Assembly: GCA_014239155.1 (NCBI GenBank)
Contig: JAAZZQ010000076.1
Span: 62,001-126,000 of the forward strand
Length of the DNA stretch: 64,000 nucleotides
DNA from: Lachnospiraceae bacterium
GTDB lineage: Bacteria > Bacillota > Clostridia > Lachnospirales > Lachnospiraceae
Direction of reading: 5' to 3'
The translations under genes were made by a program, and so were the position numbers. Each line of letters starts with the position of its first letter. Position 1 is the first letter of the stretch. The notes beneath the pieces are model-generated. The model was not told the origin of the DNA. It saw nothing but the letters and a program-made list of their open reading frames with translations, and did not search any database. Below, in pieces: positions 1-64,000 of the stretch.

Positions 1-650
1 TGCTAGAAGAAGGGAACTATGATGTTGTATTTGCTAGATATCCAGAACAAAAGGAAAGTGCTTTTCGTAGATTTGGCAGCAAGGTAAATAATAAAATGAC
101 AGAGATTATGCTGGGAAAACCACGAGATATACGGATTAACAGTTTTTTTGTGATGAGACAGTTTGTTGCACAGGAAATGGTTAAGTATGCCAATAATTTT
201 CCGTATGTATATGGAATTATATTTGCAATAACCAAAAATGTAGCGAATTTGGATGTGGATCACCGAGAAAGAACAAATGGGAAATCGAATTATACATTTC
301 GAAAGTTATTTGGATTATGGTTAAATGGTTTTTTAAATTTTTCAGTACAACCTCTTCGCTTTGCTGTACGACTTGGGGCTACAATTACTATTGTTAGTTT
401 TATAATAGCAGTGATATTAATTATTCAGAGATTGTTTGGTGATACTCAAGCAATTGGATGGACCTCAACCATAGTGGTAATCATCTTCTTTTCTGGTGTT
501 CAGTTGCTTGGTATTGGACTATTAGGAGAATATCTTGGGAGATTGTATTTGTCTGCGAGTAAATTGCCAAGAGCTACAGTTAGAGAGACAGTAAATTGTG
601 ATTATAAACAAATACAAAGGGAAAACCATAAGGAGAACTGTGATGGATAA
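1..650 (+). CDS. GT2-family polyprenyl-phosphate glycosyltransferase, C-terminal part (cut by window start)
   Basis: The reading frame is open from the first bases, so the gene begins before the window; only about 215 C-terminal residues are seen. The visible part has the tail of a GT-A catalytic domain and then two hydrophobic helices (VRLGATITIVSFIIAVILII and IVVIIFFSGVQLLGIGLLGEY). This is the layout of ArnC/GtrB/DPM1-type enzymes that move a sugar from a nucleotide donor to undecaprenyl phosphate at the inner membrane face. The motif R-T-N-G-K-S-N-Y before the helices fits the GtrB/YkcC group. It overlaps the next gene by 8 bases, so it is translationally linked to sugar-modification genes. 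Family call is firm; the sugar is unknown. Confidence 0.85.
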   Translation, partial: LEEGNYDVVFARYPEQKESAFRRFGSKVNNKMTEIMLGKPRDIRINSFFVMRQFVAQEMVKYANNFPYVYGIIFAITKNVANLDVDHRERTNGKSNYTFRKLFGLWLNGFLNFSVQPLRFAVRLGATITIVSFIIAVILIIQRLFGDTQAIGWTSTIVVIIFFSGVQLLGIGLLGEYLGRLYLSASKLPRATVRETVNCDYKQIQRENHKENCDG

Positions 651-1767
651 AATTTTAGTGACACGTGCTTCAATGCCTCCAATGGAGGAGTATATCGAGG
701 AGATAAAAGATATATGGGATAGCCATTGGCTTACAAATATGGGATGCAAACATGAAGAGTTGACTTCTCAATTGAAAGAATATTTAAAAGTAGATTACAT
801 ATCTTTGTTTTCTAATGGACATATGGCGCTGGAATTGGGGCTTCAGGCGTTGAATTTAAGTGGAGGTGAGGTGATCACAACGCCGTTTACTTTTGCTTCC
901 ACAACGCATGCAATTGTAAGAAATAAGCTAAAACCTGTATTTTGTGATATCCGAGAAGATGATTACACACTTGATGCCAACAAAATAGAGGAGTTAGTAA
1001 CTGATCGTACAGTTGCTATTCTACCTGTTCATGTCTATGGAAATATCTGCCAAGTAGAAGAAATAGATAGGATTGCTAAAAAGTATGGGCTAAAGGTGGT
1101 TTATGATGCAGCACATGCTTTTGGAGAGACCTATAAAGGAAGAGGAGTAGGCACTCTGGGCGATGTCTCTATGTTTAGTTTTCATGCAACGAAGGTGTAC
1201 AATACGATAGAGGGAGGAGGTATTTGTTATAGCGATGAGGATTACGGTAAGAAATTATTCCGATTGAAGAATTTTGGCATTCGTGATGAAGAGTCAGTTG
1301 ATGGAGTAGGCGCAAATGCAAAGATGAATGAATTTTCAGCTGCAATGGGAATTTGTAATTTAAGGCATGTTAATGAAGAAATAGATCATCGTAAGAAAGT
1401 AGTGGAGCGTTATCGTCATAATTTGTCAGGTGTTGAGGGTATCCGATTAAATGTAATACAGTCGGAGGTTGTTTCTAATTATGCATATTTTCCAGTGTTT
1501 ATTGATGAACAGAAGTTTGGTGCTACCAGAAATGAAGTTAGTGAGTATTTGAAACGAAGAAATATTTTTCCTAGAAAGTATTTTTATCCATTGACAAATA
1601 CATTTGAGTGTTATAATGGAAAGTTTGATGTTAACACTACGCCAGTAGCATTAAGGGTTTCTAAGAGGATTTTAACCCTGCCCTTATATGCAGATTTAGA
1701 CTTAAATATGGTAGATCAGATTTGCGATATTATTACTCATATAAGAAAAGGAGAACATAATTTATGA
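643..1767 (+). CDS. DegT/DnrJ/EryC1/StrS-family PLP sugar aminotransferase
   Basis: A 374-aa protein of usual family length. It should transaminate a nucleotide-linked keto-sugar to an amino-deoxy sugar for a surface glycan. The PLP lysine is K184 in the context SFHATKVYNTIEGG, with D155-A-A-H-A-F just before it, both standard for the family. I chose the ATG at 643, preceded by AAGGAG, over an in-frame GTG at 598 that lies well inside the upstream gene. The following acyltransferase overlaps by 4 bases, which suggests an amino-sugar made here and N-acylated next, as in FdtB/FdtC or QdtB/QdtC pairs. That pairing is inference. Confidence 0.9.
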   Translation: MDKILVTRASMPPMEEYIEEIKDIWDSHWLTNMGCKHEELTSQLKEYLKVDYISLFSNGHMALELGLQALNLSGGEVITTPFTFASTTHAIVRNKLKPVFCDIREDDYTLDANKIEELVTDRTVAILPVHVYGNICQVEEIDRIAKKYGLKVVYDAAHAFGETYKGRGVGTLGDVSMFSFHATKVYNTIEGGGICYSDEDYGKKLFRLKNFGIRDEESVDGVGANAKMNEFSAAMGICNLRHVNEEIDHRKKVVERYRHNLSGVEGIRLNVIQSEVVSNYAYFPVFIDEQKFGATRNEVSEYLKRRNIFPRKYFYPLTNTFECYNGKFDVNTTPVALRVSKRILTLPLYADLDLNMVDQICDIITHIRKGEHNL

Positions 1768-2342
1768 CAACGTATTATTCTGAAGAAGAATTGAGGAGAT
1801 TGGGATTGAGAGAATATGGAAAGGAAGTATATATAAGCAGAAATTGTAGTATATATAATCCTGATAAAATTAAACTAGGAAGTCATATTAGAATAGATGA
1901 TTTTACGATTCTAAGTGGTAATATTGAGTTTTACGATTATATACACATTGCTGTTTATACTTCACTATTCGCAGGTAACTCCAAGATAATTCTTGATTCT
2001 TATAGTGGAATTTCTTCTAGGACTGCAATATATGCAGAGAGCGATGATTATTCCGGTGAATTTATGACAAATCCTATGGTACCAGAAAAATATCGACGTA
2101 TTCAGTCCGGTGAAGTTATGATTGGAAAGCATGTAGTTATTGGAACTGGTAGTACAATTTTACCAGGAGTGTCTGTTGGAGAAGGAGCCTCTGTGGGAGC
2201 GATGTCGTTGATTAATCATAATATTGAGCCGTGGACTATAAATGTTGGTATTCCATGTAGAAAAGTTAAGGAACGTAGCAGAAAACTTCTTGAATATGAA
2301 CAGAGGTTAATGGAGGATTTAGCATTAAAGCAAGAGAAATAA
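1764..2342 (+). CDS. Hexapeptide-repeat (left-handed beta-helix) acyltransferase
   Basis: A 192-aa protein with imperfect [LIV]-G-x4 hexapeptides; the clearest are in the second half, at VMIGKHVVIGTGSTILPGV and VGEGASVGAMSLI. This is the trimeric beta-helix fold of sugar O- or N-acetyltransferases (WbbJ/MaaA/CatB type). It starts at an ATGA overlap with the aminotransferase stop, so the two are probably made together. The likely role is acetylation of the amino group put on by the upstream enzyme (inference). The substrate cannot be told from sequence. Confidence 0.85.
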   Translation: MTTYYSEEELRRLGLREYGKEVYISRNCSIYNPDKIKLGSHIRIDDFTILSGNIEFYDYIHIAVYTSLFAGNSKIILDSYSGISSRTAIYAESDDYSGEFMTNPMVPEKYRRIQSGEVMIGKHVVIGTGSTILPGVSVGEGASVGAMSLINHNIEPWTINVGIPCRKVKERSRKLLEYEQRLMEDLALKQEK

Positions 2343-2429
2343 TAGATTAATTCCAAAGGTCTTAATAGAAGAATAAAAGAGAGGGATAAAATAAATGGAA
2401 AAGGAATTGATAATTATTTCAGTATATAA

Positions 2430-3030
2430 ATGAATAAATATTATATTGCGGGATCCTGTTCTGCCCGAATTAATTTCACAATAAATAGGAAAAAGATATT
2501 TAAAGGTAATGATAATTTATTAGGACAATTAGTTTGATATTTTATATTAGCCGCGTTTTCAGCAACGATTTCTGGAATCTTGGTATTATATATATCAATC
2601 CCGTCAGTGTATATCAAGATTATTATAGAAACTATCCTTTATTTTTGGAATTATTATATTCAAAGAATATTTGCATTCGCAAAAACAAATAAAATAAGGG
2701 GAGTAGTCTATGAAACGAATAGAAATCTTGTGTTGTCAATGGTATTGATATCTAAAAAAGAAAAGTTTTTTATTTCAGTGTACAGACCAATTTTTTGGGG
2801 ATAATTTTGGTTTTAACTCTTTTGGTACGAAATAATAATGCAGGTACAATTGCGTTAAAATGTTATGTAGAAGCGATTTTAGAAAATACACAACAAATTT
2901 GGTTTCCTGCAAGTATAATAGATGGTTATAAAAAGGCGCAAATTTCAGTATATAAACCTTATGAGAAGTGTTATTACTATTATGGGGATAGATTAGAGGG
3001 ACCAGGGACACATCTGCGTTCGTGCCATTA
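2430..3030 (+). pseudogene. Decayed membrane-protein gene in the polysaccharide locus
   Basis: Two hydrophobic stretches read on from each other only if one stop codon (near 2536) and one frame change (near 2790) are ignored: ATISGILVLYISIPSVYIKI, then LGIILVLTLLVRNNNAG and about 60 polar residues ending at a stop near 3030. No intact gene of useful size exists between 2343 and 3213. The lead-in at 2345-2430 and the tail at 3031-3213 hold only short fragments, including one more hydrophobic scrap near 3060-3140. This looks like a broken integral-membrane gene, perhaps a glycan-locus membrane protein. I do not recognise the family. Confidence 0.4.
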
Positions 3031-3213
3031 GTAGTATTATGATATTTTGCAGTGTTGTTTTTGGCATTCCCTTTGACAACTGTATTTACAATACGGCCAT
3101 TGCTTATTACAGAAAATACGGAATTAATTGAGAAGATCTAATATTATCAAAATAGAATAGATCATATTGTTTTGAGTCACATGTAAATTTTGGATAATGA
3201 AAAGGAATAGATT

Positions 3214-3744
3214 ATGTTTGATAATATGTGTAATCGAATTTGGAATTTGATTGGGAAACTAGCATATATATTATTAAATATGGTTTTTAAATTAATAAAA
3301 CAAGATTTGACAGATAAGATTTATGAAAACTTTATGCAATTTGTAAAGTTCGGTATAGTAGGATTAAGTAATACTATAATTTCTTATATTGTTTATGTAG
3401 TTAGTTTATTAATATTTCGACAAATGGCAATTCTGATAAATAGTGGATATCTTGTTGCACAAGTAGTTGCCTTTGTATTAAGTGTACTTTGGTCATTTTA
3501 TTGGAATAATAAAATTGTATTTAATTTACAAGAAGGAGAGGAACGTTCTGTTTTTAGAGCATTGATAAGAACTTTTATTTCTTATTCATTTACAGGGTTA
3601 TTCTTAAATAGTATACTTTTGTTTTTTTGGGTGAAAGTAGTGTATATTTCTGAATTTATTGCGCCTATTATTAATTTACTTGTTAGTGTACCACTTAATT
3701 TTGTGATAAATAAATTTTGGGCTTTTAAAAAGAACAGAATTTGA
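3214..3744 (+). CDS. GtrA-family membrane protein
   Basis: A 176-aa protein with about 40 N-terminal residues and then four hydrophobic segments, typical of GtrA/DPMS proteins. Diagnostic stretches are QFVKFGIVGLSNTIISYIVY and the closing PLNFVINKFWAFK. GtrA proteins are thought to help move undecaprenyl-phosphate-linked sugars across the membrane, working with a GtrB-like GT2 enzyme. Such an enzyme is encoded at the window start. A ribosome site (AAAAGGAA) precedes the ATG, and a strong terminator follows at 3800-3850. The gene is AT-rich like the rest of this locus. Confidence 0.88.
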   Translation: MFDNMCNRIWNLIGKLAYILLNMVFKLIKQDLTDKIYENFMQFVKFGIVGLSNTIISYIVYVVSLLIFRQMAILINSGYLVAQVVAFVLSVLWSFYWNNKIVFNLQEGEERSVFRALIRTFISYSFTGLFLNSILLFFWVKVVYISEFIAPIINLLVSVPLNFVINKFWAFKKNRI

Positions 3745-3799
3745 ATATTACATAGTCCTCTCTCTCATTTAATGGTGTTAACATATATTAATTGTGAAG

Positions 3800-3850
3800 A
3801 AAAAGACAAAATTGACTTAAAGTATAGAGGTCGATTTTGTCTTTTATTTG
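3800..3850 (+). terminator. Intrinsic terminator after gtrA
   Basis: A 16-bp stem, AAAAGACAAAATTGAC with GTCGATTTTGTCTTTT and one G-U pair, has a 13-base loop and is followed by TATTTG. The A-rich left arm means it may act on both strands. It closes the polysaccharide locus. Confidence 0.8.
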
Positions 3851-3934
3851 TATATCACTACTTTATAATTTTTCATTGATAAAAGTATCATACAAAATAT
3901 TTTTGGGTAAATAAATTGGGTAGAAAAAGAGATC

Positions 3935-4474
3935 AAAAATGAAACCGGATATAAGAAAACATAGCAAAAAAGTTATTCCCGAATGGAGACAAGGGAATAT
4001 TACTAATGCGGTAAAATAGGCTGGATGGAAGAAACGGGTAGGTGGAAAGGCTTAAAGAGCATTGGAATGGTAAGTAAAACAATGATAAAAGCTGAAAAAA
4101 CCGTAATCGAAAAAAGATATTATATAAGCAGCCCGGTGGATATAGAGTTGTTTTCGAGGGTGGTGTGGCAGCATTAGTTCGTTAAGATAATGCACTCGCA
4201 TTTAGATGTAACGTTTTAAGGAGATGTGAACAGCACATTGGATAAGACAGCGGCGCAGAACTTAAATATTATCAATAAAAGGAGCTTGTTTATATTAAAA
4301 TTATGTGAAATAGGGAAGAAGAAATTGTTGTTGAGAAAGAAGTGGTTTTATATAAGTATGAAAGCGGAAGAATACCTGGAACAAATCATAAATCTTAAAA
4401 AAATAAAAAAGATGAAATTTGGGATCATAAAATCATTTATGCGTATGTCCTGGTATATTGTTATAGCAAATTGA
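3935..4474 (+). pseudogene. ISAs1-type transposase remnant
   Basis: In one frame, read through three internal stops, the sequence gives ETREYY*CGKIGWMEETG, then RWKGLKSIGMVSKTMIKAEK, then EKRYYISSPVD, then VVWQH*FVKIMHSHLDVTF*, then LDKTAAQNLNIINK. Order and wording match the C-terminal half of ISAs1/H-repeat transposases, with their R-Y-Y-I-S-S and H-x-x-L-D-V-T-F-x-E-D blocks. The N-terminal half and both ends are missing, and the stops make it inactive. It lies next to the IS607 element below. The only intact piece is the last 82 residues (4226-4474), which is not a gene of its own. Confidence 0.75.
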
Positions 4475-4743
4475 CTTATTTGGATTAATATGGTAATGTA
4501 AGATAGTATTTGGCAATTTTATATTTTTAAATGATTATGCACAGGTTTTATGTATCATTGTATGGTGTTTGTATTTTTACATTTTTGATACTTTATAATT
4601 ATAATTTATTAATTTTGATTGATGGGAATTATCAAATGACCGTACAAGGCAGATAGCGGATTTACTAACAATAAAACTTAATGACATTTTGATAGGAGGA
4701 ATATTAAGTAATTATATTTGTTGATAAAAATGATTAAATGTGT

Positions 4744-5180
4744 TTGAATGTACTCAAAGAAGGGAAATATAAACATATCAAATATCACAAACTAAGCCAA
4801 AGCTCTTACTGAATTATTAGTGTTTCCATAAAAATATTACAAAGATGGGGTAGAAAAAGAATCTCAATCAGTTTAAAGGTACAAATACAAAGACAGAGAA
4901 CCACCAGATTATAATATATACAAGGGGATTTACAAGAAATCAGAAAGACGATTTAAGAAATCAAGTTAAATTTCTAATGATAATTGGCTTGAGAAGTTTT
5001 GTATAAAATATAACACAAATATAGTAATTGCAGACAATGAGAGATTTTCACCAAGAGAAGAATTTGTACAAGATATTGTTTCTATATTATATGGTTTTAA
5101 TTTGTAGACTATATCGACTTTGCAAAAATAAGAAGCAAATACAAGAGGAGAAAGAAATTGAAGAAAAGATTTCGCACTGA
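4744..5180 (+). pseudogene. tnpA: IS607-family serine recombinase TnpA, degenerate
   Basis: Fragments in several frames follow the order of an IS607 TnpA. The start gives NVLKEGKYKHIK and VSIKILQRWGRK, a MerR-like winged-helix start. Next comes YTRGFTRNQKDDLRNQVKFL, matching the family's Y-x-R-V-S-x-x-x-Q motif block. Last come NIVIADNERFSPREEFVQDI and CRLYRLCKNKKQIQEEKEIE with a stop at 5180. Stops, frameshifts and a loss of roughly 90 residues around 4990 show it is dead. The tail overlaps the TnpB start at 5158, as in intact IS607 elements. Confidence 0.8.
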
Positions 5181-6312
5181 AATCCTACTAACACAAAGTC
5201 AGAAAACGAAATTTTTTCAGATAAGAGGTGTTTGCCGTTATGTTTATAATATGTTTATAGCATATAATCAGGAACGATATAAAAACGGAGCGCCTTATAT
5301 GTCTGCAAAATTGTTTTCTGTTTGGTTAAATAACGAATATATACCAAATAATCCTGATAAATATTGGATAAAAGATGTGTATTCCAAGGCAGTAAAACAA
5401 TCACTAGAGGATGCTAATACAGCATTTATGCGATTTTTTAAGGGACAATCCGCTTTTCCAAAATATAAGAAACGAATCGTAGATAAGCCAAAAATGTATT
5501 TTGTTAAAAATAACAAAAAGGACTGTCTTTGTGAACGACACAAGATAAAAGTACCCTCTTTAGGGTGGGTACAATTGAAAGAAAAAGGCTATATACCAAC
5601 AACAAAAGATGGTTATATAATCAGTAGTGGTACAATAGACTGTATTGCAGGAAAGTATTATATTTCTGTGGTGGTTGAAGTGCCAGAAATACAAAATCAC
5701 AACAATGGAAACGATGGAATTGGTATAGATCTAGGAGTGAAAGAGTTTGCAATCATTTCTAATGGTAAGAAATACAAGAACATTAACAAGACAGAGAAAG
5801 TAAAAAAACTTGAAAAGAAGCTGAAAAGAGAACAGAGAAGATTGTCTTATAAATATGAAAACAAAAAGAAAGGAGGAGCTACTCAAGGAAAAAATATACA
5901 AAAACAACGAGAGAAAGTACAAAAAATTCATCATCAATTAGCAAATATTCGTAATAATTATGTAAAAACGACTGTAAGCGAGATTGTGAAAACCAAGCCA
6001 TCTTTTATTACAATCGAGGACTTAAATGTAAAAGGAATGATGAAAAACCACCATCTATCAAAAGCGATACAACAACAAAAGTTATATGATTTTAGAAGAA
6101 TCCTTATAGAAAAATGTAAGGAAAAAGGAATAGAACTTCGTATAGTAGATAGATGGTTTGCATCTTCAAAAATCTGTCATAACTGTGGTCAAATAAAGAA
6201 GGACTTAAAACTTTCAGATAGAATTTATAAATGTGACTGTGGCTATACGGAAGATAGGGACTTCAATGCAAGTCTAAATTTGAGAGATGCATCAATCTAT
6301 AAGATAGCATAA
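5158..6312 (+). CDS. tnpB: TnpB, RNA-guided RuvC-like nuclease of IS607/IS605-type elements
   Basis: A 384-aa protein of normal TnpB length starting at TTG, with AGAGGAG upstream. All RuvC residues are visible: D191 in GIGIDLGVKEF, E287 in TIEDLNVKG, and D368 in TEDRDFNASLN. The zinc finger is C340-x2-C343 with C359-x-C361. The N-terminal start KKRFRTEILLTQSQKTKF is typical of OrfB_IS605. Known members cut DNA guided by an RNA from the element's own 3' end (omega or reRNA), which favours keeping the element at the donor site. Here it survives although its recombinase is ruined. The family call is secure; activity is inferred from intact residues. Confidence 0.93.
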   Translation: MKKRFRTEILLTQSQKTKFFQIRGVCRYVYNMFIAYNQERYKNGAPYMSAKLFSVWLNNEYIPNNPDKYWIKDVYSKAVKQSLEDANTAFMRFFKGQSAFPKYKKRIVDKPKMYFVKNNKKDCLCERHKIKVPSLGWVQLKEKGYIPTTKDGYIISSGTIDCIAGKYYISVVVEVPEIQNHNNGNDGIGIDLGVKEFAIISNGKKYKNINKTEKVKKLEKKLKREQRRLSYKYENKKKGGATQGKNIQKQREKVQKIHHQLANIRNNYVKTTVSEIVKTKPSFITIEDLNVKGMMKNHHLSKAIQQQKLYDFRRILIEKCKEKGIELRIVDRWFASSKICHNCGQIKKDLKLSDRIYKCDCGYTEDRDFNASLNLRDASIYKIA

Positions 6313-6460
6313 AGAAGCAATTATAGATAAGTACCGATGGCTTAGTCGGGAATATACGACTGTGGAGTGTTATAGAAACAAAAGTAGGATAATCTTTGGA
6401 GGCCCGAAATTGGACACGAAGAAACAGTAACCTAAAACCGTGAGGTTTAGGCAAATCATC
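6313..6460 (+). ncRNA. Candidate omega/reRNA scaffold of the TnpB
   Basis: No reading frame follows tnpB for about 190 bases, but the stretch can fold. One stem is AGTCG/CGACT near 6343-6366, and another is CCTAAA/TTTAGG at about 6431-6453 with the loop ACCGTGAGG. In known TnpB systems the guide scaffold overlaps the end of tnpB and runs to the element's right end, with the guide read from flanking DNA. If the right end is near 6453, the guide would come from the bases that follow. This rests on position and folding only. Confidence 0.4.
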
Positions 6461-6508
6461 TCGATGTGAGTACATTTTACCACATTTTGAGTAGCAGTAT
6501 ATGTACAT

Positions 6509-7771
6509 ATGATAAAGTACAAAAAAACATATTTATTAATACTGGTTATGTGTTTGCTTCATATTGGAATAGTGGTACATGCCAAGGAGAATAATGAATT
6601 GTTACAATATTTAACAACAGTGGCACAAGGAGGACCTATCTATGAAGTAATGGCAGATGGTACTGGAGATTTTACAAGTATTCAGGAGGCTGTAGAGCAA
6701 GTGGAGTCTGGGGCGACTCTTTTAATTTATCCTGGTATTTACGAAGAATATGTTGAAATTATTGATAAGACAGTAAATTTAATTGGCACAGATAAAGAGA
6801 ATTGTATATTGATGTCAGATACAAAGGATTACCATCATATTCCACTTACGATTGCTGCTGGAACTATATATAATATGACGATTTGCGGCTCAAATCCAAC
6901 AAAGGAGAATATGGTTTCTTTTATTGAGCGGGATTATGATAGTACAGATTTGACATCTGTTTATAATTGGCAAAGTCAGTTTCCGGGATATGCAATTCAT
7001 ATTGATCAGGATTATGCTTATGGCAGAGAATTACTGATAGAGGGGTGTCGGATTATCTCTGACAGTAATTATTGTGTAGGAATTGGATGCAGAGGTTGGA
7101 ATACAATTACATTTGCAGACTGTGAGTTTTTTTCGAACGGAGGAGGATGCATCTTTCTCCACAATACACAGACCTCATGTGGAAATGGAGAGGCATATTT
7201 TATAATGAGAGATTGTGAGTTGAGAAATTATCTGTCTCCATATATTATTTCTGTGCAATCTACAGGAAATATAAATCCCACTTATTTAACTTTCCAAAAT
7301 GTTAAGGTAAGTACAATCGCATATGAAACAAAACGTTTCTACAATAGTGACAATATGAATACATGGTATAGCCTAGATCAGTTAAATGATCCAAAGATAA
7401 GAAAATTTCTAACGAATAATGGATATTATACTGCGGTGAATGGAGAATTGATACAATATTGTAGCGGTAAAGAATGGGAAAATATACAAGTAAAAAGAAA
7501 TTGTGAATCTATATTAGAAAATTGGCCGAATCTCGAAGAGGGAATTCATTATATTAGGGAAGTTGAAGATAAGAATAAACAAAATCTAGGTTTTACCCTG
7601 AAAGGAGAGCGCGGAAAACAGTATGTAATAAATATTAGTAATTTAAAGTCAGACAGTCCAAAAGATGGGTGGTGTGGTCTGCATAATATTTATTTAACAC
7701 AACAGAGTTTTGGAAATACATTGATGGAGATGAACTATCCTATGACTGTATTGAATGAAGGAATGAAATAA
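6509..7771 (+). CDS. Secreted pectinesterase-like right-handed beta-helix protein
   Basis: A 420-aa protein with a signal peptide (MIKYKKTYLLILVMCLLHIG, cleavage near residue 26). The next region (V-M-A-D-G-T-G-D-F-T-S-I-Q-E-A-V, then YPGIYEEYVEI) matches the opening of pectinesterase and related parallel beta-helix domains. I could not place the catalytic Asp pair and Arg of true pectinesterases with confidence, so it may only be a carbohydrate-binding or cell-surface beta-helix. No good ribosome site precedes the ATG. The IS607 element ends just upstream, so its insertion may have removed the native promoter and leader. A terminator follows at 7812. Confidence 0.7.
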   Translation: MIKYKKTYLLILVMCLLHIGIVVHAKENNELLQYLTTVAQGGPIYEVMADGTGDFTSIQEAVEQVESGATLLIYPGIYEEYVEIIDKTVNLIGTDKENCILMSDTKDYHHIPLTIAAGTIYNMTICGSNPTKENMVSFIERDYDSTDLTSVYNWQSQFPGYAIHIDQDYAYGRELLIEGCRIISDSNYCVGIGCRGWNTITFADCEFFSNGGGCIFLHNTQTSCGNGEAYFIMRDCELRNYLSPYIISVQSTGNINPTYLTFQNVKVSTIAYETKRFYNSDNMNTWYSLDQLNDPKIRKFLTNNGYYTAVNGELIQYCSGKEWENIQVKRNCESILENWPNLEEGIHYIREVEDKNKQNLGFTLKGERGKQYVINISNLKSDSPKDGWCGLHNIYLTQQSFGNTLMEMNYPMTVLNEGMK

Positions 7772-7811
7772 TTAAAAAAGAAAAAGCTTAAAAATAAATA
7801 TTTTTATTTAG

Positions 7812-7854
7812 AAAATGTTGTTCTGCTTGTATAAGCGAGAAACAACATTTTTTT
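7812..7854 (+). terminator. Intrinsic terminator after the beta-helix gene
   Basis: The stem AAAATGTTGTT...AACAACATTTT has an inner GCTT/AAGC stem and ends in a run of eight or more T. Confidence 0.85.
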
Positions 7855-7920
7855 GTAGTACGAAAGCGTTTTTTTGGATTTATATAGCCTAGAAACGAAT
7901 GAATAGGAACTATAGCTCCA

Positions 7921-7949
7921 TTTACATTGCTGTAAAAATATGGTATATT
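7921..7949 (+). promoter_or_regulatory. Probable promoter of the 8.1-30 kb operon
   Basis: TTTACA, a 17-base spacer and TATATT with an extended TGG before the -10. The start would be near 7956, giving a leader of about 190 bases before the first gene at 8149. No better promoter was seen in 7855-8148. Confidence 0.55.
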
Positions 7950-7985
7950 TTAACAAAAAATTAATAATTTATACATTTCATGTCG

Positions 7986-8028
7986 TATTAGAGTTATCAA
8001 AAAATAGTTTTCTAAATTGACTCTAATA
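7986..8028 (+). repeat. Inverted repeat in the operon leader
   Basis: TATTAGAGT at 7986-7994 and ACTCTAATA at 8020-8028 form a perfect 9-bp inverted repeat with a 25-base loop. It lies in the transcribed leader if the 7921 promoter is used. It could be an mRNA hairpin or an operator. A lone TTGACA at 8032 has no partner -10. Confidence 0.4.
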
Positions 8029-8148
8029 ATTTTGACACAGTTCCCTTTAAAATTAGAGAATTATCCAATATAAATATAAGATATCTGGTAAAGATTAAAC
8101 TTAACAGCTGTTTTGTGTTTGCCATATTATGGAAAGGTGGGAAGTTTT

Positions 8149-8775
8149 GTGAAACAGATTGAAAGAAAGACAGTTTGTGGCTGTTGCGGAAAGGAAATAA
8201 TACAAACAGTTACTATTAGTCGCTATCAGTCAGATATAGGACTTGACGGCAGACCCACAAAGGCAAGCGCATTGCCGTTGATACAGGAATGCAAGTATTG
8301 TCATTATTGTAGCATTGATTTAGGAAAAAAAATTTCTGATAAGGCAAAATCTGTTGTAATGTCAGCAGAATATCAAAATATCTTGAAAAAAGATTATGCA
8401 GATATGCAGATATGTAAATTGAAGGCTGCTATATATGCGACAGAGGATATAAGAGCAAAAGGATATCTTTATCTTGTAATCTGTTGGTATATGGAAATAC
8501 ATAATCTGCAAGGAGCCATAGAAATGAGGAGGTGTGCAGTTAACATTATGGAAGAGTTATTTGTGCATGGGGCCGATTTGGAAGAGATTTTAGTATATAT
8601 AGATTGTCTTCGGATTTTAGGACGTATGGCAGAGGCACAAGAGCAAATAACTGCTATAGAAGAATTGATAGAGGATAATTTTCCATCAGATAATATTTTA
8701 TATAAAAGATATAAATTTGAACAGCAACTGGTTTTAGAGAAAGACAGGAATGCTCATTATATAAGTGAGGTGTGA
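8149..8775 (+). CDS. Zinc-ribbon protein, first gene of the tubulin/GTPase operon
   Basis: A 208-aa protein. I took GTG at 8149, with AAAGGTGGG upstream, over an in-frame TTG at 8113 without a ribosome site. The N-terminus has a four-Cys zinc ribbon: CGCCGKE near residues 11-17, then about 40 residues later CKYCHYC. The spacer includes D-G-R-P and LIQECKYCHYC, which resembles DUF2225-like zinc proteins of Clostridia. The rest is helical and polar, perhaps TPR-like. No enzyme motif is seen. It ends 7 bases before the next start, so the genes are coupled. Role unknown; it may be an adaptor or scaffold. Confidence 0.6.
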   Translation: MKQIERKTVCGCCGKEIIQTVTISRYQSDIGLDGRPTKASALPLIQECKYCHYCSIDLGKKISDKAKSVVMSAEYQNILKKDYADMQICKLKAAIYATEDIRAKGYLYLVICWYMEIHNLQGAIEMRRCAVNIMEELFVHGADLEEILVYIDCLRILGRMAEAQEQITAIEELIEDNFPSDNILYKRYKFEQQLVLEKDRNAHYISEV

Positions 8776-8782
8776 CTGTAAC

Positions 8783-10060
8783 ATGGCTTTTTACCACATT
8801 ATTTTGCCAAAATCTAGTCAAAGTAGATTTTCTACATATTCTGAAGAGGAGCTTTTAGAACAATATAAAAATAAAGTTTGGAAAGAATTGGATTCACAGA
8901 GTAGGCTAGATTTAATGCATGAGACAATTGCCACATATTGTAAAAAAAACGGAATAAAAAGTGTTCCTAATATTTTAGAAGAGCGTTCTTCTAGTCTGTA
9001 TGGTAGTTATTCAGCTTATTCTAATACAGTGTATATTAATTTGGAACTCTGCAATAATCCATATGAGGCATTAGATACAATTATTCATGAGACAAATCAT
9101 GCATATCAGGAACAGTGTATCAAGGAGAATACTGGATATACTCAAGAGGAAAGAGCGCTGCTAAAGGCAGAAAACGGTGAGGCGTATCAAAAAGAAGGCT
9201 TAGCATACGAAAGGCAATCTTTGGAGACTGACAGTAACAATGCAGGAATTAAAATCTTATTGAGCGAGCAGGCGCGGTATGAGAAAGACCCACTTTTTGC
9301 TGAATATATGAGTAAACGTGTTCAATATTTTGGCAAAATTGCTGCTGATTACACACAAAATACAGAAGCCTCTCGAAATTCAGAACGTTTACAGCTAAAA
9401 AAGGCATATGAAGAGTGTGAAATTAGCGCAGAGGAATATCAATATGCCGCGAACTATTTACAGGATTCAAAGGATAATATAAAAAAGGAATCCGTAAAAT
9501 TAGAAACAAGCATACAGAAAAGTTTTAAAGAGTGTGTAATGATATGTAGCAAAGACCTACATAGACGTTTTGAACAATGCCAGTGGGATGGGAATCGCAA
9601 AGCAATGTCTCAAGTACATGAGGATATTACAATACACCAAAAGATATTGCAACAGTGTGAATGCAATACAAAGGTGTGCATTGATGCTAAACTGCAAGAG
9701 ATAAGGCAGTATGTGTGTGCAAATAATATGGGGCGTTATGATACAGAGAGAGATTCCTTTTATAAACAGATGGTTTCTGAATTAAGCGTCTTGCAGGAGG
9801 AACAGAAAAGATATAGTTATGCGATTGCGGAATTACAGACAGATAATCAATTAATGGGATATGATAAACAAGAGTTTTCTAAAGACTATAAGAACACTAT
9901 AGAAGAACAGAAAGGGGATGGCTTAGAACAGTGTTCTAATAATGCGCAAAAAAATTATATAACGCGTGACATGGATGATGGCTTAGATTTAGAAAATAAT
10001 TATCATTATGAAACTGTTGCTTTGGACAATAGTTTGGATTCTGGGATCGGTATAGAGTAA
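8783..10060 (+). CDS. HExxH-motif protein (putative zinc metallopeptidase) with coiled coil
   Basis: A 425-aa protein. ATG 8783 is preferred, with GAGGTG ten bases upstream; an in-frame GTG at 8765 overlaps the previous gene. Residues 60-110 read VPNILEERSS..., NTVYINLELCNNPYEALDTI and then IHETNHAYQEQ. H102-E-T-N-H106 is a zincin HExxH motif after a strand-like stretch, as in gluzincin/metzincin folds. No clear third ligand was assigned. Residues 180-370 are charged and helical, probably coiled coil. There is no signal peptide, so it acts in the cytosol or is exported another way. It sits second in the operon. Peptidase activity is inferred from one motif. Confidence 0.55.
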   Translation: MAFYHIILPKSSQSRFSTYSEEELLEQYKNKVWKELDSQSRLDLMHETIATYCKKNGIKSVPNILEERSSSLYGSYSAYSNTVYINLELCNNPYEALDTIIHETNHAYQEQCIKENTGYTQEERALLKAENGEAYQKEGLAYERQSLETDSNNAGIKILLSEQARYEKDPLFAEYMSKRVQYFGKIAADYTQNTEASRNSERLQLKKAYEECEISAEEYQYAANYLQDSKDNIKKESVKLETSIQKSFKECVMICSKDLHRRFEQCQWDGNRKAMSQVHEDITIHQKILQQCECNTKVCIDAKLQEIRQYVCANNMGRYDTERDSFYKQMVSELSVLQEEQKRYSYAIAELQTDNQLMGYDKQEFSKDYKNTIEEQKGDGLEQCSNNAQKNYITRDMDDGLDLENNYHYETVALDNSLDSGIGIE

Positions 10061-10100
10061 ACAATATATATGGTATTTGGCTTTAGAAGGAGAGTCATCT

Positions 10101-10736
10101 ATGAAAAAGAGAACACATATATCACCACAGGATGTCATAAATTACAATTTAAATTCTGCGAGTAACAGTCAATCTTCCATGACTGGTCAGAGTGGTATAT
10201 CAGGGTTAAATGAGTTTGAAAATAACGGATTGGGCAATAGTACATGGGATTCTGGTCTTACTTCGCAGGAAAATAGAAATACTGGATGGAGCAATATTCA
10301 CAGTGAAAATAATACAATTCCTTACTTGCATAATACATACAACATTAGAACAAGTAGAAATATAAAGGATATATTTTCTAAGATAGGGAGTGTATTACTG
10401 ATAATATTCTTTGTTGTTTTTGTGGTTGGTCTTATTATTGGATTTGTACAAAATAGAGAGGCAATTGGTGCGTCGCTTGGTGCGGTAATTAGTAATTTTG
10501 CATATGCATTAGCTGGAATATTGATCGAGACATTTATCATTTGGTGGTTAATCAATAGTTTTGCCAGATTAATTCGAATGGAAGCCTTGGTGTCCAAAAG
10601 AAAATACCAGATTTTTGCACTGATATTTGCAATATTTGTGATTGGCAAAATAATACCGGAGTTGGGTGCGGCTTTAGGTGGTGCTTGCTTGTTAATTGGG
10701 TCTATTGTATTTTTGATAAAGCTTTTAATAGATTAG
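10101..10736 (+). CDS. Small multi-spanning membrane protein
   Basis: A 211-aa protein. The ATG at 10101 has GAAGGAGA just upstream, so I use it rather than an in-frame TTG at 10077. The first 85 residues are Asn/Ser/Gly-rich and polar (NNGLGNSTWDSG-like), and then come about four hydrophobic helices: LLIIFFVVFVVGLIIGF, AVISNFAYALAGILIETFII, IFALIFAIFVIGKIIP and GACLLIGSIVFLIKLLI. No family is recognised. Lying between the HExxH gene and the VirD4-like ATPase, it may be the membrane partner of that ATPase, as small membrane proteins are in conjugation-type pumps (inference). Confidence 0.5.
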   Translation: MKKRTHISPQDVINYNLNSASNSQSSMTGQSGISGLNEFENNGLGNSTWDSGLTSQENRNTGWSNIHSENNTIPYLHNTYNIRTSRNIKDIFSKIGSVLLIIFFVVFVVGLIIGFVQNREAIGASLGAVISNFAYALAGILIETFIIWWLINSFARLIRMEALVSKRKYQIFALIFAIFVIGKIIPELGAALGGACLLIGSIVFLIKLLID

Positions 10737-10766
10737 AATTGTATTTTTAATAGGGGATTAGATGAA

Positions 10767-12098
10767 ATGGAAAAAACAAAAGTTATATTTGGCAATGATA
10801 TTAGAACGACTGTATATATTGAACAACCAGACGCTATTGTTCTATATGAGGATCGAGATAATTTAGAAAGTTCCTTTACATTAAATCCCCAAATATTGTC
10901 TCGACATCTGATGCTTTTAGGAGGTACAGGGAGTGGAAAGACGAACGTATTTAATCTGACATTGGAACAGTTGCGCGATGAGGAGAATACAAGTGAAAAT
11001 GATATATTGATTATATTTGATACAAAGGGAGATTTTAAAAGAAATTTTTATCGACATGGCGATATTATCTTAGGAAATGGAAAAGAATATCGCGCGCTCA
11101 GTGCAAGATGGAATATATTTGATGAGGTTTTGGCAGATGGAGATCATCCGGAAGATTATGAGATAAATGCACGAGAGATAGCTGCGTCTCTTTTTAGTGG
11201 GAGAGGTTCTTCTTCCCAGCCGTTTTTCAGTAATGCTGCGCGGGATATTTTTGCACATATAATTATTTATTTTATCAGAAGGGCAAAGGAAGATCCTAAT
11301 AGGCGCGGTCATCTGCTCAACAATCAATCCTTGGTTCAATTTTTATTAAATGCAGATGGTAGGAAGTACGATACTGTTTTTCGATATTATAAGGATATGG
11401 AAGGTCTGCTTTCATATATTGGAGATGGCAGTTCTAATCAGGCATTGGGAGTTTTTGGAGAACTTAAAAGTATGCTCTATGACTGTTTTTTAGGAGTTTT
11501 TGCAGAGGATGACAAAAAAGGACGATTTTCTATAAGAAATACAGTTCGAGAAAAAGGAGGGCGTGCTATTTTTGTGGAGTATGACTTGACAGTAGGGGAA
11601 TCGATGATACCAATTTATCGTTTGCTCATAGATTTAGCGTTAAAGGAAGCTTTGGGCAGAGGTGACACGGAAAAAGGGAATGTGTATTTAATTTTAGATG
11701 AACTGAAACTTCTTCCCAGATTACAGCATTTGGATGATGCCCTAAATTTTGGCAGAAGTATGGGGGTAAAAGTTATAGCGGGCTTGCAATCAGTAAATCA
11801 ATTGTATGATATTTATGGACGTGAGAAAGGTCTTGTAGTTGCAGGAGGTTTTGGTTCTATTTTTGCGTTTCGCACTTCAGACTTTGCGTCGCGAGAATAT
11901 GTATCGGAATTATTTGGGGAGAATGTAGTAGGATATCAGTATCAGGGAATAGACAGATTGTATAATATACGTGAACGAGAAGGTCACACAGTTGAGAGTT
12001 GGCATCAGACAGCGTTGAAGCAGGGACAAGCTGTTGTGGGGCTTGCTGATGAGACAACCCCTTTTTTGTTTCAATTTTCCGAATTTGTCAAGAATTAG
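10767..12098 (+). CDS. VirD4/TraG/HerA-like P-loop ATPase
   Basis: A 443-aa RecA/FtsK-superfamily ATPase. Walker A is G52-G-T-G-S-G-K-T59; Walker B is VYLILDE near residues 305-311. The context ILIIFDTKGDFKR after Walker A and LNFGRSMGVKVIAGLQSVNQL after Walker B are hallmarks of the VirD4/TraD coupling proteins and related HerA/TraG ATPases. There is no N-terminal membrane domain, so it would be a soluble motor docking on a membrane partner. No relaxase or mating genes are near, so conjugation is unlikely. The next gene is a paralogue without Walker A. A role as motor of the operon-encoded assembly is inference. Confidence 0.8.
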   Translation: MEKTKVIFGNDIRTTVYIEQPDAIVLYEDRDNLESSFTLNPQILSRHLMLLGGTGSGKTNVFNLTLEQLRDEENTSENDILIIFDTKGDFKRNFYRHGDIILGNGKEYRALSARWNIFDEVLADGDHPEDYEINAREIAASLFSGRGSSSQPFFSNAARDIFAHIIIYFIRRAKEDPNRRGHLLNNQSLVQFLLNADGRKYDTVFRYYKDMEGLLSYIGDGSSNQALGVFGELKSMLYDCFLGVFAEDDKKGRFSIRNTVREKGGRAIFVEYDLTVGESMIPIYRLLIDLALKEALGRGDTEKGNVYLILDELKLLPRLQHLDDALNFGRSMGVKVIAGLQSVNQLYDIYGREKGLVVAGGFGSIFAFRTSDFASREYVSELFGENVVGYQYQGIDRLYNIREREGHTVESWHQTALKQGQAVVGLADETTPFLFQFSEFVKN

Positions 12099-12128
12099 TT
12101 TGACAAAGAAGAGGGGAGTAAAGGTAGT

Positions 12129-13361
12129 ATGTTATTTAACGGCAGTGAGTGGATAAATAAGCGGAATAAAAATATTAATCAAGTTGGAAGTACGAATGCA
12201 GCAAAATGGATTCCAGATTCGGAAATTGGGACTAGCCTGGCTGTATTTGGAGGAAATGAAGCGCAAAGAATGCGAGTTGTTGGACAGGGAATTGCAAGAT
12301 GTTTTGGTCAAATGGGAATTGTTATTGTTCATAATAACTGGAATCTGGAGAATATGTTAAAGGATTTTAAAAATCAGTATGTTTTTCAAGCGGAGCGATA
12401 TCCTCAGACACCAGTATGTTTTGTAAATAGTGAGAATCCATGTTACGAACCACTTTATGGTCTCAATAGCAGCCGAGTGATAGATGCTGTTTATCCAAGA
12501 GATGCAAGAGAGAGTTCCGCGAATATGCAACAACATATATGTGCCGCTGCGTTAATGAAATATATAAAGATTTTAGAATATAAAAATGTACCAGTTGATT
12601 TGGATAATCTGCTTTATCTATCTAATATGGAGCTTGAAGTGCTAGAGCAAAGAGAATTAGGAAATGTTCCAGTAGGTATGAGAGATGATATATTGATATC
12701 GTTGTCACAAGATAATATTCTGCGACAGGTACGTGCTGATATAAATTACTTTGCAGCACAGATGGATGATAGGATATGGAGTGGACAAAGACCAGCATCC
12801 AATATTAGCATTATTGAGGCAGTAAAAAATAGAGCAATGCTTTCTGTGAAAGTGCCTAGTAATAGTGTGGCAATAATGGATTATCTATCAGTTGAGATAA
12901 ATGCTCTTTTAGATAGTGGTTTGCAATTTTTATTGGTGGTTGATTCGGTAAATTTTCAAAATAGTGCAATAAAAAATAGTATTGTGATAGCGCCATCGCA
13001 GATATCTATAATTTTGTCAGCTAAGGATATACAAGAGATTGATACAGCGGGGACGTCAAGTGGAATTGGCATTCTGAATAAAATGTCTAAGATCATATTA
13101 TTTCAGTGTGCCAATGCAATAGCTGCAAAACAGTATTCAGAATTAATTGGCAATTATTTGAGACAGTTTGAAAATTATAATTATAGTGAAGGCAAAGGAT
13201 TATTAGATATTTTGATTGGTCATGGCGAAGGAAGAGGTAAAGGCGTGTCAGAACAACTATATGCACGCATTGGACCAGAAGAACTGGTTCGTTTGGGAGA
13301 TGGAGCAGTGTTGATAAATCAAGTAAATGGACAGATTGATATCGCCAAAAGATTTATATAA
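12129..13361 (+). CDS. ATPase-like protein with degenerate Walker A (paralogue-like partner)
   Basis: A 410-aa protein whose layout follows the preceding ATPase. LAVFGGNEAQRMRVV takes the place of LMLLGGTGSGKTNVF, CYEPLYGL that of ARWNIFDEV, NMQQHICAAALMKYI that of FFSNAARDIFAHII, and LQFLLVVDSVNF that of Walker B. The glycine pair is kept, but the Lys and Thr that bind phosphate are gone (G41-G-N-E-A-Q-R-M48). It is probably a non-hydrolysing subunit forming mixed rings with its neighbour, or a regulator. Identity of the pair is my own alignment by eye, so relationship is likely but not proven. A RBS (GAGGGGAG) precedes the ATG. Confidence 0.6.
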   Translation: MLFNGSEWINKRNKNINQVGSTNAAKWIPDSEIGTSLAVFGGNEAQRMRVVGQGIARCFGQMGIVIVHNNWNLENMLKDFKNQYVFQAERYPQTPVCFVNSENPCYEPLYGLNSSRVIDAVYPRDARESSANMQQHICAAALMKYIKILEYKNVPVDLDNLLYLSNMELEVLEQRELGNVPVGMRDDILISLSQDNILRQVRADINYFAAQMDDRIWSGQRPASNISIIEAVKNRAMLSVKVPSNSVAIMDYLSVEINALLDSGLQFLLVVDSVNFQNSAIKNSIVIAPSQISIILSAKDIQEIDTAGTSSGIGILNKMSKIILFQCANAIAAKQYSELIGNYLRQFENYNYSEGKGLLDILIGHGEGRGKGVSEQLYARIGPEELVRLGDGAVLINQVNGQIDIAKRFI

Positions 13362-13376
13362 GAGAAGGAGACGCAT

Positions 13377-15584
13377 ATGAAGATTTATGCAAAAAGGTTA
13401 TTAGCAATTGCTTCTGTTTCATTAATATTATTTGTAACAGGGTGTGGCAATGCCAATAAGAATTCTGAGGTCTCTGACAATTTGGTGAAAAATATGGAGT
13501 CTAGCACAAATTCTAGAATTACAATTGGAGAGTTGGAGGAGAGTATAGGGACAGATGTTGTGCTCCTTATGGATGAGAGCGGTTCTATGATAAAGGCTGA
13601 CGAGAATCGTATTGCTATTGAAGGTGCAAAGCTATTTATCGATATGCAAAAGCTAACAAATGCAAACATTGCGTTTATTGAATTTTCAAATAAGGTTATT
13701 GCATCTGATATGCTGGAAATGACACAACAAAATAAAGAGAATTTAAAGGATATATTGGATAGTGTCAATTATGAAGGAACTGCCCATACAGATATTGGTG
13801 CGGGATTGCTCAAGTCAGTCGATATGCTAAATAACGCTGGAGATAACCGAAATAAGTCTATTATTTTATTTACAGATGGCAGAACAGATATTGATGTGGG
13901 AACTCCTGGCAGAAGTACAAAAGATTCTGAAAATGATGTGAGAGCTGCGGTACAAGAGGCTCAAGAGAGAGGATATAAAATATATTGTATTGGGTTAAAT
14001 GACAATGGAAGCGTTGATGAACAGGAGCTAAAGACAATTACGGAAACTACAGGGGGGCAATATCTGATTGCTTCCAATGTGGATGATATTACAATGTTTT
14101 TTGAGAAAATATTTGGCGCTATAGGGGATTCTGATGTTGAAAAATTGAAAGAATTTAAGGCAGATGGCAGTTATCAAGATGTTCAATTTTCTATAGAAGA
14201 TGAGAATATTATAGAAGCCAATATTGTAATATTATCCTCTAAAAGTATTGAAGATGTAATTCTTGCAAGGGTGGATGAAGATCCCGTGGATCTTGGCAAT
14301 AGTGACAAATTTGTTTTTACAAGATCTAACAGATATACTTTAGTGAAGATGATTCTTCCAATGAAGGGGGATTGGGTCATTCGTGTGAAGGGAGTATCTG
14401 GTGATTTAATTCATGTTAGCAAAATCTGTAATTATGAAATATCACTTATGGTAGATGTTAGTAAGACAAAGGTTAAGAGGGGCGAGACAGTTGATGTAAG
14501 GGCTTATTTATCATCGAGTGGAAAAGTGATTGCGGATGCTGAATATTATAGCAGTCTTGTGGGATATCTCCATGTAGTAAATACAGCTACAGGCAGTGAG
14601 ATACAGTCCGAGATGGATTCTGATAAGGATGGCAACGGCTTGCTTGGAGCGTTTGCGCCAGAAGACCGCGCAGTGTATGAAGTGCGCATACATATTCAAG
14701 GAAACGGATTTTATCGAGACAGCACTCCATTTTATGTTGAGGTTTATAAAGATCCGCTAGTGGTATCGCCAGATACGATTGAGTTAAGACTTACAACAGG
14801 CCAGCGGGAGGAAATCGATCTAAATCAATATTTTATAGATGAAAATGGCGACCAAATTTCTTATATTTTGTCTGAGTTGCCCAAAGAAGTGGATGCAGCA
14901 ATCACCGAAAATATTTTAAAGGTAACTGCGTTGCAAGAGGGAACTGTAAAATTACAAGTATTTGGTGATAATGGGTCTGCTGAGAAGGTGGGCTTAATAT
15001 TAGTATTAATTTGTGAAAAGAAAGAATTTCATATTTTTATTGTGATAGTTCCAATTGTGTTAATATTGGTAGTTTTGTGTATTATTTTAATACTTCGTAA
15101 AATGTCGCAAAAACTGCAAGGAAAATTTAAGTTTTCATTGGAATCATGCATGATGGATGAATATGGCACGCCTAGTATTACAGAATTTGATATTTTAACA
15201 GATATTAACGCAGATCAAGTTGGAAAACACGAATTTACTATTAAAAAGTTGTTAAGTTTTTTAAGTAGTTATTATTTGACGACAGAGTTTGTTGATAAGA
15301 AGAAAACACAGTTTACGCAATGCATAAATAAGGTGTCTCCGAATGCCAATAAGGTTAAAGTGTGTGGAACAAACAGAGAATTTACATTAAAAGTAAAGAA
15401 AAAAAGTAAGAGAGTACAATTTGTTGAAGGTGGGGTGGTTCGAGATAAACAGGCACTTGAAGTATCATTGGCAGGAGGATTCACAAATGTAGTGCCAGTG
15501 GCAGAGCGTACATTTGGTATTCGTTTTCAGATGGAAAAATCAAAGGAATATATACAAATCAATATTATCTATAGAAAAATGTAA
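13377..15584 (+). CDS. vWA-domain lipoprotein with a transmembrane segment and cytosolic tail
   Basis: A 735-aa protein. The N-terminus is a lipoprotein signal with lipobox V-T-G-C23. A von Willebrand A domain follows (about 58-250) with MIDAS D66-x-S-G-S70 in VVLLMDESGSM, plus the downstream Thr in GTAHTDIGAGL and Asp in ILFTDGRTD; the metal site looks complete. Residues about 300-540 look like beta-sandwich repeats. A strong helix at about 551-574 (IFIVIVPIVLILVVLCIILI) leads to a 160-residue charged tail. So the vWA part sits outside and the tail inside. That suits a signal-relaying or anchoring role next to the cytosolic tubulin-like protein encoded next (inference). Confidence 0.8.
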   Translation: MKIYAKRLLAIASVSLILFVTGCGNANKNSEVSDNLVKNMESSTNSRITIGELEESIGTDVVLLMDESGSMIKADENRIAIEGAKLFIDMQKLTNANIAFIEFSNKVIASDMLEMTQQNKENLKDILDSVNYEGTAHTDIGAGLLKSVDMLNNAGDNRNKSIILFTDGRTDIDVGTPGRSTKDSENDVRAAVQEAQERGYKIYCIGLNDNGSVDEQELKTITETTGGQYLIASNVDDITMFFEKIFGAIGDSDVEKLKEFKADGSYQDVQFSIEDENIIEANIVILSSKSIEDVILARVDEDPVDLGNSDKFVFTRSNRYTLVKMILPMKGDWVIRVKGVSGDLIHVSKICNYEISLMVDVSKTKVKRGETVDVRAYLSSSGKVIADAEYYSSLVGYLHVVNTATGSEIQSEMDSDKDGNGLLGAFAPEDRAVYEVRIHIQGNGFYRDSTPFYVEVYKDPLVVSPDTIELRLTTGQREEIDLNQYFIDENGDQISYILSELPKEVDAAITENILKVTALQEGTVKLQVFGDNGSAEKVGLILVLICEKKEFHIFIVIVPIVLILVVLCIILILRKMSQKLQGKFKFSLESCMMDEYGTPSITEFDILTDINADQVGKHEFTIKKLLSFLSSYYLTTEFVDKKKTQFTQCINKVSPNANKVKVCGTNREFTLKVKKKSKRVQFVEGGVVRDKQALEVSLAGGFTNVVPVAERTFGIRFQMEKSKEYIQINIIYRKM

Positions 15585-15621
15585 TTATTTATAATAAAAA
15601 ATATAAATAGGGGGTAGCGGG

Positions 15622-18600
15622 ATGGCATTAACAAGTGTGCAGAGACAAAGAATGGACAAACTTGATTTTCAGTTAGGCGGTGGATTCTCTGATTTTATGA
15701 CAAATAAACAGAAGTTAGAGCCAGCAGATAGCAAGTTTTTATTTATAGGACTTGGAGGGAAGGGCAGTAGTACCGTTGCGAGTATTAAAACAAATGTGTA
15801 CAAAAAATTCAAATGCCCAGAAGGAAAAACCCATCCCAAAAATTTTGAGTATCTAGTGATTGACACAGATAGAAATGACTTGGATAAACTTTGTACAGGT
15901 GGATTTGGCGAGGTTGGGCTTAGCGCGACGCCGATTGATCCGGAAGCATGTCAATTGTATGATTCTAGTGCTGCTAGAAAACTAAAATCTGGAAATCATC
16001 ACTTGATTCCAGAGTATATTAAGGAGTGGTTAAATCCACAGATACAGGCAGAACTTCAAGGGAACGGTGCGAGTGGAATTCGTCAAGCTGGAAGATATTT
16101 GTTGTTTGGTCAAAGTGCGTTTCAAAAACTTCGGAATACACTTTATAACAAGTTGCAAAACCTACATAATCAGATCGTTGATTCTGCCAAAGAAGAATTG
16201 ATCGTCTATATTTTTGCTGGAGTTGGCGGTGGGACAGGCAGTGGGACAGTGATTGATATTCCATATATTGTCCGAAAGATTTGTGCGGATAATGCGTGGG
16301 CAGTAAAGGTATATGGATATATTTTTCTGCCAGATGCCTATCCAGTAACGGCAAGGGGGGCACATATCAAATACAATAGTTATGCCGCACTAAAAGAGAT
16401 TGATTCCCTGATGAACCTAGGAGTAATGGATGGGGCAGCACATTACAGGGCAACTTATATTCCCGGATTCGAGATTGATTCTGTAGAACATATATTCGAT
16501 TCCTGCGTATTAGTTTCAGGAAAACGTGGTAATGGTTTAGTAAGAGAACCGGAAAAATTTACCAAGCGGGTTGTCGTGGACAATATTATTAATCTTGTAT
16601 CGAAGAATGAAATGGACAATGGATTTCTAGCAAATTCTTTTTTAGACAATGGAATAGAGGAAATTGCAAATAAGGTAAAAGTGCTCAGTGAAAAAACGGT
16701 GCCAAAAAATGCTTATTATCAATATCTTGTTATTGGAACTGGAGCGCTGGTTCTTCCAATTGAACAGATTTTAGCTTATATTGCGCATGGTACGATGGAT
16801 ATGCTTGCGCAAGGGTGGGATAAACATCCAAAACAAAATCATGTTGAAGAAATGCTTCATATTGCTCCAATGCTTCCAGAAGAGCAGGCAAATAATATTA
16901 TTGGTAAGTCAATAGTACCCCTAATGCAGTATACAAAAGGCATTGGAGGAAGGGTAGCAAAGCAGGATGTGGTTAACGGTAGTCTATTTAATATATTAAA
17001 GCAATATCATATGAGACAGAATGTAGCTTTGTATAATGCATGGGATATTGCAAAACATCAAGTTTTAGAATTTATTATAGGGCAGCTGGAGGATTTCTAT
17101 AACAAAAGATTTACAGACCCAGAATGTGGCATTTATTTTTTAAAGGAACTTTTGGATGATAAAATTTTAGATGGTAGAAATATTAATGGTGTTCTATATC
17201 GTTTAGATAGAGATTATCAAGAGGCTCTCAGGGGGCTTATTGCGGGGCAGTATAACATGCAGAGCCAAATGGATGAACAGATGCGAAAAATTATCATAGA
17301 ATTGAATGCCCCATTGTGTTTTGGACCAATTGCTAGTGCAAAAATTGAAGATTATAGAGAATTGTGTGTGGCAAGACTTATTTCGGACAATATGATATAT
17401 CTGTATAGCGAGATTATTTCAGATTGCCTAAAACAGATTATTGCGTGGATACAGGAAAAAATAATGAGTTTAAATACATATATTGATATTTTTGTGTATA
17501 TGCGTGATATTGTAGACCGCGATTATCAGAGTGTATTAGATGGCACAATCCCAATTGCAGAGTATGCTGGTCAGTTATTGGACTTCTCTGAAAGTGATGA
17601 CACAGCTACGAAACGAATTATTACATATATGGATAACATGCTTGCGGAAAAACAACCAGCCGGATTAGTAAGCGCATTTGAAAATGAGATTCTAAAGACA
17701 CAGAAGAGATGGGTTCAAAGTACAGAGGATTTTGATCCAATGAACGTGTTTGTACATTTTCTTGAAAATCAGTATAGTGATTTGCCGAATCTTACAATTG
17801 AAAGGTTTTTGGAACTAAAGTATGGTACTGCTGGACTAGATAAGGGATTAAGTTCTGTTTGTAATGAGTTAAAGAATAAAGCAGAAGTAATTTTTCCAAC
17901 ATCAGCAGTATTAGACTTAAATTCATTGGCAAGCCATCGGTATGTTGTGGTTCCGTCAACTGCATTAAAAATTTCAGCAGCAATGCAAAGTTTTGCTACG
18001 GCAAATGGAGCGGATGTTTCCAGGAGTGTGGATATGAATAGTATCTATTGGTATAATCTTGTAATTGGTGTGCCTCTTTATGCTCTAGCAGATATCAATG
18101 ATTATGAGAAACTATACGAAGAGAATAACATTCCGGGTATGCATACAAGAGAAAATATAACTGAGAATTGGAAGGATATGCCAGCCTTGTCAAATAGTAT
18201 TTTGTGGCCATTTGCTGATTTTAATAAAAGAGAGCGCAGTTATATGCAGGCTGTAAAGGCAAATGTTAATAAATATATAAATTGTGGATTAATTATAAAG
18301 GAAGAGTCCACAGAAATTTATAGAGCGGTCTGCTTACCTGAAAATGACACAAGCTGTAACAAGGAAAGTATAGTGGATTGGTGTAGGACAAAATATATAA
18401 ATGATCCTGAATATACACAGGAGGGTATGATTGACTCTGGTAAAGAATTTATTAAAAAAATGGCATCCGAAAATATGCTTAAGGAATATCTTGTCACACT
18501 GAGTAATGTGTATTTCAGGGTTACGGATGAAAATTTGTATCAATTAGTACGCATGAACTATTTCCTGTATATAAAGTTAATGCAGATGTATGAAGTTTAC

Positions 18601-19071
18601 AATAGTTGTTTGCCAGTCATAGAGGAATCTAACAGACAAGTAGTAGAACATAAAAAAATGGCGAAGTTTTATGAATATGTACGAACAGGCATTATATCAT
18701 TTGAGGATGACATGGTGATTATGACAGACCAAACAGGAGAACAGCACGAGTTAATGTATTTTTCTGATTATAAAGCGATTGAGGTAACTAATTTTATCTA
18801 TTATACATTTCAAAACTTTGTGGAAAGGTTTAAAAATGAAGATTTGGATGAATGGGATGAATATGCAAAGGAACTAAGCAGTGACCATTCTGAAACAGCA
18901 AAAAATAAGTATCGAGAGTTTTCGGATGCATTTATAGACCGCTGTGCTATGGCAAGGGAAAAGCTTAAAAAAATAGATGCCCAGAAAGTTTTAAGGCAGG
19001 CTGGTATGGGAAATATGATTGCAAGATACAATGCCTTTTATGATGAGATGATGCTTTTAAAGAAAGGATGA
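15622..19071 (+). CDS. Tubulin/FtsZ-like GTPase (large Tubulin_2-type protein)
   Basis: A 1149-aa protein, far longer than FtsZ (about 380) but typical of the large bacterial tubulin-like family. The N-terminal Rossmann-like start FLFIGLGGKGSSTVASI (residues 39-55), the ribose-binding stretch YLVIDTDRND (78-85) and the tubulin signature AGVGGGTGSGTV (199-210) are clear. The residue-202 glycine run is the phosphate-binding G-box. The remaining roughly 800 residues are mostly helical and unassigned. It probably binds GTP and may polymerise at the membrane with operon partners (family knowledge plus inference). It is the longest gene of the window and overlaps or abuts its neighbours closely. 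Confidence 0.85.
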   Translation: MALTSVQRQRMDKLDFQLGGGFSDFMTNKQKLEPADSKFLFIGLGGKGSSTVASIKTNVYKKFKCPEGKTHPKNFEYLVIDTDRNDLDKLCTGGFGEVGLSATPIDPEACQLYDSSAARKLKSGNHHLIPEYIKEWLNPQIQAELQGNGASGIRQAGRYLLFGQSAFQKLRNTLYNKLQNLHNQIVDSAKEELIVYIFAGVGGGTGSGTVIDIPYIVRKICADNAWAVKVYGYIFLPDAYPVTARGAHIKYNSYAALKEIDSLMNLGVMDGAAHYRATYIPGFEIDSVEHIFDSCVLVSGKRGNGLVREPEKFTKRVVVDNIINLVSKNEMDNGFLANSFLDNGIEEIANKVKVLSEKTVPKNAYYQYLVIGTGALVLPIEQILAYIAHGTMDMLAQGWDKHPKQNHVEEMLHIAPMLPEEQANNIIGKSIVPLMQYTKGIGGRVAKQDVVNGSLFNILKQYHMRQNVALYNAWDIAKHQVLEFIIGQLEDFYNKRFTDPECGIYFLKELLDDKILDGRNINGVLYRLDRDYQEALRGLIAGQYNMQSQMDEQMRKIIIELNAPLCFGPIASAKIEDYRELCVARLISDNMIYLYSEIISDCLKQIIAWIQEKIMSLNTYIDIFVYMRDIVDRDYQSVLDGTIPIAEYAGQLLDFSESDDTATKRIITYMDNMLAEKQPAGLVSAFENEILKTQKRWVQSTEDFDPMNVFVHFLENQYSDLPNLTIERFLELKYGTAGLDKGLSSVCNELKNKAEVIFPTSAVLDLNSLASHRYVVVPSTALKISAAMQSFATANGADVSRSVDMNSIYWYNLVIGVPLYALADINDYEKLYEENNIPGMHTRENITENWKDMPALSNSILWPFADFNKRERSYMQAVKANVNKYINCGLIIKEESTEIYRAVCLPENDTSCNKESIVDWCRTKYINDPEYTQEGMIDSGKEFIKKMASENMLKEYLVTLSNVYFRVTDENLYQLVRMNYFLYIKLMQMYEVYNSCLPVIEESNRQVVEHKKMAKFYEYVRTGIISFEDDMVIMTDQTGEQHELMYFSDYKAIEVTNFIYYTFQNFVERFKNEDLDEWDEYAKELSSDHSETAKNKYREFSDAFIDRCAMAREKLKKIDAQKVLRQAGMGNMIARYNAFYDEMMLLKKG

Positions 19072-19091
19072 ACTTAAGAGGAGAAGTGTCA

Positions 19092-20936
19092 ATGATTTCA
19101 ATGCAGATTAATTCTGAAGTGGACAAGATTGTCAATAAAGTGACGCAACAGGACAGGATTCGATTTAATGAGATAACAAGATATCCTTTGTGTATTTTAT
19201 ATAAGGAATTTTCTGAGAATATAGAACAGATGCTTGAGGCAGAACTCATTACAAAATTTGGAAATGAAAGAGCTGTTATTTTATCCAAAGAGCCTGGTGG
19301 AACAATGTCAAATTCCTTGCATCAGGCAGTACTATACTTTCAGGAAAAGATGGAGGATGGCAGTTTGCAGAGGCTGAACCAGTATTATATTCCAATTATT
19401 TTTATGGCCGATAGCCTTGATGCCAGCCAGATGATTGCTGATATGCGTGCGCTACATAATGCGTTAAAACAGGAAGGTCTGAATGATAGATGCCAGATTT
19501 GTTTTTATTGTATTTTCGATTATGCAAAGATGGATGGTAAAAAATGCAGGGAACAACTAACGCTACTTCAAAAGAATAAATCAGGTCAATATCCTATTGG
19601 TATCTTTTCGCAGGACAATACATGTAAGTCTGAGTATTCAAAATATAAAAATGTAATACAGTCGATGGTTATGCATATTTTTTTGCAGTCAATAGATTTG
19701 AGAAAGCACATTTGTATGACATGGAATTATGAAAGGTGCATTGATTCCAATTTTGTGGTTGGATATTGGAAACTTGATATTCTCAAACAAAAAATTATAG
19801 ATTATCTAATTGATTGTATTATGCAGCAACATAAGCGTATTACTGAAATCGGAGAATATAGGGGAAGGATACATCAAGTGATTGATGGTATGATGGATTA
19901 TATATCAGATGAATTGCTTATGGTATTTTGCAAAATGCCAGTTCATTATAATCAGTTAAATGAATACCTGCGACCAGGAATATTTAGAACAGCGAGAGAT
20001 ATTACATATAGAGAGCTAATGCTAAGTATGTATGGCAGTGAAAATCCTTGCTATGAATTTTTAAAAGTAAATATTCCGGACAGTACTTCTGAGGATTATA
20101 TAAATTTATTCTTTGCTTCCCCACAGCTAGGAAACTTATATGCAGTAAAGAATGATTTATATGTTGTATTACAGGACATTCAAAAGGATTATGAAAAAGA
20201 AATAAAAGTTTATCAATCTGAACGAATCTCTGACAGCGCATATTATCGAATTGGGTACAGGACAAATTGGGCAGATATTATCAATACTCTTAAGAATAAC
20301 TTTTGGCAGATAGACGCTAAAATATTTCGATTGGAACGAAAAATTCAGTTTGTAAATGTGTTAAAAAAACGGATAGATTCTCCTGATTTTCAGAAGTATA
20401 TTAGGGAGAATGAGAAACGAAATAGAGATGAGATTAATGCTCTTGTCTCTATTCGGGCAGAGGCAGTGATGCCAGCGAATCCTACTTTGAATGCAGTTAA
20501 TTTTCAACCATCTATCCAAGTGAATAATAGTATATTCCGATGGGATATGGATGTACTTAATTGTGATATGTTTGATGCTATGCAAAAAAATATAACTAAT
20601 TTAAGAGATCAAGTTGATAAGTGGCTGCAAGAAAATATAGCGACTGTTTTGGGAGATTTTGTCCAACGTCTGGATAATATGAAAAGTAATCATTTGATGG
20701 AGTCCTATTATTCAACTAAGCTCTATTTACCCACAAATGTAAGGGAAGCAGAGGCACTGTTTATCGCGTCGAATCGAGTTGGGAGTAGCAATGATGTTCA
20801 GAGAATTGAGAACATTATTCGTTCGAGTTTGCCTGAAGCTGATATAATACAATGCGATTGGGAGAACAATATGTGTTTTGAGCTGTTTGCATTTAGGAGA
20901 ATAGAAGACTTTTCAGATATTTATAATATGAATTGA
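19092..20936 (+). CDS. Unrecognised 614-aa protein following the tubulin-like gene
   Basis: I place the start at ATG 19092, eight bases after GAGGAG. An in-frame ATG at 19068 overlaps the previous stop by 4 bases but has a poorer RBS. No signal peptide, transmembrane helix or nucleotide-binding motif was found. Residues 70-200 alternate strands and helices (for example YYIPIIFMADSLDASQMIAD), and 330-620 are helical and charged with coiled-coil character. Placement directly after the tubulin homologue, with coupling to the next gene, suggests a dedicated partner such as a filament-binding or bridging protein. That is inference; the family is not recognised. Confidence 0.5.
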   Translation: MISMQINSEVDKIVNKVTQQDRIRFNEITRYPLCILYKEFSENIEQMLEAELITKFGNERAVILSKEPGGTMSNSLHQAVLYFQEKMEDGSLQRLNQYYIPIIFMADSLDASQMIADMRALHNALKQEGLNDRCQICFYCIFDYAKMDGKKCREQLTLLQKNKSGQYPIGIFSQDNTCKSEYSKYKNVIQSMVMHIFLQSIDLRKHICMTWNYERCIDSNFVVGYWKLDILKQKIIDYLIDCIMQQHKRITEIGEYRGRIHQVIDGMMDYISDELLMVFCKMPVHYNQLNEYLRPGIFRTARDITYRELMLSMYGSENPCYEFLKVNIPDSTSEDYINLFFASPQLGNLYAVKNDLYVVLQDIQKDYEKEIKVYQSERISDSAYYRIGYRTNWADIINTLKNNFWQIDAKIFRLERKIQFVNVLKKRIDSPDFQKYIRENEKRNRDEINALVSIRAEAVMPANPTLNAVNFQPSIQVNNSIFRWDMDVLNCDMFDAMQKNITNLRDQVDKWLQENIATVLGDFVQRLDNMKSNHLMESYYSTKLYLPTNVREAEALFIASNRVGSSNDVQRIENIIRSSLPEADIIQCDWENNMCFELFAFRRIEDFSDIYNMN

Positions 20937-20959
20937 GATTGTCTAAGGAGGATATTGGC

Positions 20960-21496
20960 ATGCCCGAAAACGTATTTATTCGATGTGAAGGAAATTTCAT
21001 AAAGGTGAATTGGGAATGGGGAAGTGGTGATTTCATTTCCATGAAAATCTTCTATAAGAAAAAAGAAATTGAGAACGGAGATGGTTCTGAGTTTATATTA
21101 GGAGGCGTTCTGTATTATCCCGGGAAGCAAAATGGCAATGCGGAGAAAAGGTTGACAAACGAAAATGGTCTGTATACTTTTACGCTACTGCCAGTTGGGA
21201 AAAATGGAATTTCTGGACAAAAGACAGTGGTTACGGATATTATGCTGGGAGAGCAAAAAGAAGTAAATTGGCATATTGTTTATCAAAAGGACAGAGTTTT
21301 GATTGTTTTTCCAAAACTGGAGTTCACCATTCCGTCAAATGTAGTCCTTATAAAATATGATAATTATATAGCGCCATTAAATTATGCGATTAATGGTGAT
21401 AGCAGGTTATTTTTCCCATTTAAAGTAGATACAGGGCATATTGCGTTGATCGCGAAGAAACCATACGATAAAGTATATCAGTTTATACAGATTTAA
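20960..21496 (+). CDS. Small predicted beta-sandwich protein
   Basis: A 178-aa protein. ATG 20960 is chosen because AAGGAGG lies eight bases upstream; an in-frame TTG at 20933 overlaps the previous gene. The sequence is almost all short alternating strands (FIRCEGNFIKVNWEWGSGDF, LYTFTLLPVGKNGISGQKTV, DRVLIVFPKLEFTIPSNVVL), suggesting one or two Ig/fibronectin-III-like domains without a signal peptide. No catalytic motif is seen. It is followed after 12 bases by the TRAFAC GTPase. It may be an adaptor of the complex. Confidence 0.45.
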   Translation: MPENVFIRCEGNFIKVNWEWGSGDFISMKIFYKKKEIENGDGSEFILGGVLYYPGKQNGNAEKRLTNENGLYTFTLLPVGKNGISGQKTVVTDIMLGEQKEVNWHIVYQKDRVLIVFPKLEFTIPSNVVLIKYDNYIAPLNYAINGDSRLFFPFKVDTGHIALIAKKPYDKVYQFIQI

Positions 21497-21508
21497 TAGG
21501 GAGGTATT

Positions 21509-23164
21509 ATGGCAGGATTTCATAATGTACATTGTACAAATTGCGGGAATGTATATACGGCAAATCAGATGGCAGTAAATATAGACAGGATTATTCAGAA
21601 GGACCTTGAAAAAAGGCAGTATAAAAATGAGTTTTTTAGAACTGCAAAAGAGCTGTTCGATGAGATCTGTATTGGGATGTATCAACCAAGGTTTCAGATG
21701 GAGCAGACAGAGATTTTACATGCAAATTATTTAGGAATAGACTGTAAATATGTTCTTGAATTTATCCGAAGAAAATATCAGGTAAAAATGGATATAGACA
21801 AACTCACAATTAAATCTAATGAGGATGAAGAAAAAACTATTTTTGATTCCATTGATGAGGGTTCAGAGGTTTCTGAGAGTTTTTTTGACGATCTTTGTTC
21901 TAAAATGAGCTTATATCATAAAGTGGATGTCGATGAAATGAAAAAACGAAATTATATTGAAAGGTTAATAAAGTTACTCTCAGAAAATCCAGAAAAGAAT
22001 ATTCTTGAGTGTAGCTGTGCGTTTTATACAGTGGAAGATGATAGGGGCAATGAGTTTGAAAATATGCTAATAGTGACATATTTTGATGGAGAAACAGAGT
22101 CTTTTCAACATATGGTATGTCCAAATTGTGGAGATACCTTCTATATGGATGCAGGGCAGTATGAGGAGCGTGTTATTGTTATGCTAGGGAGTTCCCGTGT
22201 CGGAAAGACAGCATATTTAGCCGCGCTAGTAGAGAAACTTATGCCTATGTATGGTGCTTCTGAATTTGAGGATAAAATTGCAATTATAAATTCAAAAGAC
22301 CGTAAGTTTGAGGATTTTAAAAGAAATGTATTGAACTTATATAGAAAAAATAAAAAAGTTATTAAGACGAGTACTACGGCTGAGACAGTCCCTTTATTTT
22401 CTCTTAAAATTAAGATAGAAGAAACAAAAAAATATGTCATTCTTACATTTGTTGATCTGCCGGGAGAGGTCTTTGTTCCACTTAGTGAAGAAGAGCATCT
22501 AACAGGAGAAGTAAGCGGGAAGTTTATAATTAATCACAGAAAAATCTGTGAATCTGCTGATATGTTTTGGTTTTGTGTTGCGCCTGTGCAGATTGATGGA
22601 CGTCTTGAACATAGAAATGAAGGATCATCCGACAGGGTTGAATTGGATATAGATATGATATTAACCAATATTGAGTCAATGATAAAATTGATAGGCAGAA
22701 AGAAGAAAGAGATTCCGCCAGCAGCAATATTGGTTACAATGAGTGATGTTATTGCAGAGGAAGAGCAGTTGTATTCTTCAACCTTTAATGAGGGATTGTA
22801 CTTAAATATGCCAGAAGGAGCCAGAGAAGTACAGTTTAAGCAAGATAGTTTTGTAGGGTTAGCAAAAAATGTGAGAAGATATTTAACCTCTCAAAATGTG
22901 AAAAATGTTGTACCACGTATTCGAGATATATTCCATGAAAAGAATTTTTTTTCAGTTGCTGCGTATGGGATTGATATTGAGGAAGGAATTAACCGCGATA
23001 AAAAACCGTATGGGATTATGCTTCCTTTTATATGGACATTGGCGGTTCTGGGGTATATTAAACCTGTGAAGTTTACCAAAGAGGAGATTGTAAAAAACCC
23101 ATTCATTAGAAAAACAGTGGAATACTATACAGAAAGTGAGAGAGAAAATTTGTTTTGGGATTGA
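21509..23164 (+). CDS. Zinc-ribbon plus TRAFAC-type GTPase
   Basis: A 551-aa protein with AGGGAGG before the ATG. A zinc ribbon is split: C9-T-N-C12 at the N-terminus and C204-P-N-C207 just before the GTPase domain. The P-loop G1 is G227-S-S-R-V-G-K-T234, and G3 is D316-L-P-G319 in LTFVDLPGEVF. G4 would be T410-M-S-D413 (ILVTMSDV), which departs from NKxD, so guanine specificity is uncertain. This matches the TRAFAC-class 'double-GTPase' proteins reported beside GAP1 proteins in predicted conflict systems. Residues 13-200 are an unassigned insert. It is the second NTP switch besides the tubulin. Confidence 0.75.
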   Translation: MAGFHNVHCTNCGNVYTANQMAVNIDRIIQKDLEKRQYKNEFFRTAKELFDEICIGMYQPRFQMEQTEILHANYLGIDCKYVLEFIRRKYQVKMDIDKLTIKSNEDEEKTIFDSIDEGSEVSESFFDDLCSKMSLYHKVDVDEMKKRNYIERLIKLLSENPEKNILECSCAFYTVEDDRGNEFENMLIVTYFDGETESFQHMVCPNCGDTFYMDAGQYEERVIVMLGSSRVGKTAYLAALVEKLMPMYGASEFEDKIAIINSKDRKFEDFKRNVLNLYRKNKKVIKTSTTAETVPLFSLKIKIEETKKYVILTFVDLPGEVFVPLSEEEHLTGEVSGKFIINHRKICESADMFWFCVAPVQIDGRLEHRNEGSSDRVELDIDMILTNIESMIKLIGRKKKEIPPAAILVTMSDVIAEEEQLYSSTFNEGLYLNMPEGAREVQFKQDSFVGLAKNVRRYLTSQNVKNVVPRIRDIFHEKNFFSVAAYGIDIEEGINRDKKPYGIMLPFIWTLAVLGYIKPVKFTKEEIVKNPFIRKTVEYYTESERENLFWD

Positions 23165-23188
23165 ATGGAAGGAAGGGTGTGAGCTGCA

Positions 23189-25702
23189 ATGATGCAATTA
23201 TTATATGGCAATGATGGTACAAATTATGTTACAGTAGCGAAATCAGCAGAATTAACACCTGTGCAGGAAAAGGAATTGTTTAAGGGATATTTAGGATATG
23301 ATTTTGTAAATAATACTTCTCTATATTCAAGTATTTCCAACCAGCCAATTTCTTTAACTTATGTTACCACAGACTTGTCTGAGAGTTTGCCAAAGGAAAT
23401 GATATTGCTGTCAAAAAATGCAAGAATGTCAAATTATCAAACCCCATCTTACTATGCTCATTTTCAGCTTATGGATATGGAGGAATCTTTGTATGGAGAA
23501 GATTTTTTGTTACTTTTGAAACGAACATTTATTAAAGATAGAAATCTATATGATTATATTGGAAGTACACTGGATAATTTTCAAAGTACAATTGACGAGT
23601 CGGTGGTATTAAATTACGATGCGATAGAGCAGGAAAAGCTAATAGCAATTGTTGCAAGTGTTTTATCAGTTGCAGATACGCTGTCAAAAAGAGTTAGTAT
23701 TATTCTGGATGTAACAGGTGACGCGTATAATGTACGCGCTCTGGATGTAATTGCAACAATCTATACATATCTGCCTTATAATATTCGTCGTAGCGTTGGG
23801 TTCTCCACATATGCGGGAGAGGATTCCAAAATTTCCAATAGAATTAAAGTGCAGCTATATACGCGTGATATGGCTGCAAAAAGAGAGGAAGGAATGATGG
23901 ACCTTGCCAATATGAATCCACAGGAAATAATACGACAGCTTCCACAAAATATTGTACAACTTGCCAAAGATTTTGTGGAGAGTGATGTATCGGTCAGAAA
24001 AGGATGGTTTCAAGCATTTATCAGTGTGTTTCAACTACAAAAAGTGACTGTAGAAGATCATGAAGCATTTTTTAAAAGTATTCGCAAATGGCAGAGAGCA
24101 GATTTGGAAACAATTAAGGATGAGATTGCCATATATGCTTATACAGAGATGCAGAAACCGGAAAAATCTATAGGATTTCAAATGTTTCAGAATACTATGA
24201 AAGAGCGTTTTTTTGTAGAAGAATATCAAGAGAGATTTCATGAGATTATCGAAGAATTACTGAAAGAACAAACGAAAATGGAATTTGATAAACGCTTAAA
24301 GGCATACATTATGCTTGGAGAGGCGATTCCGGGAATTACCTTTCAACAGGATACATTTAATAACTGGATAAAAGCAAGATATATTGATAGGATAAGGCGT
24401 GAGTCTAAAAGTGACAACCAGAAATTGCTTCAGGCTTTTAACGAATTAAATGAAAAAATTAAGAGAATAAATTATGGTGCTGAGAAGTTTGTAGAAATAA
24501 AGAGTAAAATTGAAGCTCAGCTAAAGGATGAGATACAATTAGTACAAAATCAAATAAATAAAGATATTGAAAATGAGAGGAACAGAATATGTAATGCTAT
24601 TAGGCAACCAAAAATAATTCCGTATTATAACGTGGTTGAACAAATATGCAAAGAGATTCGATATGAAGAAAATAAAAATATATTTAAACAGTTACTAGGT
24701 AAAAGAATACAGAAATATTTATTTGGTATATCATATTTTTGCAGCTATTCAGACTATAATACTCTTTTGGAGTTTGTTAATAATTGTCAGGAAATGCTTG
24801 ATGAAAAAAATTATTGTGCAATTGTAGAGATTGTGGAAGAAAAGGGAGAAGCAGTGAAAATTATGGACACATACAAAAAAATAGGGTGGAAAAATTGGAA
24901 TGATATTCTAATGACTTATCAAAATATTACGTATATGGAAATTGCTTCTAACAGAAAGAAGGATATTATTATTCCAGATTATCAATTGATAATTGATTCT
25001 GAAGAGTATTTTATTGACAGTAAAAGATTAAAAGCACTTACTCAATTTATGGTAGATCCAAAAAGTAATGAGATAGAAGCAAGAAAAATTTTTAGACAAA
25101 GTCCTAGTTTATTGTATAGTTTAATGAATATCAATATTTTTGATGAAAGGCACTTTACTTTTCTTATGGATTTTGCGCCAAATATTGGTGATCAGATGGA
25201 AGCATATCAGGAACAAATATTATGTTATTATATCAATAATTCAAATTTGTTGTCGGAGGAAAACCTTAAGAGCCAAATAGATTGTTTGGATGCTTGTCTT
25301 TTGAAACGTCTGGAAAATAATCTAAATTTATCTGAAAGAAGAAATACAAATCTAGTTCAGATGGTGATACAAAATAATATTCAACAAAATAATATTCAAG
25401 CAGTAACTGAGTTGGATTCTACAACAATAAAACTGCCGATCGTTGCATTTAGCATTTCGATATTGCCAGCACTCATGTTTATGGTATCAGCGTTTATGAC
25501 AGTATTATTAAATTCTCAATTCACTCCGCTTGCCATGTTAACAATTTTTTGTATTTTGTGTGGTGTTTCTTTGTGGGCAGTGGTAAATTTTTTATACAAA
25601 AAGGATATACATGGATGGTTTTTTGGAAGTATCATAGGTTTTGGTTTATCTGTACCAGCAATTTGGATAGCATATGTGATTGTTCATTTTATTTTAATAT
25701 AA
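23189..25702 (+). CDS. GAP1-like large protein with C-terminal membrane helices
   Basis: An 837-aa protein. The N-terminus (M-Q-L-L-Y-G-N-D-G, then TPVQEKELFKGYLGYD, YVTTDLSESLPKEMILLSKN and SYYAHFQLM) follows the pattern I recall for the N-terminal domain of 'GTPase-associated protein 1', including the Y-x-H stretch. Residues 110-250 (VASVLSVADTLSKRVSII, YNIRRSVGFSTYAG) fit its middle part, and 400-740 are coiled and helical. Three hydrophobic helices close the protein (about 750-835: IVAFSISILPALMFMVSAFM and two more). It directly follows the TRAFAC GTPase, as in GAP1 pairs. It is likely the GTPase partner at the membrane. Family call is moderate; role is inferred. Confidence 0.6.
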   Translation: MMQLLYGNDGTNYVTVAKSAELTPVQEKELFKGYLGYDFVNNTSLYSSISNQPISLTYVTTDLSESLPKEMILLSKNARMSNYQTPSYYAHFQLMDMEESLYGEDFLLLLKRTFIKDRNLYDYIGSTLDNFQSTIDESVVLNYDAIEQEKLIAIVASVLSVADTLSKRVSIILDVTGDAYNVRALDVIATIYTYLPYNIRRSVGFSTYAGEDSKISNRIKVQLYTRDMAAKREEGMMDLANMNPQEIIRQLPQNIVQLAKDFVESDVSVRKGWFQAFISVFQLQKVTVEDHEAFFKSIRKWQRADLETIKDEIAIYAYTEMQKPEKSIGFQMFQNTMKERFFVEEYQERFHEIIEELLKEQTKMEFDKRLKAYIMLGEAIPGITFQQDTFNNWIKARYIDRIRRESKSDNQKLLQAFNELNEKIKRINYGAEKFVEIKSKIEAQLKDEIQLVQNQINKDIENERNRICNAIRQPKIIPYYNVVEQICKEIRYEENKNIFKQLLGKRIQKYLFGISYFCSYSDYNTLLEFVNNCQEMLDEKNYCAIVEIVEEKGEAVKIMDTYKKIGWKNWNDILMTYQNITYMEIASNRKKDIIIPDYQLIIDSEEYFIDSKRLKALTQFMVDPKSNEIEARKIFRQSPSLLYSLMNINIFDERHFTFLMDFAPNIGDQMEAYQEQILCYYINNSNLLSEENLKSQIDCLDACLLKRLENNLNLSERRNTNLVQMVIQNNIQQNNIQAVTELDSTTIKLPIVAFSISILPALMFMVSAFMTVLLNSQFTPLAMLTIFCILCGVSLWAVVNFLYKKDIHGWFFGSIIGFGLSVPAIWIAYVIVHFILI

Positions 25703-25721
25703 GGATTGGGAGAGATAGACT

Positions 25722-26276
25722 ATGAAGTGGAAAAAAAATAAAATATTAGTATCTTTATTATGCATATCCCCGTCGTTATTGCTGGTTACAGCTACTTTGC
25801 TTATTGTACCGCGTGTTGCAAAACAGAAAGAGTCTATTCAAAATCCTACTGAATCAATTATTGATGCGGAAAGTAGAACTGAGAGTATGTTTGACACCAT
25901 AGAATCTCTTTCTTCTGAAATGTTTCAAGAGAATACGATATGGACTGACCAGTCAGAGTATCAAGAAGAGACAGAAGATATCACAAGGGCAACAAAAATC
26001 AGTCAACCAGTAGAAACAGTTACTTCAGAAGGAACAATAGAAAACAGTCAAACAATAGATCCTACAGATTTAACAACACCAGAGCAAACGGAATCTTCCG
26101 CAATGCCAGAGAATGCTACTCAATCAGACAATGTGATATCAACAAAGGCATCAGAGGAAAATAGCCAGACAATTGAGTCTATGAAATCAACGGAAACAAT
26201 AGAAAATAGTTCTCCAGAAGCATCAACAAATGTTGTTGAAGGAATAGAGCAAGGTCAACCAATAAAAACTGCCTGA
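25722..26276 (+). CDS. Single-pass Ser/Thr/Glu-rich surface protein
   Basis: A 184-aa protein with an N-terminal hydrophobic segment (ILVSLLCISPSLLLVTATLL, residues 8-27) after a Lys-rich start, so it is a signal anchor. The rest, about 150 residues, is disordered and rich in Ser, Thr, Glu and Gln, with loose repeats such as T-I-E-N-S-Q-T-I and T-E-T-I-E-N-S-S. It looks like an extracellular stalk or glycosylation substrate. No LPxTG is seen. It begins 19 bases after the GAP1-like gene and is probably in the same transcript. Confidence 0.55.
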   Translation: MKWKKNKILVSLLCISPSLLLVTATLLIVPRVAKQKESIQNPTESIIDAESRTESMFDTIESLSSEMFQENTIWTDQSEYQEETEDITRATKISQPVETVTSEGTIENSQTIDPTDLTTPEQTESSAMPENATQSDNVISTKASEENSQTIESMKSTETIENSSPEASTNVVEGIEQGQPIKTA

Positions 26277-26355
26277 CTTAAGGCGAAGGATTTCAGAAAA
26301 TAATTGATTTAAAATGACATAAACTTCTGGAAGATGCGTAGGAGGAAATGCGGCG

Positions 26356-27672
26356 ATGAATGAACCTTTGAGATGTCCGAAATGTGGAGAAATAGTGTCA
26401 AGTGGTGAACGAATGTGCCCAAAATGTTGGGCGGTACTTCCTTATGTATCACCTGAACCTGAACCTGATCCTGAACCTATACCTAATGAACCAGATATAT
26501 TGTATTCTGAAAACAAGTGTAAAAAATGCAATGCAGATTTGCCGCAGGGAGTAAAAAAGTGCCCAGAATGCGGAAAAGTGGTTAAATCTTATAAGGGTAT
26601 TTTATGGATAATTCTTCTTATTATAGTAGCACTAGCATTTGGAGTATGGCTGTTAAGAGGTAAAATAACTTCTGAGTCTGATTCAAAGCCAGAACTAAGT
26701 TCTGCGCAAAATGTACAATCAAATACAGATTCTGATTCAAAACTAGCTTCCAACTCAAAAGCAGATGATACCCAAAAAACAGTAAGTCCTCCTGATTTTG
26801 CAAAGGCAAATGAATTGCGGGATTTTGGAAAGGAATTGATTGCTGTGGATGCAACAATTCCAGAAGGAATGGAGACGCTGAGAAAGGCAATTTCTCTCTA
26901 TGTAGAAATAGCAGAACAAGCAGGAGATGCAACGTTGGTATCAAATCAAATTGAGGATACATATGCTTCCTATGAGGCGACGCTACTCAAACATAAGAGT
27001 ATGATGGAAGGCTCGTTATCTGGTGGAATTTATGCACAGATTATGGAGGAGTTAAATGATGCAGTTTCTTTCGGGGAAGATTTGATGGCTAAAGGGTATA
27101 CGATTGATGTTTCCTCTTTGACAGAGACAAGAGATACATTTCACAAAGAATATATCAAACGTATGGCGGAGGAATTTAACAGTTTTACGCAGCGGGATAT
27201 GTGGTCTCGAACGGAGGCGTGGAAATTGATAAGTGATACCGCAGGCAATATGTTTGATCCTGCGGAATTGGATGATCCTATTCGATTGCGGTATGTATAT
27301 GCACTTTCATGGTGGATACAGAGACAACTTGAAACAGAAATTGGAAATGGAACGATCACTGAAAAAGGTGCCGCAATTAAAATTGCAAATCAGATTGAGG
27401 AAATGGATTACAATCCGATGATGATACAATATTATATTACATATATGAATCATTCTGGTGAGGACTGCTCAGAAGTAGAGAAAGCATATCAGGACATTGT
27501 AGATTATCTTGCACAAACACAAGGGATACGACTTGGGGAAGACATTGCATTAGATCGATTCTGGTATTTTAATGATTTTGAAAACTATCCAGTTGATAGT
27601 AAAAATGGCGTGACTTCCCAAAATCGGCAGTGGATACGTGAGCGCATGAAATCCGTGTCCTTTACCAAATAA
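26356..27672 (+). CDS. Double zinc-ribbon membrane protein
   Basis: A 438-aa protein. Two zinc ribbons lie at the N-terminus: C7-P-K-C10 with C21-P-K-C24, and CKKC with CPEC near residues 50-70. A Pro/Glu/Asp linker of E-P-E-P-D-P-E-P type joins them. A helix at about 80-98 (ILWIILLIIVALAFGVWLL) follows, so the ribbons are cytosolic and the 340-residue C-terminal part is extracytoplasmic. That part has a polar Ser/Gln linker and then a helical domain with W/Y-rich segments. The ribbon-TM-stalk layout is common in clostridial envelope proteins. It may carry a signal between cytosol and surface within the system. Confidence 0.6.
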   Translation: MNEPLRCPKCGEIVSSGERMCPKCWAVLPYVSPEPEPDPEPIPNEPDILYSENKCKKCNADLPQGVKKCPECGKVVKSYKGILWIILLIIVALAFGVWLLRGKITSESDSKPELSSAQNVQSNTDSDSKLASNSKADDTQKTVSPPDFAKANELRDFGKELIAVDATIPEGMETLRKAISLYVEIAEQAGDATLVSNQIEDTYASYEATLLKHKSMMEGSLSGGIYAQIMEELNDAVSFGEDLMAKGYTIDVSSLTETRDTFHKEYIKRMAEEFNSFTQRDMWSRTEAWKLISDTAGNMFDPAELDDPIRLRYVYALSWWIQRQLETEIGNGTITEKGAAIKIANQIEEMDYNPMMIQYYITYMNHSGEDCSEVEKAYQDIVDYLAQTQGIRLGEDIALDRFWYFNDFENYPVDSKNGVTSQNRQWIRERMKSVSFTK

Positions 27673-27705
27673 AAATCTTGACAGAAAAAGGGTAGGAAAA
27701 GACAA

Positions 27706-28869
27706 ATGAGAAACAGAAAGTCGAATAAGGGAATTTTAATAAAAATATTAATTTTTTCTTTGGTTGTATTGGCATTGCTTTTATTGGTGGTAGCACTTAT
27801 TCACATCAGAACGCAAGAGAAGGAAAAAGAGACCTCAAAAATGACAGAAGTTGAATCATCAGAGTGTTCAGAAGTTATTAGCAGTGTTCCTGAATCTGAG
27901 GAAGAGAGTGATATTGTAATATATCCAGCTCCAGAATTTGATTTTACTTGTGAGGAGGTAACGATAAAAATTCCTGAAATGAGTGAGGAGTACACATTTG
28001 CATGGGTTAGTGATTTACATATGATTACTGATTTGATCATTAACGTTGAAAGAAAGCCTCTGCTCCGAATCGTTAGTGATTTACATATGATTACTGATTT
28101 GGATCCTGCGCAAGACGTGATGCCCGGTAATGAGGAGACAATTCAGTTTCGCTATAAATTTTTCTCTACGCCTGATGGTATGCGAAGTGTTGAGCTGTGG
28201 CCAGAAGTTGTCAAATTTCTAAATTATAGGGATTTTGATGGAATTATATTTGGTGGAGATATGCTTGATTATTACAGTGATTCTAATCTCAAGGCATTTA
28301 TGCAGGAGTTTCAGAAATTAAAATCTGAAGTGCCAATATTGTATATTCGAGCAGATCACGATTATGGATATTGGTATGGCGGGGAAGTGCTAAAAGAAAC
28401 GGATACACATGCATTACATAAGACAATTGACAAAGATGATATAAACGATAAATATTGGGAATTTGATGATTTTATTATGATAGGAGTAAATAACTCAACA
28501 AAGGATATGCCCCAAGAGCAGCTTGATCTGATATCATCTTTATATGAAAAAAACAAAAAAATAATTATGGTAACACATGTGCCTTATGCGTCTAAGATAG
28601 ATGAAAGTTTAGAGGCGTTGTCTATGGAGGTACGAAAGAAAATGTATTATTGGGGCGGAGGAGATTATATTCCAAATGCTATAACAAAAGCATATCTTGA
28701 TAAAGTTTATGCAGAGGATACAAATATTTGTCAGGTGTTAGCAGGGCATCTTCATGCACAGTGGGATGGAATGCTTACACAGCAGGTGCCTCAACACATT
28801 TTTACGCCAAGTTATATGGGAACAATAGGGATCATTCATGTAGTAGGCGAGGAAAATGGAAATGAGTAG
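27706..28869 (+). CDS. Membrane-anchored calcineurin-like metallophosphoesterase
   Basis: A 387-aa protein with a signal anchor (residues 10-32) and acidic linker. Metal motifs are D103-L-H (VSDLHMITDL), GGDMLDYY, a variant ADHDYG in place of GNHD, VTHVPY and AGHLHAQ, so the usual set is present except the Asn of GNH[DE]. It would act outside the membrane. The first motif is duplicated in frame at residues 101-110 and 123-132 by a 66-base offset (see findings), which inserts 22 residues at the active site. Such an insert could disable or alter the enzyme. It lies at the end of the operon. Confidence 0.75.
   Translation: MRNRKSNKGILIKILIFSLVVLALLLLVVALIHIRTQEKEKETSKMTEVESSECSEVISSVPESEEESDIVIYPAPEFDFTCEEVTIKIPEMSEEYTFAWVSDLHMITDLIINVERKPLLRIVSDLHMITDLDPAQDVMPGNEETIQFRYKFFSTPDGMRSVELWPEVVKFLNYRDFDGIIFGGDMLDYYSDSNLKAFMQEFQKLKSEVPILYIRADHDYGYWYGGEVLKETDTHALHKTIDKDDINDKYWEFDDFIMIGVNNSTKDMPQEQLDLISSLYEKNKKIIMVTHVPYASKIDESLEALSMEVRKKMYYWGGGDYIPNAITKAYLDKVYAEDTNICQVLAGHLHAQWDGMLTQQVPQHIFTPSYMGTIGIIHVVGEENGNE
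28006..28101 (+). repeat. Perfect 30-bp direct repeat inside the phosphoesterase gene
   Basis: Bases 28006-28035 and 28072-28101 are identical (starting GTTAGTGATTTACATATG). The 36 bases between them do not match either flank, so this is not a simple tandem duplication. The frame is kept. Confidence 0.9.
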
Positions 28870-29956
28870 CATATATAAATGCTTAATTTTGACTTTTATC
28901 TTGCTTTTAACAATGTCTGAAATAGATGCAAGGGCTTCGGAACAGGAGGGCATTGGCGCAAGTGTGCTCCCTGTTCAGGAAAATTATTCTACTGATGTAG
29001 TTTATAAGGAAGAAAGTATACTAATACGGACGGGCACGAGTGTGGTAGTTGATATGGAAATGCAGTCAGGAGTTTCTATAAAAGGCTCTCCCTATCCAAA
29101 CGGTGAAAATACTTATGAGCAGCTAAAGGTACCTACACAAATTATAAAGACAGGAGGTTTTTATTTCATAGTAGATTGTTATCACAATCAAATTTTATAT
29201 CATAATCAGATGTCGACAGATATAAGGGATTGGAAAGTACTAACGCGGGATGTAGAGTTGCCACATTCCATTGCAAGTGATGGGAATATGTTTCTTGTTA
29301 CAGATACAGAAAGAAACCGTATTTTGGTATTTCAATGGCAATTTTCTCGATTTCGTCATGTACAGACATTTACAGCAATAGGAAAACGTCCTCATTATAT
29401 TGAATATGACAGAGAGACACAGTCATTTTTTGTATGGAGTTCTATGACAGGTGAGATGTATGTATTTAAAACAGATTTGATGACAGACATGGTCTGTTTA
29501 AGTCAAATTAGGCACATTTTTGAGCTTAAGGATTACTATGTCCGGTCATTTTCCATCATAGGAGATAAGATTCTGTTTCCCTCGGGAACAAATAGCTATA
29601 TGATATTGGCAGATAAGAATACATTAGCGGTTGAGGAAAGATATCCTGTTACACCTGAAATTGCAGGAATGGCATATGTACTTAATATTGGAAAGTATTA
29701 TTATATGACAGTTGCATGTGATTTGAAAGCGGATCAGAAAAAGGCAACAATCATTCGTACAACAGATTTGACAAGCTTATCGGTGGGGGAATACGAAACT
29801 ATTTACAAACAGATTAGTTCCATGCCAAATGGTATACCATATTATATAGACTATTTTGACGGTGCGTTTTATATGACACAGCATAATACATCAAAAAGTG
29901 TAGTGAAATTTCAGATTCAGAATGATATGATTGTGAATACAAAAATGATGTTTTAA
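28862..29956 (+). CDS. Secreted propeller-like protein
   Basis: A 364-aa protein. ATG 28862 lies nine bases after GAGG; an in-frame ATG at 28856 is possible. It overlaps the phosphoesterase stop. A signal peptide (CLILTFILLLTMSEIDARAS) is clear. The mature part has repeats typical of NHL/YVTN-like beta-propellers: GGFYFIVDCYHNQILYHN, DGNMFLVTDTERNRILVFQW and then IEYDRETQSFFVWSSMTG. These are about 45-50 residues apart. It probably binds a ligand at the cell surface. It is the last gene of the tight operon, 39 bases before the SIR2 gene. Confidence 0.6.
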   Translation: MSSIYKCLILTFILLLTMSEIDARASEQEGIGASVLPVQENYSTDVVYKEESILIRTGTSVVVDMEMQSGVSIKGSPYPNGENTYEQLKVPTQIIKTGGFYFIVDCYHNQILYHNQMSTDIRDWKVLTRDVELPHSIASDGNMFLVTDTERNRILVFQWQFSRFRHVQTFTAIGKRPHYIEYDRETQSFFVWSSMTGEMYVFKTDLMTDMVCLSQIRHIFELKDYYVRSFSIIGDKILFPSGTNSYMILADKNTLAVEERYPVTPEIAGMAYVLNIGKYYYMTVACDLKADQKKATIIRTTDLTSLSVGEYETIYKQISSMPNGIPYYIDYFDGAFYMTQHNTSKSVVKFQIQNDMIVNTKMMF

Positions 29957-29995
29957 AAATTTTGCAATATTTTTATAGAAAGTGGAGAATATAAT

Positions 29996-32740
29996 ATGAG
30001 TATATTAAATAATGAGTCAGAATCAAATATAGCAGAAAAATTAAAAGAAATGAATCAAACATTAAAAGAAAGAAAAATGCAACCGGTATTTTTTATTGGT
30101 TCTGGTTTATCGAGAAGATATTTAGAATCTCCAAATTGGGAGAATTTATTAATACGAATTGCAAGAGAAGTTGATTGTAATTATGAAGGATTAAAAGATC
30201 TTTATAACCATGAATATGAGAGAATTGCACAGGAACTAGAATATTATTGCTTTCGGCATGCAGATAAAGAAGATATTGATAAGAAGAAACGAAAAAGTAT
30301 TTTAAGGGATTTAATTGCCAATATTTTTATTGAGTATGTTAAGGCTTATAAAGATAAGAAGATAGTGGATGAAAATACCAACTTAAATAAAGACATTTGT
30401 ACGCAAATGGACAAAATAGCCAATATGGATAAGGTAAATGATGTAATAAAAATTGAGAAAGTTGCAGAAGAGTATCAGAATTTATCTCAAAAAATAAAAC
30501 TGTGTTCCGATAACTTTAATAAATTTATTGAAATTAATGAATTAAAGAAAGTTTATCCAAAAGCGATTATTACAACAAATTATGATACAATGTTAGAAGA
30601 TATCATTTTTGAGAATAGATGTAATGTACATATAGGGCAGGAAGGTATTTTAAGTTCTATGGATGAATCTGATAAGATCGATCTATATAAAATTCATGGA
30701 TGTGTAACAAAGCCGGATACAATTATAATAACAAAAGATGATTATGATGATTTTGTAGAAAAAGGAAAATATTTATACTCTAAAATATTTACAATATTTT
30801 GCGAGTATCCAATTATTTTTATCGGTTATAGTATATCCGATAGAAATATTAAAAATATATTGACAGCCATGATGGAAATTATGACAGAAAATCAAAAGGT
30901 TGATTTTTTAAAACGAATATGGGTAGTAGATTTTGTAAATTATAAGGAAAATGAGAGTGTAGTTGAGAAAGAAATTGAACTCTTTAACGGGAAAAATATT
31001 AAGGTAACTTGTTTTTGTTTAATGGATTATAAACAATTATATAAGTGTATCAATGAAATTACAAACCAAGCATTTGGAGAATTAAAGTTTGCTATTTCAG
31101 AAAATGTGATTGAGTTATTAATAGCACCATTGTATCAACAGCAGAATAAATTGAAGGTTGTGACACGAGAATTACTTCAAAATGCTTTTGATGCGTGCAA
31201 AAAGATAGGCGTAGATGCGAAAATACATATCCGAATACTAGATGAAAAAGATAAGTGTCAATATTTAGAGGTTAGAGACAACGGTATTGGTATGAATTTA
31301 CGGGAAATTAAAGATTATTTTTTGACAGTTGGGAAAACTAATAAAAATAATAATAAAGAAGGACTAGTTGGAAAATATGGTGTTGGAATTTTATCTATTT
31401 TTTTAATTGGGGAATATGCAGAAGTGTACACTAAGAAAAAGGATAGAGCGATACTATCCTTGAAAATATATATCAAAAATGACAAAAAACAAGTCGAATG
31501 GTTAAATGATATACCATTAGATGTTAAACAAATAGGCGAAGATTCATTTACTATTATAAAAATTCGATTAAATAATGCATTTGTCGCTCAAACTATAGAT
31601 TTCTGGATGGTCAAATTGGGATTAGAGACGTATGTAACTAATAATGAAAATTGTATTATTGTTGAATATATGAAAGAGCAAGTGGAGGTGCTTAGGGTAA
31701 ATAAAAAGGATTGGTTTCGGCATGTTTCCGAAAATATAGATATTTATCAAATGGGATGGTTGGATATAGAAGACTCGGAATTGGAAGAAAAAGATAGGAA
31801 ACTTAAAAAAATATTAGATCAACAAGGGTTAATATTTTATAATGATATGATTTCGCCAGTAAAATTTCAGACGGTGGCGTATAGGCAGCTAAAAGATATT
31901 AATATTCCTTTTATAATGCTTAATTATAAAGATGTAGAAGTGGTAGAGGAAGATATAAAATCCGATTTATCAAGAAGTGACGTACAGATTTCAGGACAAG
32001 TAATGAAAACAATTGCAGGTGGAATATATGAGTTAGAGATAAATAAAATGATAGAGGTATTAAAAAATAGCAAAAAACAATTTGAAAATCAAGAAATAGA
32101 TAATTGGGATTTGTTAAATATAATAAAGAGGAATTGTCATATTATAAATGCTAAGGTAGATGTTTTACTACATGAAAACAAATTATTGTTTAGCAAATCT
32201 AGTTATACAGAGTATATAAGTATTTGGGGAGATGAAATGAGTGCGAAACAGATAATAAAGGGTTTTGAGGAACCAATTTTTTATTGCCCAAGGAATATAC
32301 ATAGGTCATCTCTATCAGATATATTATTTAACGAGAATTTACTATTTAGCGAAAAAATGATTGGTGTTTCTGTTAGCTATTTAGATACCTATATCTATAA
32401 TGCTACTAATTCGCGCAATGGATTAAAAAAAGGCGCTTTAATAATGGTCTTGAATCATTTAGGAATTAAAGATGTCAATATGAATGATTCAAGTGAATAT
32501 ATTTGGAATTATGTTCGGGATAACAGACAAAAAATAAAATCTACTTATGATCAAATGGCAAAGAAAGGAATACTTTGGTTTGATGAGTCAATAGTTTTAA
32601 ATCTTCAAAAGGATGTACATAATTTAGTTATTTTTGAATCTCAATATTTAGAGAATCCTTTAGATGAATTGTTTTATGAAATATTACATGAGAAATTATC
32701 TAAAAACTCTTTTAATGATATGATTTTATTGAGTTGCTAA
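29996..32740 (+). CDS. SIR2-like plus HSP90-like (GHKL) ATPase fusion protein
   Basis: A 914-aa protein with GTGGAGAA before the ATG. The N-terminal 330 residues look SIR2-like: FFIGSGLSRRY (32-42, NAD-binding glycine loop), ITTNYDTMLED (about 190-201), KIHGCVTKPDTIIITKDDY (the catalytic-type His). Then comes an HSP90/GHKL ATPase: RELLQNAFDACKK (N-box, about 389-401), VRDNGIGMNLREI (about 425) and GLVGKYGVGILSIF (about 455). The remaining roughly 400 residues continue the HSP90-like middle region. In known defence proteins SIR2 domains often degrade NAD when triggered; here an HSP90-like sensor would be fused. Its place behind the GTPase operon suggests it is the effector, or an independent anti-phage gene. 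Confidence 0.85.
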   Translation: MSILNNESESNIAEKLKEMNQTLKERKMQPVFFIGSGLSRRYLESPNWENLLIRIAREVDCNYEGLKDLYNHEYERIAQELEYYCFRHADKEDIDKKKRKSILRDLIANIFIEYVKAYKDKKIVDENTNLNKDICTQMDKIANMDKVNDVIKIEKVAEEYQNLSQKIKLCSDNFNKFIEINELKKVYPKAIITTNYDTMLEDIIFENRCNVHIGQEGILSSMDESDKIDLYKIHGCVTKPDTIIITKDDYDDFVEKGKYLYSKIFTIFCEYPIIFIGYSISDRNIKNILTAMMEIMTENQKVDFLKRIWVVDFVNYKENESVVEKEIELFNGKNIKVTCFCLMDYKQLYKCINEITNQAFGELKFAISENVIELLIAPLYQQQNKLKVVTRELLQNAFDACKKIGVDAKIHIRILDEKDKCQYLEVRDNGIGMNLREIKDYFLTVGKTNKNNNKEGLVGKYGVGILSIFLIGEYAEVYTKKKDRAILSLKIYIKNDKKQVEWLNDIPLDVKQIGEDSFTIIKIRLNNAFVAQTIDFWMVKLGLETYVTNNENCIIVEYMKEQVEVLRVNKKDWFRHVSENIDIYQMGWLDIEDSELEEKDRKLKKILDQQGLIFYNDMISPVKFQTVAYRQLKDINIPFIMLNYKDVEVVEEDIKSDLSRSDVQISGQVMKTIAGGIYELEINKMIEVLKNSKKQFENQEIDNWDLLNIIKRNCHIINAKVDVLLHENKLLFSKSSYTEYISIWGDEMSAKQIIKGFEEPIFYCPRNIHRSSLSDILFNENLLFSEKMIGVSVSYLDTYIYNATNSRNGLKKGALIMVLNHLGIKDVNMNDSSEYIWNYVRDNRQKIKSTYDQMAKKGILWFDESIVLNLQKDVHNLVIFESQYLENPLDELFYEILHEKLSKNSFNDMILLSC

Positions 32741-32748
32741 ACGCTATC

Positions 32749-32802
32749 TTGTCTTATCCCCCTTTTTGTGCTATATTAAATAGAAACAAAAAGGGGGATA
32801 AG
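32749..32802 (+). promoter_or_regulatory. Promoter inside a perfect 17-bp inverted repeat
   Basis: Arms are 32753-32769 (CTTATCCCCCTTTTTGT) and 32786-32802. The loop holds an extended -10 (TGC TATATT, 32772-32777), with TTGTCT at 32749-32754 as -35 and a 17-base spacer. The right arm carries the ribosome site GGGGG for the TTG at 32806. In read-through RNA the arms would pair and hide the site; RNA started at about 32784 contains only the right arm. Confidence 0.6.
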
Positions 32803-32805
32803 ATT

Positions 32806-33678
32806 TTGGAAGGATACGATAAAGACAAGGATACATTGAGAAAATATAATAGGCGGATTATATTAAGTTTGGTTTTGGCGATTTTCATTAGTGTTTGTAT
32901 GTTGCAAAGGGCTTACGCTGCTGATGCGCAAGAAGCATATCCTATTGCGCTTTCTGAGGAGGAGATTCAGATGTTTAATGCGGGGTTCTTTAATGTCGCA
33001 ACAAACAATATGAATAATATGTTGTTGGCTAGCGAGTATGAGAAACCGGAGGAGATTGATTTATTTGAGACGTTTTATAATGGAGTCGGCACAGAGGCAA
33101 GTCTGGTTTCTAAGGAAGAAATCGCATTGCTGACAACGCTAGACAGTCAGGCGCCTTATCTGGATATTGTGAAAATAACCGCGGCTGAAATGGATGCGGT
33201 TCTCCAAGAAAAATTAGGAGTTGAGCTGGATAAGATGTCAAAAATAGGTTTGGAAAACTTTTATTATTTAGAACCTTATGACAGTTTTTATATTGTGAAG
33301 GGAGACACGAATTTTGATTGGTGTACAGTCATATCTGGTAATTGGTGGTCTGAAAATACTGTTTCTTTGGAGTATGAGAAAGAGTCTGACAACAGTAGAT
33401 GGATCGTTACTTTGCAGAAAACGAATAGTGGATTCCAATTCGTCTCTAATAAAAGGCATTACAAAACAGGAATGATCAATGCGAATCATGTAATCATACA
33501 AAGTTCAGCAGATGCGGACGCAGCAGCGCTCTTTGTATTAAATGAAGGAATAAATATTAAAATTCTTGCACAAGAGAATCATTTTTATCAAATTGCTGTC
33601 CATGTTCAGCTAAAAGACCGCAATGACAGCCAGGAATTATTTGGATTTGTTGACAAAGAATTTGTGACACTGCAATAG
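32806..33678 (+). CDS. Secreted protein of unknown function
   Basis: A 290-aa protein. I use TTG 32806, eight bases after GGGGG, because 24 residues upstream in frame would be coded inside an inverted repeat containing the promoter. A signal peptide is clear (RRIILSLVLAIFISVCMLQR, cleavage after AYA-ADA near residue 39). The mature part is acidic with no Cys and several strand-like repeats near the end (FVLNEGINIKILAQENHFYQ, then QELFGFVDKEFV), which could be an SH3-like domain. No catalytic motif was seen. It has its own promoter and terminator, so it is a single-gene unit. Confidence 0.55.
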   Translation: MEGYDKDKDTLRKYNRRIILSLVLAIFISVCMLQRAYAADAQEAYPIALSEEEIQMFNAGFFNVATNNMNNMLLASEYEKPEEIDLFETFYNGVGTEASLVSKEEIALLTTLDSQAPYLDIVKITAAEMDAVLQEKLGVELDKMSKIGLENFYYLEPYDSFYIVKGDTNFDWCTVISGNWWSENTVSLEYEKESDNSRWIVTLQKTNSGFQFVSNKRHYKTGMINANHVIIQSSADADAAALFVLNEGINIKILAQENHFYQIAVHVQLKDRNDSQELFGFVDKEFVTLQ

Positions 33679-33688
33679 AAGTTGTTTC

Positions 33689-33733
33689 ATCTCGTTCTTT
33701 TTTCTGTTATAATAGAAAAGGAACGAGATTTTT
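33689..33733 (+). terminator. Terminator with an embedded -10 box
   Basis: The stem ATCTCGTTC/GAACGAGAT is extended by T/A and G-U pairs and followed by five T, so it is a good terminator for the upstream gene. The loop contains TGTTATAAT (33705-33713), an extended -10 that could start the ABC-exporter mRNA. No good -35 is present at 17 bases (TTTCAT). Confidence 0.65.
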
Positions 33734-33781
33734 ATATAGATAAAGAATTTCTAATTAGTAAGAGGATAAGGGTGAATGTAA

Positions 33782-35561
33782 ATGCGGCAAGAGGAAAAAA
33801 ATGAGTATAAGGAGTATTCGACGGGAGTGCTAATTCGGCGATTTCTGCCATATTTTAAGCCATATCGCAGGACATTGTGTGCAGATTTACTCTTGTGCAG
33901 CATTGACAACTGTATGCGAGATTGTACTGCCATTAATTATCAGGCAGATTACCAATACAGCGCTTGAAGATGTGGCCCTTCTGACGGTGCGCATGGTGCT
34001 TGGGCTTGCGTTGGTGTATTTTGTGTTGCGCATTATTGATGCGCTGGCAAATTACTATATGGCAAACACTGGTCATGTGATGGGTGCAAAGATTGAGACA
34101 GATATGCGCCGCGATGCTTATGCGCATCTACAATTGCTGTCAAATACTTACTTTAACAACACAAAGGTTGGTCAGATTATGGGGCGTATTACAAATGACT
34201 TGTTTGAGGTAACGGAGTTTGCGCATCACTGCCCCGAAGAATTTTTTATTGCAGCAATTAAAATTGTAATATCGTTTCTTATTTTAGCGCGGGTTAATCT
34301 GCCGCTTACCCTAATGATTTTTGTGTTTGTACCAGTTATGACTGTGGTGTGCCGCATTATCAACAAAAAGATGCGCAAAACTTTCAGTGAACAGCGGCAC
34401 CAGATTGGTGAGTTAAACGCAAAGATTGAGGATAGTTTACTAGGGCAGAAGGTTGTCAAGGCATTTACAAACGAGGCGCTTGAATCGGAGAAATTTGAGG
34501 AGGGCAATCAACAGTTTTTAAAGGTAAAGCGACACGCTTATATGCTTATGGGGATATTTAGTACTTCCACAAGAGTGTTTGACGGACTAATGTATCTGAC
34601 AATTATTATTGGCGGTGGCTTTTTTCTGATGGATGGTAAGATTCTGCCAGGGGATATGGTTGCGTATGTGATGTATGTGTCCACACTGATTGCTACAATT
34701 CGCAGGATTATAGAGTTTGCAGAGCAGTTTCAACGGGGTATTACTGGCATTGAGCGTTTTTTGCAGATTATGGATGCGGATATTGAAATTTTTGATGAGC
34801 CAGACGCGCAGGATATTGTCAATCCAAAAGGTGAGATTGTATTTCACGATGTAAGTTTTGAGTATCCAGATGACCATAACAAGGTATTTGCGAATTTAAA
34901 TCTTCAGATTCATGCGGGAGAGAAGCTTGCGATTGTAGGTCCCTCTGGTGGCGGAAAGACGACGCTATGTAATTTAATACCACGTTTTTACGATGTGTCT
35001 TGTGGAGAGATTACGCTGGATGGCAAAAATATTAGAAAACTGACCTTGAGGAGTCTGCGGCAGAGTATTGGCGTTGTTCAGCAAGAGGTTTATCTTTTTT
35101 CTGGAACTGTGTATGACAATATTGCATACGGTAGGATAGGCGCGACGCGCGAGGAGGTTATGGAGGCTGCAAAGCGCGCAGGGGCGGATGAGTTTATTCA
35201 GAATTTGAAGGACAAGTATGATACATATGTCGGTGAGCGCGGCGTAAAGCTTTCTGGGGGACAGAAGCAGCGCATTAGTATTGCGCGGGTCTTTCTAAAG
35301 AATCCACCAATATTAATTTTAGATGAGGCTACCTCAGCACTTGACAATGAGAGTGAGTACGCCGTTGCAAAATCTTTGAATGAGCTGGCAAAGGGACGTA
35401 CAACACTCACAATAGCACATCGACTTTCGAGTATTAGAAATTCTGACAGAATATTGGTGCTAACGGACGAGGGAATTGTGGAGGAGGGAAATCACGAGGA
35501 ACTTATGACACTTGGCGGGATTTATCATCATTTTTATACAATGGCAAATGAAATCAAATAA
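33782..35561 (+). pseudogene. ABC exporter (TMD-NBD fusion) with an N-terminal frameshift
   Basis: The ATG at 33782 (AAGGGTG upstream) begins a normal exporter start (STGVLIRRFLPYFKPYRRTL) but ends at 33967. The rest continues one frame over from about 33885 (CAALTTVCEIVLPLIIRQIT) for roughly 555 residues to 35561. Removing one base near 33890 joins them cleanly. The body is intact: six-helix domain, Walker A GPSGGGKT, signature LSGGQKQRISIARV, Walker B ILILDEATSAL, and the switch His in IAHRLSS. It is of lipid/multidrug exporter type, working as a homodimer. It could be a true mutation, a sequencing error, or restarted from GTG 33879, which would lack the first cytosolic segment. Confidence 0.8.
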
Positions 35562-35617
35562 TGCTTGACGGCAAGCATAGTTACAGCAAGGAACACAATA
35601 TCAAAGGGAGGAAGTAA

Positions 35618-36808
35618 ATGACACATTTAGAAAAAGAGTCCGAGGCAGTATTACAAAAAGAGGACAAAAGAGAAATAGAAACTGTAAGTGACCTACAGAT
35701 GACAGACAATTCACAAGAGATTGAGTTGTCAGAGGAGAATGAAGGTAGCTTCGATGCATTTGATATTACAAGAAAGTTTAAACACAATCAGGTTTCACAC
35801 AGACATCAGGGAACAGGTAAGGAGGCACAACAACAGGGCAGGGAACCATCTAAGAAGCGAGAACTTGTAGGGGTCACAGACAAGAAAGTTGAGACAAAGC
35901 GGATTTTATACTTTTTGGCGTTGTGTTTTGGTGTAACGTGGATTTCAGAAATTTTTGCTGTTATTCCAATGTATCAAAGTGGTGAAGTAGAGCTTGTAAA
36001 AGAAGCAGTCGATATGATTTCACAGATGATGCTTACACCGGCATTGGCGGCGCTGATAGTTCGTTTAGTGACGCGCGAGGGACTTGTAAAGTCTGGCTTT
36101 CAGTTTAATTTTTTTGCATATAAATTTTTATTTTTATTTGGATGGTTTGGCACAACCATACTCACGATTGTAGGAGCAGCGCTTTATTTTTTAATTTTTC
36201 AGAATAATTTTGATCCCAATATGACAAATTTTATCGCTTCTTACAATCAGGGTGCGGCAAACGCAGGGACACAGATTGATGCGGTAAATATTGTTGCGGC
36301 GTACAAGACAGATTTACTGATAAAGTTTTTTACGGCGGCAGTTCTTGATAGCATTAACAGTTTTGGAGAGGAATGGGGATTTCGCGCATATCTATTTCCC
36401 AAGCTTTACCGAAAATTTGGCGCAATTCCCGCAGCGGTTCTAAGCGGTTTTGCATCTGGCTTATGGTATGCGCCATTGGTCGCAGTTGGATATTATTATG
36501 GGACGGAAAATGTTGGATTTCCTGTAGTAAATATTATTGCAATGTGTATTTTTGGCATGGTTACGGGAGTTATTTACTCGTTTCTCAGTTTGCGGACCGG
36601 AAGCATTTTTCCAGCAGTATTTGCGCACAGCGCAGTCAATGTACTAATGCCACAAGCAATGCTATTTACCTATGACGGTGGCAATTTCTTTGTGGGTCCA
36701 TCACCTACTGGAATTTTGTCAGGACTGCCTTTTATCATTGTAGCAGTTCTCTGTCTTGTGCATATGTATAAAAATCCAATTCAGCCAAGTGAGGAGAGAA
36801 ATTCATAA
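35618..36808 (+). CDS. CPBP-family intramembrane protease-like protein, one motif changed
   Basis: A 396-aa protein with about 85 charged N-terminal residues and then several membrane helices. The CPBP (Abi, Rce1-like) motifs are E251-E-W-G-F-R256 and H337-S-A-V-N341. The middle motif, normally F-x-x-x-H, reads FASGLWYAP with Tyr284 where His is expected. The codon TAT is one base from CAT. Family members are glutamic-type membrane endopeptidases, often acting in bacteriocin immunity. Loss of the His may inactivate it. It starts 57 bases after the exporter and may be co-transcribed with it. Confidence 0.8.
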   Translation: MTHLEKESEAVLQKEDKREIETVSDLQMTDNSQEIELSEENEGSFDAFDITRKFKHNQVSHRHQGTGKEAQQQGREPSKKRELVGVTDKKVETKRILYFLALCFGVTWISEIFAVIPMYQSGEVELVKEAVDMISQMMLTPALAALIVRLVTREGLVKSGFQFNFFAYKFLFLFGWFGTTILTIVGAALYFLIFQNNFDPNMTNFIASYNQGAANAGTQIDAVNIVAAYKTDLLIKFFTAAVLDSINSFGEEWGFRAYLFPKLYRKFGAIPAAVLSGFASGLWYAPLVAVGYYYGTENVGFPVVNIIAMCIFGMVTGVIYSFLSLRTGSIFPAVFAHSAVNVLMPQAMLFTYDGGNFFVGPSPTGILSGLPFIIVAVLCLVHMYKNPIQPSEERNS

Positions 36809-36867
36809 TTATAGTGATAATTTAAATGGGGAGGTATTATAGATGGCAGAAATGATTTAATACCAAA

Positions 36868-37110
36868 TTTCGGTGCCTGTTACTTCTGCCAATAAGTTCA
36901 TTTTACAGCGGGTTGATAGCCAATTTTTTGATAAAATTTATTGTTATCACCAGTCATATGTGTTGCGCCTAACGCTTTTGTTCTCTGATAAAGTCAGATA
37001 AGGCTGCGGCGGAAAGTCCTTTGTTTGGGCATTTTAGAATGGTGCAAAGCGGTTCCATATATGCCAGATGATTTTGAGGAGTCCACCACATTCCGGTTTT
37101 GCATACTTAC
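36868..37110 (-). pseudogene. GNAT acetyltransferase remnant
   Basis: On the minus strand one frame gives MWWTPQNHLAYMEPLCTIL and KCPNKGLSAAALSDFIREQK, ending at a stop. A shifted frame continues GATHMTGDNNKFYQKIGYQP. This is the C-terminal half of a GNAT-type N-acetyltransferase with one frameshift near 36975 and no intact start. The rest of 36809-37321 holds the tatD promoter and a 5-codon open frame after a GGGGAGG site, but no other gene. Confidence 0.6.
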
Positions 37111-37142
37111 AATTCATTCTTTGAGACAGTCTAAAATTTATA

Positions 37143-37171
37143 TTGATATCACAATACAATAAAGATATAAT
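37143..37171 (+). promoter_or_regulatory. Promoter of tatD-rsmA
   Basis: TTGATA, 17 bases, TATAAT: nearly consensus. The start would be near 37178, giving a leader of about 145 bases before tatD. Confidence 0.75.
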
Positions 37172-37321
37172 GAAATAAAATTTATGTACAAATAATTTCC
37201 TCTTGGGGAAGGGCAGAATGATAAAAATTAGCAATAGGTTGTAACTAAAATTAAATAGAAAAAATAGTCAGAGAATTACAAGAAAGATTTGGAAAGCCAT
37301 ATTTGGAAAAAGGAGACTGTT

Positions 37322-38086
37322 ATGATATTTGAAACACATGCCCATTATGATGATGCTGCATATGATGAGGATAGGGACATTCTCCTCGCCTCCATGCAGG
37401 AGAGTCAGATTGAGGTGATAGTAAATGTAGGTGCAAGCTTGCCCAGCACAGCGGCGAGTATTGCGCTTGCCGAAAAGTATCCCTTTGTCTATGCAGCAGC
37501 AGGGGTGCATCCAAGTGAGACGACAGAGTTAAATGAAGAGACATTTGCGCAACTTGTAAGGCAGTGTACACATAAAAAAGTGGTGGCAGTTGGTGAAATT
37601 GGATTGGACTATTATTGGGAAGAGCCAGCGCACGACGTGCAAACGCTGTGGTTTGTACGTCAGTTGGAGCTTGCAAAGCGCATAAAAAAGCCAGTGATTA
37701 TCCATTCCAGAGAAGCTGCAAAGGATACCTATGATATTCTAGCTGCGCATAATGCGGGGGAAAACGGTGGGGTGATTCACTGTTTTGCCTACAGTGCAGA
37801 AATGGCGGAAGCGTATATTAAAATGGGATTTTATATTGGAATTGGCGGTGTTGTTACATTTAAAAATGCAAAGAAATTAAAGGAAGTTGTAACAGCGATT
37901 CCAATTGAGCGCATTTTGTTAGAAACAGACTGCCCTTATCTCTCACCAGAGCCAAAGCGCGGCAGTAGAAATTCCTCGCATAACTTACCTTATATCGCTC
38001 AGAAAATTGCAGAGATTAAAAGAATGTCTTATGATGAAGTTGTGACGAGAACAGCGGAAAATGCCAGAAAGATGTATCGAATATGA
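37322..38086 (+). CDS. tatD: TatD-family metal-dependent hydrolase
   Basis: A 254-aa protein starting at ATG 37322 after AAAGGAG; the in-frame ATG 33 bases earlier lacks a site. Metal ligands of the TatD amidohydrolase barrel are visible: the first H-x-H is in ETHAHYDD, then VGEIGLDYYWE, VIIHSREAAKDTY, GVIHCFAYS and LLETDCPYLSP. Family members are 3'-5' exonucleases/DNases and sometimes D-aminoacyl-tRNA deacylases. It ends 15 bases before rsmA, a gene order common in Firmicutes. Housekeeping gene with a near-consensus promoter. Confidence 0.93.
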   Translation: MIFETHAHYDDAAYDEDRDILLASMQESQIEVIVNVGASLPSTAASIALAEKYPFVYAAAGVHPSETTELNEETFAQLVRQCTHKKVVAVGEIGLDYYWEEPAHDVQTLWFVRQLELAKRIKKPVIIHSREAAKDTYDILAAHNAGENGGVIHCFAYSAEMAEAYIKMGFYIGIGGVVTFKNAKKLKEVVTAIPIERILLETDCPYLSPEPKRGSRNSSHNLPYIAQKIAEIKRMSYDEVVTRTAENARKMYRI

Positions 38087-38101
38087 GAAGGGAGAGAATC
38101 T

Positions 38102-38959
38102 ATGGCAACACTGGGAAATCCGACTAATACAATTGCAGTATTACAAAAATATCAGTTTCAATTTCAAAAAAAATATGGTCAAAACTTTTTGATTGATGCA
38201 AATATTCTTGAAAAAATTATAGATGCAGCGGGAGTGTGTTCAGAGGATTGCATTCTGGAGATTGGTCCGGGAATTGGCACAATGACACAATATCTCTGTG
38301 AGCGTGCGCGGGAAGTTGTCACAGTGGAGATTGATTCAAAGTTAATCCCAATTCTTAAACAGGATACACTTGTTGCGTATGACAATGTTACTATTCTCAA
38401 TGAAGATATCTTGAAAGTAAATATTAATACAATTGTTCAGGAAAGAAATAATGGAAGGCCAATAAAGGTGGTTGCAAATCTTCCTTATTATATTACAACT
38501 CCAATTATTATGGGGCTTTTTGAAAGTCATGTGCCGCTTGACAGCATTACAATTATGGTGCAGAAGGAAGTGGCACAGCGTATGCAGGCAGAACCTAGCA
38601 CGAAGGATTATGGCGCCCTTTCTTTGGCTGTGAATTACTATGCAAAACCGCAGGTGATGATGACTGTTCCAGCAAGCTGTTTTATGCCACGCCCCAATGT
38701 TGACAGTGCTGTCATAAAACTCACATGTTATGATAAACCGCGGACAATTGTGTCAGATGAAAAACGGATGTTTGATATTATTCACGCATCGTTTAATCAG
38801 CGCAGAAAAACACTTGTCAACGGGCTAGTCAATGCCGCTGGATTAAATATTACAAAGGAGCGTGTTTTAACTGCGCTAGAAAAGATGAATTTACCGGCAA
38901 CAATTCGCGGTGAGGCGCTCACATTAACGCAGTTTGCTGCACTGACAGAACTGCTTTAG
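38102..38959 (+). CDS. rsmA: 16S rRNA (adenine(1518)-N6/adenine(1519)-N6)-dimethyltransferase
   Basis: A 285-aa protein of normal KsgA/RsmA length. It dimethylates two adjacent adenines in helix 45 of 16S rRNA, using SAM, in late 30S assembly. Motifs seen are KYGQNFLID, the SAM loop LEIGPGIGTMT, VEIDSKLIP and the catalytic NLPYYITTP. GGGAGAG precedes the ATG. Its stop codon overlaps that of the convergent mscL (38956-38958 against 38957-38959), leaving no room for a terminator between them. Confidence 0.97.
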   Translation: MATLGNPTNTIAVLQKYQFQFQKKYGQNFLIDANILEKIIDAAGVCSEDCILEIGPGIGTMTQYLCERAREVVTVEIDSKLIPILKQDTLVAYDNVTILNEDILKVNINTIVQERNNGRPIKVVANLPYYITTPIIMGLFESHVPLDSITIMVQKEVAQRMQAEPSTKDYGALSLAVNYYAKPQVMMTVPASCFMPRPNVDSAVIKLTCYDKPRTIVSDEKRMFDIIHASFNQRRKTLVNGLVNAAGLNITKERVLTALEKMNLPATIRGEALTLTQFAALTELL

Positions 38960-39381
38960 TCCTGTTTCTGCTCTTCAAGCTGTGAAGTGCAGTGTGGGCA
39001 TCTGGTAGCTTCAATTGCAATTTTTGACTTGCAAAATGGGCATTCTTTAGTGGTAGGAGCCGTTGGTTCTGTTTTCTGAATGCGGGACATTGCTGTATTC
39101 ATAATCTTTACCATCAGAAATACAATGAGCGCCATAATCAAAAAATTAACTACGGCGGTGATGAACTTTCCATAATACAGAGTAACATCACCTGTGATAT
39201 TCCATGTAAGCTGGTCAAAGTTCATGCCACCGAACAGACCTAGAATTGGATTGATCACATCATTTACCAATGAGGAAACAATACTGGTAAAGGCACCACC
39301 AATAATAATACCAACTGCCATATCCATTACATTTCCCTTGCTGATAAACTTTCTAAATTCTTCAAAAAATTTTTTCATCAT
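38956..39381 (-). CDS. mscL: Large-conductance mechanosensitive channel with zinc-ribbon tail
   Basis: A 141-aa protein starting at the first of two ATG codons, with AAGGGG upstream. The N-terminus MMKKFFEEFRKFISKGNVMD and the pore helix start (AVGIIIGGAFTSIVSSLVND) are typical MscL; the second helix is FITAVVNFLIMALIVFLMVK. MscL opens under membrane tension to release solutes. At the C-terminus, after the helix bundle, is a four-Cys ribbon CPFCKS...CPHC, absent from the textbook E. coli protein but seen in some Firmicutes homologues. The ribbon faces the cytosol. Confidence 0.95.
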   Translation of the reverse strand: MMKKFFEEFRKFISKGNVMDMAVGIIIGGAFTSIVSSLVNDVINPILGLFGGMNFDQLTWNITGDVTLYYGKFITAVVNFLIMALIVFLMVKIMNTAMSRIQKTEPTAPTTKECPFCKSKIAIEATRCPHCTSQLEEQKQD

Positions 39382-39498
39382 TTGAAAACCCCTTATGTTT
39401 AAAATTTTTAAAAAGTAATTTCCATTATAGCATACAAGTCCATGCCGTGGCAAGATACAAAAGTGGGAGTTTTTCTCACTAATAGAAATATTGTGCTC

Positions 39499-39527
39499 TT
39501 TTCAACCATTTTAGAATATGGTAAAAT
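39499..39527 (+). promoter_or_regulatory. Weak promoter candidate for the DUF4261-like gene
   Basis: TTTTCA, 17 bases, TAAAAT with an extended TGG. It lies in a part-palindromic stretch CATTTTAG...TAAAATG, and CATTTTAGAAT occurs again about 45 bases downstream. Confidence 0.35.
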
Positions 39528-39611
39528 GTACAATGACAATAAAATATGCACATTTTAGAATGCAAAAACTTTTGGTTAGATAATTGATAGAAAGGATAGG
39601 AAATATACAGA

Positions 39612-40739
39612 ATGAATGAAAAAAATGCAGTCAAAATTATGACGCAATGGCTCAGTCATAAAAATGAATTGGGAAAGAAACCAGCTAAGATTAAAGCGGT
39701 AGGAACATTTACATACGATGATAATGACTATGTAATTTTAAAGTATAAGCCAGATTTAGACGCAAAGTGGCAGGTTGGTGTTGTTGGGTTTGACGCGGAG
39801 GGAGAGGACTGCGGGCATACTTTTAGCGAGTTTGAGGAGTATGACGAGGCAACAGCAAAGGACAAATGTATCGCAATGATTGAGTATTTAAAACAGTATT
39901 GGAAGGACCGCTTTCTAGCAGAATTGGAGAGGCGTGACATAACGGAGGAAGAGTTTGAGAGTTTGAGTGAGGAAGAACGCAAAGAAAAGTGGGATGCGTT
40001 AGGAAAGCAAGATGCAGTGCGAATTGGTTCCATTTTGCTAGAAGATGCAGATATTGACTTTGATGCGCTCTGTAATACAGTGATAACAGCTTTTCGAGGT
40101 GCAGAAGAAAATTACAAGCATGGAGATAGTACTTTGGTATTTGAGATAGAAAGCAATATGATTACTGTGTCGTTGATGGATGCGCCAGTTCCAAATGGGG
40201 AGGCAGAATTTTATGCTGAGGGAAATTTCTTGTGGAAAGAGGCTGTGGAAGTTGCGAAGAGGCATCGCGCCCATATAATTGTGGCGGTTGTGAATGGTGA
40301 CGGCAATTCAATTGAAGCAGCATGCTTTTTTACAGATGTAATGAACCTTTGCAGCACAGAGACTAACGCGCTTGGAATTTACACGACAGGAACAGTGTAC
40401 CAACCAGAGTTTTATCATGAGTGGGCCAAGAAACTGCGGACGAATGAAATGCCAATTCCACTGTGGGTATATCTAGGGCTGATTCAAGATGAAAATGGAG
40501 TGAGTGGTTACACTTATGGGTTGACGGAATTTGGAAGGCTAGAAATTGAGCTGATTGACAGTAGCCACAGCCTACAAGAAATTTATGATTTTCTTTATAA
40601 CGTCTGCGATTGGCTTCTGACAGAAGGAATGTACTTTCGAGATGGAGAGACGCTCAGTTTTACTTCAGACGATCGTCTAACAATCACTAAATCAAAGGCA
40701 ATCTATGTAGACGGAGACAGTTTTAAAATAAATTTTTAG
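39612..40739 (+). CDS. DUF4261-like cytosolic protein
   Basis: A 375-aa protein without signal or membrane helices. The first 90 residues are a small mixed domain (AVGTFTYDDNDYVILKYKPD). From about 175 on, the stretch AKRHRAHIIVAVVNGDGNSI, then LGIYTTGTVYQPEFYHEW, LWVYLGLIQDENGVSGYTYG and GLTEFGRLEIELIDSS follows the pattern I associate with DUF4261. Function is unknown. It is a single-gene unit between mscL and a membrane protein. Codon use looks native. Confidence 0.6.
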   Translation: MNEKNAVKIMTQWLSHKNELGKKPAKIKAVGTFTYDDNDYVILKYKPDLDAKWQVGVVGFDAEGEDCGHTFSEFEEYDEATAKDKCIAMIEYLKQYWKDRFLAELERRDITEEEFESLSEEERKEKWDALGKQDAVRIGSILLEDADIDFDALCNTVITAFRGAEENYKHGDSTLVFEIESNMITVSLMDAPVPNGEAEFYAEGNFLWKEAVEVAKRHRAHIIVAVVNGDGNSIEAACFFTDVMNLCSTETNALGIYTTGTVYQPEFYHEWAKKLRTNEMPIPLWVYLGLIQDENGVSGYTYGLTEFGRLEIELIDSSHSLQEIYDFLYNVCDWLLTEGMYFRDGETLSFTSDDRLTITKSKAIYVDGDSFKINF

Positions 40740-40920
40740 AGGAAAAAAAGTCAAATTTCATAGTATTACAGTATTTTTGATAATTATAAAACAGATATTG
40801 TACGAATTTGTCGAACGATTCTCCTTCAAAACGTCTTGTGGGAATGTGTGGAAATGATTATACTTAAAATCACAGTGAGCGTTTACGGATTTCAATTCAA
40901 TCAAAGGGGGAGATATCATA

Positions 40921-41658
40921 ATGTCAAAGGAAACAACGACGATGTTACTGACACTTGTCTTTATGGCAATCGGTATCTTATATCAGGTGGCGATTGGCGT
41001 GATATACCAAAGAATGATACAGCAGGCAGATACGCTTTCCGGTGTGGACAACAAGCTGCTTAATCAATGCAAGGAACGTTTTATTAACTGCTACAAGCTT
41101 AATGGCGGCGTGGCGAACATATCAGTGTTTGTGGATAAGTACATTAATCGAATTCGTATTCTGGGAATGAGCATTAATTTTATGAAGCATCTGTCAGGAC
41201 AGTTGATGCTGGCAGGCGTATTTATTGCCGGATTTGGCGTGTTTAGTGGTATTATTGAGGGGCGGCGGTTTGTAGATTTGCTTCCATTCTACATTATCAG
41301 TCTTTTTGGTATTTACTTGTATCTAAGCGCAATGTCTATTGTGGACATGCCGGGACGCAGGCAGATGTTAAAGACAAATTTAACCGATTATTTGGAAAAT
41401 ACAGTTGCACAGCGATTGGAGCATGGCATTGTGGAGAAAGAAAAGCTTTTGTGGGAGCTTGCACAAGAGAAAAATGCCAAGGCAGAGCGGCGCGCGAAGT
41501 CTGAGATTCGGGCTGCGGAAGAGGCACCAGAACCAGAGGAGAACGATATTGTGTCAGGATCAGATACTATTTTAGAGAAAAAAGTACCACTCTTTTCACA
41601 GGAGGAGGCACATGAGCTGGAGGAGTTATTGCGCACAATCATTGGAAATCGGGTTTAG
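40921..41658 (+). CDS. Membrane protein of unknown function
   Basis: A 245-aa protein with AAAGGGGG before the ATG. Helices lie at about residues 8-28 (MLLTLVFMAIGILYQVAIGV), 88-110 (GQLMLAGVFIAGFGVFSGII) and 118-136 (LLPFYIISLFGIYLYLSAM). The C-terminal 100 residues are charged and probably coiled-coil, with an Ala/Glu-rich stretch. No family is recognised. No terminator was found after it. Confidence 0.55.
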   Translation: MSKETTTMLLTLVFMAIGILYQVAIGVIYQRMIQQADTLSGVDNKLLNQCKERFINCYKLNGGVANISVFVDKYINRIRILGMSINFMKHLSGQLMLAGVFIAGFGVFSGIIEGRRFVDLLPFYIISLFGIYLYLSAMSIVDMPGRRQMLKTNLTDYLENTVAQRLEHGIVEKEKLLWELAQEKNAKAERRAKSEIRAAEEAPEPEENDIVSGSDTILEKKVPLFSQEEAHELEELLRTIIGNRV

Positions 41659-41974
41659 TATTTTGTCAGAAAGACCTGTTTATGAGGCAGTAAGAGAGAA
41701 ATTGTTAAATACAAGTCATCGGCCGAGTCGATGGCTTGTAATCAGCATTTCCAGTTTCCCGATATATCTTTCGCATACTGCTATGCATTTCTGTTTCTTC
41801 TGTTTCATAAAATCTATAATTTGTGTTATCCACAATTAGTAGGAGCAATAGAATTCAATAGCGGGCGGCATCAGTCAAAAAATATTTATGAAATTATTAA
41901 GAACTTCTCCGGCTGGAACAGGTCAGTTTTTGACCTGCTCCACTTCCGAGATTGGTTTCAGATTAAAATGAATC
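41659..41974. other. Non-coding stretch before the relaxase fossil
   Basis: No supported gene. It contains one small perfect hairpin, CAGGTCA/TGACCTG, near 41921-41939, without a T-run. Open frames here are chance. Confidence 0.5.
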
Positions 41975-42340
41975 TCAATAGAAGTCAGTTATCATGCCTT
42001 TGGAAACAAAAAACGCCTGGCAGTAGTCACGGAGAAGGTCAGCATACTGTTCCGGGAAGTTCCCTCGGAATGGCAAGCACGAACCTCCGGGCAAGCTGGG
42101 AGTCCCATTGTTTTTCCTGCGCTTCGGCAGCGTTCCATAGAGTATTGCGGTCTGCGTACTCCGGCGGCGCATTGGGCGGAGCAGGATTTTCTTGTGGGCG
42201 ACTTTGGTTTTATAGGGATAATATTTTTATTGCTGGTCGTACTCGGAGAATAATTTTTTCCTGCTCTGGTAGGTGGCAGACACGGCAGATTCGTTTTCGC
42301 TCCGTTTGACGATTGTAATTTTACAGTGCGGGCATGGCAT
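41975..42340 (-). pseudogene. MobA/MobL-type relaxase, N-terminal remnant
   Basis: The minus strand from ATG 42340 (AAAGGAG upstream) gives MPCPHCKITIVKRSENESAV, SATYQSRKKLFSEYDQQ and KYYPYKTK. After a frame change come PPNAPPEYADRNTLWNAAEA and QLARRFVLAIPRELP, and after another come EQYADLLRDYCQAFFVSKGM and ITDF. This is in order the start of a MobA/MobL (MobQ-class) relaxase, broken by several frameshifts and stops. The stretch is GC-richer than its surroundings, which suggests a past mobilisable element. The catalytic His region further on is missing. Confidence 0.75.
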
Positions 42341-42689
42341 ATATGCGCTCTCCTTTTCCCCAGATTCCGGGCATGAAAAAAGCAAGATACCTTTCAAAAG
42401 ATTTCCTGCTTGGGTGTGCCGCTGTGTGGGCGGCGGGTTATTTAGTTTTAACAGTTAGCAAGATTTTGTGGAGGTACTACCCCACTTCCCGAAGCTCAAA
42501 TGGGCAAAAATCTGTTAAGGACATTTCACACCACCTACAGTGGTCTGCCCTTGACAGATTTTTCTGCCTCTACTAAAAGACACTAAAGCGACAGGAATGT
42601 ATTCTTTTGACCTGTTTCCCTTTCCTTGTGTAAAAGGGGCAGAGGGATGGCGGGAATCATAGAGTAGAGAACCCTCTCTATTCCCCTAT
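42341..42689. other. Flank of the relaxase fossil, no gene
   Basis: GC-rich DNA probably from the same mobilisable element, where an origin of transfer would be expected upstream of the relaxase. I see no motif that I can name. Open frames on the plus strand are shadows. Confidence 0.35.
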
Positions 42690-43166
42690 TTATGTTAGTT
42701 TTTTTAAATCAGGGAAAAACTCACAATCTTTAGGAGTGATAACTTTATTACTCCACTTAGCAAACTTTTCAAATGATTTAATATCTGGTTCCGATGATAG
42801 CAATAATTGAGCTATTCCTTCATGTGTAACGCTTCCAAACATTATTTTTGTATTATTAAAAAAACAAATATCTTCGATTCCTTTTGTGTTCTTAGGAAAC
42901 AAACAAGTAAAATATTTTATGATTTCTGGTAACAATAAGGGACTGGAATGGTATAGCATGATTGTTAAAGGTGTTTCATATGTCTTATAACAATACCACG
43001 AATATGTTTGAAAAGATTTATACAAAAACCTATTAAACTCTGAAAGGCTTATTTGAGGATTTGTAACTGTTATAGAAAAGTGAGTTGATGTTTCTAAACA
43101 GTATAATAAAAATTCTCTAAAATTATTTCCTTGTATATTGCTGTCTAATAATGAATAAACTAACAT
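42690..43166 (-). CDS. Unknown 158-aa protein, possible immunity partner
   Basis: A small cytosolic protein, rich in Phe, Tyr, Ser and Lys, with GAGAGGG before the ATG. No signal peptide, helix or known motif is seen. It lies 39 bases after the secreted putative toxin gene on the same strand, so they are probably co-transcribed. Order and size fit a toxin/immunity pair, but neither sequence nor fold proves it. It is AT-rich relative to the relaxase fossil next door. Confidence 0.5.
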   Translation of the reverse strand: MLVYSLLDSNIQGNNFREFLLYCLETSTHFSITVTNPQISLSEFNRFLYKSFQTYSWYCYKTYETPLTIMLYHSSPLLLPEIIKYFTCLFPKNTKGIEDICFFNNTKIMFGSVTHEGIAQLLLSSEPDIKSFEKFAKWSNKVITPKDCEFFPDLKKLT

Positions 43167-43205
43167 ATTTTCCCTCTCATTTTGTTTAACGAAAAAATAT
43201 ATTTT

Positions 43206-44003
43206 TTACAGATGCCAAATGTGTGCTTTATATGTTACAGATCCATTTTTGGCATGAATGTGACTCCAATAACCACTCGTACTACCATGATTTTCAGGAC
43301 CTCGATATGAATTTCCTACTAAGCCTTTAGCGTAGGATAAACTAGTTGCAAGAACAGTTCCCATTGAATCATTAGTGTACGCTAATGATTTAGCTGCGGC
43401 TGTTTCCAGACCACCACCAACATAAACAGCATTGTTTCTTAATACAGCCGCATAATAACGATAAGTTTTTTGACGTTTTAATGCTTCAGCTACTTCTTCT
43501 ACAATCGTATATGCAACGCCTGCTATGATAACAGCACCGCCAACTACCAACAATGCCTCGATTGCAGCTGTAAGCAAAGGAATACCTATAGGGATCACAA
43601 AAGCAAAACGACTATTTTGATTTAAAGAATATTCTTCTCCTGTCGTTTCATCCACTAGCATTGCACTTGAAAAGTCCTTCGTATCACAAGAATATTCTAC
43701 ATTTTCGTCAAACTCAATCTTATAATCAGAAGACTCTTCGCTTCTGGATAATAAACTGGTTTGAGAAATGTCAATCTCCGATTTTCCAGAACTATTCTGT
43801 TTGTCTAGATAAAATATATATTCCGCTGTATTATCGCTATAAGCTAATGTTACCCCGTTTATATCTTTATTAATTACTTCAAAAGTGTAACCATCAACCG
43901 TAATATTTTGTGCTCCTTGAGCAAATATCTGTATTGAATTTACAGAAAACAACATTACCAAAGATAACATAAAACTAATAATTCTCTTTGTCAATTTTTT
44001 CAT
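43206..44003 (-). CDS. Secreted putative toxin (SAR2788-like layout)
   Basis: A 265-aa protein with a signal peptide (KRIISFMLSLVMLFSVNSIQ, cleavage near A-Q-G at residue 30). A beta-rich part (35-130) is followed by a hydrophobic stretch with small residues (FVIPIGIPLLTAAIEALLVV, then GGAVIIAGVAYTIVEEV) and a C-terminal domain ending GYWSHIHAKNGSVTYKAHIW. The hydrophobic Gly/Ala region and the closing His/Trp pattern resemble SAR2788-type putative toxins of Firmicutes and polymorphic-toxin tails. AGAGAGG precedes the ATG. Function unproven. Confidence 0.55.
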   Translation of the reverse strand: MKKLTKRIISFMLSLVMLFSVNSIQIFAQGAQNITVDGYTFEVINKDINGVTLAYSDNTAEYIFYLDKQNSSGKSEIDISQTSLLSRSEESSDYKIEFDENVEYSCDTKDFSSAMLVDETTGEEYSLNQNSRFAFVIPIGIPLLTAAIEALLVVGGAVIIAGVAYTIVEEVAEALKRQKTYRYYAAVLRNNAVYVGGGLETAAAKSLAYTNDSMGTVLATSLSYAKGLVGNSYRGPENHGSTSGYWSHIHAKNGSVTYKAHIWHL

Positions 44004-44066
44004 AAGATATAACCTCTCTTTCCGTATATTTAATCAGCTTAAAAACCATACTATGCCCTCCTTTTT

Positions 44067-44084
44067 AAGTATTCATAAATACTT
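44067..44084. repeat. Palindrome at the toxin-gene transcription start
   Basis: AAGTATT-CATA-AATACTT is a perfect 7-bp inverted repeat covering roughly +1 to +18 of the minus-strand promoter. It could be an operator or a 5' hairpin. Confidence 0.5.
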
Positions 44085-44091
44085 ATCATAT

Positions 44092-44120
44092 AGTATATCA
44101 CACAAATAGTACTAAGACAA
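44092..44120 (-). promoter_or_regulatory. Promoter of the toxin/immunity pair
   Basis: On the minus strand TTGTCT (44115-44120), 17 bases, TATACT (44092-44097). The start would be near 44085. Confidence 0.6.
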
Positions 44121-44198
44121 TATTAATGTAGCATAAAAGCTTTCTGGATAGAATCAGCTTGCAATGCAAGGTGCCTTCATGCGTTTATTTTTTTGAAA

Positions 44199-44250
44199 TA
44201 TAGTAAAAATTGACAAAATTACCAAAGCATTATATAGTTATAGTAAAAAT
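44199..44250 (+). promoter_or_regulatory. Promoter of the HD/KaiC pair, flanked by a 12-bp direct repeat
   Basis: TTGACA (44210-44215), 17 bases, TATAGT (44233-44238). TATAGTAAAAAT occurs at 44199-44210 and again at 44239-44250, exactly 40 bases apart, one copy at each edge of the promoter. The repeat may be a regulator site. Confidence 0.6.
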
Positions 44251-44277
44251 AGAGGAGAGGAAGGTAGAGGTATCAAA

Positions 44278-45603
44278 ATGAAGACAATGGAATCAGAATT
44301 GCAAAAACTGGATAAAGAATTATATGAAATGTACATGCGCAGCATGGAAATTGCCAAGCTCAAATGGCTCCCATATATTAAGCCAAGGAAGGACTCCTAT
44401 AATTCTTATCCGCATGTGATAGGCGTGAAAAATCATGTAGACCGTCTCTTGTATGATACTGAGGAGAATGATATTTCCTTAAATGGTTCAGAGTTATATA
44501 TCTTGTTATGTGCCATTCTTATGCATGATATAGGAAAAGGGGCATCAGAAGAACGACCTTCCGACAAAAATTGTGTGTCAGACCACGCGTATGAATCCTA
44601 TAAGATTACATTGAAACACTGGGCGGAGTTGGGATTACCAACCGAGAAAGTGGCGGGCATTGTAGCAAATTTATGCCGATTTCACAGTGGTCCGGACAAA
44701 GTGGAGATGGAGGAACTTTATACCAAGTATTATTTTGACCAGTTTCAACGCACAGAACCGATACGAGGACGACTTCTGGGGGCGTTGCTACTTCTAGGGG
44801 ATCATATGGATGCCAGTTTTAGAAGAACGGTTCCTAATTTCTTTAAAGATAATGAACCGCTTGATGTAGTTGGAAATTTTAGAAGTAAAATTGTTGATGT
44901 AAGATATGATCGACAATATAAAATGGTTCGGGTAGTATTGGACAAGTCCTGTTTTAATACGGTTGACGTTTATGCTAAGAAAAAAACATTGCAGGGGGAC
45001 TTATTTGACTTTTTTAAACAGTATGTAAAATTGGATACCGCGAATAAATATGCAAAAAGTTCTGCACTTTACAATATCGCTGAAGATGCAATGCATAATG
45101 AACAAGATATTGCAATGGTGAAAGACGAACTAAATATTATGGGAATACCAGTGAAAAAATGGCTGATTGAATGCGATGAACAACTATTTCGCATTTATCA
45201 AAGGAAGGATTCTGAATATAATCTTGTTCTTGATTCGGCATTTGCGCTAGAGCCAATTATCAATCTGGATTATTGTTTGGAAGTATTAAAAGGAATCTGT
45301 ATGTTATCTGGTGGAATCTTTGCACAACAGTATTTTCAATATAGTGAGCTAGTTAATTTTATTCGAGAGGAAGAACGCAAAACCTATAAAGTGCAATGTG
45401 CTGTCCGGCGGCTTGCACTGTTGTTAAAAGCCAAAGATGACAGCAATTATGTGATTTACAATGATAAAAACAATTGGAGCTTTTATTGTAAAAAGGAACT
45501 TCAATTGTCTGATGATGCAAATAACTGTGACCGAAAAGATATTGTTTTTCATCAACTAAAGGAATTAATTAGTGGGAGGTTGACAAAGGAGAATGGCAAA
45601 TAA
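44278..45603 (+). CDS. HD-domain phosphohydrolase-like protein
   Basis: A 441-aa protein. HD-superfamily motifs are visible: H46/H53 in PHVIGVKNHVDRLL, H83-D84 in AILMHDIGKG, then VSDHAYESY, LCRFHSG and LLGDHMD. Enzymes of this type hydrolyse phosphate esters, such as (d)NTPs or cyclic nucleotides, with a divalent metal. The C-terminal 220 residues are unassigned and may sense a ligand. It overlaps the next gene (double KaiC-like ATPase) by 11 bases. Substrate unknown; a role in signalling or nucleotide depletion is inference. Confidence 0.75.
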   Translation: MKTMESELQKLDKELYEMYMRSMEIAKLKWLPYIKPRKDSYNSYPHVIGVKNHVDRLLYDTEENDISLNGSELYILLCAILMHDIGKGASEERPSDKNCVSDHAYESYKITLKHWAELGLPTEKVAGIVANLCRFHSGPDKVEMEELYTKYYFDQFQRTEPIRGRLLGALLLLGDHMDASFRRTVPNFFKDNEPLDVVGNFRSKIVDVRYDRQYKMVRVVLDKSCFNTVDVYAKKKTLQGDLFDFFKQYVKLDTANKYAKSSALYNIAEDAMHNEQDIAMVKDELNIMGIPVKKWLIECDEQLFRIYQRKDSEYNLVLDSAFALEPIINLDYCLEVLKGICMLSGGIFAQQYFQYSELVNFIREEERKTYKVQCAVRRLALLLKAKDDSNYVIYNDKNNWSFYCKKELQLSDDANNCDRKDIVFHQLKELISGRLTKENGK

Positions 45604-47773
45604 TAATACAGAAAAAATAGTTATGTTTGATACAGAAAACAGTATTATCCTTGGTGATTATTTAGATTTGTTGCTCAACCGTGCAATGGACCCGCGAGAG
45701 GCATATGGAGACAATGTGACTGATGGTGTTTACGTGAAATATACAAATGAAGAGACACAAAATACCACATCAAGGCTTGGGCAATATGAATATATTCTAT
45801 ATGCTAATAAGAGTGAGAAACTGCAAAAAGACCAGATTGTCGAACCAGATTTTATTTACATAGGAGGAATTAGAATACCGCACTATCATGGAACAGACAA
45901 AATTGATGAAGGTTCAGGAAATATTGTGATTTCAGGAAAACCTGGTGTAGGCAAATCAACAATGGCATTTCAGTTTGCCGCGGCTTGTGCTTCTGAGTTG
46001 AATCATGGAATTGCAGTCTATTTTTCTCTTGATGTAGAAGAAAAACAGATTGTAAAAAGTATGCGCCATATTGATAGCGAACTGCGCATTAACTATCTAT
46101 GTGACTATCCATCTGCACAAAACAGAGAATGGAATGAATATGATGCAGGTTCTAATGAAGAACTCGAAGCAATGTTTAGAAATGTGCTTTACAAGGACAA
46201 GAGTCATAAAATTATTCCACAGATTGTATTTCCCAAATTAAGCCCTAGGGGGATATCACCAGATACAAGTGCCAAGGAAGATTTTATATTTTTACAGAGG
46301 ATTGATGAGCTACAAAAACTGCTTCGTGCAATTAGCACTTACAATATGCGGGAGCGGACAAAAGAGGCGGAATTACGAGAACCTTTTGTTAAGCTTGTTG
46401 TGATAGATAGTCTTGATGTCTTTGGCGAGCGGACATTGACCCGAGAAGAAATTAATCGGTTGTTTATGCTCTTTAAGCAATATGGAATTATTGGTATCTT
46501 TACAATGGGATTTGTCGGCTATGAATTTCTTAATTCAGAGGCGGCTTACAAGACGGCAGTTACCTATCAGGCAGATGTGGTAATTGAGCTAAAGCGGGAA
46601 TTTTATAATAATTATACTTGCAGTTATTTTGAGATTATAAAGTCGCGCCATGTGCGTCATGTGTTGGGACATCATCCATATAAAGTGGAGAATTATCCAA
46701 TTGACGAGGAGGAGAAGAGAACGCAATATTCCTTTCCAAACAAAGATCTTATCAAAAAAATACTTGTGCTCCCTTCCTTGCATTACCGAATTAGCGCTTC
46801 TGAAAATTCCGGCCCGCGCCCTGAAAAGGAAAAGAGCAATAAAGAAATAAAGTCGCTGTTTGGAATTGACAATATTGTAAAAGTAATGCCAAATCATTTT
46901 AAGGAAAGAAGTATGGAGTTTCCACAAATTATTACAATCTCAGGAAAAAGTGGATTATTTAAATCAGATATAGCATTAAATACACTGCTTTCTGGAATTG
47001 TGGATTATGGAGAACGCGGATTAATTGTACGTCTGGGAGATAGAGATGCCTTTACAGTTCGCGGTATGCGGTTTGAAAAAGAGTTGTTGGAAAGAACGAA
47101 AAAGTATAGTCATGCTGAAGAGGAAAACAAGGTCATTTTTTATGAAAAGGGGAAAAATGTTATTCATAATGATGAGCCTAATAAGTATACATTAAAAGGG
47201 TGGTCTATTATAAAAGACCAAATAAAACCGCAACTTTTGGAAGTTACTTTTAAAAATGGTGCGCTGTTGCCAGAGGAATTTGTGGACGAAATCTGCAAGA
47301 TAATTAATTTGTACGGAATACGCAGAGTCGTTTTTACCGATTTAAAGTATATAGGATCTAGTTATCCATTTTTAGTAAACAGTGATACTTCTGGAAATCT
47401 ATTTTTATCCGCATTTGTACATATTATGAGAAATTATGGAATGCATGTTATTATGTCCTCTTCAAAAAGCGGACTGAACGTATCTGATGTGGAATTGAGT
47501 AAGGCAGGTATTCTTGCAGACGCAATATTGACTTGTAGGACAAAGATAAATCAAAATGCCAATGAAGTATATATTGAAGGCGAGGGGTTAATTACCAATA
47601 CCAAAAATAATAAAGCAAAATTTATCATTGAGGATACTGAGGAATACCAACTTCAATTTTATAGTGATTCTGAAGGCAATTCTGAACATATTCAAAGTGT
47701 TATAAAACTTGTTCCGTTTTCTATAGAACTGTTGAATGCGAAAACCAATTCAACAGATTCCATTCCAAAATAA
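45593..47773 (+). CDS. Double KaiC/RecA-like ATPase
   Basis: A 726-aa protein with two RecA-like halves. The first has Walker A G115-K-P-G-V-G-K-S122 (IVISGKPGVGKSTMAFQFAA) and Walker B LVVIDSLDVFGE near 270. The second begins at about 447 with ITISGKSGLFKSDIALNTLL, where GKSGLFKS keeps the Lys-Ser but not the usual GxxGxGKT spacing. Then VVFTDLKYIG stands in for Walker B. The arrangement is like KaiC, though circadian function is not implied. The ATG has AAAGGAG very close; GGGAGG lies further up. A strong terminator follows. Confidence 0.75.
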   Translation: MANNNTEKIVMFDTENSIILGDYLDLLLNRAMDPREAYGDNVTDGVYVKYTNEETQNTTSRLGQYEYILYANKSEKLQKDQIVEPDFIYIGGIRIPHYHGTDKIDEGSGNIVISGKPGVGKSTMAFQFAAACASELNHGIAVYFSLDVEEKQIVKSMRHIDSELRINYLCDYPSAQNREWNEYDAGSNEELEAMFRNVLYKDKSHKIIPQIVFPKLSPRGISPDTSAKEDFIFLQRIDELQKLLRAISTYNMRERTKEAELREPFVKLVVIDSLDVFGERTLTREEINRLFMLFKQYGIIGIFTMGFVGYEFLNSEAAYKTAVTYQADVVIELKREFYNNYTCSYFEIIKSRHVRHVLGHHPYKVENYPIDEEEKRTQYSFPNKDLIKKILVLPSLHYRISASENSGPRPEKEKSNKEIKSLFGIDNIVKVMPNHFKERSMEFPQIITISGKSGLFKSDIALNTLLSGIVDYGERGLIVRLGDRDAFTVRGMRFEKELLERTKKYSHAEEENKVIFYEKGKNVIHNDEPNKYTLKGWSIIKDQIKPQLLEVTFKNGALLPEEFVDEICKIINLYGIRRVVFTDLKYIGSSYPFLVNSDTSGNLFLSAFVHIMRNYGMHVIMSSSKSGLNVSDVELSKAGILADAILTCRTKINQNANEVYIEGEGLITNTKNNKAKFIIEDTEEYQLQFYSDSEGNSEHIQSVIKLVPFSIELLNAKTNSTDSIPK

Positions 47774-47807
47774 AGAGGTTTCGTTCCCTTTTTACAAAAA
47801 AATCGAG

Positions 47808-47854
47808 AAGACTGCCGATATAAACAAAGATGGGTTATATCGGTAGTCTTTTTT
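47808..47854 (+). terminator. Intrinsic terminator after the KaiC-like gene
   Basis: Perfect 15-bp stem AAGACTGCCGATATA/TATATCGGTAGTCTT (one G-T pair), 13-base loop and a run of T. Confidence 0.88.
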
Positions 47855-47991
47855 GCACATAGACACCCAAAGGAAATATGTAAGCAAAGTTGATGAGTGC
47901 CCGGTGTGGCGAGTAGAGGAAGCAACATTCCTTACTCAATTGCGCATAATAGCTCTCAAAAGGTTATCATATGTTGTTGGAGGTTTTGTAA

Positions 47992-48774
47992 ATGCAGATT
48001 GCGGTGTGTGATGATGAACAGAGAATGAGGGAGTCAATTCAAAATTTACTGAAAAAAAGTATATTGCATTTTGATACTTTACAAAAGAAAACGATAGAAA
48101 AGAATGATATAGAAAACATTACTATAAAGGTATTTTCTACAGGGAGAAACATTCTTGATGCTATCAAGGGTTCAGACCAAAGGCTGGCAATGCACTTTGA
48201 TATTATTTTCCTCGATATTCAAATGGAAGGTATAAATGGGATCGAGACAGCAAAAGCAATTAGAGAATGCGATGAAGACTCCCTTATCATTTTTATTACA
48301 GCATTAAAAGAATATGTGTTTGAAGCATTTGATGTGACGGCGTTTCATTATCTGGTAAAACCATTGGAGGAAAAGAAGTTTATTGAAGTTTTTTACAGTG
48401 CAGTTTGGGAGGTTAAAAAACGACAAAAGGGAAAGTGCGAGCAGATTCTTGTCAAGTCAGGAAAACGCAGCATTACATTGACAAAAAATAGTATTTTATA
48501 TGTGGAAAATAAAGGTAAAAAGCTAGAAATTCATACTGCAACAGAGATTATTACAATCTACGCTGCTATGAATGGCTTGGAACAGGAGCTTGGCACAGAT
48601 TTTTATCGATGTCACAGAGGGTATTTGGTAAATATGACTCAGATTACAGAGTATGACAGAGATAGCATTTGCTTGGCAAATGGGGATCGCATTTATTTGG
48701 CAAAGGAACGTTATAATGCGTTTGTAAAAGCATATATGCGGTATCTGCGAAAAGAGGTGCGCGACAGTGTTTGA
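47992..48774 (+). CDS. LytTR-family response regulator (AgrA-like)
   Basis: A 260-aa protein with a receiver domain (acidic pair D7-D8 in AVCDDEQ; phosphoacceptor D75 in IIFLDIQMEG; K in LVKPLEE) and a C-terminal LytTR DNA-binding domain (about 148-255; SILYVENKGKKLEIHT, FYRCHRGYLVNMTQI). It is the transcription partner of the sensor kinase that overlaps it by 8 bases. TTGGAGG precedes the ATG. LytTR regulators control peptide-sensing, bacteriocin or virulence operons. No autoinducing peptide gene or AgrB is seen here. Confidence 0.92.
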   Translation: MQIAVCDDEQRMRESIQNLLKKSILHFDTLQKKTIEKNDIENITIKVFSTGRNILDAIKGSDQRLAMHFDIIFLDIQMEGINGIETAKAIRECDEDSLIIFITALKEYVFEAFDVTAFHYLVKPLEEKKFIEVFYSAVWEVKKRQKGKCEQILVKSGKRSITLTKNSILYVENKGKKLEIHTATEIITIYAAMNGLEQELGTDFYRCHRGYLVNMTQITEYDRDSICLANGDRIYLAKERYNAFVKAYMRYLRKEVRDSV

Positions 48775-50290
48775 AGGAATTATAAATCTATGGGATATTG
48801 TGTTTTATGGGATGCAAGGGTATTGCGTACAATATCTTTTTCAGAATACGTTACAACCCAAAAATCGCTTTTACAAAATATGTGTAATTCGAGCAGAGCG
48901 ATGGTTGGCTTGTGTAGTTTGGATTGTGATAGAAATAGCGGGTGATGCCATTCTGCAATTTATTGTAAATAGAGATGGGCGTTTTTTAGAAAATATTGTT
49001 TGGCATGATATTTTACAATTGGGAAAAAGGGGTGTCTGCGCAGCTGTATCAATCCTGTTTTGTCTGTGTTGGTATCAAGGGAATCACCTGATAAAGCTTT
49101 TTCTAGTGGTACAATTTTTGGCGCTGCGTCAACTGGCAGTTTGGGCTGGCTATAGTCTGACAGCAATAGGACTTGCTTGGCTGGACTTGCTGACAAAAGA
49201 ATTTTTAAATGGCACATATCATTCAGCGAAATATCTGTTGCTTGCAAATGAATTATCCTTGGTTACAACAATCTTTGTGGGAATAGCACAGTCTGCATTG
49301 CTTTGGTTTTTTGTTCGGAAAATTATTAAAAATATGCGTTGCTGGAAACTGACGCATGTTTGCGCAAACAAAGAAATAATCTTTTATTTGCTTCCTGCGC
49401 TGACAGGTCTGTTAATTGATTTTTTGTTGCGCATGATTATGAATACAGTCGAGGATGGAAAGTTGATTTTGCTGTATAGCAGATATCCCATTTTGTATGT
49501 AATTATGCCTGTTATTGCAATTGTTTTAATGGATGCAATTGTGTTTAATTTTCAAATTTATCAGGAAATGGCAGATATTCAGAGAGAGCGTGCCGAACGA
49601 ACTATACTGGAAAATCAGATAGCACAGATGCGGATGTCTATGGTAGAGACAGAACAATTGTATGAAGGAATCCGATCTATCAGACATGATATTAAAAATC
49701 ATTTGTTGGTATTGCGGGAGCTTTTATTGGAAAAATGTTCAACAGTAGATAAAAATGCGTTAGAAAATGAAGAGGTTTGGCGCTATTTTGAGGAGGTTTA
49801 TCAGTCAGTTGACCAACTTGACAGCAGGGTACACACAGGAAATGCAGTGAGTGACGCTGTGATCAACGCTAAGTTTCGTTTTGCTCGCAAAGAAATAAAA
49901 AATATTCAATTAAATGCAGAGGAATTTATATTACCAGAATCTACAATGATGAAGGCTTACGACATTGGAATTATTTTAAATAATGGATTGGATAATGCAA
50001 TTGAGGCTTGTATAAGACTGTGTGAGAAACAACCAGAAGTGGTGCCCTTTATTACAGTTCGTTCTTTTCAAGCAAGAGATATGTATTTTCTGGAAATTGA
50101 AAATAGCTTTGATGGTGTAATACTGCCAGGGGAGGAAGGCGGTTTTCCCATAACAACCAAAAAAGATAAGGAGGTGCACGGAATCGGGCTAAAAAATATT
50201 AGGAACTGTGCAAGAAAATATGATGGCGATGTGGATTGTATTGTGAACAATCGTACATTTACACTGTCGGTCATGGTAAGGAATTGTTAA
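48767..50290 (+). CDS. AgrC-like sensor histidine kinase (GHKL)
   Basis: A 507-aa protein starting at GTG with GAGGTG seven bases before. About six hydrophobic helices fill residues 1-260. A dimerisation helix has the His box SIRHDIKNHLLVLREL (phospho-His about 307). The GHKL ATPase domain has the N-box GIILNNGLDNAIEAC and the G-rich HGIGLKNI. This is the HPK10/AgrC class, sensing peptides through its membrane domain. It pairs with the LytTR regulator upstream. Confidence 0.9.
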   Translation: MFEGIINLWDIVFYGMQGYCVQYLFQNTLQPKNRFYKICVIRAERWLACVVWIVIEIAGDAILQFIVNRDGRFLENIVWHDILQLGKRGVCAAVSILFCLCWYQGNHLIKLFLVVQFLALRQLAVWAGYSLTAIGLAWLDLLTKEFLNGTYHSAKYLLLANELSLVTTIFVGIAQSALLWFFVRKIIKNMRCWKLTHVCANKEIIFYLLPALTGLLIDFLLRMIMNTVEDGKLILLYSRYPILYVIMPVIAIVLMDAIVFNFQIYQEMADIQRERAERTILENQIAQMRMSMVETEQLYEGIRSIRHDIKNHLLVLRELLLEKCSTVDKNALENEEVWRYFEEVYQSVDQLDSRVHTGNAVSDAVINAKFRFARKEIKNIQLNAEEFILPESTMMKAYDIGIILNNGLDNAIEACIRLCEKQPEVVPFITVRSFQARDMYFLEIENSFDGVILPGEEGGFPITTKKDKEVHGIGLKNIRNCARKYDGDVDCIVNNRTFTLSVMVRNC

Positions 50291-50332
50291 TGGGCTGGGC
50301 GTCTATTGATAAAGAAAAGGAGTGAGGAAAAA

Positions 50333-51271
50333 ATGAATATTTATGGATTGGGTGGTCTTTATGGATGGAATGGTGGCTTAGGTTATGGAAGTTTAGGCTA
50401 TAATAATTTAAGCTATGGTAATCTAGGCTATAATGGTCTAAATTATAGCGCACTTAGCGCTGCAAATTTTAATTATTTAAGCAGCCTTTACAGTCAAGGT
50501 AGGAAGGAAAATAATGGTTGCAATCTAAACAATAGTTTGGAAAAAAGTATACAGACAAAACAGGATATTCGGGATACTGCACAGACAAGGAAGACTGGTG
50601 TACAACGTAATACCACAACCGGAAAAACAAGGACACAGCACAATTTAACAACAAGGACAACTGGAAAGACAAGCACACAACATAACTTAGCCAATACAAC
50701 AGAAGTTACATATTACCCTAGTTTTCAGAGTGTGCTGGCGGCAAGCATTAAGGGGCACGATTTTACAGAACTGTTGACAGCGCAGTATCCCGGTGCAAAG
50801 TGTCAAGTGATGGATACCACAAAAATTAATGATTCTTTGTGGCGGCGCAATGATTACCCATTTGAAAAGTTTTTTGATGAGAAGATAGATACATCTATTT
50901 TAGATTGGAAGCCAACAACAAAAGAGCCATCTATGACGGATGCAAATGTGCAGGCAAGGTTAAATGCCGCAAGGGGAAAGTATGTTGTGATTATTCCGCC
51001 AGAACTGGAAGAAAAGTTAGAGCAAAATACAGAGCTTGCGCAAAATATTCTATACAAAATATCCACGTTAATGCAGCAGCAAGACACAGTGCCTCGCACA
51101 ATCAATTCTTTTACAATTGCGCTTGACAAGGATGGAAACATTGCAAACTATCGCTTTTCTGGTGATGGACAGTTGATGCTGCCTTATTGTACAACATTAC
51201 AGAACAATACGTTTCAAAAAACAGCAAATATAGGAATCTCAAAGCATCAAGAGCACATACATTATTTATAA
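50333..51271 (+). CDS. Unknown protein with Gly/Tyr/Asn-rich N-terminus
   Basis: A 312-aa protein. The ATG at 50333 follows AAGGAG and GAGG; the in-frame ATT/ATG nine codons earlier is poor. Residues 1-60 are low complexity, with G-Y-x-x-L-x-Y-[NG]-[NG]-L units. Residues 85-130 are Thr-rich with two copies of a T-G-K-T-x-T-Q-H-N-L unit. From 135 on is a compact domain (LLTAQYPGAKCQVMDTTK, YVVIIPPELEEKLEQNT). No signal peptide. It lies 42 bases after the kinase, so it may be its target or in the same operon. Confidence 0.5.
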   Translation: MNIYGLGGLYGWNGGLGYGSLGYNNLSYGNLGYNGLNYSALSAANFNYLSSLYSQGRKENNGCNLNNSLEKSIQTKQDIRDTAQTRKTGVQRNTTTGKTRTQHNLTTRTTGKTSTQHNLANTTEVTYYPSFQSVLAASIKGHDFTELLTAQYPGAKCQVMDTTKINDSLWRRNDYPFEKFFDEKIDTSILDWKPTTKEPSMTDANVQARLNAARGKYVVIIPPELEEKLEQNTELAQNILYKISTLMQQQDTVPRTINSFTIALDKDGNIANYRFSGDGQLMLPYCTTLQNNTFQKTANIGISKHQEHIHYL

Positions 51272-51333
51272 AAAAATGGGAATATTTGCTATAGAATGGG
51301 TTATATGGAAGCTTTCAAAGAATATTATTGGCG

Positions 51334-51368
51334 TATGAAGGGGAACAAAATAATTGTTCCCCTTCATA
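51334..51368. terminator. Bidirectional terminator between convergent genes
   Basis: A perfect 14-bp stem TATGAAGGGGAACA/TGTTCCCCTTCATA with a 7-base loop lies between the plus-strand gene and the minus-strand rubrerythrin. No long T-run follows on either side. Confidence 0.7.
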
Positions 51369-51384
51369 TATCTGATACACAGAA

Positions 51385-51927
51385 TTAATAATTTTCAGCG
51401 TGTACCTCAAAATAACTTTGTGGATGATTACAAGTTGGGCAAACTTCCGGCGCCTTTGTCCCAACGACAATGTGACCGCAGTTGCGGCATTCCCATATTT
51501 TTACTTCACTTTTTTCAAACACAGTAGCTGTTTCTACGTTCTGAAGTAATGCCCGATACTGTTCTTCATGATGTTTTTCAATTGCGCCCACAAGTCGAAA
51601 TTTTGCTGCAAGTTCAGCAAACCCTTCCTGCTCTGCTGTTTTGGCAAAGTCTTCATACATATCAGTCCACTCATAGTTTTCGCCGTCTGCTGCTGCCGCA
51701 AGATTTTCCTTTGTATTGCCAATGCCTTTTAGCTCTTTAAACCACATTTTGGCATGTTCTTTTTCATTGTCTGCTGTTTTTAAAAATAGGGCAGCGATCT
51801 GCTCATATCCTTCTTTTTTGGCTACAGAAGCAAAGTAGGTATACTTATTTCTTGCTTGTGATTCCCCTGCAAATGCTGCTTCCAAATTTTTTTCGGTCTG
51901 CGTTCCTGAATATTTTGTTTTTTCCAT
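51385..51927 (-). CDS. rbr: Rubrerythrin
   Basis: A 180-aa protein, usual length. The N-terminal ferritin-like four-helix domain has the di-iron E-x-x-H motifs ([37 protein letters not shown]), and the C-terminal rubredoxin knuckle is C146-x2-C ([13 protein letters not shown]) with CPTC. It reduces hydrogen peroxide in anaerobes using NAD(P)H-derived electrons. AGGAGG precedes the ATG. Confidence 0.96.
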
Positions 51928-51961
51928 ATTTTCCTCCTAGATATAATTATCGTACTTCAAG

Positions 51962-51990
51962 AGTATAATCTCTTTTTTGGTTTTTGTCGA
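51962..51990 (-). promoter_or_regulatory. Rubrerythrin promoter
   Basis: On the minus strand TCGACA, 17 bases, TATACT (51962-51967). A loose AT-rich palindrome lies between it and the gene; I do not claim a PerR site. Confidence 0.5.
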
Positions 51991-52066
51991 GTATTGATAA
52001 AAATAATTATGGTAAATACTACAGTTCAGTCAAAGATAAAACTATTATTTACATTTATATAAAGAT

Positions 52067-52092
52067 GGATAGTGTAACTTTACTTGGGGAAT
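52067..52092 (+). repeat. Left terminal inverted repeat
   Basis: 26 bp, perfect match to the right end; flanked by ATAAAGAT at 52059-52066. Confidence 0.92.
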
Positions 52093-52112
52093 TTTTGAAA
52101 AAAATAATAGGG

Positions 52113-52176
52113 ATCACCTGTTTTTTATGCTATAATGTAATTAACCCGAAAACCTACGCATAAAAAGAGGAGGTGC
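52113..52176 (+). promoter_or_regulatory. -10 box in the loop of an inverted repeat covering a ribosome site
   Basis: TTTTTATGC at 52122-52130 pairs with GCATAAAAA at 52158-52166, and CACCT with AGGTG further out. An extended -10 TGC TATAAT lies at 52128-52136. The right arm contains GAGGAGGTG for the ATG at 52181. No -35 was found. Confidence 0.45.
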
Positions 52177-52180
52177 CCCT

Positions 52181-52351
52181 ATGAATAATAGTATACAATA
52201 TTTTACAGAAAAAGAAATACCTGAATTAGAAAAAATTAAAATAAATTTTATGGTAAACCCTGCATTATTTGATAAATGTGTGAAGGAAGTTCTTCAAGTA
52301 TTTCTTCAGACTGCATGCTGTTTTGTCCGTGAATGGCTGGGAGGAAGATAA
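52181..52351 (+). pseudogene. Short ORF with strong RBS, probably a truncated gene
   Basis: A 56-codon frame with GAGGAGG five bases before the ATG (NSIQYFTEKEIPELEKIKIN, then FVREWLGGR). Just downstream a different frame continues sensibly (VNGWEEDKFYVMLWKTEPHK to a stop near 52436), so a frameshifted longer gene is likely. It may be the start of a lost transposase or a cargo gene. I do not recognise it. Confidence 0.4.
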
Positions 52352-52469
52352 ATTTTATGTGATGCTTTGGAAAACAGAGCCACATAAGACAGTGATGGTG
52401 GAAGTCCCATCTGTTGCTGTGGATAGTTCCCTGTAAAAATGACCAGTCTCCTTGACGTTCAGCCGGAAA

Positions 52470-53327
52470 TCATTTGATAAGCCCCATACAACGCTTGGTT
52501 TCCTCCGTTGTCTCCACACAGGGAATCTTCTGTATAAAGGAATCATAATTTTCATTCGCATAATATTCCCTTACAACTGTCCTGAGTATTTCCAGAGAGA
52601 CAACCTCGCGTTCTTCTGGCGTAAATTCGCCGTAAGGTGTTTGAAACCGGATTCTGCCTGTCAGGTGCTCCTTTGACCTATCAATAATGGAGTAGGTGCG
52701 AAAGTCTTGATCCGGAAGATTGATACATGTCTCCGCGACAAACTGGTCATTTACACCATAAAACTGCAGGAATCCGTCAGCCGATTCTAATATCAGAAAG
52801 TCCTCTTCTCCATTCTCTATGAGCAGAATATATTTGTCAATATCCTCGTAAAATACATTTTGTTCCTTGTAGCCGGATTCCAGTTCTATGTCAATCGCGC
52901 GCACCGCATGGAAAGGAGGCTGTTTTGTTGGAAATGCCCCATCTGCGATCATAAGTGCGATTTTACAAAAGGATCGGACATCGTCCTCGGGACCGTTGAG
53001 AATCCGTTTGTGCGCTTTGGAGATGGGATATATTTCGTTATTTTCTTTTTTCAGAGCGGGTGTTCCCTCTCTCAGGCACCATGCAAAGCCTTTTTCTTCC
53101 AGGTGCATTCTCAGCAGGGTTTCTCCCAGATAGATGCCAAAGTGGACAGCGACATTCCAAAGGGCTTCTGCGCCGTCCTCACCGTCATAACTGTCCAGTT
53201 TATCATGATAAACGCCCAGGATTTCTTCTACTTTTTCAATGCTTTGTTCTGTGTAATCCAAAATGATATTATTTTGTTTTGCATATGTAACTGCCCGTTC
53301 GGCAATTTCCTTATAATTGATTTCCAT
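52470..53327 (-). CDS. Unknown 285-aa cargo protein of the TIR element
   Basis: AAGGAG precedes the ATG. The protein is acidic and cytosolic, with no signal or membrane helices. The N-terminal part is helical (YKEIAERAVTYAKQNNIILD, GAEALWNVAVHFGIYLGETL), the middle is mixed, and the C-terminus has ILRTVVREYYANENYDSFIQ. No catalytic motif is seen. A 41-codon tail of another gene ends 15 bases upstream, so the gene was once second in an operon. That order, and its cytosolic nature, would suit an immunity protein, but this is speculation. Confidence 0.55.
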   Translation of the reverse strand: MEINYKEIAERAVTYAKQNNIILDYTEQSIEKVEEILGVYHDKLDSYDGEDGAEALWNVAVHFGIYLGETLLRMHLEEKGFAWCLREGTPALKKENNEIYPISKAHKRILNGPEDDVRSFCKIALMIADGAFPTKQPPFHAVRAIDIELESGYKEQNVFYEDIDKYILLIENGEEDFLILESADGFLQFYGVNDQFVAETCINLPDQDFRTYSIIDRSKEHLTGRIRFQTPYGEFTPEEREVVSLEILRTVVREYYANENYDSFIQKIPCVETTEETKRCMGLIK

Positions 53328-53342
53328 ATGTTACTCCTTCTG

Positions 53343-53468
53343 TTATTTTCTATAGACTTTATAATACTGTCTTGCCTTCTTCTCATCCATTTCAAAATGT
53401 CTGCTAAGCTTCTTAAAATTGCTATCAGGAATTATATCAAATCCTCGAAAATCTGTAAAGGAAACAAC
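53343..53468 (-). pseudogene. 3' tail of a truncated gene upstream of the cargo gene
   Basis: A 41-codon frame without start (FRGFDIIPDSNFKKLSRHFE, then KKARQYYKVYRK and stop). It ends 15 bases before the cargo gene and begins about 120 bases from the right TIR, so it looks cut off when the element formed. It may be a toxin C-terminus; there is no proof. Confidence 0.45.
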
Positions 53469-53590
53469 TTACACACTTAATCTGACATAACCTAAAGGGG
53501 CATATAAGCGATGAAATTTTAGGGAAAGTAAAATTTTATAATAGGATTGCTAATATATGCTGATAACATAAGGAGAAGTCTGTCTATAAC

Positions 53591-53616
53591 ATTCCCCAAG
53601 TAAAGTTACACTATCC
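53591..53616 (-). repeat. Right terminal inverted repeat
   Basis: 26 bp, perfect reverse complement of the left end; flanked by ATAAAGAT at 53617-53624. Confidence 0.92.
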
Positions 53617-53632
53617 ATAAAGATGCATTTTC

Positions 53633-53661
53633 TTGAAATTACAGAACAGTTGTGCTATACT
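53633..53661 (+). promoter_or_regulatory. Promoter of the ABC-2 operon
   Basis: TTGAAA, 17 bases, TATACT with extended TGTGC. It lies only 9 bases outside the element's duplication, so the insertion sits directly upstream of the -35. The start is near 53668, leaving about 140 bases of leader. Confidence 0.65.
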
Positions 53662-53806
53662 AAAAAAACAAATTATATTTCAGCATAATTTCCAAAAGTC
53701 TATATAAGGTATAAATATTATTTTAGAAAGTAGGTGTTTAGGAGCTGTAGAAAAATAATACATGCAAAATATAAAGAACCCATGAAAAAGAATAGGAGAC
53801 GTAAAA

Positions 53807-54823
53807 ATGAGTGAGAATCTTATTGAGCTGAACAACGTTTGCAAGGAATTTGTGACAGCGAAGCACTACCCGGGCTTTAAAGGCGCGGTCAAAGGTCTTT
53901 TTTCAAAAGAAACAGTAACCAAAACAGCGGTGGATGACATTTCCTTTGCGATTCAAGAAGGGGAGATGGTTGGATATATTGGAAGCAATGGTGCGGGAAA
54001 ATCTACTACAATTAAAATGATGTCCGGAATCCTGACACCGACTTCAGGAAGTTGTGTTGTAAATGGGTTAGAACCATATAGAGAGCGAAAAAAGAATGCT
54101 AGAAATATTGGTGTTGTGTTTGGGCAGCGGACACAGCTCTGGTGGGATTTACCTCTAGGAGAAACGTATACTGTTCTAAAAGAAATTTATGAGGTAAGTA
54201 AAAACGATTTTGAGGAGCGAATGGCATTTTTCAATGATGTTCTAAATTTACAGGAATTTATGCATAGCACAGTCCGAACCTTATCCCTTGGACAGCGGAT
54301 GCGCGCAGACTTGGCGGCAGCATTGTTACATAATCCGAAAGTGTTATATCTGGATGAACCGACCATTGGCTTGGATGTTGTTGTGAAAGACAGGATTCGA
54401 CAAGCAATTCGGGAAATCAATCAGAACTACAACACAACAGTCATTTTGACGACACATGACTTGAATGATATTGAGGAATTGTGTCAGCGAATAATTATTA
54501 TTGATGCGGGCAAAAAGATTTATGACGCGACGCTAGACCAGCTTAAATGTGATTATGGCGACAGTTGCAGCGTTTTATTTGAGTGGAAACAAAATCTCGA
54601 TTCAAATCAGGAGGACATGCTACAAACGCTTGGTGGACAGCTTGTACTTCATAAGCAAGAAAAGGGGATTCAGGTATGTTTTAGCAAGAAAGAGTGTAGT
54701 GTTGCGGAAGTGATTGCAAAAATAATGGGGATTGCAGAGGTAAAAGACGTTCAAATTAAGGAGACAGAACTTACAGATATTGTAAAAAGAATTTATCAAG
54801 GCAGCGAGGGTAAAACAGTATGA
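53807..54823 (+). CDS. ABC-2 transporter ATP-binding protein
   Basis: A 338-aa NBD with Walker A GSNGAGKST, signature TLSLGQRMRADLA, Walker B VLYLDEPTIGLD, and switch His in LTTHDLNDIEE, plus a C-terminal regulatory extension of about 90 residues. It would drive the two following permeases. AGGAG lies before the ATG. The trio fits the NatA/DrrA-like group with DUF990-type permeases. The substrate is unknown. Confidence 0.92.
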   Translation: MSENLIELNNVCKEFVTAKHYPGFKGAVKGLFSKETVTKTAVDDISFAIQEGEMVGYIGSNGAGKSTTIKMMSGILTPTSGSCVVNGLEPYRERKKNARNIGVVFGQRTQLWWDLPLGETYTVLKEIYEVSKNDFEERMAFFNDVLNLQEFMHSTVRTLSLGQRMRADLAAALLHNPKVLYLDEPTIGLDVVVKDRIRQAIREINQNYNTTVILTTHDLNDIEELCQRIIIIDAGKKIYDATLDQLKCDYGDSCSVLFEWKQNLDSNQEDMLQTLGGQLVLHKQEKGIQVCFSKKECSVAEVIAKIMGIAEVKDVQIKETELTDIVKRIYQGSEGKTV

Positions 54824-55638
54824 AAAAATATTTAAGAATTTATTGGCCGTTTGCCGCAAATCAAATTAAGTCAAATTTTGTTTATAAAGGTAGGTTTTAT
54901 CTCTTTATTTTGCGTAAATTTCTAGGTATGTTTATCTATTACTATCTGTGGATGGCAATTTATGCAAGCGCTTCGTCAGGGGAGCTTGGCGGTTTTTCCA
55001 GAAGTGAAATGATATTGTATGTATTTATGTCATACACAATCTCAGATATGGTAATGGTGGGAATTTCTTCTGAAATTGGATATGATGTGACAGATGGGAG
55101 CGTGGCTATGAGTCTGACAAAGCCAATTGATTACCGCACACGTCTTGTATTTAAATCACTGGGAGTAATGATTTATAGGGCAGTTGTCCCCACGCTCTTT
55201 ATCTGGATAGGATTGGAGATTTACAAGGTTTGTAAGCTGGGAATGCCTGTGACAAATCCTATGACAATGACTGCCACACTTCTTAGCGTGTTGTTCAGCT
55301 TTTTTATTTATATCTTTTTTGATTATTGTTTTGGAATGTTAGCGTTTGTTACGACTTATATTTTTGGAATGAATATTATTAAAAACGCTACGCTGAATTT
55401 TTTGACAGGAAGATTGATTCCCATTTCTTTTTTTCCAACCGCGTTACAAAAGATTTTTTCGTTCCTTCCGTTTACAGCGATGACGTATGTACCTGTTATG
55501 ATTTATCTGGGAAAATATTCTGGTATGCAGGTGCTAGAACAACTGGGAAAACAAGCTTTGTGGGTTGTAGTGCTCTATCTGTTTGGAAGTTTTTTGTGGA
55601 AAAAGATTGAGAGAAGAATTGTGATTTTGGGAGGCTGA
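54820..55638 (+). CDS. ABC-2 transporter permease (first)
   Basis: A 272-aa protein with about six helices, overlapping the ATPase stop by 4 bases. The N-terminal stretch YLRIYWPFAANQIKSNFVYK and the LTKPIDYRTR loop are typical of the ABC-2 family. It forms a heterodimer with the next gene. Confidence 0.85.
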   Translation: MKKYLRIYWPFAANQIKSNFVYKGRFYLFILRKFLGMFIYYYLWMAIYASASSGELGGFSRSEMILYVFMSYTISDMVMVGISSEIGYDVTDGSVAMSLTKPIDYRTRLVFKSLGVMIYRAVVPTLFIWIGLEIYKVCKLGMPVTNPMTMTATLLSVLFSFFIYIFFDYCFGMLAFVTTYIFGMNIIKNATLNFLTGRLIPISFFPTALQKIFSFLPFTAMTYVPVMIYLGKYSGMQVLEQLGKQALWVVVLYLFGSFLWKKIERRIVILGG

Positions 55639-55644
55639 CAGATT

Positions 55645-56445
55645 ATGAGAAAACTATCAAGATATTTCAGTCTGTATCGTATTTTTGTAATGCAATATAT
55701 AAAGACAACCATGCAGTCTAAGGTGGACTTTTTTATTGGATTAGGTGGATTTCTAATCTCTCAGGCTGCGGGGCTTGCATTTTTGTATCTTGTTTTTGAG
55801 CAGATTCCTTCTATGCAGGAGTGGTCTTTGGAACAAATGCTTTTTATCTATGGTTTTGCGCAGCTTCCAAGGGGAATTGATCACCTATTGACAGACAATC
55901 TCTGGATGGTTGGCTGGCAGATGGTGATTAAAGGAACATTTGACAAATATATTTTGCGCCCGATGAATATTTTTTTCCAAATTGTCTGTGAGAGAGTCCA
56001 ATTTGATGCGTTGGGCGAGATTTTGGTCGGTTTGGTTCTTGTGGGACGCGCTGTGGCAAATGGCACCGTACAAGTGACACCCGTAAAACTGTTATTTTTT
56101 ATTGTTTCTATGGCTGCCGGTGCAATTATCTATACAGCTGTCAAATTAATTTTGGCGTCTATAGCATTTTGGTTAAAGGATAGCTCTGCAATTATGACAA
56201 CAGCGTATGAAGTTGCTGACTTTGCAAAATATCCAATTGAAATTTATGCCAAGCCAATTCAAATTATATTAATGACAATTTTACCATTTGCGTTTGTGGC
56301 GTATATTCCATCTACGTATTTCTTAATTGATGCCAATTTCTGGAAGACCATTGGCGCTGAGTGTGCGGTGGCAGCAGTAATCTGGATAATTGCGTACAAG
56401 ATATTCCAGAAGGGCATTTCTGTGTATGAAAGTGCTGGAAATTAA
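55645..56445 (+). CDS. ABC-2 transporter permease (second)
   Basis: A 266-aa protein with about six helices and the family loop FDKYILRPMNIFFQIVCERV. It starts 6 bases after the first permease. Residues such as YEVADFAKYPIEIYAKPIQI and VAYIPSTYFL are common in DUF990-type ABC-2 permeases. Confidence 0.85.
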   Translation: MRKLSRYFSLYRIFVMQYIKTTMQSKVDFFIGLGGFLISQAAGLAFLYLVFEQIPSMQEWSLEQMLFIYGFAQLPRGIDHLLTDNLWMVGWQMVIKGTFDKYILRPMNIFFQIVCERVQFDALGEILVGLVLVGRAVANGTVQVTPVKLLFFIVSMAAGAIIYTAVKLILASIAFWLKDSSAIMTTAYEVADFAKYPIEIYAKPIQIILMTILPFAFVAYIPSTYFLIDANFWKTIGAECAVAAVIWIIAYKIFQKGISVYESAGN

Positions 56446-56490
56446 AAATATAGACTTGGGAGGCTATTATTTAAAAAGGAGGAAACTTTG

Positions 56491-57057
56491 ATGGCACTGA
56501 CACAGCTACAGAAACTGGAATTAAATAAACGGGTGGACAAAATTTTTCACGCGCCCTCCAACGCACCGGCAGGCGGGCATCAACCGGAAATTGCATTTGT
56601 TGTGCAGATGTCAGGTGATATGCAATGGATTTGCAATTCGGTAAAAGACGCTGTGGCATCGCTAAAGGCACATGACAGTATATTTCAGAATATGCGCAGC
56701 AATATGGTATATTGGAGCATTGATAAAATTACCTCAAAAGTGACACCAATGTCATTTATCTTAATGGGGAGAGTGTTTGAGGGCTGCGATGTAGTGGATG
56801 AGACAACATCTACTGTGGATAAGTTCTCAAATTTTGAGGAGCTTTGTGGATATCTTAGACTATATCATGCCAGATGCCGCTGCATTCTTGTGTTTGTGGA
56901 TTGTATTTACGCGCAGTTGGAGGCGCGGAGATTTGATATTGTGGATACCGAGATGGCAAAACAATCCCTCAATCCATTTTTGAAGTACCGACTGCTTATT
57001 GTTGCTAGGGATAAGATGGTGACTGGCAGTGAATTGATGATGCGACTTATAAAATAA
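56491..57057 (+). CDS. vWA-like protein with degenerate metal site
   Basis: A 189-aa protein starting at ATG after AAGGAGG. IAFVVQMSGDMQWI stands where vWA proteins have DxSxS, so the first MIDAS Asp is Gln and the last Ser is Asp. The rest keeps a vWA-like strand/helix order (MSFILMGRVFEGCDVVDETT, CRCILVFVDCIYAQLE). It lies 45 bases after the transporter and may be in its operon. The fold is inferred; metal binding is doubtful. Confidence 0.5.
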   Translation: MALTQLQKLELNKRVDKIFHAPSNAPAGGHQPEIAFVVQMSGDMQWICNSVKDAVASLKAHDSIFQNMRSNMVYWSIDKITSKVTPMSFILMGRVFEGCDVVDETTSTVDKFSNFEELCGYLRLYHARCRCILVFVDCIYAQLEARRFDIVDTEMAKQSLNPFLKYRLLIVARDKMVTGSELMMRLIK

Positions 57058-57182
57058 TAAATTTCATTATTAGGTTTGTTGTTGGGCGAGTAAGTTATTG
57101 CAAAATAATTTGATGCCTATAGAAAACTATAGGAAATCGAAAGCGAAACAGTTTTTTAGATGTTTATCAGGGAGAATTTCAA

Positions 57183-57704
57183 ATGATTTATTTTACAGCA
57201 GATTTACATTTTTATCACCAAAATATTATTAGGCATACACAACGCCCATTTTACACGGTGGATGAGATGAATAAATGTCTGATTAGAAAATGGAATGAAA
57301 AGGTAACATCTGAGGATTTCGTGTATATACTTGGAGACTTTACGATGAAAGGAGCTGAGATCGCATCTACAGTATTATATTCTCTGAAGGGAAAGAAATA
57401 TCTTATACGGGGAAATCATGATAGCTTTTTGGATAGAGCCTCATTTGACCAGTCATTGTTTGTCGCTGTTGAGGACTATATGGAAATTACTTATTTAAAC
57501 ACGCAGTTTATACTATTTCACTATCCTATTATAGATTGGCATAATATGAGAAGGGGAGCAGTCATGCTTCATGGACATCAACACAATCAGAAAGAGTACA
57601 ATATTAAGAATCGGCAAAATGGAATGTTGCGTTATGATGTGGGCGTTGATGCCAATGACATGATGCCAGTCAGTGCACAGGAAATCATTGAATTTTTTGC
57701 TTAA
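57183..57704 (+). CDS. Small calcineurin-like metallophosphoesterase
   Basis: A 173-aa cytosolic enzyme. Metal motifs: DLHFYH (10), LGDFTM, GNHDSF, FHYPI and LHGHQHN. It is of YfcE-like size. The substrate is unknown. GGGAG precedes the ATG, a small hairpin (CCTATAG/CTATAGG near 57116-57133) lies in the leader, and a terminator follows. Confidence 0.85.
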   Translation: MIYFTADLHFYHQNIIRHTQRPFYTVDEMNKCLIRKWNEKVTSEDFVYILGDFTMKGAEIASTVLYSLKGKKYLIRGNHDSFLDRASFDQSLFVAVEDYMEITYLNTQFILFHYPIIDWHNMRRGAVMLHGHQHNQKEYNIKNRQNGMLRYDVGVDANDMMPVSAQEIIEFFA

Positions 57705-57712
57705 AAAGTTTC

Positions 57713-57747
57713 CCCGCGGAGTCGCGAACAATTCCGCGGGTATTTTT
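57713..57747 (+). terminator. Intrinsic terminator after the phosphoesterase
   Basis: The GC-rich stem CCCGCGGA/TCCGCGGG has a 12-base loop and then TATTTTT. Confidence 0.85.
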
Positions 57748-57754
57748 ATGCATA

Positions 57755-57829
57755 TGGGCGTCTAAATAAAATATGTCAACAGGCTGACAGACGCCCAACA
57801 CACGGGTAGGGAAGATAAGATTTCCCTAC
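57755..57829. repeat. Two inverted repeats between convergent genes
   Basis: TGGGCGTCT/AGACGCCCA (57755-57763 and 57789-57797) and GTAGGGAA/TTCCCTAC (57806-57829). They may end the minus-strand symporter transcript, though neither has a T-run on that strand. Confidence 0.45.
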
Positions 57830-57873
57830 TTCATTGCACAGACTTGTACAGAGAAAGATTGTAGGTGCATTGT

Positions 57874-59406
57874 TTAGTCTTCCTCTTTTAAGTACTCTTT
57901 GCTAGATACTTTGGCAGTGTTGTCATAGCATTGGAAGAGTTTGTCCACAAACTGCGCATTAATTTTGGGAGTGAGCAGACTCACAACTGGAGTGACAATC
58001 AATCCAACAATCATTGCAGCAGCACCTGCATTAATCGGTGAGGCAATAAATTTAAAATACATATTTGATACTGTAATACCAACGCCACACACAAAACTTG
58101 CCCAGACACCAGCTCTAGTGACACCTTTCCAGTACAGACCATACAGAAATGGTGCGAGAAAAGCGCCTGCGAGTGCTCCCCAGGAGATACCCATAAGCTG
58201 TGCGATAAAAGTTGGCGGATTCAGAGCCAACACAACAGACACAACAATAAAGAATACAATTAACACACGTATGTAAATCAGTTGTTTTTTATCATCCATA
58301 TCTTTTACAATATTTCCCTTGATAAAGTCAAGAGTCAATGTTGAAGCGGAGGTCAGCACCAGTGAGGAAAGTGTTGACATGGAGGCTGAGAGTACTAGGA
58401 TAATCACAATGCCAATTAGAATATCTGGCAATGTTGACAGCATTGCTGGAATAATGGCATCATACATCATGGAACCGTCTGCTTTATACAACTCCGGTGA
58501 ATCAAATAGCCGCCCAAAACCGCCGAGAAAATAGCAACCACCTGAGACAATTACTGCGAAAAAGGTTGACACAATGGTACCTGTCTTAATAGCCTTTTCG
58601 CTTTTGATGGCATAAAACTTATGTACCATTTGTGGAAGTCCCCATGTTCCCAGTGAAGTAAGGATAATAACACCCAATAGATTTAATGGATCTGTACCAA
58701 AAAAGGAAGCAAATGCTCCTTGCTGTCCTAGTGTGACAGGCACATCCGATGGGAGCTCAGACAATTTTCTGACTGCCTCAATAAAACCGCCTTGTCCAGA
58801 AAGCACTGCACCAATTACTGCCACAATGCCAAACAACATAATAATTCCTTGAATAAAGTCGTTGATGGCAGTTGCCATATAACCGCCAAGAATGACATAC
58901 ACGCCTGTAAGAACAGCCATTGTAACCACACACACTGTATAGGGAATGTCAAATGCCATGCCAAATAACCGCGAAAGTCCATTGTAAACAGAAGCAGTAT
59001 ATGGAATCATAAACACAAAAGCAATTGCGGAAGCTACTACTCTCAATACATTGCTGTCATAGCGTTTACCAAAAAAATCAGGCATTGTTGCGACCTCCAG
59101 ATGATGTGTCATAACTCTTGTGCGCCTGCCCATTGCAACCCATGCAAGCAGCGATCCAATCACTGCATTTCCAAGACCAATCCATGTGGAGGCTAGACCA
59201 TATTTCCACCCAAATTGGCCTGCGTATCCCACAAACACAACTGCAGAAAAATAAGAAGTGCCATAAGCAAATGCTGAGAGCCACGGACCGACACTGCGCC
59301 CGCCAAGCACAAAATCAGTCATGCTGTTTGCACTTTTTCTAGCATACAGTCCAACGGCAATCATACAACCGAAAAATAGAATCAATAATATAATTTTTAC
59401 TAGCAT
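57874..59406 (-). CDS. Sodium:solute symporter (SSS/PutP family)
   Basis: A 510-aa membrane protein with about 13 helices. Family features: N-terminal IAVGLYARKSANSMTDFVLG, then GGRSVGPWLSAFAYG, WGLPQMVHKFYAIKS and GALAGAFLAPFLYGLYWKGV. These fit PutP-like sodium symporters. The solute (proline, pantothenate or another) is not decided by sequence. GGAGGGG precedes the ATG. Single-gene unit with its own promoter. Confidence 0.9.
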   Translation of the reverse strand: MLVKIILLILFFGCMIAVGLYARKSANSMTDFVLGGRSVGPWLSAFAYGTSYFSAVVFVGYAGQFGWKYGLASTWIGLGNAVIGSLLAWVAMGRRTRVMTHHLEVATMPDFFGKRYDSNVLRVVASAIAFVFMIPYTASVYNGLSRLFGMAFDIPYTVCVVTMAVLTGVYVILGGYMATAINDFIQGIIMLFGIVAVIGAVLSGQGGFIEAVRKLSELPSDVPVTLGQQGAFASFFGTDPLNLLGVIILTSLGTWGLPQMVHKFYAIKSEKAIKTGTIVSTFFAVIVSGGCYFLGGFGRLFDSPELYKADGSMMYDAIIPAMLSTLPDILIGIVIILVLSASMSTLSSLVLTSASTLTLDFIKGNIVKDMDDKKQLIYIRVLIVFFIVVSVVLALNPPTFIAQLMGISWGALAGAFLAPFLYGLYWKGVTRAGVWASFVCGVGITVSNMYFKFIASPINAGAAAMIVGLIVTPVVSLLTPKINAQFVDKLFQCYDNTAKVSSKEYLKEED

Positions 59407-59512
59407 AATAAATGCCCCTCCCTAAATAAATTTTCCTTATACAATACAGAAAAATAGAAATATCACATATGCACTTTAGGACTTCAACGCTTTTATGTGA
59501 TAAAGCGAAATT

Positions 59513-59542
59513 ATTATAACGCAAAAAAGGGTAATGTGTCAA
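59513..59542 (-). promoter_or_regulatory. Symporter promoter
   Basis: On the minus strand TTGACA (59537-59542), 18 bases, TATAAT (59513-59518). Confidence 0.75.
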
Positions 59543-59587
59543 TAATTTTGTCAAAAAGAGAAAAGCATTCGTTGCAATACAAGTTAT

Positions 59588-59613
59588 TTAGGACATGGTT
59601 TCCCATGTCCTAA
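59588..59613. terminator. Perfect 11-bp hairpin after the CotF-like gene
   Basis: TTAGGACATGG/CCATGTCCTAA with a 4-base loop. It lacks a T-run but lies where the minus-strand transcript should end. Confidence 0.5.
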
Positions 59614-59626
59614 TACTTTAAATCAT

Positions 59627-60085
59627 TTATGCCATTCCATTTACAGTTTTATACTTATACAACATTTCTGCATGATTCTGTTCCTCGATCTGAATATCTG
59701 CAAGGAGTTTGCGTACATTGGAATCTTTGAAACAGAACACATCTGTATTGTACTCTGAGGAAGCAAGCTTTTCCGACACAATACAGTCTGTTGCAAGAAA
59801 ATTATCTGTCTTTTTGTCTTCGGAATCGCTCATTTTATCATAAGAGGCTTTTGGATTGTAGTTTTTGCCGTCTGAATCATTGCAGTTACATGATGGAACG
59901 GATCCCCCAAGCACCTGCTGGAGTGAGTTAAAATGTTCCTGTTCTTTGTTTTGTAGTGTCTTAAATAAATCCTTTAAGACAGTGTCTTTTGCCTCACAGG
60001 AATAGCGATGATATTTCTCGATACAAGTTTGTTCTTGCTGCTGTAAGTCTTTGACTGCTGCGGTCTCTTTCTCTGTTAAGATCAT
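59627..60085 (-). CDS. CotF-like spore coat/ferritin-like protein
   Basis: A 152-aa protein. I use the ATG at 60085, five bases after GGAGG; the in-frame TTG at 60097 precedes the ribosome site. The helical N-terminus (DLQQQEQTCIEKYHRYSCEA, then NKEQEHFNSLQQVL) and C-terminus (DIQIEEQNHAEMLYKYK) fit the CotF/ferritin-like spore-coat family. A central Asn/Asp/Lys-rich linker with Cys residues is unlike the family's core. It suggests a spore former. Confidence 0.75.
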   Translation of the reverse strand: MILTEKETAAVKDLQQQEQTCIEKYHRYSCEAKDTVLKDLFKTLQNKEQEHFNSLQQVLGGSVPSCNCNDSDGKNYNPKASYDKMSDSEDKKTDNFLATDCIVSEKLASSEYNTDVFCFKDSNVRKLLADIQIEEQNHAEMLYKYKTVNGMA

Positions 60086-60266
60086 AATTTCCTCCAATCA
60101 AAATACAAATTTATTACTGTTCCAGAACATATTGACTGTACTCATATAACATAAGATCCTGTATATTAGTACAGCGAGCAATAAATATAGGAAAAATCAT
60201 CAATTTTTCAAAGTATTTCCTTCTTATTGTTCGTTGTATTAGTATCAGGAAAAAACAATTTTTTAT

Positions 60267-61013
60267 TCATCTCTCACAGTCTAAATTTACTGTAACATTA
60301 CGTTTTATCATTTTCAAAATTTTTTCTACAGTAATTTGCCGCTGTATCTGCGCAGTGATTGATGCTGTCCCATCACCTTTTTGGGCGTCGTAATCACCAT
60401 AACCTGCATGGTTTCCCCCAACAATACAGTATTCTTGATAGGAGTCTGGCATCAGCAGTCTACTGTGTTGCATTTTTTCCATGTTGAGTACCTTGTCCTC
60501 GCTGCCATAGATTGAAAGAATATTTAGCCCTGTTTTTGCCAAATCTTTCGTTGAATATGCTGCCAGAAAAATTAGGCCGTCTAATCTGTCACTGTTTTTA
60601 TCAGCATATTCAGCCGCCATTGCGCCACCTAGAGAGTGCCCTGCAAGAAACCATTGTTCATATTCATAGGCATCCATAATTTTTTCTGCTTTATTGATGC
60701 CAAAAAATGCCAAATTACATGGCATATGTACCAGAAAACAGTCTACACCCTGTTCTGCTAGCATTTTTAAAAGGGGCGCATACGCGATATCTTCTACTTT
60801 TGCTCCGGGATAAAAAATCAGGGCGTCCTCTTTACCGGGTCCATCATACCAGTATCCAGTATCAATTTTTGTAATTTTGACAAGATTTGTTTCTGCCAAG
60901 GCATTTTCTAAATCTGTCACATGATAATAATTTCCTATATACCATACACATCCGCCTAACAGAATACCAACTGCAAGTAGCACTATCAAAAGTATTTTTT
61001 TGTTTTTTCTCAT
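60267..61013 (-). CDS. Alpha/beta hydrolase, membrane anchored
   Basis: A 248-aa protein. I use the ATG at 61013 (MRKNKKILLIVLLAVGILLG), not the one 29 codons earlier, because the helix then forms a normal signal anchor and AGAG lies upstream. The nucleophile elbow is G-H-S-L-G-G (LAGHSLGGAMAAEY); the Asp is likely in SIYGSEDKVL and the His in GGNHAGYGDY. The esterase/lipase type substrate is unknown. Confidence 0.8.
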   Translation of the reverse strand: MRKNKKILLIVLLAVGILLGGCVWYIGNYYHVTDLENALAETNLVKITKIDTGYWYDGPGKEDALIFYPGAKVEDIAYAPLLKMLAEQGVDCFLVHMPCNLAFFGINKAEKIMDAYEYEQWFLAGHSLGGAMAAEYADKNSDRLDGLIFLAAYSTKDLAKTGLNILSIYGSEDKVLNMEKMQHSRLLMPDSYQEYCIVGGNHAGYGDYDAQKGDGTASITAQIQRQITVEKILKMIKRNVTVNLDCER

Positions 61014-61788
61014 AGTTACTCTCTTTTCATCATTATTAAAAAAATCTATGACAATATGCTCTGTTTTTGCACAATACATAAGAAATGCAATTGCAATCAT
61101 CTTATTTTAAAATAGACAACGCAATATCTGCTTTAAAGATCTATAGAAAGTATTTTCTTAAATCATTACCCAAAATGGTTTATAGACAACATAGAAAACC
61201 AATGTTGTCGCAACAATTATTGATACAATATTTTATTTTGGATTTTTTAAACAAACCGACACCAAACATCAGAGTAAATGTAAAGTCAAACAAAGTTTAT
61301 TCCAGCAGCACATAATGGTTGATGCGCACAAACAGATAATCAACCGCCTCCGCTAGCATTTTGCTTGCAGGCAGGGTATACAAGAATGAGCGAAACAGAT
61401 TTTTTTGTTCCAATAATATAGAATAAAACTGCAAAAACCACATGCAACTGACAACACAGAATAAGTCATAAATAATTTTGTTGGAGATTGTTTGTTATGT
61501 ATATATTATTTTTTAGAAGTAGTTTTTTAATTTCTGGTTTTTAAAAGAACTTTTAGAAGTACAATAAGTTAAATTAACAGTATCAATTGTAAATAGCAAC
61601 AATGATTGCACATTAAGATGGCATAAATGAACGTAATTGTTTTTCTTATATAAAAATGTACAAATAGAGTATAAAAAAATGTCTGATAAAGTGGAATAAT
61701 ATGGATATTTACTCGTTGACGTCGTTTTATATATAAGGTATTATAAAATAAAGTTACATCTTAACAAACAAGAAAGGAGAGTAATATA
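61014..61788. other. Intergenic region before the LRR gene
   Basis: No supported gene. Apart from the promoter at 61716 it is AT-rich DNA with short frames only. Some minus-strand scraps are hydrophobic but make no recognisable protein. Confidence 0.4.
61716..61744 (+). promoter_or_regulatory. Promoter of the LRR surface protein
   Basis: TTGACG, 17 bases, TATTAT; start near 61751. Confidence 0.65.
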
Positions 61789-64000
61789 ATGAAAAGATAT
61801 GTGAAACGCTTATTGGCTGGGACGATGTGTATTTTATTGTTTTTTCAAAGTAGTCAGGTTATATCATTTGCGGCAGAAGAAAATACAAATTTAGCAGAAC
61901 TACAATTAAACGATGAGGATGAAAGCTCACAAGAGATATTAACAGATCATTTAGAACTTTCTTCTATAGAAGAAAGTTCAGAAATGCAGCGCTCATTAGA
62001 AACAGAAGACTCAGAGCTGGAAAATTTAAAGGCACAAGATACTTCAGAAATAAAAAGTTCAGAGATAGAGGAAATATTAGAAACGGAGGAGACAGAAGTT
62101 GAAGAGTCGTCTAAACTAGAAAGTTTAGAAACTGAGGAACCCTCTGAAATTGAAAGTTTGGAAACAGAAAAGTCTTCCGAAATAGAGGAATCAGAAACCG
62201 AAGAAACTACTGCAACCGAAATTATAGAGAATGCTACAACAGAGTCTGTTACAGAGACCGAGGAGACAAGTAGTGCTGAGGAGACAATAATATCAGGTGA
62301 ATTTCGAAATATATCAGTTATATTTGATGGATATTTGGCAATTATAAATGCAGAATATTTATTGGCATCAAATGCTGACAGGGCATCATTCTATGTTGTT
62401 TCCTATGATGAAAATGGAACAGAGATAACAAACGCACAAGTATATTCGAGCAAAGATGGAAATGTGGATGTTTATAATATTTCTGAAGAAAGGGTAAAGT
62501 TATATAGTAATGCACAATCTATTAAAATCAAAGCTGTTCAATATGATGTGTCAGATAATGAATTAGAAAATCCTGTCTATTCAGATGAATTTATTAGGGA
62601 GCAGGCACCGGAGATTCATTTTACAGTAGGTGAGCCAGAGATTGGTGCTGGAAGCATTACCATTCCTTATTATTTTGATGGTGATATGCATCGTCCAGAG
62701 GGCAGACAAGACTATGATTTTTATCATTATATAAGCTTAAAGTATTGGACGGATAATATTGATGAATATAAGCAAACAGACTCTGGAGCAAGCTTTACGG
62801 GATCAGAGAATGAAGAATTTACGTTTACAGCGAATAGCTTGGAAGCAGAAACAACATATCATGCAGAACTTATCATAGAAATTTATGGAACCGATTCAGA
62901 ACAGGGTAATCTTTATGAACAGACAATTTCACTGTCTGATTTTACCACACTAACAGATTCTACATATAATTTAGAACAGGAATTTCCTGACGAAGTATTT
63001 AGAGGAATTATACGAAGCGAATTATCACTGGATGAAGCAGAAACAACAGTAAAAGAATCACAGCTTGACAGGATTATTTCGCTGTCTCAATCTAGGAATA
63101 ATAGTACAGCACCTGCAATTAAGGATATTAAGGGAATAGAACTATTATCCAATGTGGAGTATGTTTCGTTAGATGGTCATGAGATTACATATATCAGCAA
63201 TATAGAATGGAAAAAACTTACACAATTGAGAGAGCTGTGCTTACGTGGAAACCGTATCACATCATTGCCTGATTTTACAAAAAATATAAATTTACAATAT
63301 CTTTATATATCAGATAATTTTATACCTTCTGTGGAAATATTAAACAGACAAGATAAATTGCCTGAAGGGTGTAGCTGCTGGGATTATAGTCAAAGGCAAA
63401 AAGAATTTCAATTGATAACAGAGGAAAAATACTTTCAGACAGATGGAAAAAGTGAGATTGCACTGCGCGTTCAGGGATATAATGGATGGTTTTCTCCCAT
63501 ATTTAAAGTATACATTGATAATAGTTTAATAGAAACACAATATCTCCCGTCAACAGAGGATGGATATAATTATAGTATTCTATATAATCAGGACATTCCA
63601 TATGATATAGGAACACATACATTGAAATTTGAAATGTATGAAGGTACCTCCAAGGAACCAACAGTGACAAAAGAGGCCAATTTTGAAATTGTAGAACAGC
63701 AAACATTTTTAATGGATCGGGCTGATTCATCGAAAAGGGCAGATGTATACTATATGTCTGCGCAGGAAGAATATTTATCAGTAAGTACTTATGGGCCAAA
63801 AGAAATAACTGATATTTATCTTGTGAAAGGTGGATTGATCTATGGTAAAAATGATTGGTTAAGCTGTAGTGGTACAGAATCTTATATCGATAAATATCCT
63901 CAATTGGGAAGCTATGGTTCGAGCAGTTTTTACTATAATACAAGTGCCAGTATTTATATTAATAAACAACAATTAGAAACAGGCACATACGATTTAAAAT
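61789..64000 (+). CDS. Large secreted leucine-rich-repeat protein (runs off the window)
   Basis: AAAGGAG precedes the ATG and the frame is open to the window end, at least 737 residues. Signal peptide: RLLAGTMCILLFFQSSQVIS, cleavage after F-A-A near residue 26. Residues 30-165 are an acidic Ser/Thr/Glu region of imperfect 10-12-residue units (S-L-E-T-E-x-x-S-E-I-E). From about 440 there are leucine-rich repeats (IELLSNVEYVSLDGHEITYI, LTQLRELCLRGNRITSLPDF, INLQYLYISDNFI). Between them lie Ig-like strands. Likely a cell-surface adhesin or glycan binder; an anchor would lie beyond the window. Confidence 0.8.
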   Translation, partial: MKRYVKRLLAGTMCILLFFQSSQVISFAAEENTNLAELQLNDEDESSQEILTDHLELSSIEESSEMQRSLETEDSELENLKAQDTSEIKSSEIEEILETEETEVEESSKLESLETEEPSEIESLETEKSSEIEESETEETTATEIIENATTESVTETEETSSAEETIISGEFRNISVIFDGYLAIINAEYLLASNADRASFYVVSYDENGTEITNAQVYSSKDGNVDVYNISEERVKLYSNAQSIKIKAVQYDVSDNELENPVYSDEFIREQAPEIHFTVGEPEIGAGSITIPYYFDGDMHRPEGRQDYDFYHYISLKYWTDNIDEYKQTDSGASFTGSENEEFTFTANSLEAETTYHAELIIEIYGTDSEQGNLYEQTISLSDFTTLTDSTYNLEQEFPDEVFRGIIRSELSLDEAETTVKESQLDRIISLSQSRNNSTAPAIKDIKGIELLSNVEYVSLDGHEITYISNIEWKKLTQLRELCLRGNRITSLPDFTKNINLQYLYISDNFIPSVEILNRQDKLPEGCSCWDYSQRQKEFQLITEEKYFQTDGKSEIALRVQGYNGWFSPIFKVYIDNSLIETQYLPSTEDGYNYSILYNQDIPYDIGTHTLKFEMYEGTSKEPTVTKEANFEIVEQQTFLMDRADSSKRADVYYMSAQEEYLSVSTYGPKEITDIYLVKGGLIYGKNDWLSCSGTESYIDKYPQLGSYGSSSFYYNTSASIYINKQQLETGTYDLK

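What the first reader, a model, noticed from the sequence alone, without database searches (positions are those of the whole stretch)
8149..29956. A 22-kb, about 15-gene operon joining a tubulin-like GTPase, a TRAFAC GTPase with GAP1-like partner, VirD4/HerA-like ATPases and a vWA lipoprotein
Seen: tight co-directional genes with overlaps or short gaps, a tubulin G-box (GGGTGSG), a TRAFAC P-loop (GSSRVGKT), a Walker A (GGTGSGKT) in a VirD4-like ATPase, a complete MIDAS in a lipoprotein, and several single-pass or multi-pass membrane proteins. Known: TRAFAC GTPases with GAP1 proteins, vWA proteins and tubulin-like proteins have been linked to NTP-dependent biological conflict systems. Inference: the products form one envelope-spanning machine with two GTP switches, an ATP motor and surface sensors. 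I know no described system with exactly this gene set.
Basis: partly seen in the sequence, partly recalled or inferred. Interest (0 to 1): 0.93.

Follow-up and report, generated by a model that had tools for sequence, protein, structure and literature searches.

The report
Tubulin-GTPase conflict operon with motor pair
A gut bacterium carries a long gene cluster that looks like a known but untested type of bacterial conflict system built on a GTP switch and a tubulin-like protein, and it adds a pair of motor-like ATPase genes that relatives show beside other versions of the same system and that I did not find reported there.

Summary
The operon is real and longer than stated: 17 tightly packed + strand genes, 8149-33678, ending with a SIR2-HATPase gene and a signal-bearing protein. 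Its core (vWA lipoprotein, Tubulin_2, 622-aa protein, FN3-like protein, DO-GTPase, GAP1) belongs to the published GAP1-N2 GTPase-centric conflict systems (Kaur et al. 2020, PMC7159879); its order recurs in the best 80 tubulin loci of named genomes (vWA-tubulin 77, GTPase-GAP1 59). So 'no described system' is wrong for the core. Not found described: the front module o1-o5, with a TrwB/VirD4-like ATPase lacking a membrane domain (o4), a Walker-less relative (o5) and a zincin-like gene (o2). o4 is absent from all 80 loci, yet o4-o5 pairs form one lineage (6 rows, 100/98), and five of the six lie beside tubulin/GTPase, GrpE/HSP70 or kinase/PP2C/vWA genes, the three published GAP1-N2 themes. Two such genomes also carry an Imm33/GH-E immunity-nuclease pair. 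A 91% relative lost o2-o4 and most of o1 and o5 but kept o6-o15, so the module is separable. Best reading: an envelope-linked, GTP-switched conflict system whose ATPase pair handles effector proteins. Function untested.

The parts
8149..8775 (+). o1, zinc-ribbon-like protein (CGCC, CKYC)
   Evidence: relative (183 aa) directly upstream of the zincin-TrwB pair in L081, 6e-12; no Pfam
8765..10060 (+). o2, zincin-like protein (HETNH); candidate effector or processing peptidase
   Evidence: L081 relative 5e-22; HExxH invariant in an alignment of 5 genes next to or one gene from o4-family genes; no Pfam or PHROG
10107..10736 (+). o3, multi-pass membrane protein
   Evidence: hydrophobic segments 86-209; no relative at 1e-3 in 164 loci
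10767..12098 (+). o4, TrwB/VirD4-like ATPase without TM, Walker A GGTGSGKT, Walker B LILDEL
   Evidence: TrwB_AAD_bind 1.2e-46; motifs; family in 13 of 392 order genomes and 7 of 391 class genomes, own genome counted in both
12129..13361 (+). o5, Walker-less probable degenerate relative of o4
   Evidence: family profile to o4 family: 75% probability, 2.6e-5 over 184 columns; subset L058/L074/L075 73%, 3e-5 over 345 columns; window+L176 alone 0.4%; no Walker A in 6 of 6
13377..15584 (+). o6, vWA lipoprotein with MIDAS, TM near 538-580 and cytoplasmic tail
   Evidence: VWA 6.4e-19; profile made without window and G016 finds it at 2e-111
15622..19071 (+). o7, Tubulin_2 GTPase with long C-terminal region
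   Evidence: Pfam 3.3e-51; profile made without window and G016 finds it at 2e-157
19068..20936 (+). o8, 622-aa protein in the position of a second, degenerate tubulin
   Evidence: synteny; positional counterparts in Paenibacillus/Clostridium type loci match tubulin at 97%; window o8 itself inconclusive
20933..21496 (+). o9, tandem FN3-like protein
   Evidence: AlphaFold2 pLDDT 87.1; Foldseek best hits tandem FN3, E 1.4e-5, TM about 0.4
21509..23164 (+). o10, DO-GTPase (TRAFAC) with CxxC motifs before the P-loop
   Evidence: DO-GTPase2 38.5 bits, cut-off 27; DLPGE
23189..25702 (+). o11, GAP1 with C-terminal TM segments
   Evidence: GAP1-M 28.6 bits, cut-off 24; 96.8% to a GAP1 alignment that includes L099, 219 columns; TM 745-837
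25722..26276 (+). o12, signal-anchored Ser/Thr/Glu-rich protein
   Evidence: TM 6-33; found only in G016 among 164 loci
26356..27672 (+). o13, zinc-ribbon protein with one TM
   Evidence: Zn_Ribbon_1 8.3e-8; TM 73-106
27706..28869 (+). o14, membrane-anchored metallophosphoesterase
   Evidence: Metallophos 2.9e-7; TM 6-38
28856..29956 (+). o15, secreted protein with an NHL repeat
   Evidence: NHL 1.7e-4; hydrophobic segment 3-21
29996..32740 (+). o16, SIR2_2 + HATPase (Hsp90-like) candidate NADase effector
   Evidence: SIR2_2 1.3e-24, HATPase_c_3 2.3e-13; PADLOC PDC-S25 2.2e-65; motifs GSGLS, TTNYD, KIHG
32734..33678 (+). o17, secreted or anchored protein, last gene of the cluster
   Evidence: overlaps o16 by 7 bp; TM 38-63

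Best explanation
The locus is a GAP1-N2-type, GTPase-centred conflict system of the tubulin kind with an added two-ATPase module. Shown: the core gene set and order, the domains, recurrence in relatives, patchy presence in the genus, and separability of o1-o5. Inferred: the vWA lipoprotein, FN3 protein and secreted products sense envelope or infection damage. The DO-GTPase and the membrane-anchored GAP1 act as the threshold switch and license assembly of the tubulin-like protein (perhaps with o8) into a membrane-proximal scaffold. o4, helped by its inactive partner o5 and anchored through o3, uses ATP to unfold, load or move a protein cargo, most simply the zincin o2. SIR2-HATPase depletes NAD as a second, cell-suicide output.
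For: Pfam hits above cut-off for DO-GTPase2, GAP1-M, Tubulin_2, VWA. Order of scored genes in the best 80 of 437 related loci: vWA-tubulin 77, tubulin-second gene 73, FN3-GTPase 71, GTPase-GAP1 59. L099 Paenibacillus locus has GAP1-N2 2.9e-46 and GAP1-M 1.9e-29; window GAP1 aligns to an alignment including it at 96.8%. Published description with tubulin, vWA, FN3 and TM parts. Present in 2 of 36 genomes of the genus. o4-o5 pairs are one side of a branch (100/98; 0 of 500 shuffles as clustered). Their loci: window; L075+L225, overlapping stretches of one contig, TrwB-o5-GrpE-HSP70-HSP70-FN3-GTPase-862aa-GTPase-235aa-Imm33-GH-E; L058 with GrpE-HSP70-HSP70; L074 with Pkinase-vWA-PP2C; L176 beside divergent HSP70 genes. 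o4-carrying order genomes are enriched for tubulin (7 of 13 against 54 of 392) and DO-GTPase2 (6 of 13 at equal search depth, or 7 of 13 at deeper search, against 41 of 325). SIR2 motifs intact. dN/dS 0.06-0.28 for o6-o11 between window and G016.
Against: o4 occurs in 0 of 80 tubulin loci. G016 lacks o2-o4 and most of o1 and o5 and keeps o6-o15; its SIR2 gene is truncated (412 aa), so the output is dispensable or decaying there. L084, in the o4-o5 lineage, sits beside ThiF and AAA genes, not GAP1-N2 genes; G614 and G337, both with o4-o5, have no DO-GTPase2 hit. 11 of 13 o4 rows without o5 show no GAP1-N2 gene in the stretch fetched. The GAP1-N2 domain itself was not hit in o11, nor GAP1 in the 862- and 824-aa genes of L225/L226. 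The o5-o4 kinship is weak for the window's own branch (0.4%). Enrichment tests ignore shared ancestry. No functional data.
Confidence: 0.6

Rival explanations
1. The o4-o5 pair handles DNA, as conjugative coupling proteins and HerA do: it captures, extrudes or degrades invading DNA or drives mobile-element transfer, and the GTPase-tubulin core regulates it.
For: Closest families of o4 are TrwB/TraD coupling proteins; PADLOC weak HerA and mad8 hits; plasmid-borne relatives in Paenibacillus and Curtobacterium at 33-35% identity.
Against: o4 has no TM domain; no relaxase or VirB-type gene among the 17 cluster genes by Pfam; genes next to the o4-o5 lineage are chaperones, kinases and GTPases, and toxin-type proteins lie beside some o4 genes.
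Confidence: 0.2
2. Two separate systems happen to be adjacent: a TrwB-zincin module (o1-o5) and a GAP1-N2 tubulin system (o6-o11), plus a SIR2-HATPase defence gene, in a variable site.
For: 0 of 80 tubulin loci carry o4; loss of most of o1-o5 in G016; o1-o2-o4 without tubulin in L081; site differs in the genus.
Against: 15 bp between o5 and o6 and no terminator-like site there; the o4-o5 lineage lies beside GAP1-N2-type modules in 5 of 6 loci; in L075+L225 one contig runs from TrwB to the GTPases with gaps of at most 51 bp.
Confidence: 0.35
3. An envelope or cytoskeletal maintenance machine, not a conflict system: the tubulin scaffold organises cell-surface processing with secreted phosphoesterase, NHL-repeat and vWA proteins.
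For: Seven products (o6, o11-o15, o17) with membrane or signal segments; no experiment showing defence by GAP1-N2 systems turned up in the listings.
Against: Patchy presence (2 of 36 in the genus); SIR2-HATPase effector in the operon; Imm33/GH-E pair in relatives.
Confidence: 0.15

Closest known systems
GAP1-N2 GTPase-centric systems, firmicute tubulin theme (Kaur, Burroughs, Iyer, Aravind 2020, PMC7159879)
   Same: DO-GTPase, GAP1, FN3 component, Tubulin_2 protein, vWA, membrane parts
   Different: one vWA gene instead of two; second tubulin not shown; TrwB-pseudoTrwB pair, zincin and SIR2-HATPase added; the words TrwB, VirD4, T4SS and coupling protein do not occur in the text of that paper
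Type IV coupling proteins (TrwB/VirD4/TraD)
   Same: RecA-like motor core with Walker A and B
   Different: no N-terminal membrane domain, no relaxase or T4SS genes in the cluster, paired with a Walker-less probable homologue
SIR2-HerA (recalled) and PDC-S25 type SIR2 defence genes (PADLOC)
   Same: SIR2_2 + HATPase gene matches PDC-S25 at 2.2e-65
   Different: no DUF87-type HerA partner beside it; the ATPase is TrwB-like and about 18 kb away
Polymorphic-toxin cassettes (GH-E nuclease with Imm33)
   Same: two related HSP70/GTPase loci and one TrwB locus carry this pair
   Different: the window has a zincin-like gene near o4 and no recognised immunity gene

Membership tests
GAP1-N2 GTPase-centric system | DO-GTPase with P-loop and Walker B glutamate | tested here: met
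   DO-GTPase2 38.5 bits over a 27 cut-off; GSSRVGKT and DLPGE
GAP1-N2 GTPase-centric system | GAP1 protein encoded downstream of the GTPase | tested here: met
   GAP1-M 28.6 bits over 24; 24 bp after o10
GAP1-N2 GTPase-centric system | GAP1-N domain of type N2 | tested here: inconclusive
   no direct Pfam hit in o11; profile alignment over 219 columns to a GAP1 set that includes L099, which has GAP1-N2; none to L080 alone (0.3%)
GAP1-N2 GTPase-centric system | FN3-repeat component | tested here: met
   o9 model, best Foldseek hits tandem FN3 domains, TM about 0.4
Firmicute tubulin theme of GAP1-N2 | Tubulin-domain protein | tested here: met
   Tubulin_2 3.3e-51
Firmicute tubulin theme of GAP1-N2 | two tubulin genes | tested here: inconclusive
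   o8 has the position; sequence and fold tests do not decide
Firmicute tubulin theme of GAP1-N2 | two vWA genes, one with YtkA | tested here: not met
   one vWA gene among 17; hence filed under GAP1-N2 and not as this exact sub-theme
GAP1-N2 GTPase-centric system | anti-invader activity | not testable with these tools
   needs phage and toxicity assays; inferred in the source paper too
Type IV coupling protein (TrwB/VirD4) | RecA-like motor with Walker motifs | tested here: met
   o4:
Type IV coupling protein (TrwB/VirD4) | N-terminal membrane domain | tested here: not met
   no hydrophobic segment in o4
Type IV coupling protein (TrwB/VirD4) | relaxase or T4SS genes nearby | tested here: not met
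   none among the 17 cluster genes by Pfam
SIR2-HerA defence system | adjacent SIR2 and DUF87-type HerA genes (definition recalled) | tested here: not met
   o4 scores TrwB_AAD_bind 159.8 bits and DUF87 31 bits; genes about 18 kb apart
PDC-S25 candidate defence gene | match to the PADLOC profile | tested here: met
   2.2e-65, best stretch residues 144-405, intact GSGLS, TTNYD, KIHG

The most novel reading that the evidence does not exclude
A two-subunit ATPase (active TrwB-like plus inactive partner) is an unrecognised motor lineage of GAP1-N2 systems, exchanged between the tubulin, HSP70/GrpE and kinase/PP2C versions. It makes them GTP- or phosphorylation-gated machines that load or translocate toxin-type proteins (zincins, GH-E nucleases with Imm33) at or across the membrane, closer to a toxin-delivery apparatus than to a purely intracellular alarm.
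Probability: 0.3. Interest if true: 0.85.

Novelty: new variant of a known kind. Interest (0 to 1): 0.6.

Why it matters
GAP1-N2 systems are found in many Bacillota, but my paper searches turned up no experiment on one (listings). A motor lineage that recurs beside all three published themes, with toxin and immunity genes in some of the same clusters, gives a concrete and testable guess at their output. The G016 relative that lost the motor module offers a natural control pair, and the defined operon is a cloneable unit for testing what bacterial tubulin-like proteins and TRAFAC switches do together.

Tried and rejected

o5 relatives by single-sequence search: 2 non-self hits in 392 genomes; the hit in G175 (L059) lies in a protein that by eye looks like a glycosidase and was dropped as spurious. 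A viral-contig scan with o5 found none. o2 in phages: none at 1e-3. o2 family against PDB sequences: best 0.028, unrelated. o8 against PDB sequences: best 6.3e-4, designed repeat proteins with no stretch passing on its own. Tubulin in plasmids: 3 records, all under 29% identity and at most 35% of the query covered.

L036 2950-4596, first taken as GAP1 by position, and L077 5032-6843, found with it, are histidine kinases and were dropped. The 862- and 824-aa genes in GAP1 position of L225/L226 are not confirmed as GAP1 by Pfam or profile. Profiles of positional o8, o9 and GAP1 counterparts built without window and G016 do not find the window proteins; only tubulin, vWA and GTPase do.

Rows and limits: the tree of o4 has 19 rows, 17 from genomes (window included) and 2 from plasmids; three o4 hits cut by contig ends (G069, G248, G495) were left out. 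The first GTPase comparison (7 of 13 against 41 of 325, p 3.5e-4) mixed search depths: one search scored nearly every candidate, only eight per genome, and I assumed which o4 genomes were in the draw. At the shallow depth it is 6 of 13, p 0.0025, still assuming that all 13 were drawn. The contrast of o4 with o5 (5 of 6 near GAP1-N2-type modules) and without (2 of 13) gives Fisher p 0.0095, on flanks of unequal length and contexts scored by hand. The 80 loci are the best 80 of 437, found with one conserved peptide pattern; many are Paenibacillus, and some models used to score them were built from members of the set (without the ten named the counts are 67, 64, 61 and 51 of 70; some of the 70 also share contigs with seed loci). 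'Adjacent' there means next among scored + strand genes. The genus count of 2 of 36 rests on genomes of varied completeness; one more genome of the genus had no match.
Full report
What is there. The window lies in a 4.57-Mb draft genome; its 91% relative G016, placed in the same genus, is titled Lachnospiraceae bacterium (L090). From 8149 to 33678 there are 17 + strand genes (o1-o17) with overlaps or gaps of at most 79 bp. The next gene, an ABC transporter at 33879, comes after 200 bp and has a match in 14 of 14 searched genomes of the genus. In the 7 whose neighbourhood I fetched, no DNA of this operon was found beside it, and the genes there differ between several of them; L215 has only about 2 kb upstream and L218 almost none. 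G+C is 0.28-0.38 over the operon and 0.38-0.42 in the next 8 kb. No + strand terminator-like site falls between its genes.

Core. o6-o11 are a vWA lipoprotein with MIDAS, a Tubulin_2 protein with GGGTGSG, a 622-aa protein, a 187-aa protein, a DO-GTPase and GAP1. The 187-aa protein was modelled at pLDDT 87.1 and its best structural matches are tandem fibronectin type III domains. A tubulin alignment found 437 relatives in named genomes, of which the best 80 were kept. Among scored + strand genes, vWA is followed by tubulin in 77 of 80, tubulin by a second gene (about 600-850 aa in those I read) in 73, FN3 by GTPase in 71, GTPase by GAP1 in 59; several loci are cut by contig ends. The second gene matches tubulin by profile in Paenibacillus/Clostridium-type loci (97%) and Pfam Tubulin_2 in L099 just below cut-off (24.3 of 27 bits). 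For window o8 this could not be shown. L099 has GAP1-N2 at 2.9e-46, and window GAP1 aligns at 96.8% to an alignment that includes it.

This core is described. Kaur et al. 2020 (PMC7159879; I saw the abstract, sections 27 and 29 in full, and passages) name DO-GTPases, GAP1 and the GAP1-N2 type with FN3 parts. They say that about 52% of GAP1-N2 neighbourhoods, restricted to firmicutes and actinobacteria, centre on tubulin genes, with two tubulins and two vWA genes in firmicutes. The window has one vWA gene, so I file it as a GAP1-N2 system but not that exact sub-theme. The other library searches (listings only) showed no experimental work on such a system; subscription journals are mostly not in that library.

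Front module. o4 is TrwB/VirD4-like with intact Walker motifs and no membrane segment. o5 lacks a Walker A; its family aligns to the o4 family at 75% probability (E 2.6e-5, 184 columns) and the subset L058/L074/L075 at 73% over 345 columns (E 3e-5, 17% identity). But the window with its nearest o5 relative gives 0.4%, L084 alone 4.6%, and those three together 0.05%, so the tie rests on the wider family and is probable, not proven. o2 has HETNH; five genes next to, or in the window one gene from, o4-family genes share HExxH, out of 19 o4 loci looked at. o1 and o2 both have relatives directly upstream of TrwB in L081.

Where else it occurs. o4 relatives at E 1e-40 are in 13 of 392 genomes of the order (14 loci) and 7 of 391 of the class, own genome in both. 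An o5-type gene follows o4 in 6 of the 19 loci with a full o4. In the tree of those 19 rows these six are one side of a branch (100/98; 0 of 500 shuffles as clustered). Their neighbours: the window (tubulin/GTPase/GAP1); L075 with L225, two overlapping stretches of one contig (o5, GrpE-like, two HSP70, FN3, DO-GTPase, an 862-aa gene, a second GTPase, a 235-aa gene, Imm33, GH-E nuclease; gaps of at most 51 bp); L058 (o5, GrpE, two HSP70), whose contig ends inside the second HSP70 gene, while another contig of that genome, L226, has an HSP70 end at its edge followed by FN3, GTPase, 824-aa gene, GTPase, Imm33, GH-E; L074 (o5, protein kinase, vWA, PP2C, a second vWA); L176 (zincin upstream, HSP70 genes divergent); and L084 (zincin upstream, ThiF and AAA downstream), which does not fit. 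These are the three themes that Kaur et al. list for GAP1-N2. The words TrwB, VirD4, T4SS and coupling protein do not occur in that text; HerA occurs once, in a reference title, and the FtsK passages I saw concern other systems or references. Two o4 rows without o5 also lie in the same co-directional cluster as tubulin genes (L079/L080/L053 and L082/L083); for the other 11 of 13 I saw no GAP1-N2 gene in the stretch fetched. Next to o4 in L082 stands an Imm33/GH-E pair.

Association tests. Among order genomes, 7 of 13 with o4 have a tubulin relative against 54 of 392 overall (Fisher p 5.8e-4). For DO-GTPase2 over cut-off it is 6 of 13 at equal search depth against 41 of 325 (p 0.0025), or 7 of 13 with the deeper search (p 3.5e-4). 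Relatedness is not corrected. Against a tight link: 0 of 80 tubulin loci carry o4 on either strand (18 are shorter than 22 kb), and G337 and G614, both with o4-o5, have no DO-GTPase2.

Natural deletion. G016 is colinear from 6482 to 35562 but lacks 8391-12469; pieces of o5 remain, so its ancestor very likely had the module. It keeps o6-o15 open, with dN/dS of 0.06-0.28 for o6-o11, and has a truncated SIR2 gene (412 of 914 aa). The core therefore persists without the motor module, though this cannot date the selection.

Effectors and envelope. o16 joins an intact SIR2-like domain to an Hsp90-type ATPase domain and matches the candidate defence family PDC-S25 (2.2e-65). o6, o11, o12, o13, o14, o15 and o17 have membrane or signal segments. 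o12-o17 were found only in G016 among 164 loci, whose flanks often do not reach that far.

Judgement. I commit to a GAP1-N2 conflict system with an added protein-handling ATPase pair (0.6). Gene content, order, motifs, recurrence of the core and separability of the module are shown. Sensing, switching, scaffold, cargo and NAD loss are inferred. The cargo reading rests on toxin-type neighbours of o4 in relatives and on HExxH genes near o4 in five loci; a DNA-handling role (0.2) and plain adjacency of two systems (0.35) are not excluded. The odds overlap, since the systems could be separable and still work together.

Noticed in passing
window 5158-6430: IS605-type TnpB gene (OrfB_IS605 2.6e-20, Cas12f1-like TNB 1.7e-19) followed at 6359-6430 by a RAGATH-18 RNA (66.4 bits), just upstream of the operon; possibly its guide-type RNA.
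   Followed up: no
L223 (G000:C86) 1422-7518: The same genome has what looks like a second GTPase-centric system: two DO-GTPase hits side by side, a 634-aa GAP1-N1-like protein, a 363-aa protein and a metallophosphoesterase-like protein (these three by eye).
   Followed up: partly
L225 918-1540, L226 2186-2919, L082 13079-14210: Imm33 immunity protein paired with GH-E HNH nuclease inside HSP70/GTPase clusters and next to a TrwB-like gene.
   Followed up: partly
L077, L078, L079, L081, L082, L177, L178, L181: A zinc-ribbon, by eye PH-like, multi-TM protein recurs near o4-family genes without o5, often with a variable low-complexity or toxin-like gene between them.
   Followed up: partly
L074 679-10191: TrwB-o5 leading a protein kinase, vWA, PP2C, DUF6273 and second vWA array in a genome of the window's order; the source paper gives the kinase theme as restricted to actinobacteria.
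   Followed up: no
window 44278-47773: HD-CE domain gene overlapping a KaiC-type ATPase gene, an unexplained pair.
   Followed up: no
window 6509-7771: Secreted beta-helix/pectinesterase-like protein (weak Pfam hits below cut-off) just upstream, also kept in G016 at 80% identity.
   Followed up: no
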